NCBI GenBank assembly: GCA_022616275.1
Contig: JAKEFB010000223.1
Coordinates: 1 to 55,718, forward strand
DNA length: 55,718 bases
Reading direction: 5' to 3'
Origin: Chloroflexota bacterium
GTDB taxonomy: Bacteria; Chloroflexota; Anaerolineae; Promineifilales; Promineifilaceae
The notes beneath the pieces are model-generated. The model saw only the letters and a program-made list of their open reading frames with translations. It did no database searches and was not told where the DNA came from. The position numbers were made by a program, and so were the translations under genes. Positions within the stretch are counted from its first letter, which is position 1. Every line of letters begins with the position of its first letter. Below are positions 1 to 55,718 of the stretch, one piece after another.

Positions 1-39
1 ACGACAAAACCACACAACCACACAACTACAGGAGGAAAA

Positions 40-801
40 GTGGAGCGCAAATCATTAGCCGAGGCGGGGGACATTATTGTTTGTCGCGACGTGCATAAGT
101 GGTACGGCAATTTTGAGGCGCTGAAGGGCATCACTCTGTCCGTCAAGACAGGCGAGGTCATCGTCATTATCGGGCCGTCCGGGTCGGGCAAGTCCACCTT
201 TATCCGCACCATTAACCGGCTGGAAGAGCACCAGGATGGGGAAATCGTCGTGGACGGCATCACCCTCAGCCACGACATTCGCAACATTGCCGAAATCCGC
301 CGCGAGGTGGGCATGGTCTTCCAGCAATTTAATCTCTTCCCCCACCTGACGGTCATGGAAAACATCACCCTGGCCCCGCTTCACGTGCGCAAATGGCCCA
401 GGGAGCAGGCCCAGGAGGTGGCCATGAAGTGGTTAACGCGGGTTGGCATTCCCGAGCAGGCCGGCAAGTACCCGGGGCAGTTGTCCGGCGGCCAGCAGCA
501 GCGGGTGGCCATTGCCCGCGCCCTGGCCATGGAGCCGAAGATTATGCTCTTTGACGAGCCGACCAGCGCTCTGGACCCGGAAATGATTAAGGAAGTGCTG
601 GACGTGATGCGCGACCTGGCCCGGGCCGGCTACACCATTCTGGCCGTGACCCACGAGATGGGCTTTGCCCGCGAAGTTGCCGACCGGGTCATCTTCTTCG
701 ACCACGGCCAGATCGTCGAACAAAACATCCCGGCCGACTTCTTCGCCAACCCCAAGCACGAGCGGACGAAGCTGTTCCTGTCCCAGATACTCCACCATTA
801 A
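40..801 (+). CDS. Polar amino-acid ABC transporter ATP-binding protein (GlnQ/HisP type)
   Basis: ATPase that would energise import of a polar amino acid; it dimerises on a membrane permease that is not in the window. 253 aa, normal length for the family. Walker [10 protein letters not shown] (45-53), Q-loop FQQF (94-97), signature LSGGQ (148-152), Walker B IMLFDEP (168-174) and H-loop His205 are all intact. The segment [14 protein letters not shown] after the Q-loop is typical of the PAAT (polar amino acid) group. The start is a GTG at 40 preceded by GGAGG at 31-35, an ideal Shine-Dalgarno distance. The permease and binding protein probably lie upstream of the window. The stop codon is followed within 5 nt by a tandem-repeat tract. 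The exact substrate cannot be read from the sequence. Confidence 0.95.
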
Positions 802-879
802 GGGGATTGGAGATTAGAGATTGGAGATTGATTATTGAGCCCATAACCAATAACTCATACCCAATTACCAATTACCCAA
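802..879. repeat. Degenerate 7/8-mer tandem repeats between convergent gene ends
   Basis: GGAGATT/AGAGATT heptamers (about 806-832) followed by CAATTACC-type octamers (about 860-885). The second block runs into the end of the minus-strand gene, whose final codons and TAA come from it. Confidence 0.8.
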
Positions 880-2847
880 TTACCTGATTACTTCCCCCTG
901 AAACCACCTCACCCGCGGCCGCATCTGGGCTGCCTCTTCGGCCGTTATCTCCCCTGAATGGATGGCCGCCAGTTGTGCCCATGAGAAAAGATTCTGTTCC
1001 TCAATCGTCACCGGCCAGGCAAAGGGAAAAGCGGTGCGCATCGCTTCGGCCAGCGGCCGGGGCAGGGTCAGCCAGTAGCCCGTTTGCATCGCCACCGACG
1101 GCCGGGCCGGCACCAGCCGCAACTGCCGCTCCAGGCTCTGTGTGCTGAGAAACTTCAGCCACTGCCAGGTAGCCAGCGGCGCTTGGCTATACTGGCTGAT
1201 AAAACTCCCCCGCACCCACAATGGCGTAATGCCGTCAAAGCGGTCCGAGCCGGGAAACGGAACCACGCCCATCGGCCGGTTCAGCGAGTACAGCTCATAG
1301 TTGACCGGCTCCTCCACCCAGACGGCTACCCCGCCGGGCGAAATCAGGTTAATTGCCCGAAATTCCCGTTCGGCCGGCGCCAGCCCGGTGAGATCCGGCG
1401 TCACACCCGGCCGGCCGGCCAGACCGGCGTACCACTCCAGGGCGGCGACCACGCCGGCCGGCTGCAGCGGTTGCTTGCAACGGACCGTCACCGGGGGCGG
1501 GCAGGCGTTATCCCAGTTAAAGGCGTAGGAAAAAAGCGTGTCCAGGCTCTGGTCAACAAACCCCCACTCAACCTGGCCTTCGGCCGCCGCCAGGGCGGCC
1601 ACGTCTCGCCCCATCTCCGTCCACGTCCAGCGCATCGAAGGCTCGACCAGCCCGGCCGCCTGGTAGGTCACCCGGTCGTAAAAGAGCAGCCGCATGCTGG
1701 CCCCCTGGGGCATAAACCACATCCGGCCGCGCCACCAGGCCCCCTGCCAGATTTGCTCGTAAAAGTCACCCTGGTCAAAGGTTGGGTCGCTGCTGGCCAG
1801 GTCGGTCAGGTCGTAGACCAGCCCGGCGGCTAGCATCGCCTCGGTCGGCGTGACGGCCGCCCCGTCAATGCCGGCCGTAGCGTTCCACCCTAACGGATCG
1901 GCTGGCAGCTCCTCCAGGCTAATAATTTCCACGACAATGTCGGGCTGTTGTTCTCTAAAAGCGGCCGCCGCCAACTGGTACCGGGAAACATTCTCGGCCG
2001 GGACGGCAAAGCAGATGAGGGTCCAGTCCACCTGTTCCACCACTCGCTGCCGCAGTAGTTCCCAAAAGGAGTCGCCCGGTTTGCCCTGCTCGTCGAGCGC
2101 CAGCAGGCGCGGCGACGGCAGGCGTATCTCGTCTGGCGCGGCCGTCGGCTGGTAATCGGCGGCAATCGTCAGGGTAAAGGGGCGGCGCGACTCGGCAATT
2201 GTCCGTCTGACGATGGCTTCGGCTGTCTCCCACTCCCCGGTTGTCCAGCCGTGGGCCCTATTGGGTTCACCAGCCAGCAGTTCGTTCACGGTTTCAACTA
2301 TCTCTTCAGCCCAGGCCCGGTCAACCTCGTGGATGACTAGAGCGCCCCAAGGCTGTTCCAGGCGCACCGCTGGTCCCCAGTAACTTTCGGCCGGCGGTAC
2401 CTGGCGTAGCGCGCCGCCCTCCTGTTGGAAGAAAAGGACCCGCTGCCACCGCTGGTCGGCGGCCGGCCAGCTCACGTTGGCCCAGATTTCGTCGCCGTGC
2501 TGCTCGACCCGCGTCACCGTCAGGCCAGCCTGGTAAAGGAGCTGGTTTTCCGGCCGCAACTGGGCCGACAGCCAGGCCGGGTCCTGGGCCTGAGTAGCAA
2601 AAAAGCGCTCCCCGTCGCCGGCCAGGTAAGCGGCCTGCTCCTCGTCTAGCAGCGCCTGGACGCGCTGTCGCAATTCTTCTTCGCCTCGGGCCGCCTGCTC
2701 CTGGCCGGCCCGCCAGCCGGCAAAAGCCAGCAGGCCCACCAGCAGGACGATGGTGAGAACAACCAGCCAGGTTACCGGCCGCCGCCCCCGCCCCCCCGGC
2801 CGGATGTTTTCCTCCTCGCCTACCTGCCACTCCAGTTGGATACCCAT
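880..2847 (-). CDS. Membrane-anchored extracellular solute-binding protein (family 1-like)
   Basis: 655 aa. A short cytoplasmic N-terminus (1-25) with an RPGGRGRRP basic stretch is followed by one membrane helix (about 26-46) and a large extracytoplasmic part. Residues from about 270 resemble a family-1 solute-binding protein: an ICFAVPAENVSRYQLAAAAF segment, a Trp-rich centre, and a C-terminal part with WLKFLSTQSLERQLRL typical of sugar-binding proteins. Residues 50-250 have no family I recognise. It is anchored by a helix rather than by a lipobox. No permease gene is adjacent, so it may be a sensor or an orphan receptor. The final codons and TAA fall in the neighbouring repeat. No Shine-Dalgarno is visible; see the -10 element at 2856-2864. 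Confidence 0.75.
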   Translation of the reverse strand: MGIQLEWQVGEEENIRPGGRGRRPVTWLVVLTIVLLVGLLAFAGWRAGQEQAARGEEELRQRVQALLDEEQAAYLAGDGERFFATQAQDPAWLSAQLRPENQLLYQAGLTVTRVEQHGDEIWANVSWPAADQRWQRVLFFQQEGGALRQVPPAESYWGPAVRLEQPWGALVIHEVDRAWAEEIVETVNELLAGEPNRAHGWTTGEWETAEAIVRRTIAESRRPFTLTIAADYQPTAAPDEIRLPSPRLLALDEQGKPGDSFWELLRQRVVEQVDWTLICFAVPAENVSRYQLAAAAFREQQPDIVVEIISLEELPADPLGWNATAGIDGAAVTPTEAMLAAGLVYDLTDLASSDPTFDQGDFYEQIWQGAWWRGRMWFMPQGASMRLLFYDRVTYQAAGLVEPSMRWTWTEMGRDVAALAAAEGQVEWGFVDQSLDTLFSYAFNWDNACPPPVTVRCKQPLQPAGVVAALEWYAGLAGRPGVTPDLTGLAPAEREFRAINLISPGGVAVWVEEPVNYELYSLNRPMGVVPFPGSDRFDGITPLWVRGSFISQYSQAPLATWQWLKFLSTQSLERQLRLVPARPSVAMQTGYWLTLPRPLAEAMRTAFPFAWPVTIEEQNLFSWAQLAAIHSGEITAEEAAQMRPRVRWFQGEVIR

Positions 2848-2855
2848 GCCGAAAG

Positions 2856-2864
2856 AGTATCACA
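2856..2864 (-). promoter_or_regulatory. Extended -10 element (TGTGATACT), leaderless start predicted
   Basis: On the minus strand TGTGATACT ends 8 nt before the ATG at 2847, and there is no Shine-Dalgarno. A weak -35 (TTGTGT) lies 16 nt upstream. Transcription would begin 1-2 nt before the ATG. Inferred from spacing only. Confidence 0.45.
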
Positions 2865-2890
2865 TAACCACACCCCTACACAACCACTGA

Positions 2891-2905
2891 GCAACCGAAG
2901 GTTGC
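2891..2905. repeat. Small palindrome GCAACC-GAA-GGTTGC
   Basis: 6-bp arms with a 3-nt loop, ending about 10 bp from the stop codon of the minus-strand sigma-factor gene. It is followed by CCCTAC, the right half of the GTAGGG...CCCTAC palindromes seen elsewhere in the window. Confidence 0.6.
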
Positions 2906-2914
2906 CCTACACCC

Positions 2915-4114
2915 CTAGACCAACGACCGCCACGCCAGCTTGAATGGCGACGGCAGCCACTCGCATGACTGATCCGGGTTATCGCCGACAACGTCATAGG
3001 CGCCGTCGGCCGCTGGCCGGATGCCGGCCTGGTCCATCACCTCCGGGGCGACAAAGATAGGGACACCCAGCCGCAGCGCCAGGCTGATGGCGTCGCTGGG
3101 CCGGCCGTCCACTTCGGCCGGCGCTCCCTGGCCGTTGGTAATTACAAACAGCGTGGCGTAGAAGACCGTCTCGTGCAGCCGGCTGACCACTACCTGCTGC
3201 AAGTGTACGCCCCCCAGTTCCAGCAACGTCTTGGTCAGGTCAAAGGTGATCGGCCGCTTCGTGCTTTCGTGGCGGAGCTGGCGGACCACGTCGTCCCCCT
3301 CGTTTGGGCCAATCCAGATCGGCAGCGCCCGGTCGCCGTCCTTCTCCTTCAGCAGTACTACGCGATGCGTGGACGGGCCGAGTTCTTGCAGAACAGCCTC
3401 CTTGCGCGCTTCGGGCAGCGAATTGAGAAAAGAGACCACCGGCTGGGCCTCGTCGCCCAGGGCGCGCAAAACGTCTTCCACCAGTGGGGCAAATACGTCG
3501 TGAACGGTAACAGCAATCATGGGAACCTCCACTAAGGCCCGGCGGCTGCTCTGGCCAAACTCGGGCTGCAGGGCGGCCTGCAAACGCTGCCGGCCGCGGT
3601 GGACACGCACCTTCACGGCCCCAACCGTCGCTCCCAGTGCCTCGGCCGTCTCCTGGTGGCTAAGGCCTTCCAGGTAGACACGCCAGACCGCTTCCCGCTC
3701 GGCTGCCGGCAGTCCGGCAATGGCCCGCTGCAGGCGGGCCAGCACTTCCCGGCTCTCCACCACCTGCTCCGGCCGCGGCTGGCCGTCGGCCAGCCCGGCC
3801 TGTGCCGCCAGCGCCTCCAACGAGACCATCTGGGTCGGGTTAGCCCGCAGCCGCATCCGGGCCAGGTTCAGGGCAATGGCGTAGCTCCAGGTCCCAAAAC
3901 GGGCCGGGTCGCGCAGCCGCTCCAGCCCCAGGTAAGCCTGGAGCAACGTCTCTTGCAGCACGTCCTCAGCCTCGGCCGGGCTGTCCAGCATGGCCCGCAG
4001 CAAACGGGCCAGCCGCGGCCGGTGGCGGCTGACCAGCCCGGCAAAAGCGCCCTTCTCCCCACCCCGGCAACGCGCCACCAGCTCCGCGTCGGTCAGTTCC
4101 GTGTCGGTTTTCAT
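2915..4114 (-). CDS. ECF sigma-70 factor fused to a bifunctional nuclease (BFN/DUF151) domain
   Basis: 399 aa in one uninterrupted frame. Residues 20-87 are sigma region 2 (AEAEDVLQETLLQAYLGLER; FGTWSYAIALNLAR) and 125-181 are region 4 with its helix-turn-helix (LSHQETAEALGATVGAVKVR), so the N-half is a complete ECF sigma factor. Residues about 245-366 are a DUF151 domain: LPIWIGPNEGDDVVRQL (264-280), RPITFDL (287-293) and RPSDAISLALRLGVPIFV (338-355), the conserved blocks of bifunctional nucleases. An in-frame ATG (codon 199) has GGAGG 5 nt upstream, so the nuclease half may also be made alone. What the sigma factor controls is unknown; no anti-sigma gene is adjacent. Confidence 0.9.
   Translation of the reverse strand: MKTDTELTDAELVARCRGGEKGAFAGLVSRHRPRLARLLRAMLDSPAEAEDVLQETLLQAYLGLERLRDPARFGTWSYAIALNLARMRLRANPTQMVSLEALAAQAGLADGQPRPEQVVESREVLARLQRAIAGLPAAEREAVWRVYLEGLSHQETAEALGATVGAVKVRVHRGRQRLQAALQPEFGQSSRRALVEVPMIAVTVHDVFAPLVEDVLRALGDEAQPVVSFLNSLPEARKEAVLQELGPSTHRVVLLKEKDGDRALPIWIGPNEGDDVVRQLRHESTKRPITFDLTKTLLELGGVHLQQVVVSRLHETVFYATLFVITNGQGAPAEVDGRPSDAISLALRLGVPIFVAPEVMDQAGIRPAADGAYDVVGDNPDQSCEWLPSPFKLAWRSLV
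3518..3530 (-). promoter_or_regulatory. Internal Shine-Dalgarno and ATG inside the sigma-BFN fusion
   Basis: On the minus strand GGAGG (3526-3530) is followed after 5 nt by ATG (3518-3520), in frame at codon 199 exactly at the domain border. Translation from here gives a 201-aa stand-alone BFN protein. The SD bases also encode the Val-Glu-Val linker. Confidence 0.55.
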
Positions 4115-4157
4115 ACCTGCTATTTAGTTGCGATTCAGGGGGGAAAAGTTACAAAAA

Positions 4158-4210
4158 GTGATGAGCAATGAGTAATGAGGGCTCATTGCTCATCGCTCAT
4201 TGCTCATCGC
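4158..4210. repeat. GAGCAAT heptamer repeats in inverted arrangement
   Basis: GATGAGCAATGAG-type heptamers run right and are then repeated as their reverse complement (CTCATTGCTCATCGC), giving a strong potential hairpin between the aminotransferase stop codon and the sigma-gene promoter region. Confidence 0.8.
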
Positions 4211-5385
4211 TATAGCTTTGCCGCTATGCGCGCCAGCCGGTCTACCGCCCGCTCCAGGTCGCTCATGGCGGTGGCGATGGAGAAGCGGACGTGGCCCTCG
4301 GCGCTGGCACCAAAGGCGGCGCCGGGCGTGGCGGCAATGCCGGCCTCGGCCAGCAGCGCCTCGGCCAGCTCCATGCTATTTTTACGGGTATTAGGAAAAC
4401 GGGGCATAAGGTAAAAGGCCCCGTCAGGCGAAGCGCAGGCAATGCCTTCGATCTCATTCAGGGCAGCGACCATAAAGTCGCGCCGCGCCTGGTAGGAACA
4501 ACGCATCTCTTCCACGGCCTCTTGCGGGCCGTTGAGGGCGGCCACGGCCGCCTTCATGATAAAAGTCGCCGCCGAAGTCACAGCCTGGCTGTGCATCCGG
4601 GCGGCCAGCTTCATCGCCGGCGTTGGGCCAACCACCCAGCCCAGTCGCCAGCCGGTCATGGCGTAAGCCTTCGACAGGCCGTTCGTCGTCAGCGTCCGCT
4701 CGGCCATCCCCGGCTCGGCCGCCAGCGAATAATGTTGGTGGCCGTCAAAGACCAGCTTTTCGTAGACCTCGTCGGTAATGACGTACAGGTCGGCCTCAAG
4801 AGCCACCTGGGCAATGGCCTGCACCTCGGTCCGGCTCAACACCCGGCCGGTCGGGTTGTTGGGTGAGTTGACCATGATCGCCTTGGAGCGGGGCGTCAGC
4901 TTCCCCCGTAGCAGCTCGGCCGTCACGGTGAAATTGTCCTCCGGCCACAGGTCAACCGCCACCGGCGTCCCACCGGCCAGCCGGATCATCGGTGGGTAGG
5001 AGACCCAGGCCGGCGACAGGTACAGCACCTCGTCGCCGGGGTTGAGCACGGCCGCCAGGGCGATAAAGAGCGCCCACTTGCTGCCTGGCGTGACCACCAC
5101 ATCCGTCTTGGGATTGACGTGAATGCCGTTCTCGCGGGCCATTTTGCCGGCAATGGCCTCCAGCACGTCCGGCGTGCCCTTCGTTGGGGCCGGGTAGTGG
5201 GTCGCCCCGGCGGCAATGGCGTCAATGGCCGCAGCGACGACGTGAGCCGGCGTGTCAAAGTCGGGGTCGCCGCCGGCCAGGGCAATCACGTCCTGCCCGG
5301 CCGCCTGCAGGGCTTTGGCTTTGTCGTTAATGGCCAGGGTGAGAGAGGCGGGGATGCTGCCAAGCAAATGAGAAAGTTCGCGCAT
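4210..5385 (-). CDS. Pyridoxal-phosphate aminotransferase, class I/II (aspartate/aromatic type)
   Basis: 391 aa, full length for fold-type I aminotransferases. Visible motifs: PTKGTPDVLEAIA near residue 70, SPNNPTG (174-180), TDEVYEKLVFDG (204-215), Schiff-base lysine in NGLSKAYAMTGWRLGW (Lys239), and the C-terminal carboxylate-binding arginine in GHVRFSIAT. It transfers an amino group between an amino acid (probably Asp or an aromatic one) and a 2-oxo acid in the cytoplasm. ATG at 5385 is chosen over the upstream TTG because GAGGAG lies 8 nt before it. Monocistronic by layout. The substrate cannot be fixed from the sequence. Confidence 0.93.
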   Translation of the reverse strand: MRELSHLLGSIPASLTLAINDKAKALQAAGQDVIALAGGDPDFDTPAHVVAAAIDAIAAGATHYPAPTKGTPDVLEAIAGKMARENGIHVNPKTDVVVTPGSKWALFIALAAVLNPGDEVLYLSPAWVSYPPMIRLAGGTPVAVDLWPEDNFTVTAELLRGKLTPRSKAIMVNSPNNPTGRVLSRTEVQAIAQVALEADLYVITDEVYEKLVFDGHQHYSLAAEPGMAERTLTTNGLSKAYAMTGWRLGWVVGPTPAMKLAARMHSQAVTSAATFIMKAAVAALNGPQEAVEEMRCSYQARRDFMVAALNEIEGIACASPDGAFYLMPRFPNTRKNSMELAEALLAEAGIAATPGAAFGASAEGHVRFSIATAMSDLERAVDRLARIAAKL

Positions 5386-5505
5386 CAATTCTTCTCCTCA
5401 AACAAAGTTGACGGCTAATTCTAACAAACGACGGCGCATTGTCGAAGAACTAAAGTAACCAATAAACCGGCCGCCTTTCCTGTGTACACTGTCTAATCTC
5501 CCACC

Positions 5506-5589
5506 AACCTCCGGGAGGTTCGCCAACCTCCGGGAGGTTGGCGAACCTGGGACCGCGAGCATGAGGTTGGCCAGGCCAACCGCGCTCGC
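5506..5589. repeat. Cluster of three palindromes (CCTCCGGGAGG and GCGAGC...GCTCGC types)
   Basis: AACCTCCGGGAGGTT at 5506-5520, then CGCCAACCTCC-G-GGAGGTTGGCG at 5521-5543, then GCGAGC (5555-5560) enclosing GGTTGGCC-A-GGCCAACC (5565-5581) and closing with GCTCGC (5584-5589). All lie in the 295-bp divergent gap 5386-5680. The last element shares its ACCGCGAGCAT base with the one at 14396-14449. Confidence 0.85.
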
Positions 5590-5680
5590 CGTTTCCCCTC
5601 CTTCGTTATATACTCCTGTCCAGTTCGCCTTGAGTTGTTTAATCCATGCCCACCCCACTAAAAACTATTCCCGAACCAGG

Positions 5681-6175
5681 ATGAAAGAGTACAATCGGAC
5701 GACCCGCGACTGTTCCTTTGGCGACCTGCGCCCCGAACTGCAGGCGGCTATCCGGCAATACGCCGGGGAGAACCTGCTGGGAGACGTGGCCGCCGAGGTG
5801 CTGGCCTGCTGCGAGACCCGCTCCGAACGCCGGCCGAAAGGGACGCTTGGCCGGTTGAAGGACCGGCTGCTCGGCCCCTATGACCCCGACCCCGTCCACT
5901 TCACCGCCGTCGTCGTCACGCCCCACTGGCTGATCTGGGCCCACAGCGGCGAAAAGCGGGGCGCGCATACCCTGGCCGCCCGGCTGGAAGACATCACCGT
6001 CCAGGATTACGCCTTCAGCCACCTGGTCCCGGACGACGGTCTCACCGTCCAGGGCCAGATTAGAGGCTTTGGCGAGGCCGGGCAGGCTTTTATCGGGCTG
6101 GCCCCCGGGCCGGCGGCCGACCATTTCAAACGTGTTGTGCAACAGGCTATTGAAAAAGCGAACACAAGCACATGA
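5681..6175 (+). CDS. Conserved hypothetical protein
   Basis: 164 aa, no signal peptide or membrane segment. The middle and C-terminal half (about 75-150) alternate beta-strand-like stretches (HFTAVVVTPHWLIWAHSG; DGLTVQGQIRGF) with a terminal helix (DHFKRVVQQAIEKA), which recalls a PH-like fold; this is only a guess at fold. ATG at 5681 is used because the reading frame upstream runs through palindromic repeats. The stop overlaps the start of the next gene as ATGA (6172-6175), so the two are translationally coupled. Function unknown. Confidence 0.75.
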   Translation: MKEYNRTTRDCSFGDLRPELQAAIRQYAGENLLGDVAAEVLACCETRSERRPKGTLGRLKDRLLGPYDPDPVHFTAVVVTPHWLIWAHSGEKRGAHTLAARLEDITVQDYAFSHLVPDDGLTVQGQIRGFGEAGQAFIGLAPGPAADHFKRVVQQAIEKANTST

Positions 6176-6948
6176 TCCCGATTGAACGCATCCAGGCCCA
6201 ACTGCGCGCCAGCGCCCAGTTTTTGTTGGAGGCCGTTCCCGTTCCCCCCTTCACCTGCTTTTTCAACCCCGACAGTCTGTCGCCTTTCGCCAATTACGCC
6301 ATCCCGGACGCGCCGGCCGGAGGCGACCTGGGCCAGGAGCTGGCTGCCGTGCGGGCCACCTTTGCCGCCCGCAACCGCCGGCCGCGTTTTGAATTTTTGC
6401 AGGCCTTCGCCCCGGATCTGGCCGCCTCGCTGGAAGCGGCCGGTTTCATCGAAGAGAACCGCATCCAACTCATGCTCTGCGATCGGGAGACTTTCCGGCC
6501 GGCGCTGCCCGTGCCAGGTTTGACCATCACTCAGGTAGATAGCACAACGCCCCTAGACACCTGGCAGAGGCTAGATACCGTCCAGCGGCGCTCCTTCGGC
6601 GAGGACGCAACCCCGTTGGTAACCGAGCTGGAAGCGGAGCAGTTCCGCAACCGCTTTGGTCATACCCCCTGGTTCCTGGCCTGGCTCGACGGGCAGCCGG
6701 TCTGCACTGGTTGCCTGATGGTCCCTTACGACGGGCTGATTGAAGTAGCTGGCATCGGCACACTGGCCACTTTTCGTCGCCGGGGAATTGCCACCGCACT
6801 GACCACTCATGCAGTCCAACTGGCCTTCGACCAGGGGCTGGAAGTTGTCTTTTTAACCGCTGCCAACGCCGAGGCCGGCCGGGTGTACGAACGGATTGGC
6901 TTCCGGCCATATGGGCTGGCTCTCGTTTATTCAGGGGTTGGAGAGTAG
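6172..6948 (+). CDS. GNAT-family N-acetyltransferase
   Basis: 258 aa. The C-terminal third has the acetyl-CoA-binding core: VAGIGTLATFRRRGIATALT (motif A, R-R-x-G-I-A) followed by LEVVFLTAANAEAGRVYERIGF (motif B). The N-terminal half is less conserved, as in two-domain GNATs. It probably acetylates an amine of a small molecule in the cytoplasm; the acceptor is unknown. Coupled to the preceding gene by a 4-nt ATGA overlap. Its final residues and TAG come from the adjoining GGAGA(T/G)T repeat. Confidence 0.88.
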   Translation: MIPIERIQAQLRASAQFLLEAVPVPPFTCFFNPDSLSPFANYAIPDAPAGGDLGQELAAVRATFAARNRRPRFEFLQAFAPDLAASLEAAGFIEENRIQLMLCDRETFRPALPVPGLTITQVDSTTPLDTWQRLDTVQRRSFGEDATPLVTELEAEQFRNRFGHTPWFLAWLDGQPVCTGCLMVPYDGLIEVAGIGTLATFRRRGIATALTTHAVQLAFDQGLEVVFLTAANAEAGRVYERIGFRPYGLALVYSGVGE

Positions 6949-7000
6949 AGATTAGAGATTGGAGATTAACCAAGCTCCAAGCTCCAATCTCCGATTTACC
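6935..7000. repeat. GGAGATT/AGAGATT repeat facing its inverted copy
   Basis: GGTTGGAGAGTAGAGATTAGAG runs into the CTCCAAGCTCCAATCTCC complement, making an imperfect hairpin between the GNAT stop codon (inside the repeat) and the next start codon. Confidence 0.75.
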
Positions 7001-8221
7001 ATGTTATCCGCCCGGACAACAATACCTTTCCCTTTTCGCCTCTTAAACGGGGTGGGGCATTCGCTATTGGCGCTGAAGTTGCCGTTGCTGCGTTTTGACG
7101 AGGCGGCCGTTTGCCGGGCGGCCGGGCGGCGGACCGGGTTGAGCGATTTTGGCGACCCTTACTACCGCCAGGGGCTGCTGCGGGTCCTGGAGTCGGCCGA
7201 ACGGGACGCTAACCTGCATTTTACCGGCCGGTTGGGTATTTACATGCTGATTGTGAGCCAGTTAGTCAACCGGCTACGGCTGGTAGAGGCCCGCCACAAG
7301 ACGCCGGAGTTGTTCGACCGGCCGCTCATCCCGCCCATTATCATCATGGGCCTGCCCCGCTCCGGCACCACGCTGCTCCACCGGCTGCTGGCGGCCGATC
7401 CCGCCCACCGGGCCGTCCCGGCCTGGGAAATAAGCCAGCCGTTTCCCGGCGGTGCGCCGGACCGCCGCCGCCAGAACACAGAACGGCAAATGAAAATCAA
7501 CCATAGGCTGGCCCGCGATCTGGACCACAAACATTACATCCGGGCCGACACACCCGAGGAGTGTATTGCCCTGCTGGGAGCCACGTTCATCTCTCTGCTC
7601 TTCTGGGTCTTTGCTCCCGTTTACGGCTACCTGGAATGGTATAACGCCCAGGACCGGCGGCCGGCCTACCGGGAATACCGCCAGTTGCTCCAGGTGCTGC
7701 AAGCCGCAGACCCGGCCCGCCGGCTAACGTTGAAATCTCCGGCCCACACCGGGGCGCTGGCCGCCCTGCGGCAAATATTGCCCGACGCCCTTATCATTCA
7801 GACCCACCGCGACCCTATCCCGTTGATCAGTAGTCTTAACAGCCTGTTCTATAGTTTTCACGGCGTGGTGACACGAGAACTGGACGTGCGGCGGATGGCC
7901 GAGGCCAACGTCAGGCTGCTGGAGAATGAGGCGGCGCTGAACCTGGCTGCCCGCCAGGCCAACCCGGGCGCCGTCTGTGACGTTTATTACGACCACCTAT
8001 TGGCCGATCCCATCGGCGTGGTCCACACTATTTACGACCATTTTAGCCTGGCCTGGACGGAAGAGTACGAGCAGCAACTGCGGGCTTACCTGGCCGAAAA
8101 CCCCCAGGGCAAGCACGGCCGGCACCGCTACAGCGCGGCCGATTTTGGGCTGAACGACCAGGATATTGCCCGGCGCTTCTCCGCCTATCGGGAAAATTTT
8201 GGTCTGGCGAACAGGGCCTGA
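7001..8221 (+). CDS. Sulfotransferase-family protein (PAPS-dependent)
   Basis: 406 aa. The PAPS 5'-phosphosulfate loop is clear: PIIIMGLPRSGTTLLHRLLA (about 112-131), and the 3'-phosphate region is in LTLKSPAHTGALAALRQILP and IIQTHRDPIPLISSLNSL. These are hallmarks of the Sulfotransfer_3 type (bacterial relatives of tyrosyl and heparan sulfotransferases). It would transfer sulfate from PAPS to a hydroxyl or amine of an unknown acceptor. The ATG at 7001 is preferred; an upstream in-frame start at 6959 would translate the repeat tract. No PAPS-synthesis gene is nearby. Confidence 0.88.
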   Translation: MLSARTTIPFPFRLLNGVGHSLLALKLPLLRFDEAAVCRAAGRRTGLSDFGDPYYRQGLLRVLESAERDANLHFTGRLGIYMLIVSQLVNRLRLVEARHKTPELFDRPLIPPIIIMGLPRSGTTLLHRLLAADPAHRAVPAWEISQPFPGGAPDRRRQNTERQMKINHRLARDLDHKHYIRADTPEECIALLGATFISLLFWVFAPVYGYLEWYNAQDRRPAYREYRQLLQVLQAADPARRLTLKSPAHTGALAALRQILPDALIIQTHRDPIPLISSLNSLFYSFHGVVTRELDVRRMAEANVRLLENEAALNLAARQANPGAVCDVYYDHLLADPIGVVHTIYDHFSLAWTEEYEQQLRAYLAENPQGKHGRHRYSAADFGLNDQDIARRFSAYRENFGLANRA

Positions 8222-8355
8222 TTGTCTTGGTACACTAGACTCAAATGTGATACAAATGAGGTTCAATGATCAATGCAACAAATCGCTGTTACCAAGATGC
8301 CCCGTCGCTTTACAGTGCTATCACCACTTACTTCCAATAGTCCGTAAGAATTAGT

Positions 8356-9234
8356 GTGCCTAAAGAGACAGCGCCGATAAACGTTGTGGTTCTGGGCATC
8401 ATGCAGGACGCCGGGCTGCCCCACGCCGGCTGCCGCTGTCCCCGTTGCGCCGCCGCCTTTGCCGACCCCCGCCAGGCCGAGTACGCTGCCTGCCTGGCCG
8501 TGGTAGACGGCCGCCGGCAGCCCCCGACCGTCTGGCTGATTGACGCCACGCCGGACATCAAGTACCAGCTTAACCTGCTGGCCGAGGCGCTGGGACCGCA
8601 TCCCAACCGGCCGGACCGGCTGCGCCAGCCGGATGGCCTCTTCCTGACCCACGCCCACATGGGCCACACCGCCGGGCTGCCCCACCTGGGGCCAGAGGTC
8701 ATGGAGGCGCGCGATCTGCCAGTCTACGCCCCGGCCGGGCTGGTGGAAGCGTTGCGCCAGACGCGGTTGTGGCAGCCCGTGGTCGGCAACCTGCGCCTGA
8801 TCGTGCTGGAACCTGGCCGGCCGCTGCTTCTGGCCCCCGACCTGGCCATCACTCCCATCGCTCTCCCCCACCGGGACGAAATTGGCGCGGGCACGTTTGC
8901 TTACCACCTCCAGGGGCCAACACGGTCGCTCCTTTACCTGCCGGACATTGACGGCTGGCCGCAGTGGCCGGCGGCACGGCAAACGCTGGCCGCCGCAGAC
9001 GTGGCCCTGGTAGACGGCTGCTTCTACAGCCGGGACGAACTTGGCGGCCGGACCCCGGTGGCCCACCCCCTCGTCCCGGATACGCTGGCCTTCTGCGCCG
9101 GCCTGCCCGGCCGGCTGCTCTTGACCCACTTTAACCACACCAACCCTGTCCTCGACCCCGACAGCCCCGCCCGCCAGGCTGTCCTCGCCGCCGGGGCGGA
9201 AGTAGCCTACACCGGCCAGAGCTTTAGTCTGTAA
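8356..9234 (+). CDS. PqqB-like metallo-beta-lactamase-fold hydrolase
   Basis: 292 aa. The N-terminal VVLGIMQDAGLPHAGCRCPRC with Cys26, Cys28 and Cys31, and the later DATPDIKYQ, match the PqqB branch of the MBL fold. The metal motif reads HAHMGH (99-104), with Gly where most MBL enzymes have Asp. A second His-rich site is in LLLTHFNHTNP near the C-terminus. It starts with GTG. No other pqq gene is present, so a role in PQQ synthesis is not supported; a general MBL hydrolase is as likely. The stop codon TAA opens an ATTGGTAATT repeat. Confidence 0.8.
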   Translation: MPKETAPINVVVLGIMQDAGLPHAGCRCPRCAAAFADPRQAEYAACLAVVDGRRQPPTVWLIDATPDIKYQLNLLAEALGPHPNRPDRLRQPDGLFLTHAHMGHTAGLPHLGPEVMEARDLPVYAPAGLVEALRQTRLWQPVVGNLRLIVLEPGRPLLLAPDLAITPIALPHRDEIGAGTFAYHLQGPTRSLLYLPDIDGWPQWPAARQTLAAADVALVDGCFYSRDELGGRTPVAHPLVPDTLAFCAGLPGRLLLTHFNHTNPVLDPDSPARQAVLAAGAEVAYTGQSFSL

Positions 9235-9287
9235 TTGGTAATTAAGTAATTGGTAATTGCCAATTACCCAATTACTAATTACCTCTG
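9231..9287. repeat. ATTGGTAATT repeats, inverted, covering two stop codons
   Basis: TAATTGGTAATTAAGTAATT faces CAATTACCCAATTACTAATTACC. The plus-strand stop (9232-9234) and the minus-strand stop (9275-9277, TAG) both lie in the tract. Confidence 0.85.
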
Positions 9288-10003
9288 GTACCCACCTTCC
9301 AGCCCCCATAACCCTGGAACATGATGGCCACAATCGCCGCGTAGGCGATGATTTTTTGGCCGGTGACCTGGAGGGTTAACGCTCCTTCGCTGCGCGGCCC
9401 GAAAAATAGGAGCCACAGATAGGCGGCCAACAGCAAGGCGAAGGCCACGAAAACGGCCGGATAGAACCGGGGGTATTCCCGGTCGAGGAACATAGCCGGG
9501 ATGTAAAAGAGGACAGCTACAAAAAAGAAGCCAAAGGCGGAAAAGACAAAATTTGAGTGCGCTTCCCCGTACTGATCGGCCGGCGTCAGGGCTACGCCAA
9601 TGTAAGACAGGCCGGCAATGACGCCAAAGACCGAGCCGGCTATCGCCAGCCCGTAATGCAAACGCCGCCGGCGGAAGAGGAAGGGCATGGCCAGGAAAAA
9701 GGCCACCAACCCCAGGCCGGACATCGCCAGTGCTGAAGAAAAGAGCAGCAGCGACACAGTGTTGGGCTCGCCGTCAAAAGCCCGCGTCCGCCCCAGGTCG
9801 CTGAAGAAATTATTGAAAAACTGGTACCGGGCTGCGGCCGGGTCGGTGTACGTCCCGCCCGGATAGACCAGCATGGCCAGCAAAGTCAGGGCTACAAACA
9901 GCCCGGCAGAAATCATCGTCATTTGAAAGGCCCGCGGCCGCCACTTCACTTTCATCTCATCACCTTTTTGCTCTACCGGAACCAGCGCCTTTTCGTCGCT
10001 CAT
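9275..10003 (-). CDS. Six-helix membrane protein (DUF998-like)
   Basis: 242 aa with six predicted membrane helices: SAGLFVALTLLAMLVY; LLLFSSALAMSGLGLVAFFL; LAIAGSVFGVIAGLSYIG; FSAFGFFFVAVLFYIPAMF; VFVAFALLLAAYLWLLFF; IIAYAAIVAIMFQGYG. The Tyr-rich loop with FNNFFSDLGRT after helix 1 is typical of DUF998-like proteins, whose function is unknown. ATG 10003 has AGGA upstream; a second ATG at 10012 is possible. The upstream oxidoreductase stop codon (10014-10016) lies within 15 nt, so they form an operon. The last residue and TAG are contributed by the AATTACC repeat. Confidence 0.75.
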   Translation of the reverse strand: MSDEKALVPVEQKGDEMKVKWRPRAFQMTMISAGLFVALTLLAMLVYPGGTYTDPAAARYQFFNNFFSDLGRTRAFDGEPNTVSLLLFSSALAMSGLGLVAFFLAMPFLFRRRRLHYGLAIAGSVFGVIAGLSYIGVALTPADQYGEAHSNFVFSAFGFFFVAVLFYIPAMFLDREYPRFYPAVFVAFALLLAAYLWLLFFGPRSEGALTLQVTGQKIIAYAAIVAIMFQGYGGWKVGTRGN

Positions 10004-10013
10004 AGTGAACATC

Positions 10014-11393
10014 CTATAACTGGCCCGACGTTGCATCCCAGTTCGCCAGCAGCGCCTGGTAGACCGGGTCGTCGTACCGCTCCAGCATAAAGGCCGGGGC
10101 GTAGTCAGGCAGCTCGCCGCCGGTCACGTGGGCGGCCAGCAATTCGCCGGCCGCCTGACAGGCCATCACCCCATAGCCAGACATCGCCCCAATGACGTAA
10201 GCGCCTTCCACCGGCAGCGGCCCAACTAGAAGCCGGTTTTCCCGCGTCTTGCAGTAGTAGCCGCCGTCCACAAACGGCCGGCTCATCCGCTCCAGGTAAA
10301 CGGCCAACCCGGGAACCATCCTGGAAATGCCGCGCAAGACGATCTCCGGGTAGCTATCGTCAAAGTGCGGCGGCCAGACCGGCTCCTGGACCTCCACGTC
10401 GTAGGTCCACAAAATGAGCAGGATCGGGCTGTCGCCGCTGCCCTCCGGCCGGAAGTGGACGCCGGCCGGAAATTCGCCCAGTAGCCAGCCTGTTTCCGGG
10501 TCGGCCGCCAGCTCGGCCTGCTCTTCCTCCGACCAGGGCAGGTGGACGGGGTCGCTCCAGATCATTAGCGGCGCGTCGCGGGGCACGACGCCAAGCGTGT
10601 CGTTAAAAGCAATTTTGCCGTGCAGTTCGTTAAAGACCGGCAGCTCGGCGCCCAGCATGGCCCCGACCTGGCGCAGGTACGGGCCGGCGGCGTTGATAAA
10701 ACAGCGAGTCTGGATGTGGTCAACCTCGCTGCCGGGGTCAAGCTGGACACCTTCCACCCGGCCGCCACGCACGGCGACACTGGTGACCCGGCCGGGCAAC
10801 AGGCGAACGCCGGCCGCCCTGGCTTTGTCCAGCAGATACATGCCTAATTGCTGGGCACTCAACCAGCCACAGCGGCGCGGGTGGAGCATGGCCACCACGT
10901 CTTCGGTAACAAAGGGAAAGTGCTCGCGGATCAGGTCGGCGCCAAAGAGCAGATCGGCGCCGGTCGGCTGGCCCTTGAACCCCTCGGCCGGCGCGGGCCG
11001 GTAGGTGGTGTGGCCGGGTGTGTGAACGCGCAGCGGCCCGGCCCCCAGGGCCGAAATCTCTTCGGCCGTCTTCCGGAACAGCTCGCCCCGGACCGGATCG
11101 GCCGTCAGGAAAACGTAGCCCCGGCGGTTGAGTTGGAAGAAATTGTTGCTTTCGTCAGCCAGCACTTCCAGTAGATCAATGCTGCGGTTCATGAAGCGGA
11201 CCATGGCCTCGCCGGGGCCGGGCCACCAGTTGCGATAACATTCGGTGGATTTGTCGCTGGTCAACGTCATCGGCGGCCGTTCGTCCACCACCACCACGTT
11301 CCGCACTCCACGCCGCACAGCGAGATGGTAAGCGGCCGAAATCCCGGCCAGCCCAGCCCCACAAATAACCATGTCAGCCGTCACCATTGACAT
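10014..11393 (-). CDS. FAD-dependent amino-acid/sarcosine oxidase-like oxidoreductase (DAO family)
   Basis: 459 aa. Dinucleotide-binding GAGLAG (12-17) is followed by the E/D-rich end of strand 2 (VVVVDERPP). The C-terminal GAYVIGAMSGYGVMACQAAGELLAA is the second FAD-contact block of glycine, sarcosine and D-amino-acid oxidases. It should oxidise a secondary or primary amine, probably cytoplasmic. TECYRNWWPG resembles the STRNFRNWWPG-like block of dimethylglycine/sarcosine oxidase relatives. First of a two-gene unit with the membrane protein downstream. Substrate unknown. Confidence 0.85.
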   Translation of the reverse strand: MSMVTADMVICGAGLAGISAAYHLAVRRGVRNVVVVDERPPMTLTSDKSTECYRNWWPGPGEAMVRFMNRSIDLLEVLADESNNFFQLNRRGYVFLTADPVRGELFRKTAEEISALGAGPLRVHTPGHTTYRPAPAEGFKGQPTGADLLFGADLIREHFPFVTEDVVAMLHPRRCGWLSAQQLGMYLLDKARAAGVRLLPGRVTSVAVRGGRVEGVQLDPGSEVDHIQTRCFINAAGPYLRQVGAMLGAELPVFNELHGKIAFNDTLGVVPRDAPLMIWSDPVHLPWSEEEQAELAADPETGWLLGEFPAGVHFRPEGSGDSPILLILWTYDVEVQEPVWPPHFDDSYPEIVLRGISRMVPGLAVYLERMSRPFVDGGYYCKTRENRLLVGPLPVEGAYVIGAMSGYGVMACQAAGELLAAHVTGGELPDYAPAFMLERYDDPVYQALLANWDATSGQL

Positions 11394-11444
11394 AACAACT
11401 TAAACCCTCGCGCCTTTGCGTCAATAATTCTAAACTTTGCGTGA

Positions 11445-11463
11445 ACTTTGGCCTTGCCAAAGT
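11445..11463. repeat. Palindrome ACTTTGGC-CTT-GCCAAAGT
   Basis: 8-bp perfect arms with a 3-nt loop, 14 bp from the RNase Z stop codon. The same layout recurs at 52127-52145 (GTTTTGGC-AGG-GCCAAAAC), suggesting a family of TTGGC-N3-GCCAA hairpins at gene ends. Confidence 0.7.
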
Positions 11464-11476
11464 CAGCGCCTTTGCG

Positions 11477-12430
11477 TCAACTCCCCTCTTCCCGCTCCAA
11501 CCGCACCGTCCCACCACGCGTCACCTGGAAGTGGTCAAAATCGCGGGCGACGTAGCTGTTGGGGAAAATCGCCTTGGCCTCGGCGTACACGTCGCGCTCA
11601 AAGTAACGGCGAGAAACGTGGGTCAGGATGAGGGTCTTGACGTTGGCTTCCACGGCCAGCCGGGCGGCCTGGGCGGCTGTCAGGTGGCCAAACTCGCGGG
11701 CCATCTCCACTTCGGACTCCAGGTAAGTGGCCTCAATCGTCAGGGCGTCGGCGTCGCGGCAGAAGGCCACCAGGTTGTCGGTCCGGCCGGCGTCGCCGAT
11801 GTGGACGTAGCGGACGCCAGGAATTGGCTCGCCCAGCACCTCGTCAGGGTAAACGGTCCGGCCGCTGGCCAGGGTCACCGGCTGGCCCTGGACCAGCCTG
11901 GCTCGCTCCGGGCCAAAGGGCACGCCCAGTGTTTCGGCTTTTTCGGCCAGGAACGGCCGGCGGGCTTTCTCCTCGAAAAGGAAGCCAAAACAGTCCGGAC
12001 CGCGATGGGTGACCGGGAAGGCGGTCAGTTGGAACTTGTCGTCCTCGACAATGACGTCGCCCGGCTCCAGTGGAACCAGCTCGATGATAGCCGGCGGATC
12101 TTTTTCGGGGAAGACGACGCCGAAAATGAGCCGGGCGACGCGGGCCAGGGCGGTCCGGCCGCCGTAAATTTCCAGCCGCTCCAGCATCTCCCACCGGCCG
12201 AGCGTCGAGGCCAGGCCGCCCAGCCCCAGAATGTGGTCCAGGTGGCCGTGCGTCAGGAGCACCTTTTCCAGCCGCTTGAAGCCCAGGCCACTGCGCAAAA
12301 TCTGCTGCTGTGTCCCTTCGCCGCAATCAATCAGAAAGCGGTACTGGCGGTGCAAAATCAAATGGGCCGACAACCCCCGGTAAGCCGAGGGCGTCGAAGC
12401 CGATGTTCCCAAAAAGACAACTTCAAACAC
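11477..12430 (-). CDS. rnz: Ribonuclease Z (tRNA 3'-processing endonuclease)
   Basis: 317 aa, the short-form length. Metallo-beta-lactamase core: FLGTSASTPSAYRGLSAHLI, IDCGEGTQQQI (34-44), metal motif THGHLDH (60-66), later HIGDAGRTDN and LILTHVSRRYF. It cleaves the 3' trailer from tRNA precursors. The start is GTG at 12430, 6 nt after a TAGAAT hexamer and without a Shine-Dalgarno, so the mRNA may be leaderless. Downstream of rtcA on the same strand, separated by 214 bp that hold a gene remnant. Confidence 0.95.
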   Translation of the reverse strand: MFEVVFLGTSASTPSAYRGLSAHLILHRQYRFLIDCGEGTQQQILRSGLGFKRLEKVLLTHGHLDHILGLGGLASTLGRWEMLERLEIYGGRTALARVARLIFGVVFPEKDPPAIIELVPLEPGDVIVEDDKFQLTAFPVTHRGPDCFGFLFEEKARRPFLAEKAETLGVPFGPERARLVQGQPVTLASGRTVYPDEVLGEPIPGVRYVHIGDAGRTDNLVAFCRDADALTIEATYLESEVEMAREFGHLTAAQAARLAVEANVKTLILTHVSRRYFERDVYAEAKAIFPNSYVARDFDHFQVTRGGTVRLEREEGS

Positions 12431-12436
12431 AGGAGT

Positions 12437-12442
12437 ATTCTA
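12437..12442 (-). promoter_or_regulatory. -10 hexamer TAGAAT, 6 nt before the rnz GTG
   Basis: No Shine-Dalgarno and no clear -35. The spacing would place the transcript start at the G of GTG. Weaker than the other cases because of the missing -35. Confidence 0.35.
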
Positions 12443-12468
12443 GCCGGGATTTGGGGATTAGGGGATTT

Positions 12469-12579
12469 TTATAGTCTAATCCTCTTCTCCTGTAACCCAG
12501 GACCAAGAATTTTATGAACCTCGTAACAAGCACCAATAATTTGACCGGTTAACTCAACATGCTTGGTGAAACGCGCCAT
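12469..12579 (-). pseudogene. Remnant of a GxxExxY-family protein
   Basis: Reading the minus strand from ATG 12579 gives a 36-residue peptide whose core is VELTGQIIGACYEVHKILGP followed by GLQE, then a stop. This is the diagnostic N-terminal block of GxxExxY proteins (normally about 120-130 aa). The frame is also open for about 18 codons upstream (ISIKIDSSDEALIGDQER). The expected continuation (E-x-x-Y and the nuclease-like part) is missing: the frame ends in RIRL-stop where a GGGATT repeat begins. Function of the family is not established. Confidence 0.6.
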
Positions 12580-12644
12580 TCTCTCTTGATCTCCAATCAG
12601 CGCCTCATCACTAGAATCAATCTTAATAGAAATCCCCTAATCCC

Positions 12645-13697
12645 CTAATCCTCGCCAAAACCCACACCAACAACCATGATCTGGCCGGGGCCGTCCAGGT
12701 TGCCGTCAATGGTGATCGCGGCGTCGAGCCAGCGGCGGAGGAGGTCAGCGTTAGTCAGGGTGTGCAGGGTGAGGCGGTTGGTTGTCAAGGTGGAGGTTCC
12801 GTGAGCCAGGGTCATCGGGATGAGTAGTTGGTCGGCCAGGTGCAGGTCAACGGCCGCCTGATTGTCCACAAAATCCAGCAACTCCGCAACTGCTGCTTCA
12901 GTCACCTGCTCGGCCGGAAGTCCCGGCCGGCCCAGGCTGCTGAACCCGGCCTGGGGCAGCCAGAGGAGCATACCTGCTCCTGGCCCGGCACTGCGCTCCC
13001 GTAACGGCCGGATCGTCGCCTGCAAACCGGCCTCGGTCAGGAGCTTATAGGCCCGGCGCTCCATCCGGTGGGGAATGTGGCTGGGCAGGTTTGTCACCGC
13101 TGCAATTCCTAGCACGCTGCTCTCCGGCGCCGGCTCCAGCGTGAGGCTGTGCAGTTTCTGAGAGGGATGGATCGTCGCCGTCACCAGCCCACCCCCGGCC
13201 GCCATCCAGCCCCATTCTCGCAGCGCCAGGTCAAAGAAAGCGCCCATTCGGGCAAAAACCGGCCCGGCTACCTCGGCCAGATAATGGTACGGCGGGCTAA
13301 AGGGCACAAACGTGCCACCGCTCAGCGTCAACTGCGACGAATCGCCGGCAAAGAGCAGCGGCCAGCAAACAGCCTGGAAGATGAGCGTCACCGCCCCGGC
13401 CGACACGCCGCTGGCGCTGGCCTCGGTTACGTCGAACTCATAGGCGCCGGCCCGGGGCGACCCACCTGGCCGGAACTCCAGGACAGTGGAGTTGAGTTGG
13501 TCGCCATTCACCTCGGCCCGGCAAATGGCCGCCACCGCCCGCACCGCCGTCAGGTGCTGCGGCCGCAGGCCCGGCCGGGAGCGGTTGGCACGAATCTTCT
13601 CAATGCGGAAAGGGCGGCCGGTCAACGCCGACAGGCTCAGACTCGTCCGCAACACCTGCCCGCCCCCTTCTCCCTGGCTACCGTCAATGACTAACAT
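12645..13697 (-). CDS. rtcA: RNA 3'-terminal-phosphate cyclase
   Basis: 350 aa, family length. Opens with IDGSQGEGGGQVLRTSLSLS, the RtcA signature, followed by IRANRSRPGLRPQHL (34-49). The conserved block HLADQLLIP (286-294) near the C-terminus belongs to the adenylylation site region. It converts an RNA 3'-phosphate to a 2',3'-cyclic phosphate with ATP. No rtcB or rtcR is adjacent. Start ATG 13697 has GGGAG upstream. The final Asp codon and TAG merge with a GGGATTAGG repeat. On the same strand as rnz, the other RNA 3'-end enzyme here. Confidence 0.95.
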   Translation of the reverse strand: MLVIDGSQGEGGGQVLRTSLSLSALTGRPFRIEKIRANRSRPGLRPQHLTAVRAVAAICRAEVNGDQLNSTVLEFRPGGSPRAGAYEFDVTEASASGVSAGAVTLIFQAVCWPLLFAGDSSQLTLSGGTFVPFSPPYHYLAEVAGPVFARMGAFFDLALREWGWMAAGGGLVTATIHPSQKLHSLTLEPAPESSVLGIAAVTNLPSHIPHRMERRAYKLLTEAGLQATIRPLRERSAGPGAGMLLWLPQAGFSSLGRPGLPAEQVTEAAVAELLDFVDNQAAVDLHLADQLLIPMTLAHGTSTLTTNRLTLHTLTNADLLRRWLDAAITIDGNLDGPGQIMVVGVGFGED

Positions 13698-13712
13698 GGT
13701 ATTCTACTCCCG

Positions 13713-13826
13713 TAGGAAATGGAGATTGGAGATTGGAGACTTCGTCCTGAGACTCAGTCCGAAGGATTAGAGATTTAGGCACTCGTTCGATCCCAATCTC
13801 CAATCTCTAATCCCTAATCTCTTCAT
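13713..13826. repeat. GGAGATT repeat with distant inverted copy
   Basis: GGAGATTGGAGATTGGAGA near 13721-13740 is matched by CCAATCTCCAATCTC near 13793-13810, with a 50-bp middle containing CGTCCTGAGACTCAGTCCG, itself a near palindrome (CTGAGACTCAG). Confidence 0.75.
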
Positions 13827-14338
13827 ACCGCCGTGGCAATGGCCGTCAGCAATAACACGGCCGCGGCGCAGGCCAGGTTCAGCCGCAGCAGCCGGATTTC
13901 TCGTTGGGCCAGCTTTTCCTGCTCGGCCGCAGCCAGTTCCGGCTTTTTTCCGGCCAGCAGGGCCAGCCGCTCTATGGCCGGGTGGACCCACCACTGAATG
14001 TACAGGGCCAGGCCCATCATGGCCAGAACGGCCAGGTGCTTGGCCAGGATCGCCCCGGTCCACAGGCTGTCTACCTGCAAAAAACCACTATAGTTCTCGT
14101 CGGCCGTCATTTGCAAAAGGCCGGTCACCCACAGGACGACCAGGCTGCCGTTGGCCCACGGGGAAAAACGCCGCCGCAGCTCAACCCACTGCTTCTGGTC
14201 CAACACCCGCCCCTTAACGGCCGGCCAGGCGATCAGGGCCATCAAAAATAGCCCGCCTAGCCAGATGACTGTGGCCAACAAATGAACCCAGTAAGACAGG
14301 GATAGGACCCAAAAGGGAATGACGACCTCAAATTTCAT
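13823..14338 (-). CDS. Four-helix membrane protein, CopD/DUF-like
   Basis: 171 aa. Membrane helices at about 8-28 (LSLSYWVHLLATVIWLGGLF), 55-72, 85-105 and 148-170. The His and Trp in the first helix (YWVHLLATVIWLGG) and the spacing resemble the CopD copper-resistance family, but no complete metal site can be read. ATG 14338 is chosen over an upstream TTG because a -10 box ends 8 nt before it and no Shine-Dalgarno exists. Single-gene unit. Function uncertain. Confidence 0.7.
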   Translation of the reverse strand: MKFEVVIPFWVLSLSYWVHLLATVIWLGGLFLMALIAWPAVKGRVLDQKQWVELRRRFSPWANGSLVVLWVTGLLQMTADENYSGFLQVDSLWTGAILAKHLAVLAMMGLALYIQWWVHPAIERLALLAGKKPELAAAEQEKLAQREIRLLRLNLACAAAVLLLTAIATAV

Positions 14339-14346
14339 GAGGCTCA

Positions 14347-14375
14347 AGTATCAGAGATTCGCCGGCCACCGGCAA
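14347..14375 (-). promoter_or_regulatory. Promoter TTGCCG-17-GATACT, leaderless start predicted
   Basis: On the minus strand -35 TTGCCG (14370-14375), a 17-nt spacer and -10 GATACT (14347-14352), followed after 8 nt by the ATG. The same GATACT plus 8 nt arrangement precedes the gene at 880-2847. Confidence 0.5.
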
Positions 14376-14395
14376 GTAGCAGCCTGACGGGCCGG

Positions 14396-14449
14396 ACCGC
14401 GAGCATTGAGTTGGCGGAGTTGGGCGGCCCAACTCTCAACTCCGCTCGC
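14396..14449. repeat. Nested palindrome of the ACCGCGAGCAT family
   Basis: Outer arms GCGAGC (14399-14404) and GCTCGC (14444-14449); inner perfect palindrome GAGTTGGGC-G-GCCCAACTC (14417-14435). Its outer base matches the element at 5551-5589, while the inner arms differ. Confidence 0.75.
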
Positions 14450-14451
14450 GC

Positions 14452-14479
14452 TTGACGGCCGGCGCAGATGCCATAGAAT
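14452..14479 (+). promoter_or_regulatory. Promoter TTGACG-16-TAGAAT, leaderless start predicted
   Basis: -35 TTGACG (14452-14457) and -10 TAGAAT (14474-14479) with a 16-nt spacer. The ATG at 14488 follows after 8 nt with no ribosome-binding site. Good consensus match. Confidence 0.6.
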
Positions 14480-14487
14480 GTATCTAT

Positions 14488-15153
14488 ATGCTCGCCTATC
14501 CAGTCCGTTCCAGAGCGCCAGTTATGGCCATTGTCGTGGCTGCCTGTCTTTTCTTAGTGGCTTGCGGTACACAGACCGGCGAGCCGGCCGCCACACCAAC
14601 CCGCACCGCCACCGTCACGGCCGAACCAACTGATACCCCGGCGCCAACTGATACGCCGACGGCCGAGCCAACCGATACTCCAACGCCGGAGCCGACCGCT
14701 ACACCCACTGCCACGCCAGAACCAACCGAGACACCCACACCAGGGCCGACGGAGACACCTACGGTCACATCCACCCCTCGGCCGACGGCCATCCCCACCC
14801 AGGCTTCCACAGCCACACCGACGGCCGCCCCCTCCAGCCCCTGCCCGCTCTCCGGCGACCCGAGCTACGGGTACACAACCAGCAATCCGATCCGGGTTGG
14901 CGGCGGCCCCTTTGAAGGTCCACCTCGGGCCAGGGCCTATCTCGACACGCTGCGCGGCCCGGCCGGCCAGACCATCTCCTACGTCCGCACCGGCTCGATC
15001 CCCACCGACGAAACCATCCTCGACGCCTATGAGATCACCTACGACGGGATCGGTAGTCCCATCATTCTGTACGTTGACCAGTACAGTTACAGTACGCCGC
15101 AAGCCCCCGCCGGCTTCACCTGCGCCTCAGCCTTCCCGCTGCAAGAACCATAG
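14488..15153 (+). CDS. Lipoprotein with a long Pro/Thr linker
   Basis: 221 aa. N-terminal hydrophobic segment ends in a lipobox LVAC-G (Cys26), so it is probably lipid-anchored on the outer face. Residues about 33-118 are a low-complexity linker of (E/A/T)PT repeats, a wall-spanning spacer. The C-terminal 100 residues (CPLSGDPSYGYTTSNPIRVG onward, with PRARAYLDTLRG and DAYEITYDG) form a small globular domain that I do not recognise; two Cys (CPLSG and FTCAS) could pair. The start follows directly from the promoter at 14452-14479. Its 3' end overlaps the convergent methyltransferase by 27 nt. Confidence 0.78.
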   Translation: MLAYPVRSRAPVMAIVVAACLFLVACGTQTGEPAATPTRTATVTAEPTDTPAPTDTPTAEPTDTPTPEPTATPTATPEPTETPTPGPTETPTVTSTPRPTAIPTQASTATPTAAPSSPCPLSGDPSYGYTTSNPIRVGGGPFEGPPRARAYLDTLRGPAGQTISYVRTGSIPTDETILDAYEITYDGIGSPIILYVDQYSYSTPQAPAGFTCASAFPLQEP

Positions 15154-15834
15154 ACCAGTACATTCCGGCAAAACAACCAGTCCCTCCGCCCTCACCCGGC
15201 CGGCCAGTTCCTCACCAAAGAAGAACTGGGTCAACCTTTCCGCCTCGGCCGGCGATGCAAAGCGATAGTCGGTGCGAACCCAGCTCGCGGCAAAGCCGTG
15301 TTCCTGCTCCAGCCAGGCGTAATAATCGGCCAGGGCTGGGGTGGGTGGCCGGGGCGATTCCCGGCCGGTCCCCAGCGTCTCCAGGATGACGACCGTCCCG
15401 CCGGGCGGGACCGCCCGCTTCATTTCCGCCACCGCCCGGCCGATCTCCTGCCGCCAGGTATCGGGATACCAGCCGCAGAAATGGCCCAGGCTCCAGCCGG
15501 CCAGCGCCAGGTCGGCCGCGCCGTCGGCAACCGGCAGTTGGCGGTTGTCAGCCACGGCCAACTCCCAGTTAGCCAGGGCCAGGCCGGCCAGCCGCGCTCG
15601 CGCTGTAGCCAGCATGTGGGCCGACAGGTCACAGGCCAGGAGGCGGCCCACGGCCGGGGCCAGCAGCCGGGTCAACCGGCCGGTACCCGCGCCCAACTCC
15701 ACCACCCGCAGCCCGGCCAGCGGCCGAATCGCCTCCAGCGCCGGCCGGAGGTGGCCCCGGTAATCCTCCCGCGCCACCAATTCGTCATATCCGGCCGCAT
15801 GGTGGGCGTAAATGGCTTTGTAGTCGGTGGTCAT
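15127..15834 (-). CDS. Class I SAM-dependent methyltransferase
   Basis: 235 aa. Motif I VVELGAGTGRL (44-54), acidic end of strand 2 LLACDLSAHML, post-I and motif II region LAVADNRQLPVADGAADLAL, then VAEMKRAVPPGGTVVILETLG, the usual order of ubiE-like methyltransferases. Substrate unknown. It starts at ATG 15834 directly behind an AATTACC repeat, without a Shine-Dalgarno. The 3' end overlaps the convergent lipoprotein gene by 27 nt. Confidence 0.88.
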   Translation of the reverse strand: MTTDYKAIYAHHAAGYDELVAREDYRGHLRPALEAIRPLAGLRVVELGAGTGRLTRLLAPAVGRLLACDLSAHMLATARARLAGLALANWELAVADNRQLPVADGAADLALAGWSLGHFCGWYPDTWRQEIGRAVAEMKRAVPPGGTVVILETLGTGRESPRPPTPALADYYAWLEQEHGFAASWVRTDYRFASPAEAERLTQFFFGEELAGRVRAEGLVVLPECTGLWFLQREG

Positions 15835-15835
15835 A

Positions 15836-15901
15836 TCAGGTAATTGGTAATTGGGTAATTGTATCCTACATTCAATTACCTAATTACCAATTACCCAATT
15901 A
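15836..15901. repeat. GGTAATT repeats with inverted copy
   Basis: AGGTAATTGGTAATTGGGTAA faces CAATTACCTAATTACCAATT. The tract covers the stop codon (TAA, 15899-15901) of the MFS gene and the upstream region of the methyltransferase gene. Confidence 0.85.
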
Positions 15902-17098
15902 CTCCTTCCCCGGCAAACGCCAGATGACCAGGAGCAAGAGCAGCGGCGCACCCACGTAGACCCAGAACATGGCCGTCGTGAGCGTCGTCCATTGGGCCAG
16001 CAGGCCAAACAGCAGCGGGAAAGGAATAAAGCTAAAGAGCGCCTCCATCGCCGTCACCGTGCCGCCTCTGCCTGGGGCACTGGCCAAAGATTGCCCTTTG
16101 CCGATCGGCCAGTAAACACTGAAGAGAAAGTTGATGGGAATGGCCAGCGCAAAGCGGGTCCAGATGCCGGGCAGAAACAGCCAGGCCGGGTAGAGCACGA
16201 GCAAGCCCAGGGTAGCTAACTGCAAAATCCGCCGGGCGCTCATCACCTGGAGCCAGCGGTCCAGGACGGCCAGGCAGAGGATACCCACAGCCATCTGTAC
16301 GGCCGTGTAAACGCCAATCAAGGCCTGGCTCATCCCCACCTGTTCCCGCAGCCAGATGGCGGTAAACGTGGCCGGTGTCTCCAGGATGGTGAGCGCCAGT
16401 AGCAGGAGCAGCCAGCCCAGCGCGGCGCGATTGGCCAGCACCGCCTTCACGTTGCCGGTCAAAGCCTGGCGCAGGCTCAGGCCGGCTTGCTCGTGGCCGT
16501 TGGCTGGCGGCGGAAAGGGGGTGCGCAGAATGAGGACGGCGTAGACCAGGCTGGACAGGCCCAGGCTGACCAGCAGCCAGCGCCACTCCAGCCCCAGCCA
16601 GACGGTGGCGCTGACCAGCAGCGGGGCCAGCAGCGCCCCAACCGTATCCAGTAGCGTGGCCCGGGCAAAGATCCGGCCGGCGTTCTGCGGATAGGCCTCG
16701 ACCAGGACCACGTCGGCCGTGTGGGCCAGCGGGCCGGAGGCCAGGCCGTATATGGCAAAGCCTAGCAGCAAGATGGCAAAGGTCGGGGCCAGGCCCATGA
16801 CCGCCGTGGCCAGCCCCACCCCGGCCGCGCCCCAGGCCATCAGCCACGGCCGCTTCCAGACGTCAATCAACAGCGCGCCCACCGGCTCAATCGTGGCGGC
16901 CACGTAATTTAGCGCCAGCCCCAACAGGCTGACCTGGGTATAGCTCAGCCCCAACTGAGCGCGGATCGTCGGCATGAGGACTGCCGGCAGGCCGCTCAAC
17001 AACTCGTCAGTAAAGCGGCCGCCCAGGCCGATTAGCACCAGGCGATGAGAGATCCCCTCAGCGCGGGGGATCGGTTTGATTTGAACCTTGAGGGACAT
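15899..17098 (-). CDS. Major facilitator superfamily transporter
   Basis: 399 aa with about 12 hydrophobic helices and a central cytoplasmic loop (FPPPANGHEQAGLSLRQAL). An MFS A-like loop is modified between helices 2 and 3 (LLIDVWKRPWLMAWGAAGVG). It may export a small molecule; substrate unknown. ATG 17098 has a clear AAGGAG 7 nt upstream. The stop codon lies in an AATTGGG repeat. Confidence 0.85.
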   Translation of the reverse strand: MSLKVQIKPIPRAEGISHRLVLIGLGGRFTDELLSGLPAVLMPTIRAQLGLSYTQVSLLGLALNYVAATIEPVGALLIDVWKRPWLMAWGAAGVGLATAVMGLAPTFAILLLGFAIYGLASGPLAHTADVVLVEAYPQNAGRIFARATLLDTVGALLAPLLVSATVWLGLEWRWLLVSLGLSSLVYAVLILRTPFPPPANGHEQAGLSLRQALTGNVKAVLANRAALGWLLLLLALTILETPATFTAIWLREQVGMSQALIGVYTAVQMAVGILCLAVLDRWLQVMSARRILQLATLGLLVLYPAWLFLPGIWTRFALAIPINFLFSVYWPIGKGQSLASAPGRGGTVTAMEALFSFIPFPLLFGLLAQWTTLTTAMFWVYVGAPLLLLLVIWRLPGKE

Positions 17099-17210
17099 CT
17101 TTTCTCCTTTCGTTCGTTAAAATGACAGGTTGGTGGGGAAAAAGGAGAAAAGACGAGGTGGCGCTCGAATTTAACGGGGGATTTGATCAGGTGACATAGG
17201 CGCTATTTTT

Positions 17211-17804
17211 TCACACTTCAAAAAGCGCGTCAACCGTGAAGGGCAGGGAACCCAACAACGGCGAGGCTATTTCTTCACCCAGGCCGTATTCACCGGCCAG
17301 GGTGTATTCCTCATCCACAAGTTGGTAAATCTCTACCGTGCGGGTCTTGGGGTTAACAATCCAATATTCCGGGATACCGGCCGCTTCGTAGATGCCAAAC
17401 TTGGTTATTCGGTCGTGACGAATCGAAGAAGGGGATAAGATTTCGATAACCAAGTCCGGCACGCCTTCAATGCTGTGTTCCTTAACAATGTGCCGCTGGG
17501 CAGCGCTGACAAAAACCAAGTCGGGTTGCACTGGCGCGGCTAATTCGCCGAGGACAAGATCTAGAGGCGAGGGCAGGAGAACACCAAGCTCCCGCTGCTC
17601 CACTAAAGAGCCTAGCCGGAGCATCAGTTTCGCAACCAGTAACTGGTGAGTAATGCTGGGAGGCGCCATTTCATAAAGAACTCCCGCTATAACTTCATAA
17701 CGTTTACCGTCATCGGGCAGGGCCAGGTAATCGGCGTAGGTCCATTCACCCGGCCGGGGTATTGCTCGTTGCCTTTCCATCTTGACCGGTGGATTCTTAA
17801 TCAT
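17211..17804 (-). CDS. Uma2-family (DUF820) restriction-endonuclease-fold protein
   Basis: 197 aa from ATG 17804. Family features: WTYADYLALPDDGKRYEVIAG at the N-terminus (E of the YEVIDG block), VQPDLVFVS (PD of the PD-(D/E)xK core), GVPDLVIEILSPSS (E of ExL), DRITKFGIYEAAGIPEYWIV (downstream K and helix). These are predicted nucleases found in many copies in Cyanobacteria and Chloroflexota; biological role unknown. A longer frame to 17957 would translate a CTCTGTG repeat and is rejected. A promoter with TATAAT ends 9 nt before the ATG. Confidence 0.9.
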   Translation of the reverse strand: MIKNPPVKMERQRAIPRPGEWTYADYLALPDDGKRYEVIAGVLYEMAPPSITHQLLVAKLMLRLGSLVEQRELGVLLPSPLDLVLGELAAPVQPDLVFVSAAQRHIVKEHSIEGVPDLVIEILSPSSIRHDRITKFGIYEAAGIPEYWIVNPKTRTVEIYQLVDEEYTLAGEYGLGEEIASPLLGSLPFTVDALFEV

Positions 17805-17813
17805 CTCTGCCCT

Positions 17814-17841
17814 ATTATAACCCAGGCTGCAACCTGGCCAA
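17814..17841 (-). promoter_or_regulatory. Promoter TTGGCC-16-TATAAT, leaderless start predicted
   Basis: -35-like TTGGCC (17836-17841) and perfect -10 TATAAT (17814-17819), 16-nt spacer. ATG 17804 follows after 9 nt; no Shine-Dalgarno. Confidence 0.5.
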
Positions 17842-17875
17842 TGGCATCCTGCCCTTCGCCCACACCAGACACAAA

Positions 17876-17946
17876 CCCTTTGTGATCTCTCTGTGAATCT
17901 CTGTGTCTTCTCCGTGTTCTCTGTGTTCCCCTTACCCCCGGGGAAC
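17876..17946. repeat. CTCTGTG tandem repeats ending in palindrome GTTCCCC...GGGGAAC
   Basis: Degenerate CTCTGTG(A/T) units (about 17886-17927) abut the palindrome GTTCCCC (17925-17931) / GGGGAAC (17940-17946). The TAA stop of the DUF1501 gene is in its loop. Confidence 0.75.
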
Positions 17947-19260
17947 AGCCAGCCCAATCTCGTTGACAGTGTAGCCGGGGAACACCTCCTCCAGGCGAGG
18001 GTTATTGAGTCGCTTGGCGATCAGCTCGCCCAGCACATCCCGGTAGTCGGTGGTAATAGCCAGGTCGCCGGGGCCGACCAATTGCTCGTCGGCCAGGCCG
18101 GGCCAGCGGGCAAAAACACGGCCGCCGTTCACCCCACCGCCCAGGACCATCATCATGTTGCCGTGGCCGTGGTCGGTGCCCAGGCTGCCGTTCTCCTGCA
18201 GCCGCCGGCCGAACTCCGACATGACCACCACTGTGACGCTGTCCATCTTGGCCTGCAAATCCTCGTAAAAAGCCGCCAGCCCCTGGCCCAAGGTCGTCAG
18301 CAGATTGGCCATCTGTCCCTGGCCGCTGCCCTGGGCCACGTGCGTATCCCAGCCGCCCAGGTCCACGCAAGCCACCTCCACCCCCACGTCGGCGTGGATC
18401 AGTTGGGCCACCATCTGCATTGCCAGGCCGAAATCCTGTTCCGGGTAAGCCCGGCCGCGCGGCTGGTAAGTCGTCATGTCAATCTTGCTCAGCACCTCAA
18501 TGGCGGCAAAAGTCTGTTCGGCCGTCATCGCCAGCATATCGTCCCCCTGGGTGTAGAGGGCCTGCAACAGCGCCTGCATTTCTCCCACCCGCTCGTCCCG
18601 CCCCTGCAGGTGGTACTCGGCAATAGACTGCAAGGCCGTGGCCGACACTGTACCGGTCAGCGAGGCTGGCAGAAAGTCGCCAAGACCCACCGCCCGCAGC
18701 GGTGAATGGTTGCCGGTGTCCAGCGAAGCCAGGTGGCGGGCCAGCCAGCCGGTGTAGTCGTTCACAGCCGCGCCGCGCTCCATCAGCGCCATCGCCTCAA
18801 AGTGGGAGCGGGTCTCGTCCGGCGCGCCGGTGGCCTGGACCAGAGCCAGGTCTCCCGCCCGGTAGATCTGCGTCAGCGGCTCCAGCACCGGGTGCAGGCC
18901 GAAGAAACCGTCCAGGTCTAACGTCCGGGCCTCGGCGCTGTTGTCGTCCGGCCGGGCAATGCCGATCGTCGGCCGGCGGCGGTAGTAACCGTCGTCGCCG
19001 TGGGGCACGACCACGTTCAGCCCGTCCGCGCCGCCCCGCAAGAAAACGCAGACCAGCGTATCGCCGCGTGGCCCCACGTGCGGGTCGGCCAGCGTCAGGC
19101 GCGGCATCCACCCGGGCAGGGCGACGATAGAATTAGCAAACAGGAGGGTCGCGGCCGACTTCAAGCTACCCGCCAGAAAATCCCGCCGGCTGACCAAATC
19201 ATACTCAGCACAATGGCCGCAGGCCAGGACAGGGTTGCTCAGACTATCTTGTTGAAACAT
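17932..19260 (-). CDS. DUF1501 Tat-exported protein
   Basis: 442 aa. Twin-arginine motif SRRDFLAGSL (about 24-33) followed by a hydrophobic segment marks Tat export. DUF1501 features: LVCVFLRGGADGLNVVVPHGDD, the SHFEAMALMERG block, VACVDLGGWDTHVAQGSGQG, VVVMSEFGRRLQENGSLGTDHG, and MMMVLGGGVNGG. The fold belongs to the alkaline-phosphatase/sulfatase superfamily; activity unproven. SD GGAG 8 nt before ATG. Downstream partner of the DUF1800 gene, the usual pairing. Last four residues and stop come from the GTTCCCC palindrome. Confidence 0.92.
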   Translation of the reverse strand: MFQQDSLSNPVLACGHCAEYDLVSRRDFLAGSLKSAATLLFANSIVALPGWMPRLTLADPHVGPRGDTLVCVFLRGGADGLNVVVPHGDDGYYRRRPTIGIARPDDNSAEARTLDLDGFFGLHPVLEPLTQIYRAGDLALVQATGAPDETRSHFEAMALMERGAAVNDYTGWLARHLASLDTGNHSPLRAVGLGDFLPASLTGTVSATALQSIAEYHLQGRDERVGEMQALLQALYTQGDDMLAMTAEQTFAAIEVLSKIDMTTYQPRGRAYPEQDFGLAMQMVAQLIHADVGVEVACVDLGGWDTHVAQGSGQGQMANLLTTLGQGLAAFYEDLQAKMDSVTVVVMSEFGRRLQENGSLGTDHGHGNMMMVLGGGVNGGRVFARWPGLADEQLVGPGDLAITTDYRDVLGELIAKRLNNPRLEEVFPGYTVNEIGLAVPRG

Positions 19261-19284
19261 GTTCTACACTCCTGTTTCAAGAAG

Positions 19285-19372
19285 GGGGCAGGTGGCAGGT
19301 GGGTAAGAAACTTGCAGACTTGCACACTTGCATACTCGCAAACTCGCAAACTCGCACACCCGCACACCCCTA
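19285..19372. repeat. ACTTGCAC/ACTCGCAA octamer tandem repeats
   Basis: Eight or nine octamers such as ACTTGCAC, ACTTGCAT, ACTCGCAA and ACCCGCAC between the DUF1800 stop (19370-19372) and the DUF1501 start. The same octamer family recurs at 21598-21680. Confidence 0.85.
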
Positions 19373-20914
19373 CATCCACTGAAAAGCCGGGCTGGCCAGC
19401 ATCAAAGCCACCGCCTCGCGCAGGCGCAGGTTCGTTTCCCGGTCGGCCAGCCGGCCGTCGCCGACGTAGCCGGCAAAGAGGGTGCGGCTCTCGTCGTCCA
19501 GCGCCCGGCCGAAAATCAGGCCGGCCAAAAGCTCCAGGGCCTCGTTGGTGGTCGTTGCCTGGCCGGCCTCCAGCAGGCGGTTCAAGGGCACGTCGTTGCC
19601 GCGAAACTCCTGGCCCAGCAAGGCCAGGCAAAAGTTCCAGCGCGGCAGCAAATTGGACATCCAGGCGGCCGACACGTCCGGGTAGCCGTTAGGCGGCGCC
19701 CAGTGGTAAGGAAGCTGGCCCATTAGCTCCAGCCAGACGATGAAGACCCGGTAATTGCTGATGTCGCTATTCAAGGCCCGCAGCGCCGACGCCACGAAGG
19801 TATACGGTCGTTTCAGCTTGGGCGGCGCCGTGGCAAATTCCTCGCTCAGGAATATGACCCGCAGCATGGCCTTGACGTCCCCGTCCGTCTCCCGGAACGT
19901 CTGGGCCACCCGCTCCACCAGCGCCGCCGGCGGCGCGTCGGCCACAAAGCGGCGGACCAGCTTGGTGGCGATAAAGGTCGCCGTGGCCGGGTGGGTCGCC
20001 AGCATTTCCAGCGCCTGCCGGACGTCCTCCTCCCCCTGTCCGGCCGGCAGGTATAGACCCAGCACCTCTTTGGCCTCGAAATCGTGCTGCTCGGCGTGGA
20101 AGCGGAACTGCCCCTGCTGGCGGCCGCGGTGCCACATGCCCCAGCCGGTGAGGGCCCGGGCCAACTCCTGCACGTCGCGCTGAGTGTAGCCAGCGTTGAC
20201 GCCCAACGTATGCAGCTCCATTACTTCGCGGGCGTAGTTCTCGTTCGGCGCGCCTTTGACGTTTAGTACATTGTCCAGGTAAACCAGCATAGCCGGGCTT
20301 TGGGCCGAGGCAAAGAGTAGATCGCGGAATTTGCCCAGGGCGTGCGGCCGGATCACGTCCCGGTCGTCCACCATTTTCAGCGGCAACATGAACTGGTTCT
20401 TGCGGACGTAAATGTTGAAATGGTCCGACCAGAACTCGACCATCGCCTCGTACAGTTGCCGCCTGGAGAGCAGAGCCCGGCCGAGCGTTGCCACAGCCAG
20501 ATCTACCGCCAGGTCACGCAGCTCGTCGTGAGCAATAAGCTGGTCAATATCCTGGTGATAATAGGTCAGGTTGCGGACCAGCAGGTCGGCGGCCGTGTCC
20601 TCGATACTCTCGGGATTTAACTGCTCCTCCAGGTAAGCGGCCAGCCCCATCTGGCCGGCGCGGGCCAGGTCGCCAGGACGGGGCCCAAAACCGGCCCGGT
20701 TCAGTAGTCGCAGCACGGGGTCCACGGCCTGGCTGGGGAAGCCCTCGGCCGCGGCCGTGATGGCGCTGCCCGGCGGCAGAGGCGTGGGCGCCGCCAGCAA
20801 TTCCGGCAACTCGTCCTGGGCCAGCTTGCGGGCAATAGCGCTGCACGAAGTCGCCGATAGCGAAACGGCCGCCAGCCCACCGAGTCTGAGAAAGTCTCGT
20901 CGTGTCAGGGACAT
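19370..20914 (-). CDS. DUF1800 Tat-exported protein
   Basis: 514 aa. Tat signal LTRRDFLRLGGLAAVSLSAT (3-22) followed by a possible lipobox Cys. DUF1800 features: LLNRAGFGPRPGDLARAGQMG, FWSDHFNIYV, NENYAREVMELHTLGVNAGYTQ, DVQELARALTGWG, HPATATFIATKLVRRFVAD, and GAPNEN. Function is not established; the family always travels with DUF1501, with which it forms an operon here (109-bp gap filled by octamer repeats). Probably outside the cytoplasmic membrane. Confidence 0.92.
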   Translation of the reverse strand: MSLTRRDFLRLGGLAAVSLSATSCSAIARKLAQDELPELLAAPTPLPPGSAITAAAEGFPSQAVDPVLRLLNRAGFGPRPGDLARAGQMGLAAYLEEQLNPESIEDTAADLLVRNLTYYHQDIDQLIAHDELRDLAVDLAVATLGRALLSRRQLYEAMVEFWSDHFNIYVRKNQFMLPLKMVDDRDVIRPHALGKFRDLLFASAQSPAMLVYLDNVLNVKGAPNENYAREVMELHTLGVNAGYTQRDVQELARALTGWGMWHRGRQQGQFRFHAEQHDFEAKEVLGLYLPAGQGEEDVRQALEMLATHPATATFIATKLVRRFVADAPPAALVERVAQTFRETDGDVKAMLRVIFLSEEFATAPPKLKRPYTFVASALRALNSDISNYRVFIVWLELMGQLPYHWAPPNGYPDVSAAWMSNLLPRWNFCLALLGQEFRGNDVPLNRLLEAGQATTTNEALELLAGLIFGRALDDESRTLFAGYVGDGRLADRETNLRLREAVALMLASPAFQWM

Positions 20915-20926
20915 GGGAGCACCGTA

Positions 20927-20995
20927 ACTGAAGTTAAAGTTAGAGTTAGAGTAAACTCTCTAACTCTAACTCAAAACTCTAACTCTCACTCACCA
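20927..20995. repeat. GTTAGA hexamer repeats, inverted
   Basis: AAAGTTAGAGTTAGAGTAAA faces CTCTAACTCTAACTCAAAAC. The TAG stop of the next minus-strand gene is inside the second arm. Confidence 0.85.
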
Positions 20996-21506
20996 GCACC
21001 ACTGGCGCTGCGGCCGAGGCCACCTTGGGACGGGGAATCCAACCTAGCAGGCCAAAGACGGCCGCGCCCATGACGGCCGTGCCGACCAGGGGAATAAAGA
21101 GGAACCAGCCGACAATCGGGACCAGGCAGGCCAGTTCGTAGACCACGGCGCCGCGCACCAGCGCGCCCAGCTCCGAGGTCGGGCCAGCCATCGGCCGCAA
21201 CCGCTCGCCCAGCAGGCGGGCCAGGCCGGCCGCGCCAACCGTGCCCAGGCCCATGCCGGCAAAAGTAGCCAGGAAAGAGGTCGCCCGGATCGGCCCAAAA
21301 TTGATCTGGCTGGTAATGGCAATCCACAGCAGGAAAGAAGCCACCACCGGCACGCCCAGGACAAACGATTTGCCCGGTGTCCGCGCCAGGCGGGTGGCTG
21401 CATTGGCCGTCACCCGGGGCAGCAGCAAATTCAAAGCCACCACCAGCCCCGGCAGGCTAATCAAAATTCCCAATAACGAGAACACCACAATATACACGTC
21501 AGTCAT
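20979..21506 (-). CDS. Hypothetical membrane protein
   Basis: 175 aa, about five helices: VVFSLLGILISLPGLVVALN, VLGVPVVASFLLWIAI, FLATFAGMGLGTVGAAGL, VYELACLVPIVGWFLFIPLV and AVMGAAVFGLLGWI. Not recognised. The second ATG (21506) is chosen because AGGAG lies 9 nt upstream, whereas it abuts the first. The C-terminal SES and the TAG are encoded by the GTTAGA repeat. Confidence 0.7.
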   Translation of the reverse strand: MTDVYIVVFSLLGILISLPGLVVALNLLLPRVTANAATRLARTPGKSFVLGVPVVASFLLWIAITSQINFGPIRATSFLATFAGMGLGTVGAAGLARLLGERLRPMAGPTSELGALVRGAVVYELACLVPIVGWFLFIPLVGTAVMGAAVFGLLGWIPRPKVASAAAPVVLVSES

Positions 21507-21856
21507 GGTTACCATCTCCTAAGCTCCTGAAAATAGTGATGAGCAATGAGCAATGAGCAATGAGTAGTGAGTAACCGGCGATGGGAGCGCATACTCGCAT
21601 ACTCGCCCACTCGCATACCTGTATTCCTGCCACCTGCCACTTGCCTACTCGCCTACTCGCCCACTCGCCTACTCTCATATTACCGGCCGCCTGGTGAAAA
21701 GTTGCAACCTATTTGTAAACTCTTTGTAAAACACCCCGACCGAAGAGGCCAAAATCTAGAATCTAAAATCCAAAATCGTCAGGCTGGCGTAGCCCAGGCA
21801 ACAACCAGGCGTCGGGCAGCGGCCGGGCTTTCTGGCTATGCTTCACCATAGAGCCA
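21507..21856. repeat. 350-bp gap: GAGCAAT heptamers, ACTCGC octamers, 11-bp direct repeat
   Basis: 21535-21570 holds four GAGCAAT/GAGTAGT heptamers and 21596-21680 holds ACTCGCAT/ACTCGCCC octamers. At 21712-21730 TTTGTAAA occurs twice with an 11-bp period, and TTGCAA-17-TGTAAA (21702-21730) is a weak promoter candidate for the gene at 21857. After 21767 the frame of that gene is already open. Confidence 0.65.
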
Positions 21857-24800
21857 GTGGGATGCTCTAACTACTTCAACCAGCCCATGAACCCGCAGAT
21901 AGGCGTCACGTCCCTACTCATTTCTCCGGCCCTTAACGGCCAGGTAAGCTGGAACCAGGCTTTGACCAGTCTCACCTTCGTTGCCAAAGACGGCTTCACC
22001 TCCGGCCAGAGCTATACCCTGGCCGTCAACCCGGCGCTGCCCAGCGCCGTCGGCCTTCCTTTCGGTGAGGCGGCCTCGTGGACTATCCACGTCCCGGCCG
22101 TGCCCCAATTGGTCGAGCGAACGCCGGCCGACCGCCAACTGGCTGACCGCCGGCCGCTCATGACCCTGGCCTTTGACCGGCCGATGAACCTGGATAGCCT
22201 GGCGGCCGCCTTGAGCGTTGAGCCGCCAATCCGGCTGGAGCTGGCCGGGCAGGACAACCTGTTCACCATTCAACCGGCCGAACTGCTGAAGCCCGGTCAG
22301 ACCTACCAATTTACCCTGGCCCAGGCAGCCAGCAGCGACGATGGCGTTGCCCTTGGCCAGACCTACACCTGGTCTTACCAACTAGAAGACACTGTTGACC
22401 GCTTTACCCCACCTGATTTTGACGGCGACGGCCGGATCATCGTCACCCGCTTTAACTATCCCGTAGACCCGGCCAGCATCGCCTTCCAACTGCGACCGGC
22501 CGCTGCCGGCGCGTGGGAGTGGAATACAGGCCAGACCGTTTTCACCTATACCCTGGCCGCGCCTTTGCCCGGCAGCGTCTTCTACACGGCTTCTTTCGCC
22601 GCCGGGCTACGCGACGCCAACGGCAAAGAGCTGCCCGCCCCGCCCCCTTTCCATTTTACAACCCCTTCACCCATCGTCGCCGCCGGGCCAACTAGCGGCT
22701 CTACCCCCAATACCATTCACCCCATGACCACCATTCGCCTTACATTCAGGCGGCCAATGGACCCCGAGAGCACGGCCGCCGCCCTGCGCCTCAGCCCGGA
22801 GACGTCCGGCACCCTGGAGTGGCACGATAACAGCCTCGAATTCCGCCCCGAAGGCGGTTTCCTGTCCGCCGAGACCACCTACGCCGGCACCCTGGAGACA
22901 ACGGCGCTTGACGTCAATGGCTTCCCTATCCTGGGCCAGCCCTACCACTGGTCTTTCAGAACCGGCCGACGCACAAAATTAGCCGGTTTTGGCCCGGGCG
23001 ATCCCTTCCAGGTGCTGAACAGCAGCGGCCGGCGGGCGGTCCAGTACTCCTTTACCTACGGAACCCCGCCGGCGCCCGTCGCCTTTAACCTGGTCCGCCT
23101 GGACCTGGCCAGTTGGTTGAGCGGCGACCCCCAGGCCGAGCCAGGCTGGTCCCAGCGTTGGGTCGAGGAGCCTGGTCCCAGGGGTAACAACTACGTTCAC
23201 ATTGAGGAAACCATACTGCCGGCCGATCTGCCACCCGGCGTTTACCGGCTTGAACTATCGGTCAACAACTGGTTGCAGGAACAACTTACCCTGTTCCTTA
23301 GCAGTTACGTCCTGGCCATCCAGGACGATGGCCAGCAACTGGTCGTCTGGGTTACGACGATGGAGGGTGAACCGGTCGCTAACGCCGAAGTCGCTTTCTA
23401 CAACGCCCAGGGCCAGCTCCTGCTCACCGGCCGCAGCGACAACGACGGCCTGTACCAGGTTTCCCGGGAGACGGCCGGCCCCGAACCGGCCTGGGTCGTG
23501 GCTTACGCCGGCCAGGAAGTGGCTATCAGCGGCCTGGGCGGCGCCTGGCAAAGCGATGGCTACTCGCCCGGCGGCGCCTATGCCAGCATTGTCACCACCG
23601 ACCGTCCCGTTTACCACGCCGGCCAGACCGTTTTTTTCCAGGCTATTATCCGCCAGGACAACGACGCGGCCCTTTCCGTTCTGCCGGCCGGCGCCCCTGT
23701 CATTGCCAGCCTGGTTGACCAGAACGGGCGCATTGTCCTGACCACGACGCTGGCCAGTAACGATTTTGGCGCTGTCAACGGCAGCTTCCTACTGGACCCG
23801 GCGGCGACCTCCGGCCGCTATCGGGTGGAAGTCGCCTGGGGCAATTACCGCAACAGCCAGACGTTCCAGGTTGAAAGCCGGCCGGTGGCCACCCACCGGG
23901 TGCAGGTCAACACCGACGCCCATGCCTACGTCCTGGGCGACACGATCCAGGTTGTCGTCGAAAGCCACGACGCCACCGGCCAGCCGTTGGCCAACGCCAG
24001 TGTGATCGTCGAGCTGTATGGCTCCGGTGGAGGACGCTGGGGCGATCCACGGCGCGATTCCTTCTGGAGCGTCACCTACAACGACCCTATCGCCGGGCGA
24101 ACGGACGCCAACGGCCGCTTCACCTTCTCCCTGGAGGCTGAAGAGGGCTATTTTGCGTCGCCGGAACACGCGTGCAGCAACACCCGCTACGAAAGCTGGG
24201 CCATTGCGGCGGCCGTGACCACCAGCGACGGGCAGACGGCCACAAACTTTACCGTTGTCGAGGTAGCCAGCACGGCCGAAGAAGCTCGCCTGGAGGTTAG
24301 CAGCGCCATCCAGGAACCCGGCCGGCCTTTTGCCGTTAACGCCCAGGTAAAGGACCTGCTGGGCAATCCGGTGGCCAACCGCGCGCTGCGCCTGACGCTG
24401 TACGACTACAACCCGACCACGAATGACTACGACCGCTCCATCCAGGAAACCGACCTGGTTACCGGCGCAGACGGCCGGGTAACGTCGCCTTTCACCATTT
24501 ACCAGCCCGGCCGTTTCCAACTGGTAGTCAGCGGAACCGACAGCCGGAGCAAGGAATTTAACGCCTTCACCTTTGTCTACGCCTACAGCGCCGACTACAC
24601 CGGCCCTTACGGCCAGCCTCAAGGCGTGCTCTACGTAACGGCCGACCGGGAAAGCTACCTGCCCGGCGACGTGGCCCGGCTGGCCATTCATTCCGACTTC
24701 AGCGGCCGGGCCTGGCTGACTTTTGAGCGTGGCGCGCTGTACCGCTGGCAGCTCGTCCAATTGACAGCCCCGCTGACCATCGTCGAGACGCCGCTGACGG

Positions 24801-25441
24801 CCGCCCACGCGCCCAACGTCTTTGTGACCGTTCACGCCTGGCAGCCGCAAACAACAACCTTCGACACATCCGACTACTTCAGCTACCGGAGCCTGGCTGA
24901 CGCCGTGCTCCACACCGCCACGGCCGAGTTAACCGTCACCGACCCTGGTAAAATTCTAAACGTCACCATCACCCCTGATAGCTCTGGTTACACCCCAGGC
25001 GCGGCGGCCAGCTTTACGGTGCGCGTGACCAACAGCCGGGGCGAGCCGGTCTCGGCCGAGGTCTCCCTGGCCCTGGTAGACGGCGCTCTCTTGACCCGCT
25101 ACAACGCTCGCACCATCCCTCTGACCGAGGCTTTCTTCATCCCTCGCAATGACGCGGTGGCCGCCTTTCATTCGATGGTCCCCAGCCGCGACCTGACCTG
25201 GGATGGCGGGTTTGGCGGCTGCGGCTGTGGCGGCTGGTGGGAAGAGGGCGACCTGGCCGGCGATTTCGGCGACGTGACGCTCTGGTTCCCCGGCCTGCGC
25301 ACCAACGCCAACGGCGAAGCCACCATCACTCTAACACTATCTGATTACCCAACCACCTGGCGGCTGTCGGCCTGGGCGGTGACGGCCGATACGCAAGTGG
25401 GCGAGGCATCTGTGACGGTGACAGCAGGGGTGGCCGGATAG
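21857..25441 (+). CDS. Alpha-2-macroglobulin-like protein lacking both ends
   Basis: 1194 aa, frame intact. Residues 1-375 are SbsA/Big_5-type Ig-like units marked by FNQPMNP, FDRPMNLDSLAAAL, FNYPVDPASIAF and FRRPMDPESTAAAL. MG-type domains follow, including YASIVTTDRPVYHAGQTVFF (about 574). The C-terminus NANGEATITLTLSDYPTTWR (about 1150) is the start of the A2M core. The protein stops about 45 residues later, before any thioester (CxEQ) or complement-like domain. The N-terminus begins inside an Ig unit with no signal peptide; the frame is open 30 codons further upstream (to 21767) without a good start. Probably a decaying gene, although no internal stop has yet appeared. Intact relatives are envelope protease traps. 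Confidence 0.75.
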   Translation: MGCSNYFNQPMNPQIGVTSLLISPALNGQVSWNQALTSLTFVAKDGFTSGQSYTLAVNPALPSAVGLPFGEAASWTIHVPAVPQLVERTPADRQLADRRPLMTLAFDRPMNLDSLAAALSVEPPIRLELAGQDNLFTIQPAELLKPGQTYQFTLAQAASSDDGVALGQTYTWSYQLEDTVDRFTPPDFDGDGRIIVTRFNYPVDPASIAFQLRPAAAGAWEWNTGQTVFTYTLAAPLPGSVFYTASFAAGLRDANGKELPAPPPFHFTTPSPIVAAGPTSGSTPNTIHPMTTIRLTFRRPMDPESTAAALRLSPETSGTLEWHDNSLEFRPEGGFLSAETTYAGTLETTALDVNGFPILGQPYHWSFRTGRRTKLAGFGPGDPFQVLNSSGRRAVQYSFTYGTPPAPVAFNLVRLDLASWLSGDPQAEPGWSQRWVEEPGPRGNNYVHIEETILPADLPPGVYRLELSVNNWLQEQLTLFLSSYVLAIQDDGQQLVVWVTTMEGEPVANAEVAFYNAQGQLLLTGRSDNDGLYQVSRETAGPEPAWVVAYAGQEVAISGLGGAWQSDGYSPGGAYASIVTTDRPVYHAGQTVFFQAIIRQDNDAALSVLPAGAPVIASLVDQNGRIVLTTTLASNDFGAVNGSFLLDPAATSGRYRVEVAWGNYRNSQTFQVESRPVATHRVQVNTDAHAYVLGDTIQVVVESHDATGQPLANASVIVELYGSGGGRWGDPRRDSFWSVTYNDPIAGRTDANGRFTFSLEAEEGYFASPEHACSNTRYESWAIAAAVTTSDGQTATNFTVVEVASTAEEARLEVSSAIQEPGRPFAVNAQVKDLLGNPVANRALRLTLYDYNPTTNDYDRSIQETDLVTGADGRVTSPFTIYQPGRFQLVVSGTDSRSKEFNAFTFVYAYSADYTGPYGQPQGVLYVTADRESYLPGDVARLAIHSDFSGRAWLTFERGALYRWQLVQLTAPLTIVETPLTAAHAPNVFVTVHAWQPQTTTFDTSDYFSYRSLADAVLHTATAELTVTDPGKILNVTITPDSSGYTPGAAASFTVRVTNSRGEPVSAEVSLALVDGALLTRYNARTIPLTEAFFIPRNDAVAAFHSMVPSRDLTWDGGFGGCGCGGWWEEGDLAGDFGDVTLWFPGLRTNANGEATITLTLSDYPTTWRLSAWAVTADTQVGEASVTVTAGVAG

Positions 25442-25532
25442 GAGAGAAAGATCAGGGAAGCCGTTGATAAGTGTACCTCTTCAAGATACACTTTACCAAG
25501 CTATCCTGCCAAGGTACAGTTTTGAGAATGGC

Positions 25533-25841
25533 ATGCTTCGTAACCGGCAGCGCGAGTTAGCCTATCTGGAAAGCCGCTACAACTGCCCTGGCACTGAGTT
25601 TGCCGTCTTACACAGCCGTCGCCGGGTCGGGAAAACAACGCTGGTTTATGAGTGGAGTCGGAATAAGTCCTCCTTGTTTTTCTTTGCCGCGCGTTTGCCC
25701 GGTGAGGCTTTGCTGCGCGAGTTCGGCCAGAAAGTAGCGGCGGCGTTGGGCCAGACTGGGGAGGCGCAAAATGTATTACACAGGCATTGCCATTATGTTA
25801 ACAAGTGGCGCTTTGTTTTTCCTGGTTTTTGGCTTGGCTAG
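25533..25841 (+). pseudogene. Truncated ATPase (archaeal ATPase/DUF234-type) fragment
   Basis: From ATG 25533, about 78 residues match the N-terminus of this ATPase family: NRQRELAYLESRYNCPGTEF, then the P-loop variant SRRRVGKTTLVYEW and SSLFFFAARLPGEALLREFG. After GQTGEAQ (about 25770) the match ends; the remaining codons overlap the next gene in another frame. About three quarters of the ATPase (Walker B, C-terminal domain) is missing. It begins 90 bp after the truncated macroglobulin gene. Confidence 0.7.
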
Positions 25842-26145
25842 TATGAATATTTATCTTCGAGATGCGACTGAATGGGGCGTACTAGGTATTGTAGGGATAA
25901 GCCTGGGTAGTGTTTTAATCACTTTATCTACGCTATTGGGGTGGCATAAAGCTCGAGTGATTGATTTTCTTTTGAATCAATTGAGCCTGGTACTCATACT
26001 TCTGGCAATCATGGGTTTAGGAAGAAGCGCCCTATCAGGAAGCCTGAGCGAACGGGATGTGTCGTTTATACCTTTATTTCGGGTAGGGTTTATTCTGGTA
26101 TTATTAGGCCATCACCATAGCACCCCTCCCCCCTCAGATGAATAA
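25771..26145 (+). CDS. Small hypothetical membrane protein, AT-richer than neighbours
   Basis: 124 aa with about four hydrophobic helices (GIAIMLTSGALFFLVFGLA; WGVLGIVGISLGSVLITLST; LLNQLSLVLILLAIMGLG; FIPLFRVGFILVLLG). Not recognised. GGGGAGG lies 7 nt upstream of the ATG, inside the ATPase remnant. Base composition is clearly poorer in GGCCGG words and in GC than its neighbours, suggesting later arrival. The stop codon is at the foot of the terminator hairpin at 26144. Confidence 0.6.
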   Translation: MYYTGIAIMLTSGALFFLVFGLASMNIYLRDATEWGVLGIVGISLGSVLITLSTLLGWHKARVIDFLLNQLSLVLILLAIMGLGRSALSGSLSERDVSFIPLFRVGFILVLLGHHHSTPPPSDE

Positions 26146-26178
26146 GTGCCAGGCACCTGGTAGATGCCTGGCACTTTT
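26144..26178. terminator. Bidirectional intrinsic terminator
   Basis: Perfect 12-bp arms AAGTGCCAGGCA (26144-26155) and TGCCTGGCACTT (26165-26176) with a 9-nt loop, flanked by TTTT on the plus strand (26175-26178). It lies between the convergent genes ending at 26145 and 26183. Confidence 0.8.
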
Positions 26179-26182
26179 ACCG

Positions 26183-27484
26183 TTAGCGAGGTTCCCACTT
26201 CACTGCGTCAAAAGCAATCTGGCGGGAGAGGTACGGTTCGTAGGTCACATCGGCCAGGGAGACGTAGTCGGCGCTGCTGCCCCGGAACCAATACGTGCCC
26301 AGGGAGACCCACTGGTCGCTGTAAGCGAGCTGGCTGATCACTCGCAACGTGTAACCGTCGCGGTGCGAGACCCAGTAGCGGGCGGCCGTGGTCGTGGCGT
26401 ACTGGCTGGGGATGTAAACGAAGACCTCGTACCGGCCGGCGGCCAGGCCAGGGTACCAGCGAGCCCAGTTGTAATTGGGCCGGACGTAGTCGTTGTTCTT
26501 CGTCCACAGCAGCCGGCCGTTGTAGCCCACGTTAGCGATGCGCCAACTGGCCGCCGGGCCACCGGTGACAAAACCGGCGCTGGTATCGTCTACGACGACA
26601 GCGCTACCCGGCGGTGGAGGCGTGCCGCCACCCGACGTATAAGAGAGCTGGGCCAGCGCCAGGCCGGCATTCTCAAAGTACTCCATCCGCACCTCGACGT
26701 TGCCGCCCGGCAGGTAGAGCTGGCCGCTGAAGGTGCGAGCCGCCTGCACCTGCCAGACGTCAATCAGCAGGTGGCCGTTGACCCATAGGCGCACGCCGTC
26801 GTCGGTCGTCGTTGAGAAGGTATAGTTGCCGGCCGCCAGGTTGAGCGTCCGCGTCCAGCGCACCGAGAAGTTGTCGGCGCCTACCGTCCCCGGCGCAGGC
26901 GAGCCGTTGCCCCAGTTAAAGTTGATCTGGGCGTCGTCGCGCACCAGCACCGGCGTGCCGCTGAGGGTGGTGTTGTTAAAGTATTCGCCGCGCCAGTTGG
27001 TAACGGTCGTGGCCCAAGACAACCGGGCCACCGCCTGGCCGCCGTTCTCGTAATACTCAACCGTCACCAGGTGATGGCCGCTGCCGACAAAGCGGTCGGC
27101 CGTCCTGGTCTGGACGGCGTGATCGTTCCAGTTGTCAATAATCAACTGGTTGTCCAGCCAGACGCGAATGCCGTCGTCGCTGGTCGCCGTGAACCGGTAA
27201 GTACCGGGCGTCAGATCAATGTACCGCGTCCACCGGGCCGAAAACTGGTCGCTGTTGACCGTGCCCGGCTGGGGCGAACCGCTGCCCCAATCGTAATCCA
27301 GGTTGCTTTCCTGGCGCTGCAAGACGGCCGTGCCCGACAGGCTGGTGTTGTTCCAGTAAGACACCTGCCAATACGGGTCGGTGTGTTCCGGCCCATCCTG
27401 GGCCAAGACCGGCCCGGCCAAGACCGGCCCGGCCAGCAGCATAAAGAGAAAGAGTGTAAAGAGAAGAGTAATTCGCCTAAACAT
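26183..27484 (-). CDS. Secreted protein with two PA14 domains and a golvesin-like C-terminal domain
   Basis: 433 aa. ATG 27484 has GGAGG 5 nt upstream. Signal peptide (1-28) with a tandem [10 protein letters not shown] duplication at its end. Two PA14-type repeats: [17 protein letters not shown] ... [20 protein letters not shown] and [17 protein letters not shown] ... [20 protein letters not shown], each with the DDG(I/V)R(V/L)W motif. [11 protein letters not shown] linker leads to a C-terminal domain (about 290-433) with [20 protein letters not shown] and DAVKWEP, resembling the golvesin/Xly carbohydrate-binding-like domain. Probably binds extracellular carbohydrate; no catalytic domain. Confidence 0.85.
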
Positions 27485-27817
27485 GTTTGCCTCCATTTGC
27501 GAAACTGAACGATTCGCTCGCCGGCAAACCTCCTGACTGTTCTATCGGCTGGAACTGCATACGGCTAGAACCCGGCAGGTTTATCCAGCAGTAGCGGATA
27601 TAATAAGGGCTTGTGCCCTGGTTTCGGGCGCAAGCCGGTCATTGTTATTGTGCCATAAGCGGCCGGCCACTGCTCTACGCCAGCTTGTCGCCAGATATAC
27701 GAGAACCGCACGAAACCTACGCTCACGCGCCGGTCTGCCAACAATAACCGCTCAGGCCGGTCTCACGACCGTGCCTGACGCCTAAGCAATAAACGCTACG
27801 ACGATAGATATAGTTCC
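27485..27817. other. 333-bp divergent intergenic region with one hairpin
   Basis: Contains GGCTTGTGCCC (27608-27618) and GGGCGCAAGCC (27626-27636), an 11-bp stem with one G-U pair and a 7-nt loop, without a T-run. Upstream of 27818 the words TAGATA/TATAG lie 3-7 nt before the ATG, a weak -10. I see no gene or known RNA here. Confidence 0.5.
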
Positions 27818-28822
27818 ATGTTAAGCTGGGAACGTCTCACCCTCCACCTGCGCAACCCTTTCCGCATTGCCTACGGCGTCAGCGAGACGCGCCAGGCCTT
27901 CTGGCTGCGCCTGGCCGGTGACGCCGGCTGGGGCGAAGGGACCATTCCGCCCTACTATCAGGTGGACCAGGCCGAGATGGAAGCATTCTGGGAAGCGACC
28001 GCCCGCCGGGCCGACCCCTTTCCCGACGACCCGGCCGCTATTGCCGCCTGGGTGGGCGAAGACGGCCCGGCCCCAGCCCGCAGCGCCCTGGACCTGGCCC
28101 TCCACGACCGCATCGGCCGCCAGCAGGGGCTACCGCTTCACGAACTCCTGGGTCTGCCCCGGCCGCCGGCCCGGCCGACCTGCTTCACCATTGCCATTGA
28201 CACGCCGGAAGAGATGGCCCGCCAAGCGCGGCAGGTAGCCGGCTACCCATTGATTAAAATCAAGCTGGGCAGCGACGACGATATTGCCCGCGTGGCCGCC
28301 ATCCGCGCCGCCCGGCCAGACGCCCGCCTGGTGGTGGACGCCAACGCTGCCTGGACGTCGCAAGAGGCCGTGCCCCGCCTCCAGGCCCTGCTTCCCTACG
28401 GCCTGGAGCTGGTCGAACAGCCGACGCCCAAAGACGACGTGGCCGGCCTGGGCGCCGTCCAGGCCTACCTGGACATGCCCGTGGTGGCCGACGAATCGGT
28501 GCAGACCCCGGCCGACGTGGAAAAGCTGGCCGCGGCCGGCGTCCAGGGTATCAACCTCAAGCTGATGAAAGTCGGCGGGCTGGCCCCCTGCCGGCAAATG
28601 CTGCGCCGGGCCCGAGAACTGGGGCTGCGGGTCATGCTCGGTTGCATGGTGGAAACGTCGCTGGGCGTCACGGCCATGGCCCACCTGGCCGGGCTGGCCG
28701 ACTGGCTGGACCTGGACGCGCCCCTGCTCATCAGCAACGACCCCTTCGCCGGCCTGACCTACGACGCGGCCGCCAACATCCACCTGCCGTCGCGACCAGG
28801 GATAGGGGTGGTCAGGAGTTAG
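27818..28822 (+). CDS. L-Ala-D/L-Glu (dipeptide) epimerase, enolase superfamily
   Basis: 334 aa. Lysine pair KIK (Lys147, Lys149), metal ligands in VDAN (Asp174), VEQP (Glu200) and ADES (Asp225), opposite lysine NLKLMK (Lys248), and GCMVETSLG (275-283). This is the set expected for the muconate-lactonizing subgroup, and the DES plus GCM.E pattern fits Ala-Glu epimerases (YkfB/YcjG). It would turn the murein dipeptide L-Ala-D-Glu into L-Ala-L-Glu. The NlpC/P60 enzyme gene 85 bp downstream supports this. The final VRS and the TAG are inside a 41-bp palindrome. Confidence 0.85.
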   Translation: MLSWERLTLHLRNPFRIAYGVSETRQAFWLRLAGDAGWGEGTIPPYYQVDQAEMEAFWEATARRADPFPDDPAAIAAWVGEDGPAPARSALDLALHDRIGRQQGLPLHELLGLPRPPARPTCFTIAIDTPEEMARQARQVAGYPLIKIKLGSDDDIARVAAIRAARPDARLVVDANAAWTSQEAVPRLQALLPYGLELVEQPTPKDDVAGLGAVQAYLDMPVVADESVQTPADVEKLAAAGVQGINLKLMKVGGLAPCRQMLRRARELGLRVMLGCMVETSLGVTAMAHLAGLADWLDLDAPLLISNDPFAGLTYDAAANIHLPSRPGIGVVRS

Positions 28823-28851
28823 CCACCCTCTTAGGGTGGCTAACTCCTGAC
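28811..28851. repeat. 41-bp perfect palindrome overlapping a stop codon
   Basis: Arms of 19 bp (28811-28829 and 28833-28851; GTCAGGAGTTAGCCACCCT and its complement) with a 3-nt loop. Contains the TAG (28820-28822) of the epimerase gene. No T-run follows. Confidence 0.9.
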
Positions 28852-28893
28852 AAATTTGGCGCGAATTTCACGTGCGTTGAGGGAGGTCCGAGT

Positions 28894-28899
28894 TATAAT
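28894..28899 (+). promoter_or_regulatory. -10 box TATAAT, 8 nt before the ATG
   Basis: Perfect -10 hexamer, no Shine-Dalgarno between it and ATG 28908, no convincing -35. Leaderless mRNA predicted. Confidence 0.45.
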
Positions 28900-28907
28900 T
28901 GTTATTT

Positions 28908-29927
28908 ATGCTTGAGGAAGTCCGCACCGCGCTGAGTGAAATTGCCGCCCGATTTCGTGACACCCGCACCCAATATTTCCAGGTAGAGGCCACTGCGCTC
29001 CAGGGGGAGCGCTGCCTGCTGGCCGGGGCCATCCTGGACGAAGCCACCCGCAACGCGCTGGCGGCCGAGCTGGCCCGCCGTTTCCCGGCCCTGGCCTTTG
29101 ACCTGGCCAAGCTGCGCGTCCTGTGCCAGGCTTCGCCCCGCCTGCTAACCGTCGTCACCACCGTCACCGGCCTTTACGCCGCGCCATCCTTTCGCAGCGA
29201 AATGGTCAACGAACTGTTGAACGGCTGGGTTCTGGAACAGCTCCAGGAACAGGGGCGGTGGGTGTTTGTCCGCCAGGCGGACGGCTACCTGGGCTGGGTC
29301 TACGGCCCTTACCTGGCCGCCATTGCCGCACCCCAAACCAGCCACATCGTCTGGGAGCCGGTCTCTCTGCTGCGCAGCCAGCCGGAGCCGGGCGCTCCGT
29401 TAATTAGCCGGGTCGTCGTTGGGACGGCCGTGACCATAACAGACGAACAAAAAGAATGGCTGCAGATAACGCTGGCTGGCGGCCTGGCAGGCTGGCTGCC
29501 GGCCGGCGACCTGTGCCCTATAGATAGGCTACCCACGGAAGAAGAAGCGCAGCGCGAGCACATGTGCCAGGACGGGCTGCGCTTTATCGGCGTGCCCTAC
29601 CTGTGGGGCGGCGGCACGCCCTTTGGCTTCGATTGCTCCGGGCTGGCCCAACTGCTGCACCGCCTGGTCAGGATTGCCATTCCGCGCGATGCCGATATGC
29701 AGTACGATCAGGGCCAGCCGGTCCAACCCCCTTTCCGGCCGGGCGATCTGCTATTCTTCGGCAGCAACGAAGGCCACCGCTCCATTTCCCACGTCGGCAT
29801 GAGTCTGGGCGGCTGGCGCATCATCCACTCTTCCCGGCCGCGCAACGGCGTCTACGTGGACGACGTCCAGGCCATTAGCTGGTTGTGGGACATCTTTGTG
29901 GGAGCGCGGACGTTCGTCAAAGACTAA
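28908..29927 (+). CDS. SH3-domain NlpC/P60 cysteine peptidase (YkfC-like murein-peptide endopeptidase)
   Basis: 339 aa, no signal peptide. An N-terminal helical part (1-75), two SH3b-type domains (about 80-140 and 145-205, the first with VTGLYAAPSFRSEMVNELLNG, the second with WLQITLAGGLAGWLPAGDL), then NlpC/P60 (215-339). Catalytic Cys243 is in PFGFDCSG, His295 in SHVGM, and a third polar residue is His307. The layout matches YkfC, which cuts gamma-D-Glu-diamino-acid bonds of recycled murein peptides; the product L-Ala-D-Glu is the substrate of the preceding epimerase. Cytoplasmic action is inferred from the missing signal. Confidence 0.88.
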   Translation: MLEEVRTALSEIAARFRDTRTQYFQVEATALQGERCLLAGAILDEATRNALAAELARRFPALAFDLAKLRVLCQASPRLLTVVTTVTGLYAAPSFRSEMVNELLNGWVLEQLQEQGRWVFVRQADGYLGWVYGPYLAAIAAPQTSHIVWEPVSLLRSQPEPGAPLISRVVVGTAVTITDEQKEWLQITLAGGLAGWLPAGDLCPIDRLPTEEEAQREHMCQDGLRFIGVPYLWGGGTPFGFDCSGLAQLLHRLVRIAIPRDADMQYDQGQPVQPPFRPGDLLFFGSNEGHRSISHVGMSLGGWRIIHSSRPRNGVYVDDVQAISWLWDIFVGARTFVKD

Positions 29928-30012
29928 ATAAAACCATAGTCGAACTGTAGCTGGTTTCCAGCGACGGTCACCCCATGAGAGTTACGTGGTCTTATTGAGA
30001 CGGTCTGCTATC

Positions 30013-31071
30013 TCATTGTTGGATTGCGCCACAAGATTCCCGCACAATCAGTTTCGTTGGTAACAGATTCAAAACCGTTGTTTCACGGTTGCCCTTACTG
30101 TTATTAACCAGGACGTCAACGGCAACCCGGCCCATGTCAATCTTGGGCACGTCAATTGTCGTCAGGGGCGGCGCAGCATAGGCAGCCATGGGGATATTGT
30201 CTATGCTGGCCAGGGCAATCTCTTGTGGAACCGAGATCTTTTGCTCCCTTAGATTTCGCAGGATACCAAATGCGATTTCGTCAGAACCGGCGACGATGGC
30301 CCTTGGCCATTTTTCTTCTGCCAGAACCCGTCCAACCTCTTGATAACCACTCTCTAAATCGTGAGCATAGAAAACAGAACTGGGTTCAATTGGAAGCTTA
30401 TTTTCTATCCGAGCCTGATGGTAGCCCGTGACCCGCTCATCACCCAAACCCAGATAGACGATATTTTGGTGGCCAACGTTGATCAGATGTGTTGTTGCTT
30501 TATAGGCGGCCGCGGCGCGATCAAATGAAACGCTGGGCAGGCCCTCCAGGTGCCACTCAAGACACACCACGTTATCTATCCGTTCCCGGATTTGATTAAT
30601 CATCTGTCTGTCTGCGTCAGACGTGATGCACTGGTCAAGGGACATTAGAATAAGCCCGGAGATTTCTTCCCGGTGGATCAACTCGTTAAATAAGGCTGGA
30701 TTTTGCAGTTCGTCGAAGAAACGCATGAAGCGAATGCGGTAATGGTAATCGTGGGCGGTCTGGTGAATGCCGGCCAGGATGCTGCCGTAATACGGCCGTT
30801 GCAACAGGGCAACATTCGGCAAAATCAAGCCAAGGTCTCTTTCGGCGACGGACCCCCATTGTTCGCGCATCAGTTGTTGGGCGTGTTTGTTCGGACGGTA
30901 GCCCAATTCGGCAATTGCCCGCAGGACCCGTTCTCGTGTTTCTGGGGCTACGGCGCGCGGCCCATTGTTAATGACGTAAGAGACGATACCGCGAGAAACA
31001 CCGGCCAGTTCGGCAACATCCTGTTGCGTCACTTTTGATGGGTTAGGCTTCGGGAGACCGTTTTTGCTCAT
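30013..31071 (-). CDS. ganR: LacI-family transcriptional regulator of the galactan locus
   Basis: 352 aa. DNA-binding helix-turn-helix VTQQDVAELAGVSRGIVSYV (about 13-32) with the hinge YRPNKHAQQL, then a periplasmic-binding-protein-like sensor domain (GSVAERDLGLILPNVALLQR ... AIVAGSDEIAFGILRNLREQ). Likely a repressor of the flanking galactan genes that binds TCAACG-N2-CGTTGA, with a galacto-oligosaccharide as inducer (inference). ATG 31071 starts the HTH protein; an upstream extension to 31239 runs antiparallel through the galactosidase end and is rejected. It lies 67 bp downstream of the GH42 gene, same strand. The symbol is by analogy with Bacillus. Confidence 0.9.
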   Translation of the reverse strand: MSKNGLPKPNPSKVTQQDVAELAGVSRGIVSYVINNGPRAVAPETRERVLRAIAELGYRPNKHAQQLMREQWGSVAERDLGLILPNVALLQRPYYGSILAGIHQTAHDYHYRIRFMRFFDELQNPALFNELIHREEISGLILMSLDQCITSDADRQMINQIRERIDNVVCLEWHLEGLPSVSFDRAAAAYKATTHLINVGHQNIVYLGLGDERVTGYHQARIENKLPIEPSSVFYAHDLESGYQEVGRVLAEEKWPRAIVAGSDEIAFGILRNLREQKISVPQEIALASIDNIPMAAYAAPPLTTIDVPKIDMGRVAVDVLVNNSKGNRETTVLNLLPTKLIVRESCGAIQQ

Positions 31072-31138
31072 TGGCTTTGATTCCAAGAAAATTTGCCGCT
31101 GTTCCTGCCAGTGTAGGTTATATTTCGAGGTGTGGCAA

Positions 31139-33178
31139 CTAATCGTCCAGGCGTAATACCCGTAGCCCGTAACCTTCCAACTCCAACACCCCACGCAGAC
31201 GTTCAGCAGACAGGGCGTCCCGATAGTCGCTCTCGCCAAGGCTTATCTCTTGTGAAGTTGGCTGAAAATTCATTAAAAACAGGTATTGCTTACTATCGTT
31301 ATGGCGTAGTTGGGCGGTGACGCCGGTGGGCAACTGTGTTTGAATGGCTTGTGGCAGACGTAGCTGGTGGCTCAGGGACGAATAAAAGTCGTGGAGAAAG
31401 CGCCTGTCTGAACGGGCGGCGATGTAAAAGGAACGGCCGTTACCGTAGTGATTCACCGTGATTGCCGGGTATCCGGCATAATAGTCATGCCCGTAGTGGG
31501 CCATCGCCTGCGCCCGGTCCAGATGGATGATGTCGGCAAAATGGGTGATCGGATAGCTGCCTTTTAATCCCAGGTCGTTGTTGGGGACAGCTTCTAAGCT
31601 CTGCACATCGTGGGTAAACAGAACATCCGTCTCTTCCACCCACAGGCCAAGCAATGACCGCAAAGGGAAGTCGCCAATAAAGCAGAGGTCACTTTGATCC
31701 ACAAGCCCTGATAGATAGGTGATCACCAGCGTTCCCCCCTGATGGACAAACCGCCCCAATCGCTCCTCAATACCATCCCGCAACATATAGAGCATCGGCG
31801 CAACGATGAGCTTATACGGGGACAAATCGGCCGTAGAACTGTCAATCAAATCAACGGTAATGCCCTTTTCCCAAAACGGTTGATAATGAGCGACGCACCT
31901 TTCCTGGTAATGCTTTTCTTCGCTGCGGGGAAGCTGGGCCAAATTCAAGGCCCACTCATTTTGCAGATCATAAAGAATAGCAACTTCCGCCCGGTTGCAG
32001 GTGTTTACCAGGTCACCGAGCTGCGCCAGATACCGGCCAACAGCCGTTACCTCTTGAAAGATTCTGGTATGGCCGTGGCTCACATGCCCCACGACAGCGC
32101 CGTGAAATTTTTCCTGACCGCCGCGACTTTGCCGCCATTGGAAGTACTGGACGCCGTTTGAGCCGTGGGCCACAGCCTGCAAGGAAGATAAGAAGTGCAA
32201 TCCCGGTTTTTTCGGCCGGCTAATCCCCTGCCAGTTGGTCACACTTGGCGTTGATTCCAACAAAAGAAAAGGCTGGCGCTTATAAGAGCGATGTAAATCA
32301 TGGAAAAAGGCTGTTTTAAGCCCAATCGGCCACTCTTCCTGTTGGCTGTGCCAGCGCGGATAACTATCCCAGGAGACAACGTCAACGTATTGGGCAAATT
32401 TCCAGTAGTCCAGCCCCACGTTGGGCTGCATAAAATTGGTCGTAATTGGTACGTCTGGCGCTATTTCCTGTAACGGTTCAATCTCTGCTAAATAAAAATC
32501 AATCACCTGATCGCTGATAAAACGCATCCAGTCTAACATGAGTCCATGCACGGACCTGTCCACCGGCTCGATCTGTGACCAGTCGGTGTAGCGATGGCTC
32601 CAAAAGGTCGTCCACCAGGCATGGTTGAGGGCGTCCAGGGAACCATAGCGCTCCTGCAGCCACTTTCTGAAAGCGGCATAGCAAAGGCCACAATGGCAGC
32701 CGTGAGCACCGTACTCGTTGGAAACATGCCACAATAATAACGCTGGATGCTCCTTGTACCGCTCGGCCAGCAAGGTATTCATCTGCTTCACTTTCTGCCG
32801 ATAGATGGGTGAGGTTGGGCAGTGATTATGCCGTAAACGGTGCGGTTCACGACGGCCGTGTTCATCAACCAGCCTTATTTCCGGATAGACCTGAGACATC
32901 CAGGCCGGTTTTGCCCCACTCGGCGTAGCCAGAATCGCCCTGATTCCATTCTCCGCCAGCGAGTCCATCAACTGATCGAGCCACTCAAAGTGGTATTCAC
33001 CTTCGGCCGGTTCCAGCATGGCCCAGGAAAAAATACCGGCGTTCATGACATTACACTTTGCCTCACGTATCAGTCTAAAATCTTCGGCAAGAATGTCAGG
33101 ATAGCCGAGCCACTGCTCGTAGTTGTAATCTGCGCCATGCAGCAAAAATTCCGGTTGAAAAACCTGGATGGATTTCAT
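31139..33178 (-). CDS. ganA: Beta-galactosidase, glycoside hydrolase family 42
   Basis: 679 aa. Acid/base Glu155 in HVSNEYGAHG and nucleophile Glu308 in LLLESTPSVTNWQ, with the GH42 zinc cysteines visible as Cys120 (RHNHC) and Cys161, Cys163, Cys166 (GCHCGLC). A trimerisation domain and small C-terminal domain follow. No signal peptide: cytoplasmic hydrolysis of imported beta-1,4-galacto-oligosaccharides to galactose. ATG 33178 is preferred to a TTG at 33190. The permease gene stop is 26 bp upstream, so it is in the same operon. Confidence 0.95.
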   Translation of the reverse strand: MKSIQVFQPEFLLHGADYNYEQWLGYPDILAEDFRLIREAKCNVMNAGIFSWAMLEPAEGEYHFEWLDQLMDSLAENGIRAILATPSGAKPAWMSQVYPEIRLVDEHGRREPHRLRHNHCPTSPIYRQKVKQMNTLLAERYKEHPALLLWHVSNEYGAHGCHCGLCYAAFRKWLQERYGSLDALNHAWWTTFWSHRYTDWSQIEPVDRSVHGLMLDWMRFISDQVIDFYLAEIEPLQEIAPDVPITTNFMQPNVGLDYWKFAQYVDVVSWDSYPRWHSQQEEWPIGLKTAFFHDLHRSYKRQPFLLLESTPSVTNWQGISRPKKPGLHFLSSLQAVAHGSNGVQYFQWRQSRGGQEKFHGAVVGHVSHGHTRIFQEVTAVGRYLAQLGDLVNTCNRAEVAILYDLQNEWALNLAQLPRSEEKHYQERCVAHYQPFWEKGITVDLIDSSTADLSPYKLIVAPMLYMLRDGIEERLGRFVHQGGTLVITYLSGLVDQSDLCFIGDFPLRSLLGLWVEETDVLFTHDVQSLEAVPNNDLGLKGSYPITHFADIIHLDRAQAMAHYGHDYYAGYPAITVNHYGNGRSFYIAARSDRRFLHDFYSSLSHQLRLPQAIQTQLPTGVTAQLRHNDSKQYLFLMNFQPTSQEISLGESDYRDALSAERLRGVLELEGYGLRVLRLDD

Positions 33179-33203
33179 CGTTTGTGCCAATGCGAATGAC
33201 GTT

Positions 33204-34151
33204 TTATCCCTTAACCGATCCGGCCGTCAGGCCACTAATCACATAGTTTTGTAAGGGCAAATAGAGAATGATAATTGGTAAAGCTGCCATCACTGCCCCG
33301 GCCGTAATAATTCCCCAATCCTGGTCAAAACGATCGGTCTGGAACAGCATCAAACCTACCATGACCGTTAGCTTATCCGAGCTTGTCAGCAGAATACGGG
33401 CAATAATGAAGTCGCCATACGTGGCAAAAAAGGATAACACCGCTACCGTGACGACAATCGGCCGGATCATGGGAAAGATAATGTGCCAGAAAACCTGCCA
33501 GTGGGTTGCCCCATCCACCAGGGCCGACTCGTCCACTTCCGCCGGGATCGAATCAATGTAGGCCTTCATCATCAACACGTTGATACCCATTGCCCCGGCC
33601 ACATAGACGAAAATCAAGCCCCCGTGCGTATTGAACCCAATGACGGGAATGTGCGTTCCCAATTGTTGCATCATAGCAAACAGGGCCACGATGGCCAAAA
33701 CGGCCGGAAAAACGTTGAGAACCAGAACAGCGGTCATCAAGTGACGGCGTCCCGTGAACCGGAAGCGTGATAGCGCATAGCCCGTGATGCACGTAATAAA
33801 AATAATAATGATGACAGAGAGTGTGGTTATTTTGAAAGAGTTGAACAGCCAGGTCGTGTATGGAAAAAAATCGTGATTGAGCAGGTCTGAATAATTAGTC
33901 AGACCGGCATTTTTAGGCCAGAGGCTTCCTCCAGTCAGCGACTTGGCAGGATTGAGCGAGGCGGAAACGACCCAGAATGTGGGGAAGATGGCAAAGAGAA
34001 TGAGAAGCAATGCCAGAATATATTTGAGAACCCGGCTAACGTAGCGCCTGGTCTTATACGATAGACGGGAGGTTGGGTACAACGTTGGGGTCGAGGACAA
34101 AGGTGGCGCCGGATGCGACACTGGTTGAACAGAATCCGTTTGACGAGACAT
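33204..34151 (-). CDS. ganQ: Galacto-oligosaccharide ABC permease, MalG/GanQ type
   Basis: 315 aa from ATG 34151. A disordered N-terminus (1-35) and six membrane helices; the inner-membrane coupling motif is EVDESALVDGATHWQVFWHI (EAA loop). It ends with the MalG-like C-terminal LQNYVISGLTAGSVKG. Pairs with the MalF-type permease; the two genes are 1 nt apart (TGA-C-ATG), with AAGGA before the start. No ATPase gene is in the locus, so a shared MsmX/MalK-type ATPase must come from elsewhere, as in Bacillus gan. Confidence 0.92.
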   Translation of the reverse strand: MSRQTDSVQPVSHPAPPLSSTPTLYPTSRLSYKTRRYVSRVLKYILALLLILFAIFPTFWVVSASLNPAKSLTGGSLWPKNAGLTNYSDLLNHDFFPYTTWLFNSFKITTLSVIIIIFITCITGYALSRFRFTGRRHLMTAVLVLNVFPAVLAIVALFAMMQQLGTHIPVIGFNTHGGLIFVYVAGAMGINVLMMKAYIDSIPAEVDESALVDGATHWQVFWHIIFPMIRPIVVTVAVLSFFATYGDFIIARILLTSSDKLTVMVGLMLFQTDRFDQDWGIITAGAVMAALPIIILYLPLQNYVISGLTAGSVKG

Positions 34152-34152
34152 G

Positions 34153-35694
34153 TCAAGCTTCCTTAAAGGCGCTGGTAAAACGGGTTTGTAGGATAGTGAT
34201 GAGGCCCACAAAGATGAATAAGACAATGGAAATAGCGGCCGCCAGCCCATAGTTCGTAGTGCTGGAGGTGACAAAGGCCAGCTTATAAACGAAAGAAATC
34301 AAGATGTCGGTGTGGCCAACTGGAATGATCGTATTGGCCAGGGGGGGCCCGCCGAAGTTGAAGATGTAGATGAGATTGAAGTTATTGAAGTTGAAAGTGA
34401 AGGAAGCAATGAGCAGCGGGCTAAGAATCCGTAGTAAAAGGGGTAGCATAATGTGATAAAAAGATTGCCAGCCAGAAGCGCCGTCAACGATTGCTGCCTG
34501 CTTGATTTCTGAGGAAATAGCGCTCAAAGCGCCGGCTGTAATGACGTAGAAATAAGGATAAGAGAGCCAGACGTTAATCAATACGAGAGCGATCCTGGCC
34601 CAAGAGGGGTTCAAAAACCAGGCCGGTGCTGCGCCGAAGAGGGATTCAAGCGTGATGCTAACAATGCCCAAATCCGGATTGAGAATACTGCGCCAGATAA
34701 GGACGGAAACGAGAACAGGTATAGGGTAAGGAATAATGAGTAAGGCGCGAATCACTTTTTTGCCCGGCAACTCTTCAAACAGCAAAGCAATGATCAGGCC
34801 GACGATAGAACTGAGCACAACGGAGAGGAAGGCAAAGCTAAAGTTCCACAACAAAATGCCGACTATCGGCCCACGAATTGCCTCATTATTCAGGAAGCGC
34901 ACGAAATTACGCCAGCCGACTGTTACCATGTAGCCCGGGGTTAACGTTTCACCGGATTCTGCGGTGAAGGTGCCGTCAACAGGTGTGTACACCGTACCGG
35001 TTTGTTGATCCACCATGACATCTTGTTCGGCATCATAGCGGTAATGAGGAACAAGCGTAGCGGCATCTCGCAAAGATCGGATGCGTACGGTGTCGTCTTC
35101 TGTGCCGAAATCAATCGCTCCTAACTCGCTAATGATGGGGACAGTTTCACGATTTGTCAGACGCCGGTAGCCTTCGACTTGTTGGGGAAAGCCGTCTTCA
35201 TCTAAGGCGAAGTCGTCAGGCGACACGGCCGTTACCGGTTCCCCAGGTTTAGCTAGATAAGCTGTCCCGTCATCGGCTATCAACCATAACGCAAAATCTC
35301 CTTCTGGTGACTGGTAAGCCGCCCAGGAATAAGTGACGCCTCCTTCCGGCAGGGTGCGCTCACCTTCCAGGCGTTCAATGGCCTGCTGCTTCGACAGCAG
35401 GTGTCCGTCACCCATATTCGTAAAGGCGATATAAAACGTGTAGAAAATGGGATAAAGCGTGAACAACATCGCCAGGGCAATACCCACGGCCAGCCAGCGC
35501 ATGGGGGTGAATCGCGGCCGAAGATACACCAGGCAAAGAAAGATGATAATCGCGCTAACCATGGTCGCCATTGGATAATTACCGTCGGCGATTAGTTGGG
35601 TAACTAACCACAGAGCGCCGGCAGCAATGATCCCCATGGCCACAAAATTGCCGAGATAAGCGAAGCGGGAAAGACGGATAGTTGACGAATGCAT
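34153..35694 (-). CDS. ganP: Galacto-oligosaccharide ABC permease, MalF/GanP type
   Basis: 513 aa. Eight hydrophobic segments. As in MalF, a large extracytoplasmic insert (about 95-265) lies between helices 3 and 4, here with ALWLIADDGTAYLAKPGEP. The coupling motif is IVDGASGWQSFYHIMLPLL. It ends ILQTRFTSAFKEA. Start ATG 35694; no strong Shine-Dalgarno. The 101-bp gap to the binding-protein gene contains a hairpin (35727-35772). Confidence 0.93.
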   Translation of the reverse strand: MHSSTIRLSRFAYLGNFVAMGIIAAGALWLVTQLIADGNYPMATMVSAIIIFLCLVYLRPRFTPMRWLAVGIALAMLFTLYPIFYTFYIAFTNMGDGHLLSKQQAIERLEGERTLPEGGVTYSWAAYQSPEGDFALWLIADDGTAYLAKPGEPVTAVSPDDFALDEDGFPQQVEGYRRLTNRETVPIISELGAIDFGTEDDTVRIRSLRDAATLVPHYRYDAEQDVMVDQQTGTVYTPVDGTFTAESGETLTPGYMVTVGWRNFVRFLNNEAIRGPIVGILLWNFSFAFLSVVLSSIVGLIIALLFEELPGKKVIRALLIIPYPIPVLVSVLIWRSILNPDLGIVSITLESLFGAAPAWFLNPSWARIALVLINVWLSYPYFYVITAGALSAISSEIKQAAIVDGASGWQSFYHIMLPLLLRILSPLLIASFTFNFNNFNLIYIFNFGGPPLANTIIPVGHTDILISFVYKLAFVTSSTTNYGLAAAISIVLFIFVGLITILQTRFTSAFKEA

Positions 35695-35726
35695 AATTCG
35701 TGGGTGAAATCCTCAGGCGCGACACC

Positions 35727-35772
35727 TGGTGGCAGCCGCCGGCAAAGTTGCTGTTGCCTGGCGACTGCCACC
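35727..35772. other. Intercistronic hairpin between binding-protein and permease genes
   Basis: TGGTGGCAG (35727-35735) pairs with CTGCCACC (35765-35772), extended inward by GCCGGCAA / TTGCCTGGC with one bulge. No T-run follows on the minus strand. Position is that of the malE-malF REP hairpin of E. coli, which raises the amount of binding-protein mRNA relative to permease mRNA; function here is inferred. Confidence 0.6.
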
Positions 35773-35795
35773 GCGGAGCAAAGAGAAAAATAATT

Positions 35796-37235
35796 CTATT
35801 GAGACTCTGCGATTTGCGCTTGAATTTGATCAACGGCGTTTTGCAGCGCATCCGCCGGACTCATTTCACCCGTGGCGACCAACGTGCCGGCATTGACCCA
35901 GGCATCCCAAACAAAGCCCATCGCCGGAATCGAAGGCATCGGGTCGGCATTTATACCTGCCTCGTTAAAACCAATCGTATCCGGGTCATTAGCCGCTTCA
36001 AAAATGCTCTGCCAGGCCGATGGCCTTGGTTCGGCGTCAAAGATGGCCTGCATGCCTTCCTGAGTAGCTATCGTCTCCATGGCAAAGGTTTGAGCCAATA
36101 ACAGATCGGAGGAATTGGCATTGAAGACGATACCCTGAACACCGAGAAACGGATAGCCAGGTTCACCACCCTCTTCGGCGGCCGGGAAAGCAGAGATGGC
36201 GTAGGGCACACCCGCCGTCTTGAAGCGATTGATGGCCCAGGGGCCGGTGAAGATGAAGGGCGCCCGGCCTGTTTCAAATAGCACGTGGGCAGCTTCCCAG
36301 TCTACGTTTTCGGAAGCCAATCCGTTTTCAATCATTGTTTGAACCCAGGTCATTCCTTCTATGAAGCCCTCGGAATTCATACCAATGTCATCAGGCGTAA
36401 AATTGCCCTCGGCGTCACGGCCGAAGATGTAACCACCATAGGAGGTGTAAACGGGATAAATGTTGTAGGTTAAATCTGGGAATGCGGCCGCGATTTCTGC
36501 CTCACCGCTATCAACCAGTTCTTGACCAATGGTGAAGACTTCATCCCAGGTTGTGGGAGCTTCTGGCACCATCTCGGTGTTGCGGAAGAAGCCGATATTT
36601 TCTACAGCCAATGGCAGACCATACAGTTCGCCGTTATAGGTAAAGCCGTCAATGGCGTTAGGCAGGTATTCATTCGCTTTGTCACTCAGGTCAACAGGGG
36701 CAACCGCACCATTCTCAACCAACGGTCCCAGATTATCATGAGGGATGATGGCCATGTCCGGGCCTGTGCCGGTTCCTGCGCCCAGCAATATCTGATTGGA
36801 GATCTCACCCAGGTCAACCGCTTCGACGATGACAGGGATGCCATACTCCGCTTCAAACTGCTGGCCAAGTTCGGTGAGAACGCCGATGCGGCCGTCGTCG
36901 TACACCCACATGGTCAAACTATTCTCAGTATTGGCGACCGGGGTCGGGGCCATTTCTTCTTCGGCCGGTGCTTCTTCCTCAGCGGCCGCTTCTTCTTCGG
37001 CCGGCGTTGGCTCTTCGGGAGGCGCTGGTTCTTCGGCGCCCGCCGGTTCTCCGGCGCCCTCCTCTTCCGTAGCCTCAATGGCTTCTTCGGTCGGTTGTGC
37101 CGCCTCCTCCACCGATTCCTCTGCCGGCGGAGTCGTTCCCGCCTGGCCGCCACTACAGGCGGCAAGCACCAGGAGGAAAATAACCAGGCCGGCCAGAAGG
37201 GACCATTTCTGACGTTTCGTGTTTTTGCTGTGCAT
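35796..37235 (-). CDS. ganS: Galacto-oligosaccharide-binding lipoprotein (MalE/GanS type)
   Basis: 479 aa. Signal peptide ends in lipobox LAAC (Cys27). Residues 38-97 are a Glu/Ala/Pro linker (EEP, AEEE, APAEEE repeats). The family-1 solute-binding domain starts near 103 (LTMWVYDDGRIGVLTELGQQ) and continues with GTGPDMAIIPHDNLGPLVENG, GLPLAVENIGFFRNTEM and FIFTGPWAINRF. Strong SD GGAGG upstream of the ATG. Expression from the promoter and operator at 37263-37311. Confidence 0.94.
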   Translation of the reverse strand: MHSKNTKRQKWSLLAGLVIFLLVLAACSGGQAGTTPPAEESVEEAAQPTEEAIEATEEEGAGEPAGAEEPAPPEEPTPAEEEAAAEEEAPAEEEMAPTPVANTENSLTMWVYDDGRIGVLTELGQQFEAEYGIPVIVEAVDLGEISNQILLGAGTGTGPDMAIIPHDNLGPLVENGAVAPVDLSDKANEYLPNAIDGFTYNGELYGLPLAVENIGFFRNTEMVPEAPTTWDEVFTIGQELVDSGEAEIAAAFPDLTYNIYPVYTSYGGYIFGRDAEGNFTPDDIGMNSEGFIEGMTWVQTMIENGLASENVDWEAAHVLFETGRAPFIFTGPWAINRFKTAGVPYAISAFPAAEEGGEPGYPFLGVQGIVFNANSSDLLLAQTFAMETIATQEGMQAIFDAEPRPSAWQSIFEAANDPDTIGFNEAGINADPMPSIPAMGFVWDAWVNAGTLVATGEMSPADALQNAVDQIQAQIAESQ

Positions 37236-37262
37236 CTTCCAAACCTCCTCAATATGATTTTA

Positions 37263-37282
37263 AAATCAACGGGCGTTGATTT
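37263..37282. promoter_or_regulatory. LacI-type operator AAATCAACG-GG-CGTTGATTT
   Basis: Perfect 9-bp arms with a 2-bp centre. Its core TCAACG-N2-CGTTGA (37266-37279) is identical to the site at 39220-39233. It begins 3 nt (core) after the -10 box on the minus strand, so it covers the transcription start. Confidence 0.75.
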
Positions 37283-37311
37283 GTGATAAAAAAGACATCT
37301 AACCTGGGCAA
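37283..37311 (-). promoter_or_regulatory. Promoter TTGCCC-17-TATCAC for the binding-protein operon
   Basis: -35 TTGCCC (37306-37311) lies in the terminator loop and arm; -10 TATCAC (37283-37288). Spacer 17 nt. Weak -10, but it has the same geometry to the operator as the GH53 promoter. Confidence 0.5.
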
Positions 37312-37334
37312 CTGTTGACGCCAGGTTAGATGTC
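37288..37334 (-). terminator. Intrinsic terminator after the GH53 gene
   Basis: On the minus strand GACATCTAACCTGG (37334-37321), a 13-nt loop, CCAGGTTAGATGTC (37307-37294), then TTTTTT. Perfect 14-bp stem 10 nt after the GH53 stop codon. Confidence 0.88.
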
Positions 37335-37344
37335 AGGAGACCTG

Positions 37345-39183
37345 TCACGGGGCGGCCGCTTCGTACCGCAAAAAGGTGGATAATGTCACACTTTCAGACC
37401 AATCCAGGGGGGATGGTTCTGAACCAAGAATATCGGCGGCCGTATGGTTGCGCCCTCTTCCCACGCTGACAACACCGATCCAAATGGCAGTCTGATGCTG
37501 CCAAAGCGCCTTAGGCAGTTGCCACTCGACGATGGATGTGGAACCATTGCTAATGGCCGTTGCTCCGGTAAATGGTATCTCTTCCCATTCCGTTCCGTTC
37601 CAGGCATTCAGGATGAATTCCCCACCCAACGTTCCATTTTCTTCGACAATACCGATGTCTAGTCTAAACTCCGGCTTGTGTCCGCCAATAACCGTGATGG
37701 GCCGATTGCGGATGTCAACGTCGGCTCCCTTTTCATCGTTGCTGGTGTCAATGTAAATGAGGTACTTTCCCCAGAGTTGGGTGGAAATAGCGCCATTAAT
37801 AGCCAGGGTGAAGTAAAAATAGTCAGCGTCATCATCCATGTAAAGCGCGTGAAGGTCGAGATGAGTTGTCTGTTCCAGACTGTCGCCTTTAGCGTCTGTA
37901 AACAGGGCCTGACCATATGATTCGTGAATTGTTCCTTCCAGCAGCCGAGTGGGAACAGTGTATGGCCCATTGAAGAACTCGACGGCCGGTAGCAGTTCAT
38001 TGTTATTCTGGAAATCAAAAAAGGTGGCATTTTCCCAATGAGAACCTTGCCCCCAGCGGGTGGCACAGTTCGTGGAGACCCAGGCCGGTTCCCAGTAAAT
38101 AACTCCTAAACCGCCGTTGTTAATCGTCGTTTGCGCCAGATCCAGGAGAAAATCTTTTTGCCCCTGGGGCGAAATGCCATACTGGCGGAGGCCTTGATTC
38201 AGGATATTGTCGGCCGATTCTTGCACCGCTTCTAACGTCCAGGGATAAGCTGTCTCCACAACCATGACTGCTTTGCCGAAGGTATTACGCAAGTAAGTGA
38301 TTTGCCCCCCCAGTTGTGAAATTGTCATCCGGCTCCACTGTGGGTAATAAGAAATGCCAATCACGTCAAAATCGGTGACACCGTTGGCCACCGCTTCCCG
38401 AAACCACCAGCCTGTATTTTCTGGTTGAGCAATGTGAAGAACAATCTGCGGGCCTTGCCCAACCTCGTTAGTGACGTCACGAATGGCCCGAATACCGGCG
38501 TTGAATAACTGCGCGTCCCGAGACCAGTCAATCCCGACGACACGTTTCAACATGCCGCCATTGGTTTCATTGCCCACCTGAACAAAATCTGGCATAAGAC
38601 CATTCTCATGTAATGTCAGGAGCACATCACGGGTGTAATCATAAACGGCTTGCGCCAGTTGCTCAGTGTCGTCAATCTCCTGCCAGGCGGCCGGAATGCG
38701 TTGCTGCCCGGGATCGGCCCAATCATCTGAATAGTGAATAGAGAGAATGGTGTACATGCCGGCCTCTTGGGCGCGGCCAAACGTCTTTTGAACATCTGCC
38801 AATGTGCTGTAGTTCGTCCAGGTCGGGTTATGCCATAGCCGCGCCCGAACGAGATTTGCTCCCCGCCCGGCAAAAATTGTGAATGGATCTTGCGGTATGC
38901 TGTTCACCCGGTAAACAGCGCCGCAATCTTCCATCTCGTTGACGTATGAGAGGTCGGCCCCATAGAAAAAATCAGGCAGGGTCATTGGCTCAGTGGTTAA
39001 TAAAGGGGTAGAAGTTAGCAGAATTGATGTGACAGTTGGCAAAGGCGGCGCAGTTGAAAGTGAACCTGGCGATTCAGTTTTAGGGTTCGTAGAACAACTA
39101 ATCAGAACAGCCAGCGCCAGCAGCCCCCATAACGGATTGCATTTTGGACCATATCGAGCTGATCGGGGGTCTTCTCTGGTCAT
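37345..39183 (-). CDS. ganB: Arabinogalactan endo-beta-1,4-galactanase, glycoside hydrolase family 53
   Basis: 612 aa. Lipobox LISC (Cys30) after a hydrophobic segment, so anchored outside the membrane; Ser/Thr/Pro linker to about 68. GH53 domain 70-425: YGADLSYVNEMEDCG, ARLWHNPTW, SIHYSDDWADPGQQ, acid/base Glu206 in VGNETNGGML, nucleophile Glu310 in VVETAYPW, and YWEPAWV. A C-terminal domain (about 430-612) with LYMDDDADYFYFTLAI and WLGVV-like strands resembles a CBM9/DOMON-type module. It cuts galactan to oligosaccharides for the transporter encoded downstream. Confidence 0.95.
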   Translation of the reverse strand: MTREDPRSARYGPKCNPLWGLLALAVLISCSTNPKTESPGSLSTAPPLPTVTSILLTSTPLLTTEPMTLPDFFYGADLSYVNEMEDCGAVYRVNSIPQDPFTIFAGRGANLVRARLWHNPTWTNYSTLADVQKTFGRAQEAGMYTILSIHYSDDWADPGQQRIPAAWQEIDDTEQLAQAVYDYTRDVLLTLHENGLMPDFVQVGNETNGGMLKRVVGIDWSRDAQLFNAGIRAIRDVTNEVGQGPQIVLHIAQPENTGWWFREAVANGVTDFDVIGISYYPQWSRMTISQLGGQITYLRNTFGKAVMVVETAYPWTLEAVQESADNILNQGLRQYGISPQGQKDFLLDLAQTTINNGGLGVIYWEPAWVSTNCATRWGQGSHWENATFFDFQNNNELLPAVEFFNGPYTVPTRLLEGTIHESYGQALFTDAKGDSLEQTTHLDLHALYMDDDADYFYFTLAINGAISTQLWGKYLIYIDTSNDEKGADVDIRNRPITVIGGHKPEFRLDIGIVEENGTLGGEFILNAWNGTEWEEIPFTGATAISNGSTSIVEWQLPKALWQHQTAIWIGVVSVGRGRNHTAADILGSEPSPLDWSESVTLSTFLRYEAAAP

Positions 39184-39219
39184 GACCTTTATTCGACAGA
39201 GATGGTTCTTCTCGTGTTG

Positions 39220-39233
39220 TCAACGCGCGTTGA
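39220..39233. promoter_or_regulatory. LacI-type operator TCAACG-CG-CGTTGA
   Basis: Perfect palindrome located 5 nt downstream of the -10 box, over the expected transcription start of the GH53 gene. Same core as at 37266-37279. Confidence 0.78.
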
Positions 39234-39238
39234 ATAAT

Positions 39239-39266
39239 AGTATATGCAAACACAAGTTCATGTCAA
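39239..39266 (-). promoter_or_regulatory. Promoter TTGACA-16-TATACT for the GH53 gene
   Basis: -35 TTGACA (39261-39266) is perfect, -10 TATACT (39239-39244), spacer 16 nt. Transcription should begin near 39232 inside the operator, giving a leader of about 50 nt. Confidence 0.8.
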
Positions 39267-39349
39267 GCGCAGGGATTTACCAGTCTTAGGAAAACCCCAC
39301 CCAGGTCTTGGAAGCCTGCGGTGTTTGATCTGGCGGCGCTCCCCCATTT

Positions 39350-40342
39350 TCAGCGGCGCCTGGCAGCGCGGGGGTTAAGCAGGGTATTCAGTCCGTCGCC
39401 CAACAAATTCCAGCCTATGCCAAATAGAATCAGGGCCATAGCCACGGGCAAGAACGTCCACCAGTAGGTGAAAGGATTGCCTCCCAGGCCAATAATGTAA
39501 TCCCGGCCGCCGACCAGCAAAACGCCCCAGGCCACTGTTCCCCCCAGGCCAATAAAGGTAAAGGCCGATTCCAGAATCACCAGCCCACCCACGTCGCGAG
39601 CAGCCAGGACGACGGCCGGGCTAATGGCGTTGGGCAGCAGGTGGCGGAAAATAATCCGTGGGCCGCTGGCCCCCATGGACTGGGCGGCCAGCACAAAATC
39701 GCTCTTCTTGAGCTGGAGGACCAGCGCGTTAATAATCCGGGCGTAGGGCATCCACGAGAATAGGACCAGGGCCAGCATCACCGGGGTGAGCTGCAAGCTT
39801 TCCAGAAACAGTTGGATCGGCCGGGGGTCCGGCGGCGGCTCAAACGGATTGACGATGAACTGGGAAAACAAGGCCCGCTCAAACAACCAGACGGCGGCAA
39901 TAGGTGGGAAGGTCAGAAAGGCATCGGTCATACGCATGAGCAGGCCATTGACCAGGCCACCGGCGTAACCGCTGGCCAGGCCCACCAGCGTGCCAAAGGT
40001 GGCCGTCAACAGCGTAGCCGTCAGGCCAAAACGCAGCGCCGAGCGTGTGCCCCAGATCAGGGTGTAATAGATGTCCAGTTGTGGTGCGCTGGCCTGGCCA
40101 GGGGCCACGCCTGGCAGGTTCACGTCTGTCCGGCGCGGCGTGGTCCCCAACAGGTTTAGCTCGTTGGGTGGATGTGGTGTGCGGTCAAACGCCCGGCCGA
40201 CCGGCTTGAACGGCAGCGGCTCCTCAGGATCGTCTGGCGGGGCCAGCCGCGGAGCGGCCGCCGCCACGAAGAAGAACAGGCCAATAATGGCCAGAGCCAG
40301 GATATTTTGCTTGCGGCTAAAAAAGCGGCGCCAGTGGATCAT
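39350..40342 (-). CDS. Peptide-type ABC permease, DppC-like (pair 1)
   Basis: 330 aa. N-terminal helix, then a long extracytoplasmic stretch (LAPPDDPEEPLPFKPVGRAF ... LNLLGTTPRRTD) as in DppC/OppC, then five helices. Coupling motif VLAAQSMGASGPRIIFRHLL in the EAA loop. Ends with GWNLLGDGLNTLLNPRAARR, the typical DppC tail. Last gene of the transporter series. The start overlaps the stop of the DppB-like gene as TAATG. Confidence 0.9.
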   Translation of the reverse strand: MIHWRRFFSRKQNILALAIIGLFFFVAAAAPRLAPPDDPEEPLPFKPVGRAFDRTPHPPNELNLLGTTPRRTDVNLPGVAPGQASAPQLDIYYTLIWGTRSALRFGLTATLLTATFGTLVGLASGYAGGLVNGLLMRMTDAFLTFPPIAAVWLFERALFSQFIVNPFEPPPDPRPIQLFLESLQLTPVMLALVLFSWMPYARIINALVLQLKKSDFVLAAQSMGASGPRIIFRHLLPNAISPAVVLAARDVGGLVILESAFTFIGLGGTVAWGVLLVGGRDYIIGLGGNPFTYWWTFLPVAMALILFGIGWNLLGDGLNTLLNPRAARRR

Positions 40343-41415
40343 TAAACAATCTCGCCCTCCCGAACACGGGGATCAACAACCGCTTTCAAAACGTCCAGGA
40401 TGAACATCAGCGGCAGCACCAACAGGACGCTGTAAACGGCAAACCCCAGCGTCAGGGGAGCATCCGGCGCGCCAAACAACATGCTGTCCACCATCATCTC
40501 CGCTACCCCTTTGTAGTTGAAGATTACCTCAATGATAAACACCCCCGTCACCAACGAAGCGGCCGACAGGGCGCTACTGGTCAGGCCGGGCAGCAAGGCA
40601 TTGCGAAAGGCGTGTTGCCAGATGACGGAGCGCGGCAACAGCCCCCGCGCCCGAGCGGCAACAATATACTCCTGGTCTTTCACGTCAATCACAGTCGCCC
40701 GCGTCACCCGGGCCAGTGTGGCCCAATGGGCCAGGCTCAGGCTAAAGACAGGTAGAGCCAGGTGGCGCAGGGCGTCAATCGTCACGTCCAGCCGGCCGTT
40801 TAACAGGCCGTCCACCGTCAACAGGCCGGTGTACCGCTGGAACGAGGTGAAAGTCCTCAGCGACAACTCGGTGATACCAGTCCGGCCCGGCGCAAACCAG
40901 CCCAGCCCGACGTAAAAAATAGACAACAAGAAGAGTCCCAAAATGAAGGGCGGGATAGAGGTAGCCACGAAGGCCACCAACCGGAAGCGGTGGTCGGCCC
41001 GGCTGTTCTCTTGCCAACCGGCCATCACACCGCTAACCAGTCCGATCGGGATCAGCAGCAGAATCGAGTACAGAGTTAACTCGGCCGTAGCCGGGGTGCG
41101 GTCGAGTAGAGCTTCCAGGACGTCGGCGTTCAAGACCGGGCTCCAACCCCAATCACCTCGCAGCAGGCCTGACAACCAGCGAAAATATTGCTGCGGGAAG
41201 GGGTCGTTCAGGCCATGCTCCTCAATAATCACATTTAGAATTTGCTGCATCCGCTCTGGCGTCATGTTGCTGGGCAGGCGCGGCGGCAGGTACAGCGAGG
41301 CCCGCTCTTCCGGCGCGGCCAGCATCACCACGCTATAGAGCACGGCCGTAATCACCAGGAAAGTAATGGGGACAGCCGCCAGGCGGCGCAGCAGGAATTT
41401 TAGAAGGGGCAACAT
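40342..41415 (-). CDS. Peptide-type ABC permease, DppB-like (pair 1)
   Basis: 357 aa, six helices. N-terminal LRRLAAVPITFLVITAVLYS and EAA motif EYIVAARARGLLPRSVIWQH, then NALLPGLT, standard DppB features. The sequence HGLNDPFPQQYFRWLSGLLR, with its L-x-x-P block, is the DppB extracytoplasmic segment. C-terminal VLDVLKAVVDPRVREGEIV. A stop/start overlap couples it to the DppC-like gene. Confidence 0.92.
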   Translation of the reverse strand: MLPLLKFLLRRLAAVPITFLVITAVLYSVVMLAAPEERASLYLPPRLPSNMTPERMQQILNVIIEEHGLNDPFPQQYFRWLSGLLRGDWGWSPVLNADVLEALLDRTPATAELTLYSILLLIPIGLVSGVMAGWQENSRADHRFRLVAFVATSIPPFILGLFLLSIFYVGLGWFAPGRTGITELSLRTFTSFQRYTGLLTVDGLLNGRLDVTIDALRHLALPVFSLSLAHWATLARVTRATVIDVKDQEYIVAARARGLLPRSVIWQHAFRNALLPGLTSSALSAASLVTGVFIIEVIFNYKGVAEMMVDSMLFGAPDAPLTLGFAVYSVLLVLPLMFILDVLKAVVDPRVREGEIV

Positions 41416-41425
41416 TTAATCTCCA

Positions 41426-41453
41426 GTAGGGGCACGATGCATCGTGCCCCTAC
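41426..41453. repeat. 28-bp perfect palindrome GTAGGGGCACGATG / CATCGTGCCCCTAC
   Basis: 14-bp arms, no loop. Supplies the TAG stop (41450-41452) of the minus-strand gene to its right. Same family as 52078-52105 and 53914-53941. Confidence 0.95.
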
Positions 41454-42598
41454 TCCCCACAGCTCTCAATCCGCACCACGGTCAGACCGTTAAACCAGCA
41501 GAACAGTTTGTAGTCACCTGTGGTCGAGGCCGCCTCCATCAGCACGTAACTATCCTGTTGGGTCACGCGGCGAACCTGGGGTGGGCCGGCGAATCGGCCG
41601 CCCCGCTCCTGCAACCAGGCGCGCCACTCGTCGCTCACCCGGGGCACGCAACCCCGGCAATCTTCCGGGACCGGCTCACCGCTAATCAGGCTGGCCAGGC
41701 CAATCGTGTAGGGCAGCGAGGCGTCGTAGCAAAAACTCAACTGCTCGTTTACCACCCGGCAGTTGATCCAAGATCCGCTGTCAAAATGAACGACGACAAA
41801 GGTCGTAGCCGTCTCTAGTTCCACGCTACCGATAAACAGGGTGTAATTGCCCTCAAGCTGATCCCGGACGCCGTGAATGGCGTCGTAGTTGATGCCCTCT
41901 GCCCGGCTCAGGGCAAACAGATCACCCTCGTACGTCCGGCCAGTCTGGATAACCTCGTTGACCAACCAGAGAGTGCGGGACGAGTAACTGCCACTGACAA
42001 TGTTGCCGGTGACATAAGCGGCCAGGACGACCAGGGGCAGGGGCAACAATAACAAGAACCAGGTGACGCAGCCCGGCCGCTTCTGGGACTTCAGGCTGCT
42101 GTAAATCCCTTCCAGGCGGTAGTCCTGCAGAATAGCCAGCGTGGCCAGGGTCAGAAGCATTAGAAAACCGGCCAAAATGAGAGCCACCACAGAACCGCCC
42201 AGGAAAGGATAAATCGGCAATCCCCAAAAGCGCCGGTCGGACAACCAGATCGCCAGGGTCCGAAGCTGGTTAGGTTGGTAACCAATGATGACGACGATCA
42301 CAGCCGCCGTGGCCAGCCACAGCAGAAAAGTAATCCACCCTCGGGCAATTCGAGCCGTAAGCCAGCCTATCAGGCCGGCCAGCAAAAAGATCAGCGTGGC
42401 AGCAACGATCACGCTGGCATAAGCTGAAGCCGCCGGGATCCCGGACAGAGCGGCCAATTGCGGTCCCCAAACGCCCAGGACAATAGCCAGGCCCAGCGCC
42501 AGGCCGTTCAAAAGGCCCAACCGGCGATAGAAGACACGTTGCCGTTGCTCTTCACTCTGATCCAACCAGGGAGAAGTTACGTGGGATGATGATGCCAT
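41450..42598 (-). CDS. Hypothetical membrane protein with extracytoplasmic C-terminal domain
   Basis: 382 aa. Five helices in residues 28-225 (GLLNGLALGLAIVLGVWG; VIVAATLIFLLAGLIGWLTA; WITFLLWLATAAVIVVIIGY; VVALILAGFLMLLTLATLAI; WFLLLLPLPLVVLAAYVTG), then about 155 residues outside with several cysteines (INCRVVNEQLSFC; EDCRGC; FCWFNG; ESCGE). Family not recognised. It lies between two permease pairs on the same strand. The TAG is provided by the 28-bp palindrome. Confidence 0.72.
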   Translation of the reverse strand: MASSSHVTSPWLDQSEEQRQRVFYRRLGLLNGLALGLAIVLGVWGPQLAALSGIPAASAYASVIVAATLIFLLAGLIGWLTARIARGWITFLLWLATAAVIVVIIGYQPNQLRTLAIWLSDRRFWGLPIYPFLGGSVVALILAGFLMLLTLATLAILQDYRLEGIYSSLKSQKRPGCVTWFLLLLPLPLVVLAAYVTGNIVSGSYSSRTLWLVNEVIQTGRTYEGDLFALSRAEGINYDAIHGVRDQLEGNYTLFIGSVELETATTFVVVHFDSGSWINCRVVNEQLSFCYDASLPYTIGLASLISGEPVPEDCRGCVPRVSDEWRAWLQERGGRFAGPPQVRRVTQQDSYVLMEAASTTGDYKLFCWFNGLTVVRIESCGE

Positions 42599-42672
42599 AT
42601 TTAATGAACCACGCCTGGCAACGAGTGAAAACAGATAAACAGATAGATGTGCCTAACCATCCGCTTATCCGA

Positions 42673-42691
42673 GAGTTGGTTAGTCCAACTC
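42673..42691. repeat. Palindrome GAGTTGG-TTAGT-CCAACTC with a stop codon in its loop
   Basis: 7-bp arms. The TAA of the cytochrome gene (42680-42682) is in the 5-nt loop, and the last three codons (Glu-Leu-Asp) are in the stem. Confidence 0.75.
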
Positions 42692-43411
42692 CCTTATCCG
42701 CTGCCGGTGACCCATAAAGACTTTGATGCCCCAGGCAATAACCGTTAAAAAAATGATCAGCACCGCGGCCGCCCCGTAGACCAACCCATTGCCTGCCTGA
42801 GGGTTCTGTGATACCCCGGCCGGCGCCGGCGACGCCGGTGGCGTCACTGTTTCCGCAGTCGCCGACCGCAGCCGCACCTGGTAAACGTTGTTGGTGTCCA
42901 ACGGCCGGCCGTCCCACACCCCGTGGGCCCGGGCCAGGAAAGCGGTCAGGGCCAGGTACTCTTCCTCGCTCAAGTGCCCCGGGTCCTGGAAAGGCATCGC
43001 CGCGCGCATAAAGTCAAACACCTGGCCCATCGTCTCAAAGCGGCCCAGGCTGTCCTGGCCGATGACCGCGGGAATGGCGGTTGGCACGGTGAAGCCGTTT
43101 TCGTAAGGCTGCTTGCCGTGGCAACCCGACTGCCAGCAATCCTGGTCCTCGGGTGGGTACTGGGCCCGCCACTCGTCGGTCAGTCCCTGGCCCTGGTCGC
43201 CGTGGCACGGCTGGCAGTGCAGCCAGAACAGTTGAGCGCCATCATCGGCCTGCGTGGGTGGGTAGACCGTGGGCGGAGCGGCCAGCCGGTCAACCGTCGG
43301 AGTTGGTTGTGGGGTAGCGGCGTAGGGCAATTTTGAAAATTGCCTTACGCCGCCACCCCACAAGACCACTGCCAGCGCCAGAATTGTTAATCTGCGTAGA
43401 TCCGCGTTCAT
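42680..43411 (-). CDS. Cytochrome c-like protein with C-terminal membrane helix
   Basis: 243 aa from ATG 43411. Heme motif CQPCH (Cys66, Cys69, His70) in FWLHCQPCHGDQGQGLTDEW; a second CX4CH (CWQSGCH) could bind another heme or be structural. The distal methionine may be in ETMGQVFDFMRAAMPFQDPG; LTAFLARAHGV is the typical final helix. A C-terminal membrane helix (VYGAAAVLIIFLTVIAWGI) anchors it. The N-terminal 35 residues are encoded by a CGCGGAT-type repeat and a 53-bp palindrome (43309-43361), so its export signal is unusual. Probably faces outward as an electron carrier. Confidence 0.72.
   Translation of the reverse strand: MNADLRRLTILALAVVLWGGGVRQFSKLPYAATPQPTPTVDRLAAPPTVYPPTQADDGAQLFWLHCQPCHGDQGQGLTDEWRAQYPPEDQDCWQSGCHGKQPYENGFTVPTAIPAVIGQDSLGRFETMGQVFDFMRAAMPFQDPGHLSEEEYLALTAFLARAHGVWDGRPLDTNNVYQVRLRSATAETVTPPASPAPAGVSQNPQAGNGLVYGAAAVLIIFLTVIAWGIKVFMGHRQRIRELD
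43309..43361. repeat. 53-bp near-perfect palindrome inside the cytochrome gene
   Basis: 26-bp arms (43309-43334 and 43336-43361) match at 24 of 26 positions around one central base. The core GGCAATTTT-G-AAAATTGCC belongs to the same family as the palindromes at 47947 and 50288. It is translated as part of the export signal. Confidence 0.85.
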
Positions 43412-43504
43412 CCGCGTCCGAAAAGAGAAGCGGGCCACTCGCGCGGCCCGCCATCGTCCTGAGCGCATATATGCGCCGCCCGTCGTCCGTCGTCTAACAG
43501 ACCA

Positions 43505-44557
43505 CTAACGGCGCCCGCGCATCTTCGGGTCCAGAATATCTCGCAGCGCGTCGCCGACCAGATTCCAGCCCAGGCCGTAGAACAGCAACGCCAGGCCCGG
43601 GAAAACAATGATATACCAATAGACGTCCAGGCTGAGGATCCATTGCCGGGCAAAGCTGACGATCTGGCCCCAGTCGGTGTAGCCGACCGGCGTGCCCACA
43701 CCCAGGAAACTGAGCGCGGCAAAGGATAACACAATCGAGCCCATGTCCAGCGACAGGACTACCAGCGTGGGGAAAATAGCATTGGGCAGAATGTGGCGCA
43801 GGATCAGGTGGCTGTCCTTGGCTCCGGCCGCGCGGGCGGCGGTGACGTACTCCCGTTCCTTGGTGGACAGAATGTCGCCCCGCAGCAGCCGGGCGTACGT
43901 CGTCCAACCAAAGACGATCAAAGCAATTGAAGCCGGCCAGATGCTCTGCCCGATAATTGGCACCAGGGCCGCGGCCAGGATGAGGGCGGCTACCAGGAAG
44001 GGGAAGGCGATAAAGACCTCGACGAAGCGCATCAGGATCTCGTCCACCCAGCCGCCGTAAAAGCCGGCAATGGAGCCGATGAGAATGCCAATCACCGCCG
44101 AAGCGGCCACCACCACCCCGCCAATAAAGAGGGCTGTCCGCGTGCCCCAGACCACGCCGTAGTAAATGTCGTACTGGCCGCTGGCCGTGCCGAACAGGTG
44201 GACCCACTCGTCCTTGCCGGTCAGGGCCTTGTACCAGAACGGGATCGTCTGCGGCGCATCCCGCTGCCAGACCGCGCCGGGAGGCTGGGGCTCGGAGCGG
44301 AAACCGTCGCGGGGTATGAGGCTGGTGTCCCAATTGTCGCGGATGGGCGGGGCCAGGACCGGGGCAAAGACGGCCGTCAGAATAAACAGGGCAATAATAA
44401 TCAGGCCGGTCACCGACAAGGGGTTGGTAACCACCCCTTTCAGCAGCCGGTACCACTCGGGTCCTACCAACTGCTCCAACCGGCTGTGGGCCCGCAGGTC
44501 TAGCCCCTCAACCACCGGAGCGTTCAGGCTGACAGGTTCTGACGTTGCCGTAGTCAT
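43505..44557 (-). CDS. Peptide-type ABC permease, DppC-like (pair 2)
   Basis: 350 aa. Cytoplasmic N-terminus, helix 1 (SVTGLIIIALFILTAVFAPV), an extended outer loop with EPQPPGAVWQRDAPQTIPFW, then TRTALFIGGVVVAASAVIGI and a coupling loop EYVTAARAAGAKDSHLILRH. Ends WNLVGDALRDILDPKMRGRR. Located 15 nt after the stop of the DppB-like gene, with GGGAGG before its ATG. Confidence 0.93.
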   Translation of the reverse strand: MTTATSEPVSLNAPVVEGLDLRAHSRLEQLVGPEWYRLLKGVVTNPLSVTGLIIIALFILTAVFAPVLAPPIRDNWDTSLIPRDGFRSEPQPPGAVWQRDAPQTIPFWYKALTGKDEWVHLFGTASGQYDIYYGVVWGTRTALFIGGVVVAASAVIGILIGSIAGFYGGWVDEILMRFVEVFIAFPFLVAALILAAALVPIIGQSIWPASIALIVFGWTTYARLLRGDILSTKEREYVTAARAAGAKDSHLILRHILPNAIFPTLVVLSLDMGSIVLSFAALSFLGVGTPVGYTDWGQIVSFARQWILSLDVYWYIIVFPGLALLFYGLGWNLVGDALRDILDPKMRGRR

Positions 44558-44572
44558 TGTTTATCCTCCCTT

Positions 44573-45640
44573 TCACTCCAGGCGGACCCGGGGGTCCAGA
44601 ACGCCGTAGAGGACGTCTACGACCAAATTGACCGAGACAAACAGGGCGGCCGTAAAGAGGGCATAACCCGACATGGTGAACAGGTCCAGGCTTCGGGCGG
44701 CGTTGGCCGCCGCGCTGCCCAGGCCGGGCAGGTCAAAGATCGTCTCGGTAATGACGACGCCGTTCAGCAGGCCGGCCACCGTGGCGCCGGCAATCGTCGC
44801 CACCGGGATGAGGGCATTCTTGAGCACGTGGCGGTTAATGACCACCCGCTCGGCCAGCCCCTTGGCCCGGGCCGTGGTGACGTAATCCTGGCGCAGCGCT
44901 TCCAGCATTGAAGAACGGGTCACCTTCAGCAGCAAGGCCCAGGACAGGTAAGAAAGGGTGATAATGGGCAGGACCATGTGTCGCAGGGCATTGAGGAAGA
45001 TGTCAAAGCGCAGGTTTAACAGGGCGTCGAAGGTCATCATTCTGGTGTACTGGGTAAACTCGGCCGGCCGGTTGACAAGCAGGTTGAACTGGGTGTCCAA
45101 CCGCCCCGGCGCGAACCAGCCCAGCTTGGCGTAAAAGATCAGCAGCATCAGCAGGCCAAAGACGAAGGTTGGGAAGGAGTAGCCCAGGATGGCAAAGACG
45201 CGCGCCGCCTGGTCAATCGGCTTGTTGTGGTGCAGGGCGGCCTGGATCCCCAGCCAGATGCCGATGGCGATAATGGGCGCGGCGCTCCAGATGGCCAGCT
45301 CTACGGACGCCGGCAGGCGGCGCTTCAACACCTCGACCACCGGCTCGCGGCCGGTCTGGGAGTAGCCCAAATCGCCGCGCAGCACGCCGCCAACGATCTC
45401 GCCCGTCACCGGGTCGCGCCGGCCGACCAGCCAGTGCCAGTACTGGACCGGCAGGGGATCGTCCAGGCCGTAGCGGCGGATGATGGCCGCAACCTGGTTT
45501 TCGTTGCGCGGAATGTCGCGCACGTACAGGGAAGCGCGCTGCGTCGAGTCCAACGTCTGCAGCACGGCAAAAATTAACAGGGTCACGCCAAATAAGATGA
45601 TCGGCATCACCAACAACCGGCGAATAATATATGCTGTCAT
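44573..45640 (-). CDS. Peptide-type ABC permease, DppB-like (pair 2)
   Basis: 355 aa. N-terminal IIRRLLVMPIILFGVTLLIF, DppB block RYGLDDPLPVQYWHWLVG, EAA loop DYVTTARAKGLAERVVINRH and NALIPVATIAGATVAGLLNG. Ends DVLYGVLDPRVRLE. A palindrome (45660-45692) separates it from the binding-protein gene upstream in the transcript. Confidence 0.94.
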   Translation of the reverse strand: MTAYIIRRLLVMPIILFGVTLLIFAVLQTLDSTQRASLYVRDIPRNENQVAAIIRRYGLDDPLPVQYWHWLVGRRDPVTGEIVGGVLRGDLGYSQTGREPVVEVLKRRLPASVELAIWSAAPIIAIGIWLGIQAALHHNKPIDQAARVFAILGYSFPTFVFGLLMLLIFYAKLGWFAPGRLDTQFNLLVNRPAEFTQYTRMMTFDALLNLRFDIFLNALRHMVLPIITLSYLSWALLLKVTRSSMLEALRQDYVTTARAKGLAERVVINRHVLKNALIPVATIAGATVAGLLNGVVITETIFDLPGLGSAAANAARSLDLFTMSGYALFTAALFVSVNLVVDVLYGVLDPRVRLE

Positions 45641-45659
45641 AACGACCCCCTTTGGGACG

Positions 45660-45692
45660 ACCCTCCCGGAGGTTTCAAACCTCCGGGAGGGT
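45660..45692. repeat. 33-bp palindrome ACCCTCCCGGAGGTTT-C-AAACCTCCGGGAGGGT
   Basis: Perfect 16-bp arms around one base, between the binding-protein and permease genes. Core CCTCCGGGAGG as at 5506-5543. It could set the ratio of binding-protein to permease mRNA, as intercistronic hairpins do elsewhere. Confidence 0.9.
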
Positions 45693-45732
45693 GCAGAAAG
45701 AAACTAAGCTAACAACTCAGGGCAGAGTATTA

Positions 45733-47820
45733 CTACTCGCTGGCCAGACCCAGCGCGTACCAATACGTGCCGAAAGCGCCGACGCGGTTATACCAGTCCT
45801 GGACCCAGCGCTGCTCGAAGCGGGCAGCCGTGGCCTGGGCCAACGGGATCGTGGGCACCTCGTCGTAGTACAGTTGTTGCAACTGGAAGTAGATCTGCTC
45901 GGCTGCGGCCGCATCAGCTTCCTGTGCGCCGGCGTTTACCAACTCCCTGAACTGGCCAATCAGATCGTCAGGCAGGTTTTGGCGGCCGGCGAAGGTGCCA
46001 ACCGTGAACGGCTGGGCCCAGTTGTGCGGGTGGTGAATGTCTTCAATCCAGCCGCTGACGGCCACCGGCAACTGGGTAGCCCGGAAGGCGGCCAGCAGCG
46101 TCGGCCAGGGCAGGCCCAGGACCTCAATCCGGTAATTCGGGTTCACCGAAGCCAGGTTGGTCTGCAGAATCTCGGCGATGGTCTGGCGGGTGGTGTTGCC
46201 GGTGTTGTAAGCCACTTGCAGGCGGAAGCCGGTCTCCGGCAAAACGCCGCCCCAGGCCTGGGCCAGCTCTTCGGCGCAGGCGTCCAGGTTGTACTCGTAC
46301 ATCGGGCCGTCTTCGTTGTAACCGAGCATATCCCGGATGATGGGGCCGTTGTTGCGGACGCCCCGGCCGTCCAGGGCTTCGGCGATGTAGGTCTCGTAGT
46401 CAAAGCACTGGGCGAAGGCCCGGCGGACGTTGATGTCAGAGAAGAAGTCCGGCGGGATGCCGTTGCCGTCCAACTGGCCGCTGCCGATGTAGGCGTTGGC
46501 GCCGCTCTCGTCGGTGGCCACGTTGAAGTTGAGGAAGATGTCGGTCCGGCTCACGCTGGGCAGGTTGTCCCATTTGCGCAGTTGGCCGTCGGGGTGCTCC
46601 GCGTCGGCCGTGCATTCAAACGTCTGCCAGTCGCAGTGCTCGCCCACCAGCGGGTCTAACTGGACGTAGTCCTCAATGTTCGCCGCGATACTCTCGGCGT
46701 CGCCGGCCTGCAGGGCGGCGAAACGGGTGCCAAACTCATCCACGATGCGGACGATGACGGTCTTGATCCGGGCTTCGCCGGACGGGCCATTCTCCCAAAG
46801 CACGTCGCCTTCGGCGCGCCAGTAGTTGGGATTGGCCACCAGGACGTACTCCTCGCCCGGCGTCCAGTGGTCGAGCATGTAGGGGCCGGTGCCGTTGATG
46901 ATGGCCGACAGCTCGTCATTTTCCGCGCCGGGGGCGTAGAAGTTCTGCCAGGTGGCGCAGTCGCCGTCCCAGGCCCCGTTCTCGGCCGCCCATTCCTGGT
47001 CAATGGCCGCACCCCAGGACTGGGCCAGCGTAGCCAGCCACGGGCCCCACGGGGCTACCAGGTGGAAGGTCAGCGTGCCGGCATCGTCGTCGGCTACTAC
47101 GGACGCCTTCACTGCTTCACAGGTCGCCACCAGTTGCTCCGGTGTGGCCCCGGCCAGGAGCGCTTCGCGGTCGCCGGCCAGCCCGCACTCGGGGTCAATA
47201 CCCTCGGTCACGTCAGAGCAACTGGAGTAGCCCAGAAGCGGCTCCAGCAGCAGCCACTGCGGGCCGTTGGGATCAGACTGCAGCAGGCCACGGTGGAAGG
47301 TGTAGGCAAAGTCGCTGGGGGTCAGGTCGCTGCCGTTGTGGAAGGTGACGCCCTGGCGGATGTTGAAGGTGTAGGTCAGGCCGTCCTCGGAAATGCCGCC
47401 GTTCTCCAGGCTGGGCACCTCGGTCGCCAACTGCGGTACGTAGGTGGTGCCGTCGGTGTGGTTGTAGTAGATCAGCGTTTCCATGACGTTTTCGATCAAC
47501 TGGCCGCTAGCCGTGTCGTAGGCCAGGTTGGGGTCCATGGTGCTGATGTCGCCGAAGGTCAGCGCCGTGTAGGTGGTCGGGTCCGGGGCGACGAACGATA
47601 CCGGCGCTACCGGTTCTGGGGTCGCCGTGACGACGACTTCCTCGGTGATGACACGGGTCACCTCAACCTGAGCGCCGCCCTCCGTCACCGTTTCGGTCAC
47701 GACGCGGGTCACTTCCACGGGCACTTCCCGGACGACTTCCTGCGGCTGGCAGGCGACGAGGAAAATACCCAGGAGCAGTAGGACCGCCAGCAAATGGCTC
47801 CGTTTCTTATTCTTAAACAT
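45733..47820 (-). CDS. Peptide/oligosaccharide-binding lipoprotein, solute-binding family 5
   Basis: 695 aa. Lipobox LVAC (Cys24), a linker with EVVREVPVEVTRVV repeats (26-60), then an SBP family-5 domain: YTALTFGDISTMDPNLAYDT, GLTYTFNIRQGVTFHNGSDL, NGTGPYMLDHWTPGEEYVLV, VRRAFAQCFDYETYI. It should bind peptides, though some family-5 proteins bind sugars or nickel. GGAGGAGG lies before the ATG. It follows the DppF gene after 148 bp that contain the TAG-bearing palindrome and a leader. Confidence 0.94.
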   Translation of the reverse strand: MFKNKKRSHLLAVLLLLGIFLVACQPQEVVREVPVEVTRVVTETVTEGGAQVEVTRVITEEVVVTATPEPVAPVSFVAPDPTTYTALTFGDISTMDPNLAYDTASGQLIENVMETLIYYNHTDGTTYVPQLATEVPSLENGGISEDGLTYTFNIRQGVTFHNGSDLTPSDFAYTFHRGLLQSDPNGPQWLLLEPLLGYSSCSDVTEGIDPECGLAGDREALLAGATPEQLVATCEAVKASVVADDDAGTLTFHLVAPWGPWLATLAQSWGAAIDQEWAAENGAWDGDCATWQNFYAPGAENDELSAIINGTGPYMLDHWTPGEEYVLVANPNYWRAEGDVLWENGPSGEARIKTVIVRIVDEFGTRFAALQAGDAESIAANIEDYVQLDPLVGEHCDWQTFECTADAEHPDGQLRKWDNLPSVSRTDIFLNFNVATDESGANAYIGSGQLDGNGIPPDFFSDINVRRAFAQCFDYETYIAEALDGRGVRNNGPIIRDMLGYNEDGPMYEYNLDACAEELAQAWGGVLPETGFRLQVAYNTGNTTRQTIAEILQTNLASVNPNYRIEVLGLPWPTLLAAFRATQLPVAVSGWIEDIHHPHNWAQPFTVGTFAGRQNLPDDLIGQFRELVNAGAQEADAAAAEQIYFQLQQLYYDEVPTIPLAQATAARFEQRWVQDWYNRVGAFGTYWYALGLASE

Positions 47821-47946
47821 TTTCTAAAGCCTCCTCCATAGTGTTAGCAAACTTTCTAGGTTTCAATAAACGTGTGAAAACTGAGCTTCTCTTTTTGATC
47901 TACGTTGCCGTTGCCTCACCTCCTTTATTTGGAGCTATCAGCTAAG

Positions 47947-47971
47947 TAGAACGATTTTCAAAATCGTTCTA
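47947..47971. repeat. 25-bp palindrome TAGAACGATTTT-C-AAAATCGTTCTA
   Basis: Perfect 12-bp arms. On the minus strand its first three bases are the TAG stop of the DppF-like gene (47969-47971). Same family as 50288-50308. Confidence 0.92.
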
Positions 47972-48979
47972 CAAGAACTTCTCGGCGTGGTGGCAGGCTA
48001 CCCAATGTAGCCGCCCGGCCGTGCCCAGGTCGCGGAACTCCGGGTCCACCTCCCGGCAGACCTCCGTCGCATACGGGCAGCGCGGGTGGAACCGGCACGC
48101 CTTCGGCGGATTCGCCGGACTGGGTACGTCCCCCTCCAGAATGAGCCGCTTCCGCTTGGCCTCCTTGTCCGGGTCTGGGATCGGGATCGCCGACAACAAC
48201 GCCTGGGTGTAAGGGTGCAGCGGCTTCTCAAACACCGCCACCCGGTCGCTCAGCTCGACAATTCGCCCCAGGTACATCACCGCCACCCGGTCGCTGATGT
48301 AGCGCACCATTGAGAGATCGTGAGCGATGAACAGGTACGTCAGCCCCAACTCCGCCCTCAAATCGTCCAACAGGTTGACCACCTGGGCCTGGATAGACAC
48401 GTCCAGGGCCGAGATCGGCTCGTCGGCCACGATGAACGACGGGTTGGTCGCCAGCGCCCGCGCGATGCCTATGCGCTGCCGCTGCCCGCCGGAGAACTCG
48501 TGCGGGTAGCGGTTGATAAAGTATGGGTTCAGCCCCACCAGCCGCAGCAACTCCTGGATCCGTTCTTTCCGGCTCTGGCTGTCCCCGATGTTGTGGATCT
48601 GTAACGGTTCGCCAATGATGCTGCCTACCGACATCCGTGGGTTCAGCGAAGCGTAGGGATCCTGGAAGATCATCTGCATGTGCCGTCGCGCCCGCCGCAA
48701 CTCGCCCTTTCCCAGGCCGGTCAGCTCTTTGCCCTGGAAGTACACCTCACCCCCCGTTGGTTCCAGCAATTGCAAAATCGTCCGCCCGGTGGTGGACTTG
48801 CCGCAGCCACTTTCCCCGACCAGCCCCAACGTCTCCCCTTTGTAGACGTTGAAGCTGACTCCGTCTACCGCCTGCACCGCGCCCACCTGCCGTCGCAGCA
48901 CCCCCCGATAGATGGGAAAGTGCTTCTTCAGGTTTTTCACTTCGACAATGACTTCTTGCCCGTTCGTCTGCCCGTTCAT
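47969..48979 (-). CDS. Peptide ABC transporter ATPase, DppF/OppF-like
   Basis: 336 aa. Walker [10 protein letters not shown] (55-63), Q-loop [13 protein letters not shown], signature [15 protein letters not shown], Walker B FIVADEP, and H-loop IAHDLSMV. The oligopeptide C-terminal extension has [20 protein letters not shown] with cysteines typical of the Opp/Dpp iron-sulfur segment ([14 protein letters not shown]). Its ATG overlaps the stop of the DppD-like gene as ATGA. Confidence 0.96.
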
Positions 48980-49983
48980 GCCGCCACCTCTATAAACCGC
49001 TCAGCCTGTCGGACGTCTTCCCAGCGCCAGCAGGCCGCCTGATGGTTCGGCCCGGCCGGTATCAGCAGCGGGTTCTCTTGCCAACATTTGTCTATTACAA
49101 ACGGACAGCGCGGCGAAAATGGACAATGGTTTGCCTCTTCCAGCAAGTCTGGCGGCAGCCCTTTGATGGCCGCCAGTCGTTGTTTCTCTACCGCATCCAG
49201 CTTTGGCAGGGAATCCAGCAGTCCCAGTGTGTACGGGTGGCTGTGGTGGTAATACACGTCGCGCACTGGCCCCATCTCGACGATGAACCCAGCGTACATG
49301 ACAGCTACCTTCTCTACCAACCCGGCGACAATTCCCAGGTCATGGGTGATCCAGATAATGGCCATTCCCAGCTTCTGTTGTAACTGTTTGACCAGTTCGA
49401 CAATCTGAGCCTGGATGGTCACGTCCAGCGCCGTCGTCGGCTCGTCGGCTATCAATATCGACGGGTTGGTCGAAAGGGCCATAGCGATCATAACACGCTG
49501 TCGCTGCCCACCGGAGAATTGGTGTGGATAATCGTTCAACCGGTCTTCGGCGTTAGGTATCCCTACCAGGTCCAGCATTTCGGCCGCCCGCTGCTTGGCC
49601 TGAGCGTCGTTCATCCCCAGGTGCAACCTCAGCCCTTCCGTCAATTGCCGCCCGATAGTCAGCACCGGGTTCAACGACGTCATCGGGTCCTGGAAAATCA
49701 TGGAGATTTCTCGCCCCCGAATGGACCGCATCTCCGAGTCTGATATCTTTAGCAGGTCCCGCCCGTTGTACAATACCTCGCCCCCCTCTAGGCGGCCCGG
49801 CGGCGTCGGTATCAGCCGCAGCAGCGACAGCACTCCCACCGACTTGCCTGAGCCGCTCTCCCCGACGATGGCCAGTGACCCCCCTTCGTCGAGCGTGTAC
49901 GAGATCCCGTTCACTGCGTGAACGACCCCGTTTTCCGTATAAAACCTTGTCACTAAATCGTGGACTTCTAGTAAATGGGCCAT
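48976..49983 (-). CDS. Peptide ABC transporter ATPase, DppD/OppD-like
   Basis: 335 aa from ATG 49983 (GGGAG 6 nt upstream). Walker [10 protein letters not shown]-loop [13 protein letters not shown], signature [15 protein letters not shown], Walker [13 protein letters not shown], and H-loop THDLGIVAG. The C-terminal [15 protein letters not shown] is the Opp/Dpp cysteine segment. First gene behind the promoter at 50111-50139. This and the DppF-like gene are the only ATPase genes for three permease pairs. Confidence 0.96.
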
Positions 49984-50110
49984 TCTCTCCCTTTCTCCAA
50001 AGATATCAGGGTAGGCCCGAGGTCTCTTCTTGCCAATTCCACTTGACCCGCTCGTTCTTCCGAAAGTCAAACTGGCATGGGAAAATTTATCATGCCATTG
50101 CTTAGCGACT

Positions 50111-50139
50111 ATTGTAGAGCAAATGGCAAATCATGTCAA
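50111..50139 (-). promoter_or_regulatory. Promoter TTGACA-17-TACAAT for the dppDF-led operon
   Basis: -35 TTGACA (50134-50139), 17-nt spacer, -10 TACAAT (50111-50116) on the minus strand, giving a leader of about 120 nt before ATG 49983. Close to consensus. Confidence 0.75.
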
Positions 50140-50142
50140 TGT

Positions 50143-50161
50143 GGTGACAAGAAGGTGACAA
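50143..50161. promoter_or_regulatory. Direct repeat GGTGACAA x2, 11-bp period, next to the -35 box
   Basis: 50143-50150 and 50154-50161, one helical turn apart, starting 4 bp upstream of the -35 element on the minus strand. A candidate activator site; regulator unknown. Confidence 0.5.
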
Positions 50162-50208
50162 AAAGAGACTTTGGTGGGCCTTACCAACGCCAAACCTGCC
50201 GGTCGAAC

Positions 50209-50232
50209 GCCGTTAATGGTGTCATTAACGGC
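50209..50232. promoter_or_regulatory. 24-bp palindrome GCCGTTAATG-GTGT-CATTAACGGC
   Basis: Perfect 10-bp arms and a 4-bp centre, about 70 bp upstream of the -35 box in the otherwise empty 324-bp gap 49984-50307. Could be an operator or a hairpin. Confidence 0.55.
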
Positions 50233-50287
50233 CAAACACGCTGCCATTGTACCCTGCTCCTGGCTACACGACAACGAATCGAAGGTC

Positions 50288-50308
50288 GAACAATTTTGAA
50301 AATTGTTC
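50288..50308. repeat. 21-bp palindrome GAACAATTTT-G-AAAATTGTTC
   Basis: Perfect 10-bp arms. With the following TAC it reads GTAGAAC on the minus strand, providing the TAG (50308-50310) of the gene to its right. Confidence 0.9.
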
Positions 50309-52047
50309 TACAGCGCGCCGTAAACCAAAACGCCGTACACGGCCATCGTCAGCAGGCCATCTATAGCGCCATAGAGCAAAATGAAATAGAGCAGCGAGTT
50401 TACGTCGCGACGGTAAGTAAAATGCCAGGCCGTCACGATAGCGCCGATCATAATGGCGAGTGGAACGATAATCTGTAAGGGAAGTTGCATCCAGCCAGGC
50501 AGGTGAAGCCAGGCTGAAAAGGGCGCGTAGGCCAGGAGGCCCGGAATAGAAGCTACTTTCACTACCCAAAACGCAGCGACGGCCAGAGCAACGCTGACGA
50601 GCGTGCCCGGACTGGTCAATTTCTCCTCCCGCCGGCGCAGCACCGACGTCAACAACAGCAAGACGCCCGGCAAAATCAGCCACAGACTCACGGCAATCGG
50701 GGCTAACAGCGCCCCCGTCAGCAGGCCAAAAAGCGTCTCGGCCGCCAGCCGGCCCACGTCGTCGCTACTGAGGCTACGCAGCGCCTGCCGCAGGTCGGGC
50801 GCGGTGCTGGCAAAGTAGACGGTAAACCCTGAGCCGCCTGGCTCTAACCAGGTAGCGTAAAGGTAGCCGGCCGGATCGCTCAACACGGCCGGCGCGGTCG
50901 TGGCCGAGGAGGTAAAGCTCAACAACTGGTACGAGGTCGGACCCTCCTCCTCCAGGAAAAGCAGGCCGGCCTGGCTGGCTACCTTATTCCACTGGAAGCG
51001 GGCCTGGACCTGCACAGCCAGGGCCAGTTCGCCGGCCGGGGCCGGGTTAGGAAAGAGGCTGGCCGGCGTGGTCGAGCCTTCGCTGTAGCTCTCCAGCAGC
51101 ACCCGGGGGCCGGCCAGCAGCCCGCCGCCGGCCGCTTCTTCGTAAGGCAGGTCAGCCTCGGCCGGAACGCGCAACAACTGCGGCCGGTTCAACGCCGGCC
51201 GGCCGAGCGGAAAGGCCACATGGTTGGTGGACACGCTGCCGGCCGCCGCTCCCGTGCGGACAGCGATATTCCAAAACAGGTAAGCCTGCTCATGGTCCAG
51301 CCCCAGCCACGGCCCGTCCAGTTGGCTGGTGACGTTGACCGAAAACTCCGCCACGGCCGTTTCCTGGCCTGGTTGGAACACGCCTTCCGGGTAGGCGGCG
51401 TAATAAAAACGGGTCTGGCCGAAGCCCTGCGGGTAGTGAGCCCAGATAGCGTTCAGCGTCCCCTCATCGTCAAACCGCAACACCGGGCGGATACCGGCCT
51501 CGTCAACGACGACCACCTCCCCGTCTAATTCGCCCAGGGGCAGGGCGTACAGCCCTGGTTCGCGGCGCGCCGTAGCGAACCAGACGGCCGCCTGGCCACG
51601 GGAATTGACGGCGACATGGTACGATTCCACCTGGTAATCGCCCGACAACACCTGGGGGGGCGAAACAACGCGGCCGCTTTTGTCCAGCCGGGCCTGAAAC
51701 AGGCGGCGGTCGCTGAGCCAGAACAACTGCAACTCGCGGCCGTCCCAAAAGAGCAGCGGCTTATCCGGCTGGCTCAACGCCTGATCCAGCTTTTGCTGCC
51801 AAACAACGCGCGCCTGCCGGTCCAGCGCCAGGACTTGAAGTTGCAATGCCTCGTCCTCCCCGCCCACCAGCAGCAGGTAAACGGTGCCGGCCTCGTCCAG
51901 GGCCATAGATACCGGGTCCGGGATTTGGGCCGTACCCACCCATTGCGCCCGGCTCCAGCCAGGGGCGTTGAGCCACAACCGCCCGGCCGGCCCACTGCAA
52001 GCCGCCAGGCACAACGCCCCCAACAGAAAAATAAGATGTTTCTTCAT
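50308..52047 (-). CDS. Lipoprotein with beta-rich outer domain and C-terminal membrane helices
   Basis: 579 aa. Lipobox LAAC (Cys17). Residues 35-405 are beta-rich with repeated blocks such as MALDEAGTVYLLLVGG, VAVNSRGQAAVWFATARR, RFDDEGTLNAIWAHYPQGFG and LSDPAGYLYATWLEPGGSG, the look of a beta-propeller, though no family is recognised. Residues 425-579 contain about five helices (LFGLLTGALLAPIAVSLWLI; LPGVLLLLTSVL; LVSVALAVAAFWVVKVASI; LQIIVPLAIMIGAIVTAW; LLYFILLYGAIDGLLTMAVY). A lipid anchor plus C-terminal helices is an odd topology. It lies among peptide-transport genes; role unknown. Confidence 0.72.
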   Translation of the reverse strand: MKKHLIFLLGALCLAACSGPAGRLWLNAPGWSRAQWVGTAQIPDPVSMALDEAGTVYLLLVGGEDEALQLQVLALDRQARVVWQQKLDQALSQPDKPLLFWDGRELQLFWLSDRRLFQARLDKSGRVVSPPQVLSGDYQVESYHVAVNSRGQAAVWFATARREPGLYALPLGELDGEVVVVDEAGIRPVLRFDDEGTLNAIWAHYPQGFGQTRFYYAAYPEGVFQPGQETAVAEFSVNVTSQLDGPWLGLDHEQAYLFWNIAVRTGAAAGSVSTNHVAFPLGRPALNRPQLLRVPAEADLPYEEAAGGGLLAGPRVLLESYSEGSTTPASLFPNPAPAGELALAVQVQARFQWNKVASQAGLLFLEEEGPTSYQLLSFTSSATTAPAVLSDPAGYLYATWLEPGGSGFTVYFASTAPDLRQALRSLSSDDVGRLAAETLFGLLTGALLAPIAVSLWLILPGVLLLLTSVLRRREEKLTSPGTLVSVALAVAAFWVVKVASIPGLLAYAPFSAWLHLPGWMQLPLQIIVPLAIMIGAIVTAWHFTYRRDVNSLLYFILLYGAIDGLLTMAVYGVLVYGAL

Positions 52048-52077
52048 GGCCTATTGTCATCGCTCCCAACAACAAAA

Positions 52078-52105
52078 GTAGGGGCACGAACTATCGTGCC
52101 CCTAC
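52078..52105. repeat. 28-bp palindrome GTAGGGGCACGA-ACTA-TCGTGCCCCTAC
   Basis: 12-bp arms with a 4-nt centre; variant of the element at 41426. A CTCTAACTCTAG repeat follows (52108-52123), then a smaller palindrome GTTTTGGC-AGG-GCCAAAAC (52127-52145). Confidence 0.92.
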
Positions 52106-52159
52106 CCTGACTCTAACTCTAGCCGAGTTTTGGCAGGGCCAAAACCTGGCTCTGGCTTC

Positions 52160-52801
52160 TTAAGGCTGCTCGCTGGTAATATTCTCGGCCGCCACCCAGC
52201 CTTCCCCGGTGGGCGCATCAATCAGATACCAGGGTGTACCTTCAAACTCGGTCGTGTCCAGGATAGTCACAGCCACGTTACGTTCCTGGTTGGCAATTAG
52301 CCGGCCGCCGGGTTGATCATAGATGTTAATCAGGAAGCCCCGGCCGGTGAGGTAAACCGTGTCGCCCACTTGCGGCCCGGAGGCCGCCGCTTCCTCACCA
52401 CCTTCTTCCCCACCACTTTCCTCGCCCTCCAGGGGCACCAGGTTGTCGGCCTTCACCCAGCCCGGGGCAGTGCCGGCCTGGATGCGGTACCAGATTTCGC
52501 CCTCGAACTCCTGCGACTCCAGGACGGTCACTTCACTGTTGCGCGCCTGGCCACCGACAATCCGGCCGCCTGGCTCGTCGAGAACGTTGATCAGAAATCC
52601 GGTCCCAATGAGTAGGGCCTTATCGCCGGATTGGAAAGAAGCTCCTTCGGCCGATTCGCCGCTCCCGGAGGGTTGCAAGCGAGCCTCCTCGGCCCGGGCC
52701 GTTGCCTCCTCAGGCGACAGAACTTCCCCTGCCCGGTCGCAGGCCAGGCTCAACCCGATAAACACCACGACCAGCCACACCAGTGCAACACGCAACTTCA
52801 T
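52160..52801 (-). CDS. Lipoprotein with two SH3-like repeats
   Basis: 213 aa. Lipobox LSLAC (Cys21). After a Glu/Ser-rich spacer, two homologous units of about 65 residues: GFLINVLDEPGGRIVGGQAR ... EIWYRIQAGTAPGWVKADNL and GFLINIYDQPGGRLIANQER ... TPWYLIDAPTGEGWVAAENI, separated by an acidic spacer (EESGGEEGGEE). These are bacterial SH3-type folds that often bind cell-wall peptides. AAGGA lies 7 nt before the ATG. Same strand and orientation as the flanking transporter genes. Confidence 0.82.
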   Translation of the reverse strand: MKLRVALVWLVVVFIGLSLACDRAGEVLSPEEATARAEEARLQPSGSGESAEGASFQSGDKALLIGTGFLINVLDEPGGRIVGGQARNSEVTVLESQEFEGEIWYRIQAGTAPGWVKADNLVPLEGEESGGEEGGEEAAASGPQVGDTVYLTGRGFLINIYDQPGGRLIANQERNVAVTILDTTEFEGTPWYLIDAPTGEGWVAAENITSEQP

Positions 52802-52845
52802 TCGGCCATCCTTATAACCAATTACCCAATTACTTAACTACTTTT

Positions 52846-53877
52846 TTACCGCCCACGCAAACGCACGTCAAACGCATCCCGCAGGCCGTCACCCATGAAA
52901 TTGAAAGCCAGGGTCAAAAAGACCAGAGCCAGTCCCGGCACCAGGACCAGGTGGGCGTTGGATTGGATCCCCTGGTAGCTGGCGCTGATCATCGCTCCCC
53001 AACTGGGCGTGGGCGGGTTGACCCCCAGGCCGATAAAACTGAGCGCCGCCTCCAGGAAGATGTAGCCGGGAATGGCCAGGCTTTCGGCAATGAGCAACGG
53101 GCCGATGATGTTGGGCATCAGGTGGCGGAAAATGATCCGGCTGTCGCTGGCCCCCATGGCCTGGGCGGCCTCGACAAATTCCTTTTGTTTATAAGAAAGC
53201 ACCTGGCCGCGGGCCAGGCGGGCCATGCCAATCCAGTTCAAGGCGCCGATGGCGATGAACAGGAACAGCAGTCCGCCCATACGCTGGTCTAAATCCAGCA
53301 GGAAGCCAAGCAGGCCCGTCGAGGTACCCCGGCGCGACAGAGACTGGAAATAAAAGGTCATGACAATAATGATCGGCAGCGTGGGAATGGAGTACATAAA
53401 GTCTACCACGCGCATCATCAAGTTGTCTACCCGTCCCCCGGCATAACCGGAAACCGTACCGTAGACGAAGCCGATGATGATGCTGACGCTGGCGGCCACG
53501 AAAGCCACCGCCAGGGAGACCCGCGTGCCGTAAACCGTCCGGCTGTAGAGGTCGCGCCCCAGGCTGTCTGAACCGGCGACGTACAAGGTGCAGCCCCATT
53601 GGATGGGAGTGCCGGCCCAGTGGCACTTAGACAAGTTGCTCTCGAGGATGTTGTAGCCGGTTAACGGCTTGGCCCGGGCTGTGGCCGTGTTTTGGTCATT
53701 GAAACCGTAGGGGGTAATGAAAGGAGCAAAGATAGCCACCAGGAACACCAGGATGACAAAAATGGCCCCGACCACGCCGACCCTGTTGCGGCGAAACTCG
53801 CGCCAGGCGTCCTGGGCCGGGCTGCGCCCTTTGACGGCGGCCTCCGCCCTTTTTTCTGCTGCTATTTCTGCAACCAT
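52846..53877 (-). CDS. Peptide-type ABC permease, DppC-like (pair 3)
   Basis: 343 aa from ATG 53877, which has GGGAGA upstream; the longer frame to 53907 would include palindrome sequence. Helix 1 GVVGAIFVILVFLVAIFAPF, outer segment with CHWAGTPIQWGCTLYVAGSD (two Cys) and SLGRDLYSRTVYGTRVSL, EAA loop EFVEAAQAMGASDSRIIFRH, tail FNFMGDGLRDAFDVRLRGR. Belongs with the DppB-like gene upstream in the transcript. Confidence 0.94.
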   Translation of the reverse strand: MVAEIAAEKRAEAAVKGRSPAQDAWREFRRNRVGVVGAIFVILVFLVAIFAPFITPYGFNDQNTATARAKPLTGYNILESNLSKCHWAGTPIQWGCTLYVAGSDSLGRDLYSRTVYGTRVSLAVAFVAASVSIIIGFVYGTVSGYAGGRVDNLMMRVVDFMYSIPTLPIIIVMTFYFQSLSRRGTSTGLLGFLLDLDQRMGGLLFLFIAIGALNWIGMARLARGQVLSYKQKEFVEAAQAMGASDSRIIFRHLMPNIIGPLLIAESLAIPGYIFLEAALSFIGLGVNPPTPSWGAMISASYQGIQSNAHLVLVPGLALVFLTLAFNFMGDGLRDAFDVRLRGR

Positions 53878-53890
53878 TGCTCTTCTCCCT

Positions 53891-53941
53891 GTAGGGGCAC
53901 GATGCATCGCGCTGTAGGGGCATGATGCATCATGCCCCTAC
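53891..53941. repeat. Tandem pair: degenerate and perfect GTAGGGGCA palindrome
   Basis: 53891-53913 is a decayed copy (GTAGGGGCACGATGCATCGC...) and 53914-53941 a perfect 28-bp palindrome (GTAGGGGCATGATG / CATCATGCCCCTAC). Its last base is part of the TAG stop (53941-53943) of the DppB-like gene, giving TAGTAG. Confidence 0.93.
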
Positions 53942-54924
53942 TAATCGTAACGGATGCGTGGGTCTAACCAGGCGTAGAGAACGTCCACAAATAGATTACC
54001 GGCCACCAGCAAAACGCCGTAAATCAACGTCAGGCCGGTCAGCAGAAAGTACTCTCGCTGCTGGACGCTGGCAATGAACCAGCGGCCCATGCCGTTGAGG
54101 GCAAAGATTTGCTCGACGATCAGGCTGCCGGTCACCGCCCCGGCGATCAGCGGCCCCAACAACGTGGCCACCGGGATCATCGAGTTCTTCAAGGCGTGGA
54201 CGATAATGACCGCCGATTCGCGCAGCCCCTTGGCCCTGGCCGTGCGGATGTAGTCGGCCGAGAGCACGTCCAGCAGGCCGGCCCGCGTCAGCCGGGCGAT
54301 GCCGGCGGCGTAGGCCGTCCCCAGAGCAAAGCCGGGCAAGACGGCGTGCTTTAAGAACTCCGACGACAGAAGGTCACGGGGTTGGGGAAAAATCCCCAGG
54401 AAGAAAGGCGGTTCAGCGCCCCAGTTGATAGCCGGAAACCAGTTCAGGTTAACATAAAAGATGAGGATTAGTAGTGGTCCTAATACCAGGCTGGGCACCG
54501 AGGCAGACAACACAGCCACAAAGGTCGCGGTGTAGTCAACGAGTGAGTTGTGCTTCAGAGCGGCGATAATCCCGGCCGGCACGCCAATGGCAAAGCCCAG
54601 GAGAACGGCGATGCTGCCCAGTTGGAAGGAGACAGGGAAGCTCTGGGCAACGATATCGTTGACGTCCTGGCTCTGGTTGCGGAACAGGGGGCCTAAATCC
54701 CCTTTGAGCAGGTTCTGCATGTAGAGAAAGAACTGCTCCCAGAGAGGTCTGTCCAGGCCATAGCGGCGTTCCAGGATTTGCCGGATGTGCGGAGGCATGG
54801 ACCGCTCGCCCACGGTGTCAAACGGGCCGCCCGGCGTGGCGTGGATCATCACGAACGTAGCCAGGACGATCAAAAAGATAACCGGGATGGCTATCAATAA
54901 ACGGCGAATAATGTAGTTGATCAT
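53941..54924 (-). CDS. Peptide-type ABC permease, DppB-like (pair 3)
   Basis: 327 aa. N-terminal IIRRLLIAIPVIFLIVLATF, RYGLDRPLWEQFFLYMQNLL, EAA loop DYIRTARAKGLRESAVIIVH, NSMIPVATLLGPLIAGAVTG and tail DVLYAWLDPRIRYD. GGGAGG lies 5 nt before ATG 54924. The upstream 299-bp gap to the binding-protein gene holds only palindromes and hexamer repeats. Confidence 0.95.
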   Translation of the reverse strand: MINYIIRRLLIAIPVIFLIVLATFVMIHATPGGPFDTVGERSMPPHIRQILERRYGLDRPLWEQFFLYMQNLLKGDLGPLFRNQSQDVNDIVAQSFPVSFQLGSIAVLLGFAIGVPAGIIAALKHNSLVDYTATFVAVLSASVPSLVLGPLLILIFYVNLNWFPAINWGAEPPFFLGIFPQPRDLLSSEFLKHAVLPGFALGTAYAAGIARLTRAGLLDVLSADYIRTARAKGLRESAVIIVHALKNSMIPVATLLGPLIAGAVTGSLIVEQIFALNGMGRWFIASVQQREYFLLTGLTLIYGVLLVAGNLFVDVLYAWLDPRIRYD

Positions 54925-54961
54925 ATGAACCTCCCACCTGGTAACGGGCCACCAACTGCTT

Positions 54962-55027
54962 AACCTCCTGGAGGTTCAAGCGATGGTCGCCGGGCCGCCC
55001 GGCGCAATCGCCAACCTCGGGGAGGTT
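54962..55027. repeat. CCTCC...GGAGG palindromes around a GC-rich inverted repeat
   Basis: AACCTCCTGGAGGTT (54962-54976) and AACCTCGGGGAGGTT (55013-55027), with GCCGGGC-C-GCCCGGC between them. Confidence 0.8.
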
Positions 55028-55076
55028 ACACATTATACAAAGGAACAGGTGGTTTACAACCTGAACTACAGTTGTC

Positions 55077-55145
55077 AAACCCCGCAGGTCGGGGCACAAA
55101 ACGTGCCCGGGGCACGTTCCGTGCCCTCGGAGACCTGCGGGGTTT
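55077..55145. repeat. Nested 69-bp inverted repeat
   Basis: Outer 14-bp arms AAACCCCGCAGGTC (55077-55090) and GACCTGCGGGGTTT (55132-55145) enclose GGGCAC / GTGCCC arms and a perfect ACGTGCCC-G-GGGCACGT centre. Lies between the binding-protein and permease genes, like the palindrome at 45660. Confidence 0.85.
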
Positions 55146-55149
55146 CAAA

Positions 55150-55210
55150 AACTTGAGTTGCGAGTCCTGAGTTAGAGTTAGAGTAGGTTTTACTCTAACT
55201 CTAAACTTCA
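55150..55210. repeat. GAGTTA hexamer repeats, inverted
   Basis: GAGTTGCGAGTCCTGAGTTAGAG faces ACTCTAACTCTAAACT just before the stop codon of the binding-protein gene. Confidence 0.75.
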
Positions 55211-55223
55211 GGCAGGTCTGGGC

Positions 55224-55718
55224 TTACTCGCCCTGGGCCTCTAGCTGGGCGGCCTGGTCAACGCTGTAGTTGTACCACTGGTCGCCACCGAAGAGGGCTG
55301 GCGTGTAAGTATACCAGGGGTGGATAGCCACGTAGGCGATACGGACGTAGAGCGGGGCGAAGGGGAACTCGCCTTCGGCACCGAAGAACATCTCTTCAAT
55401 CTGGGCGTACAGCTCAATGCGCCGCGCCGGATCGGCCTCCTCGCGAGCCTCGACGATCAGGTCGTCAATCTCGTTGCAGGTCCGCTTGTTGCGGTTCTCG
55501 GCGTTGCCGCACCACAACACGTCGCCAACCCAGTTGTTCTCGTCGGCGTAGTCAGGACCCCAGCCCAGCGTCCACATGTGCGGCGCTTCCTCGTCCGGCA
55601 CGTCACCCGCCGTCGCCGCCAGCAGTTCCGCGAACGGCTGCTGCTCGATGACGATCGTGTCAGCCGGGCAACCCAGGTTCTCTTCCCAGTTGGCTTGGGC
55701 AAACTCAATCCAGTTGAG
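55224..55718 (-). CDS. Solute-binding protein family 5, C-terminal part (cut by window edge)
   Basis: 164 residues visible; the frame is open to the end of the window with no start (it begins LNWIEFAQANWEENLGCPAD). Family-5 C-terminal features: MWTLGWGPDYADENNWVGDV, TCNEIDDLIVEAREEADPAR, RIELYAQIEEMFF and FPFAPLYVRIAYVAIHPWYT. First visible gene of the third transporter set, upstream of its DppB- and DppC-like genes. The N-terminal lipobox would lie beyond the window. Confidence 0.9.
   Translation of the reverse strand, partial: LNWIEFAQANWEENLGCPADTIVIEQQPFAELLAATAGDVPDEEAPHMWTLGWGPDYADENNWVGDVLWCGNAENRNKRTCNEIDDLIVEAREEADPARRIELYAQIEEMFFGAEGEFPFAPLYVRIAYVAIHPWYTYTPALFGGDQWYNYSVDQAAQLEAQGE

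Follow-up and report, generated by a model that had tools for sequence, protein, structure and literature searches.

Our results show that short repetitive elements are crowded against the stop codons of a Chloroflexota bacterium, and that this placement is real and non-random. The elements are of two kinds: REP-like palindromes, including a group of the form GTAG...CTAC, and runs of 7–8-nt words, many of which fold into hairpins with an inverted copy. Less expected was that one placement rule spans many unrelated words, and that the hairpins formed by the arrays run G-rich arm first. We favor, with a probability of about 52%, the explanation that both kinds are small, multiplying, non-coding elements that settle in gap DNA the genome can spare and that end flush with old stops.

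The window is a stretch of 55,718 nucleotides. For about 17 of its genes the initial annotation had placed the stop in or against a repeat. All 17 coordinates were read, and 16 of them agree when judged by a fixed element score (tandem self-match of at least 10 or hairpin of at least 9 in the stretch from −12 to +48 around the stop). Altogether 21 of the 37 gene ends in the window whose gap is at least 30 score, namely these 16 and five more, marked as new in the following list.

802..884, array with a G-rich GGAGATT-type arm followed by C-rich CAATAACC / CAATTACC arms, occupying the convergent gap between stops 801 and 880
4161..4211, two-armed GATGAGCAAT array hairpin abutting TAG 4210
6941..6991, two-armed GAGATT array, TAG at 6948
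9231..9282, two-armed GTAATTG array hairpin occupying the 40-bp convergent gap between stops 9234 and 9275
12631..12651, 8-bp array, stop at 12645
13793..13822, GAGATT array directly 3′ of the TGA at 13823 (new)
15839..15902, two-armed GTAATTG array at stop 15899
17881..17946, palindrome with a 7-bp stem and TAA 17932 inside, then a ACACAGAGA-type array
19310..19370, 8-mer array of TGCGAGTT type against the TAG at 19370
20938..20991, two-armed AGTTAGAG array, stop at 20979
26144..26176, AAGTGCCAGGCACC palindrome a few nt past stop 26183 (new)
28811..28851, 41-bp palindrome containing TAG 28822 and the last residues
41425..41454, GTAGGGGC...GCCCCTAC palindrome whose own TAG is stop 41450
42673..42691, palindrome with a 7-bp stem and TAA 42680 in its loop
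43474..43494, GACGACG array past stop 43505 (new)
47946..47972, GTAGAACGATTTTC palindrome whose own TAG is stop 47969
50288..50311, GTAGAACAATTTTC palindrome, far end incomplete, whose TAG is stop 50308
52815..52843, GTAATTG array just past stop 52846 (new)
53891..53941, two consecutive GTAGGGGC palindromes that start at the G of TAG 53941, between two permease genes
55172..55204, AGTTAGAG array hairpin 19 nt past stop 55224 (new)

Three of the annotated cases need qualification. The TAA at 42680 does lie within a palindrome, but the short stem leaves it below the score cut-off. At 50308 the palindrome does supply the stop, yet CTAC is missing from its far end. At 53941 the annotation was mistaken: the stop is the gene's own TAG, with which the palindrome shares only the G, the palindrome's TAG is the next codon, and the orthologue in relative G010 also ends in ...gattag, at the same codon and without the element.

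The same crowding appears in a sample of 1.88 of the genome's 8.53 Mb, although its contigs were chosen non-randomly from a draft assembly (309 contigs, 5.5% contamination). Genes were called with a home-made hexamer caller, whose 8 calls listed for one annotated plasmid match the annotated stops; neither copies of one family nor pairs from one gene are independent. Over the 1.88 Mb, 208 element edges lie between −15 and +10 nt from a stop, compared to 81.5 ± 8.1 after shuffling of the elements inside their own gaps (maximum of 102 in 500 shuffles). This comparison of stop-to-repeat distances with shuffled positions, which the annotation had suggested, bears out its claim of non-random placement. 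Near starts the same shuffle shows a depletion (46 edges vs. 64 expected). Elements that overlap the stop itself are not in excess in the sample (110 vs. 118 in a null that allows intrusion into genes). An array or hairpin scores at 329 of 953 gene ends whose gap is at least 30 (35%), a smaller share than in the window, and in 0.8% of 1380 coding stretches. Arrays downstream of genes begin within −3 to +5 nt of the end of the stop in 91 of 140 cases, −3 being the start of the stretch read, and 50 of 113 upstream arrays end 13–19 nt before the start codon. Elements in another genus show the same trend toward stops.

We suggest that palindromes and word arrays inhabit short gaps and come and go between genera, and that they would settle wherever gap DNA is sparable. 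Sparable DNA would run from the last base of the stop to just before the Shine-Dalgarno region, and these bounds would leave unrelated families flush with old stops. An element that lands on a stop may survive because its own letters, either GTAG or a 7-mer run with its shifting frame, provide an in-frame stop where the old one was or close by. Selection would then be the cause of the elements' position, and the palindromes are presumably mobile in this genome. Spare room alone is nevertheless no predictor unless the DNA in the middle of gaps is constrained: in tandem gaps of 250–600 bp, the fifth adjoining the stop holds 22 of the 51 elements, and in gaps of at least 150 palindrome coverage falls from 9.5% at 20–40 nt to 1.4–2.0% beyond 100 nt.

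If the elements arrive in this way, the letters of a stop could be the element's while its position is older than the element, and this is mostly what we find. TAG makes up 48% of the 119 stops that an element reaches into, compared to 27% of 624 element-free stops. Across 36 genes whose stop falls inside an element, the C-terminal difference to the best homologue has a median of 0 (p = 0.46 against 351 genes without an element); 11% of the 36 fall short of the homologue by more than 5 residues, compared to 16% of the 351. Among 20 orthologue pairs in which our genome's stop lies in an element, the ends differ by −5 to +5 and by exactly 0 in 10. An SDR gene keeps its stop codon position in all four readable orthologues, and all five orthologues of a patatin-like gene end within 0–2 codons. 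For SmpB, read in 12 of the 22 relatives with a match, 10 orthologues end at the same codon and two end one codon on. Within the window, orthologues end level at stop 801 (in G001, G003, G009, and G010), at 4210 (in four genera), at 47969 (three of three) and at 50308 (TAA in G009, TAG in G010), and the gene ending at 41450 is 2 residues shorter than a 45%-identical homologue. Judging from these alignments, elements do not, for the most part, replace C-termini, but exceptions exist.

The exceptions are what one would expect if elements inserted into the last codons and created new, shorter C-termini as a general rule, an explanation that we consider highly improbable. A YitT-family gene ends 3–18 codons before all seven orthologues read (from six relatives), two other genes are shorter by 10 and 17 residues (against weaker homologues), and the gene ending at 28822 has an unaligned C-terminal tail of 1 residue vs. 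5 in G001. Among homologues at 50% identity or more, agreement within 2 residues is found for 9 of 16 element genes and 78 of 108 genes without an element. Against such a rule stand the median of 0, the similar frequency of shortening in genes without an element, and the GTAG genes discussed below, most of which end near their homologues. The annotation's suggestion that elements replace the original stop is hence right in part: an element often contributes the letters, but the position mostly predates it. The comparison of C-termini with orthologues that it called for gave mostly level or near-level ends, which speaks against replacement, together with the few shortened genes, which speak for it. 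These shortened genes also count against the sparable-DNA reading.

For the GTAG palindromes a more specific alternative is that the stop codon itself is the target, with at least these elements inserting at TAG-like sites. Single-strand transposases of the IS200/IS605 type recognize a short target, which then forms the flank of the inserted element. The two GTAG families fit the general description of REPs as short palindromes with many similar copies, mostly outside genes: one has 41 copies with at most one mismatch (2 in the control), the other 17 (0 in the control). We examined 34 copies (17 of the 41 and all 17), and 2 of these lie deep inside a coding sequence. In 14 of the 34 the TAG serves as a gene's stop (16 gene ends), whereas no other offset to the stop occurs more than three times and just two offsets lie below −1. 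Seven of the 10 GTAG-stop genes with homologues end within 2 codons of them, and in several cases the orthologues already end in TAG, as targeting would have it. The other three of the 10 are shorter by 3–18, 10, and 17 codons, so the TAG-stop peak could also come from in-frame hits spread across a range of codons. Moreover, the orthologues at 47969 end in TAA in three of three cases, those of SmpB use TAA 7 times, TAG 4 times and TGA once, and the word arrays would be left unexplained.

There are six Y1 transposase matches in the draft assembly, and a palindrome scan found no GTAG palindrome at any of the six loci, an observation that counts against targeting and also against the sparable-DNA reading. 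Three of the loci hold copies of two non-GTAG palindrome families. Four of the six proteins were compared with family models: two score 77.5 and 75.8 bits with the NCBIfam model NF047646 for RAYTs (REP-associated tyrosine transposases), below its cut-off of 80, and two exceed the cut-off of the IS200/IS605 model NF033573 instead. Both RAYT-like proteins are encoded among copies of two palindrome families, which speaks for the sparable-DNA reading. We regard targeting of stops as improbable.

A further feature of the arrays is their polarity. In array hairpins the G-rich arm comes first in 67 of 68 cases (the remaining one is neutral, none is C-first), and in relatives in 13 of 13. The G-rich strand is the sense strand in 122 arrays after stops and the antisense strand in 12 (32 neutral); before starts in tandem gaps the ratio is 11:50 (31 neutral). 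Relative G001 has 13:5 after stops and 2:13 before starts. Gaps with two non-complementary outer arrays are G-left/C-right in 13 cases and the reverse in 3, with 9 other combinations. Quadruplexes cannot be the general reason, since a G3 motif is found in 4 of 140 arrays after stops and a G2 motif in 30 of 140.

The G-first rule is not explained by position and counts against the sparable-DNA reading. It is, however, the expectation, as is the 13:3 excess, of a single word-blind process that writes arrays: at a nick or break in a gap, on either strand, the G-rich 3′ strand end of any 7–8-nt word would be lengthened by slippage and then copied on itself, and the product would be retained only up to the stop codon and the Shine-Dalgarno edges. 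We put this forward as a tentative and rather doubtful proposal in its full form, though slippage and foldback copying may well be the origin of the arrays.

It is also possible, though we think not probable, that the hairpins are retained for a function at RNA 3′ ends, where they would terminate or shield transcripts, or hold up the last ribosome, as a substitute for U-tract terminators. Ribosome stalling is reported for E. coli REPs close to stops, in work attributed to Liang and colleagues in 2015. PMC12306157 cites such stalling for REPs that lie no more than 15 nt from a stop. The crowding just past stops, in long tandem gaps too, would fit such a function. So would the scarcity of elements in short divergent gaps, which hold half as many per gap (at 60–120 bp, 6 in 27 divergent, 23 in 51 convergent, and 119 in 258 tandem gaps). 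Long divergent gaps, however, which lack any 3′ end, carry 31 elements in 59, as many as other long gaps. Elements also occur at the 5′ edges of genes (in 20% of 887 upstream flanks, part of which overlap downstream flanks) and within a likely operon (the palindrome pair at 53941, between two Opp-type permease genes), and only about a third of the eligible gene ends have one. Palindromes near stops are G-first in a ratio of 47:21 and elsewhere of 23:41 (p = 0.0002; by family 27:9 vs. 17:21, p = 0.01), but this polarity is not repeated in the relatives (10:4 near, 15:7 far).

U-tract hairpins were described by the annotation as nearly absent, which is about right and favors a substitute: among 629 stops whose gap is at least 80, 50 are followed by one (8%; 19 in dinucleotide-shuffled sequence). 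At the gene-side edges of divergent gaps they are found in 33 of 636 reads (5%; 15 shuffled), which makes them slightly commoner after stops (z of about 2, hand-calculated). Another count, with a faulty control and flanks that overlap in short tandem gaps, gave 101 of 741 downstream and 118 of 887 upstream flanks. Yet they are no rarer beside elements (23 of 173) than without them (78 of 568). The palindromes themselves do not resemble Rho-independent terminators, with at least 5 T in the next 8 nt for 17 of 183 palindrome-stop pairs, and Rfam has no match in the window at gathering score. Under the sparable-DNA reading, too, a later role of the hairpins at mRNA 3′ ends, in stability, ribosome stalling or weak termination, is possible.

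A conserved function should also keep elements at the same stops. Out of 112 orthologous pairs, 52 remained once pairs were dropped that lie at a contig end or have, on either side, a gap shorter than 40. Both genomes have an element in 13, only ours in 21, only the relative in 4 and neither in 14, which is not significant conservation (odds ratio 2.2, p = 0.35). Different words occupy the same stop in relatives: at the orthologous stop of 4210 there is a GGAGATT array in G009 and a GATGAGG-type array in G010, whose orthologue of the gene ending at 19370 also has a different array at the same stop. DNA resembling the element at 6941..6991 is found at many other places of G001, G009, and G010. 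The GAGATT word run occurs in 8 of 301 genomes of the phylum, this one included, and the GTAGAGACGTTGC palindrome also in 11 plasmid records, all cyanobacterial; the element families are thus patchy. In 150 kb taken from three Nostocaceae plasmids there is a single array among 77 downstream flanks and a single one among 90 upstream flanks, numbers too small for judgement. Of the annotation's "function of place", the sharing of one place by unrelated families is supported; presence at the same stops is not significantly conserved.

In cyanobacteria, STRR heptamer runs and very small mobile palindromes occur together in one genome. Parts of the pattern described here are already in print. The GTAG-tagged REPs of Di Nocera et al. 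2013 (PMC3733652) are short palindromes, mostly less than 20 bp from 3′ ends in the genomes plotted there, whose GTAG termini often supply a TAG stop to the flanking ORF, as they do here; they occur in Cyanobacteria and Chloroflexi among others, with a RAYT link in part. Their tag is unpaired and sits at one end only, whereas here GTAG and CTAC pair at the two ends, palindromic throughout, and the RAYT-like genes sit among other palindrome families. The G-rich heptamers GGGNATC and GGGGA(C/T)T of Xanthomonas and Nostoc (Rehm et al. 2015, PMC4692102) are described as tandem and mostly intergenic; they occur on the sense strand where they lie within 50 bp of a stop and on the antisense strand where they precede a start, and some reach into the stop itself. 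Our arrays have the same polarity but, unlike the four G3 tracts in that account, mostly lack the G3 motif, comprise many unrelated 7- and 8-nt words, and fold G-first. The TAACTGA repeats of Beggiatoaceae (PMC4679880) are likewise tandem 7-mers; they supply stops in every frame, and some overlap a stop, but they are a single word, mostly just before start codons, whereas here many words lie at stops. Stop-proximal E. coli REPs (PMC12306157) resemble our palindromes in their position just past the upstream gene's stop.

What our results add is a separation of place from sequence: one placement is common to many unrelated words and palindromes, and one polarity to the arrays, so explanations built on a single motif, such as a quadruplex or one transposase, cannot be general. 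They also carry a warning for annotation, since the stop letters at such gene ends may be repeat-derived even though the end of the protein is in most cases old. Should a single cause underlie the G-first rule, then the fixed-polarity, gene-hugging heptamer arrays of bacteria would become a testable puzzle.

Repeats and palindromes crowd to the stop codons of this genome, of which the window is contig 136 (a draft of 8.53 Mb in 309 contigs). The initial annotation had named 17 stops lying in or against such elements and considered the placement non-random. On reading, the 17 sites were as described, with two corrections: the stop at 53941 is the gene's own TAG and not the palindrome's, and the palindrome at 50308 is incomplete at one end. 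When gene ends followed by 30 bp or more of gap were judged by a fixed score for arrays or hairpins, 21 of 37 ends in the window scored, 16 of them already recognized, as did 329 of 953 in a genome sample (41 contigs or contig parts of this genome, 1.88 Mb together, with 1,481 genes from a hexamer caller).

The genome sample supports non-random placement. If each element is shifted within its own gap, 81.5 ± 8.1 element edges are expected between −15 and +10 nt from a stop; we observed 208. The excess holds for palindromes alone (113 against 42 expected) and for arrays alone (121 against 54), and near starts there were 46 edges where 64 were expected. Overlap with the stop itself showed no excess (110 seen, 118 expected). 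Where tandem gaps are long, the crowding persists: 22 of 51 elements lie within the fifth nearest the stop. Among 60-nt flanks, of which downstream and upstream ones overlap in tandem gaps shorter than 120 bp, 33% scored downstream of genes (n = 741), 20% upstream (n = 887), 5% in mid-gap (n = 202) and 0.8% in coding sequence (n = 1,380); dinucleotide-shuffled flanks scored in less than 1%. The ranking was the same in 449 kb from a different genus of the same family (25% downstream, 12% upstream and 2% coding; n = 189, 223 and 347), which we compared together with smaller syntenic pieces of three further relatives (G003, G009, G010).

The arrays follow a common plan over many words. Among downstream arrays with a score of 12 or more, 127 of 146 had a period of 7 or 8, and the words in the 60 of 141 gaps listed include GAGATTR, GTAATTG, GTTATTG, GATGAGC, GACGACG, GTGTCAG, GAGGACT, GATTTTA and TGCGAGT. 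Of 140 downstream arrays, 91 start −3 to +5 nt from where the stop codon ends, and 50 of 113 upstream arrays end 13–19 nt before the start codon. Read from the gene into the gap, arrays after stops are G-rich (122 vs 12); upstream of start codons, they are C-rich on the gene strand (50 vs 11 in tandem gaps, 16 vs 3 in divergent gaps). Mid-gap arrays in tandem gaps have no strand bias (29:30). This polarity would follow if the elements were hairpins with a G-rich first arm. Array hairpins are indeed G-first: 67 of 68 in this genome, the other being neutral, and all 13 in the relatives; at a stricter threshold 60 of 64 are, with four neutral. Where the outer arrays of a gap are not complementary (25 gaps), 13 have G left and C right, 3 the reverse and 9 other combinations.

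A threefold GAGATTR run has 343 matches in this genome, and a genome from its class, G099, has 29. In the phylum, 8 of 301 sampled genomes have the run, our own included; in G021, from another class, a stretch of 92 bases contains it in both orientations. Within called coding sequence, the window also has repeats of 18 and 24 bp (14616–14759 and 36954–37059), which are unlike the intergenic arrays.

It had also been proposed that the elements replaced the original stop. This stands in part: the letters of the stop are often the element's, but the end of the protein is mostly where homologues have it. TAG makes up 48% of 119 stops reached into by an element, 34% of 210 with an element after the stop and 27% of 624 without (48% vs 27%, p = 1e-5). 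Among 112 reciprocal best pairs, the own stop lies inside an element in 20; the unaligned C-terminal length differs by −5 to +5, with exactly zero in 10. Measured against the best homologue of whatever kind, 36 genes with the stop in an element have a median C-terminal difference of 0, without an excess of shortening compared with 351 element-free genes (p = 0.46). At 50% identity or more, agreement within 2 residues was found in 9 of 16 such genes vs 78 of 108 without an element.

Among 10 genes ending on a GTAG palindrome, 7 stop no more than 2 codons from the ends of their homologues and 3 are shortened. The same codon is used in 4 of 4 readable orthologues of an SDR gene and in 10 of 12 of SmpB (one codon on in 2), and 5 of 5 orthologues of a patatin-like gene end within 0–2 codons. 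The genes at 47969 and 50308 are level with three and two orthologues, respectively. All 7 orthologues read for a YitT-family gene are 3–18 codons longer, and the remaining genes differ from weaker homologues by +1, −2, −10 and −17 residues. In other genera, different word arrays stand at the orthologous stops of SmpB and the YitT-family gene (loci L246, L251, L253 and L255).

The palindrome families include ACCCTCCCGGAGGTT, AGGTGACAGTCACCT, GTAGGGGC...GCCCCTAC and GTAGAGACGTTGC. The genome has six Y1 transposase matches. Two of four proteins tested reach 77.5 and 75.8 bits with the model for REP-associated tyrosine transposases (RAYTs; cut-off 80), and the other two are of IS200/IS605 type. 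Copies of the ACCCTCCCGGAGGTT and AGGTGACAGTCACCT families lie at both RAYT-like loci and at a sister locus. At L023, L024 and L025 (contigs C308 and C22 of this genome), RAYT-like or Y1 genes sit amid several copies of two palindrome families, which may therefore have their own mobilizer. For GTAG elements, the TAG is the stop in 14 of 34 examined, at 16 gene ends; every other offset occurs at most three times. The GTAGAGACGTTGC GTAG palindrome was also found, at 90–100% identity, on 11 plasmid records (H1–H11), all from cyanobacteria (Nostoc, Anabaena, Trichormus, Planktothrix). Two GTAGGGGC palindromes lie deep within called genes (locus L207, 1501–1528, and contig C158 of this genome, 67002–67029) and the reading frame runs through both (VGAR...). 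A 57-bp near-perfect palindrome (window 43307–43363) lies near the beginning of the called gene 42680–43438, possibly upstream of the real start.

Both halves of our finding have published relatives. GTAG REPs that often supply the TAG stop are described in PMC3733652, and the polarity in PMC4692102, for GGGNATC heptamers. In full-text searches of an open-licence library, which leaves most subscription papers outside, we met neither an array rule spanning this many words nor a G-first rule for array hairpins, and we claim priority for neither.

What could place the elements at stops? One could argue that they act at RNA 3' ends. U-tract hairpins, which had been described as nearly absent, follow 50 of 629 stops (gap at least 80 bp), compared with 33 of 636 when the edges of divergent gaps were read, so they do mark few 3' ends here. 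Elements are present at about a third of eligible gene ends, and also between two Opp-type permease genes (53941 and 52846). Long divergent gaps carry them at the same frequency as other long gaps, but in short divergent gaps they are half as frequent. Sharing of elements at orthologous stops was not significant, and in several cases the same orthologous stop carries different words. Taken together, we regard a function at RNA 3' ends as a tentative second choice, and targeting of the stops themselves, to which the preferred GTAG offset would speak, as improbable. The reading we rank first, with a probability of about one half, is that selection acting on mobile and slippage-made DNA has left these elements at the ends of genes.
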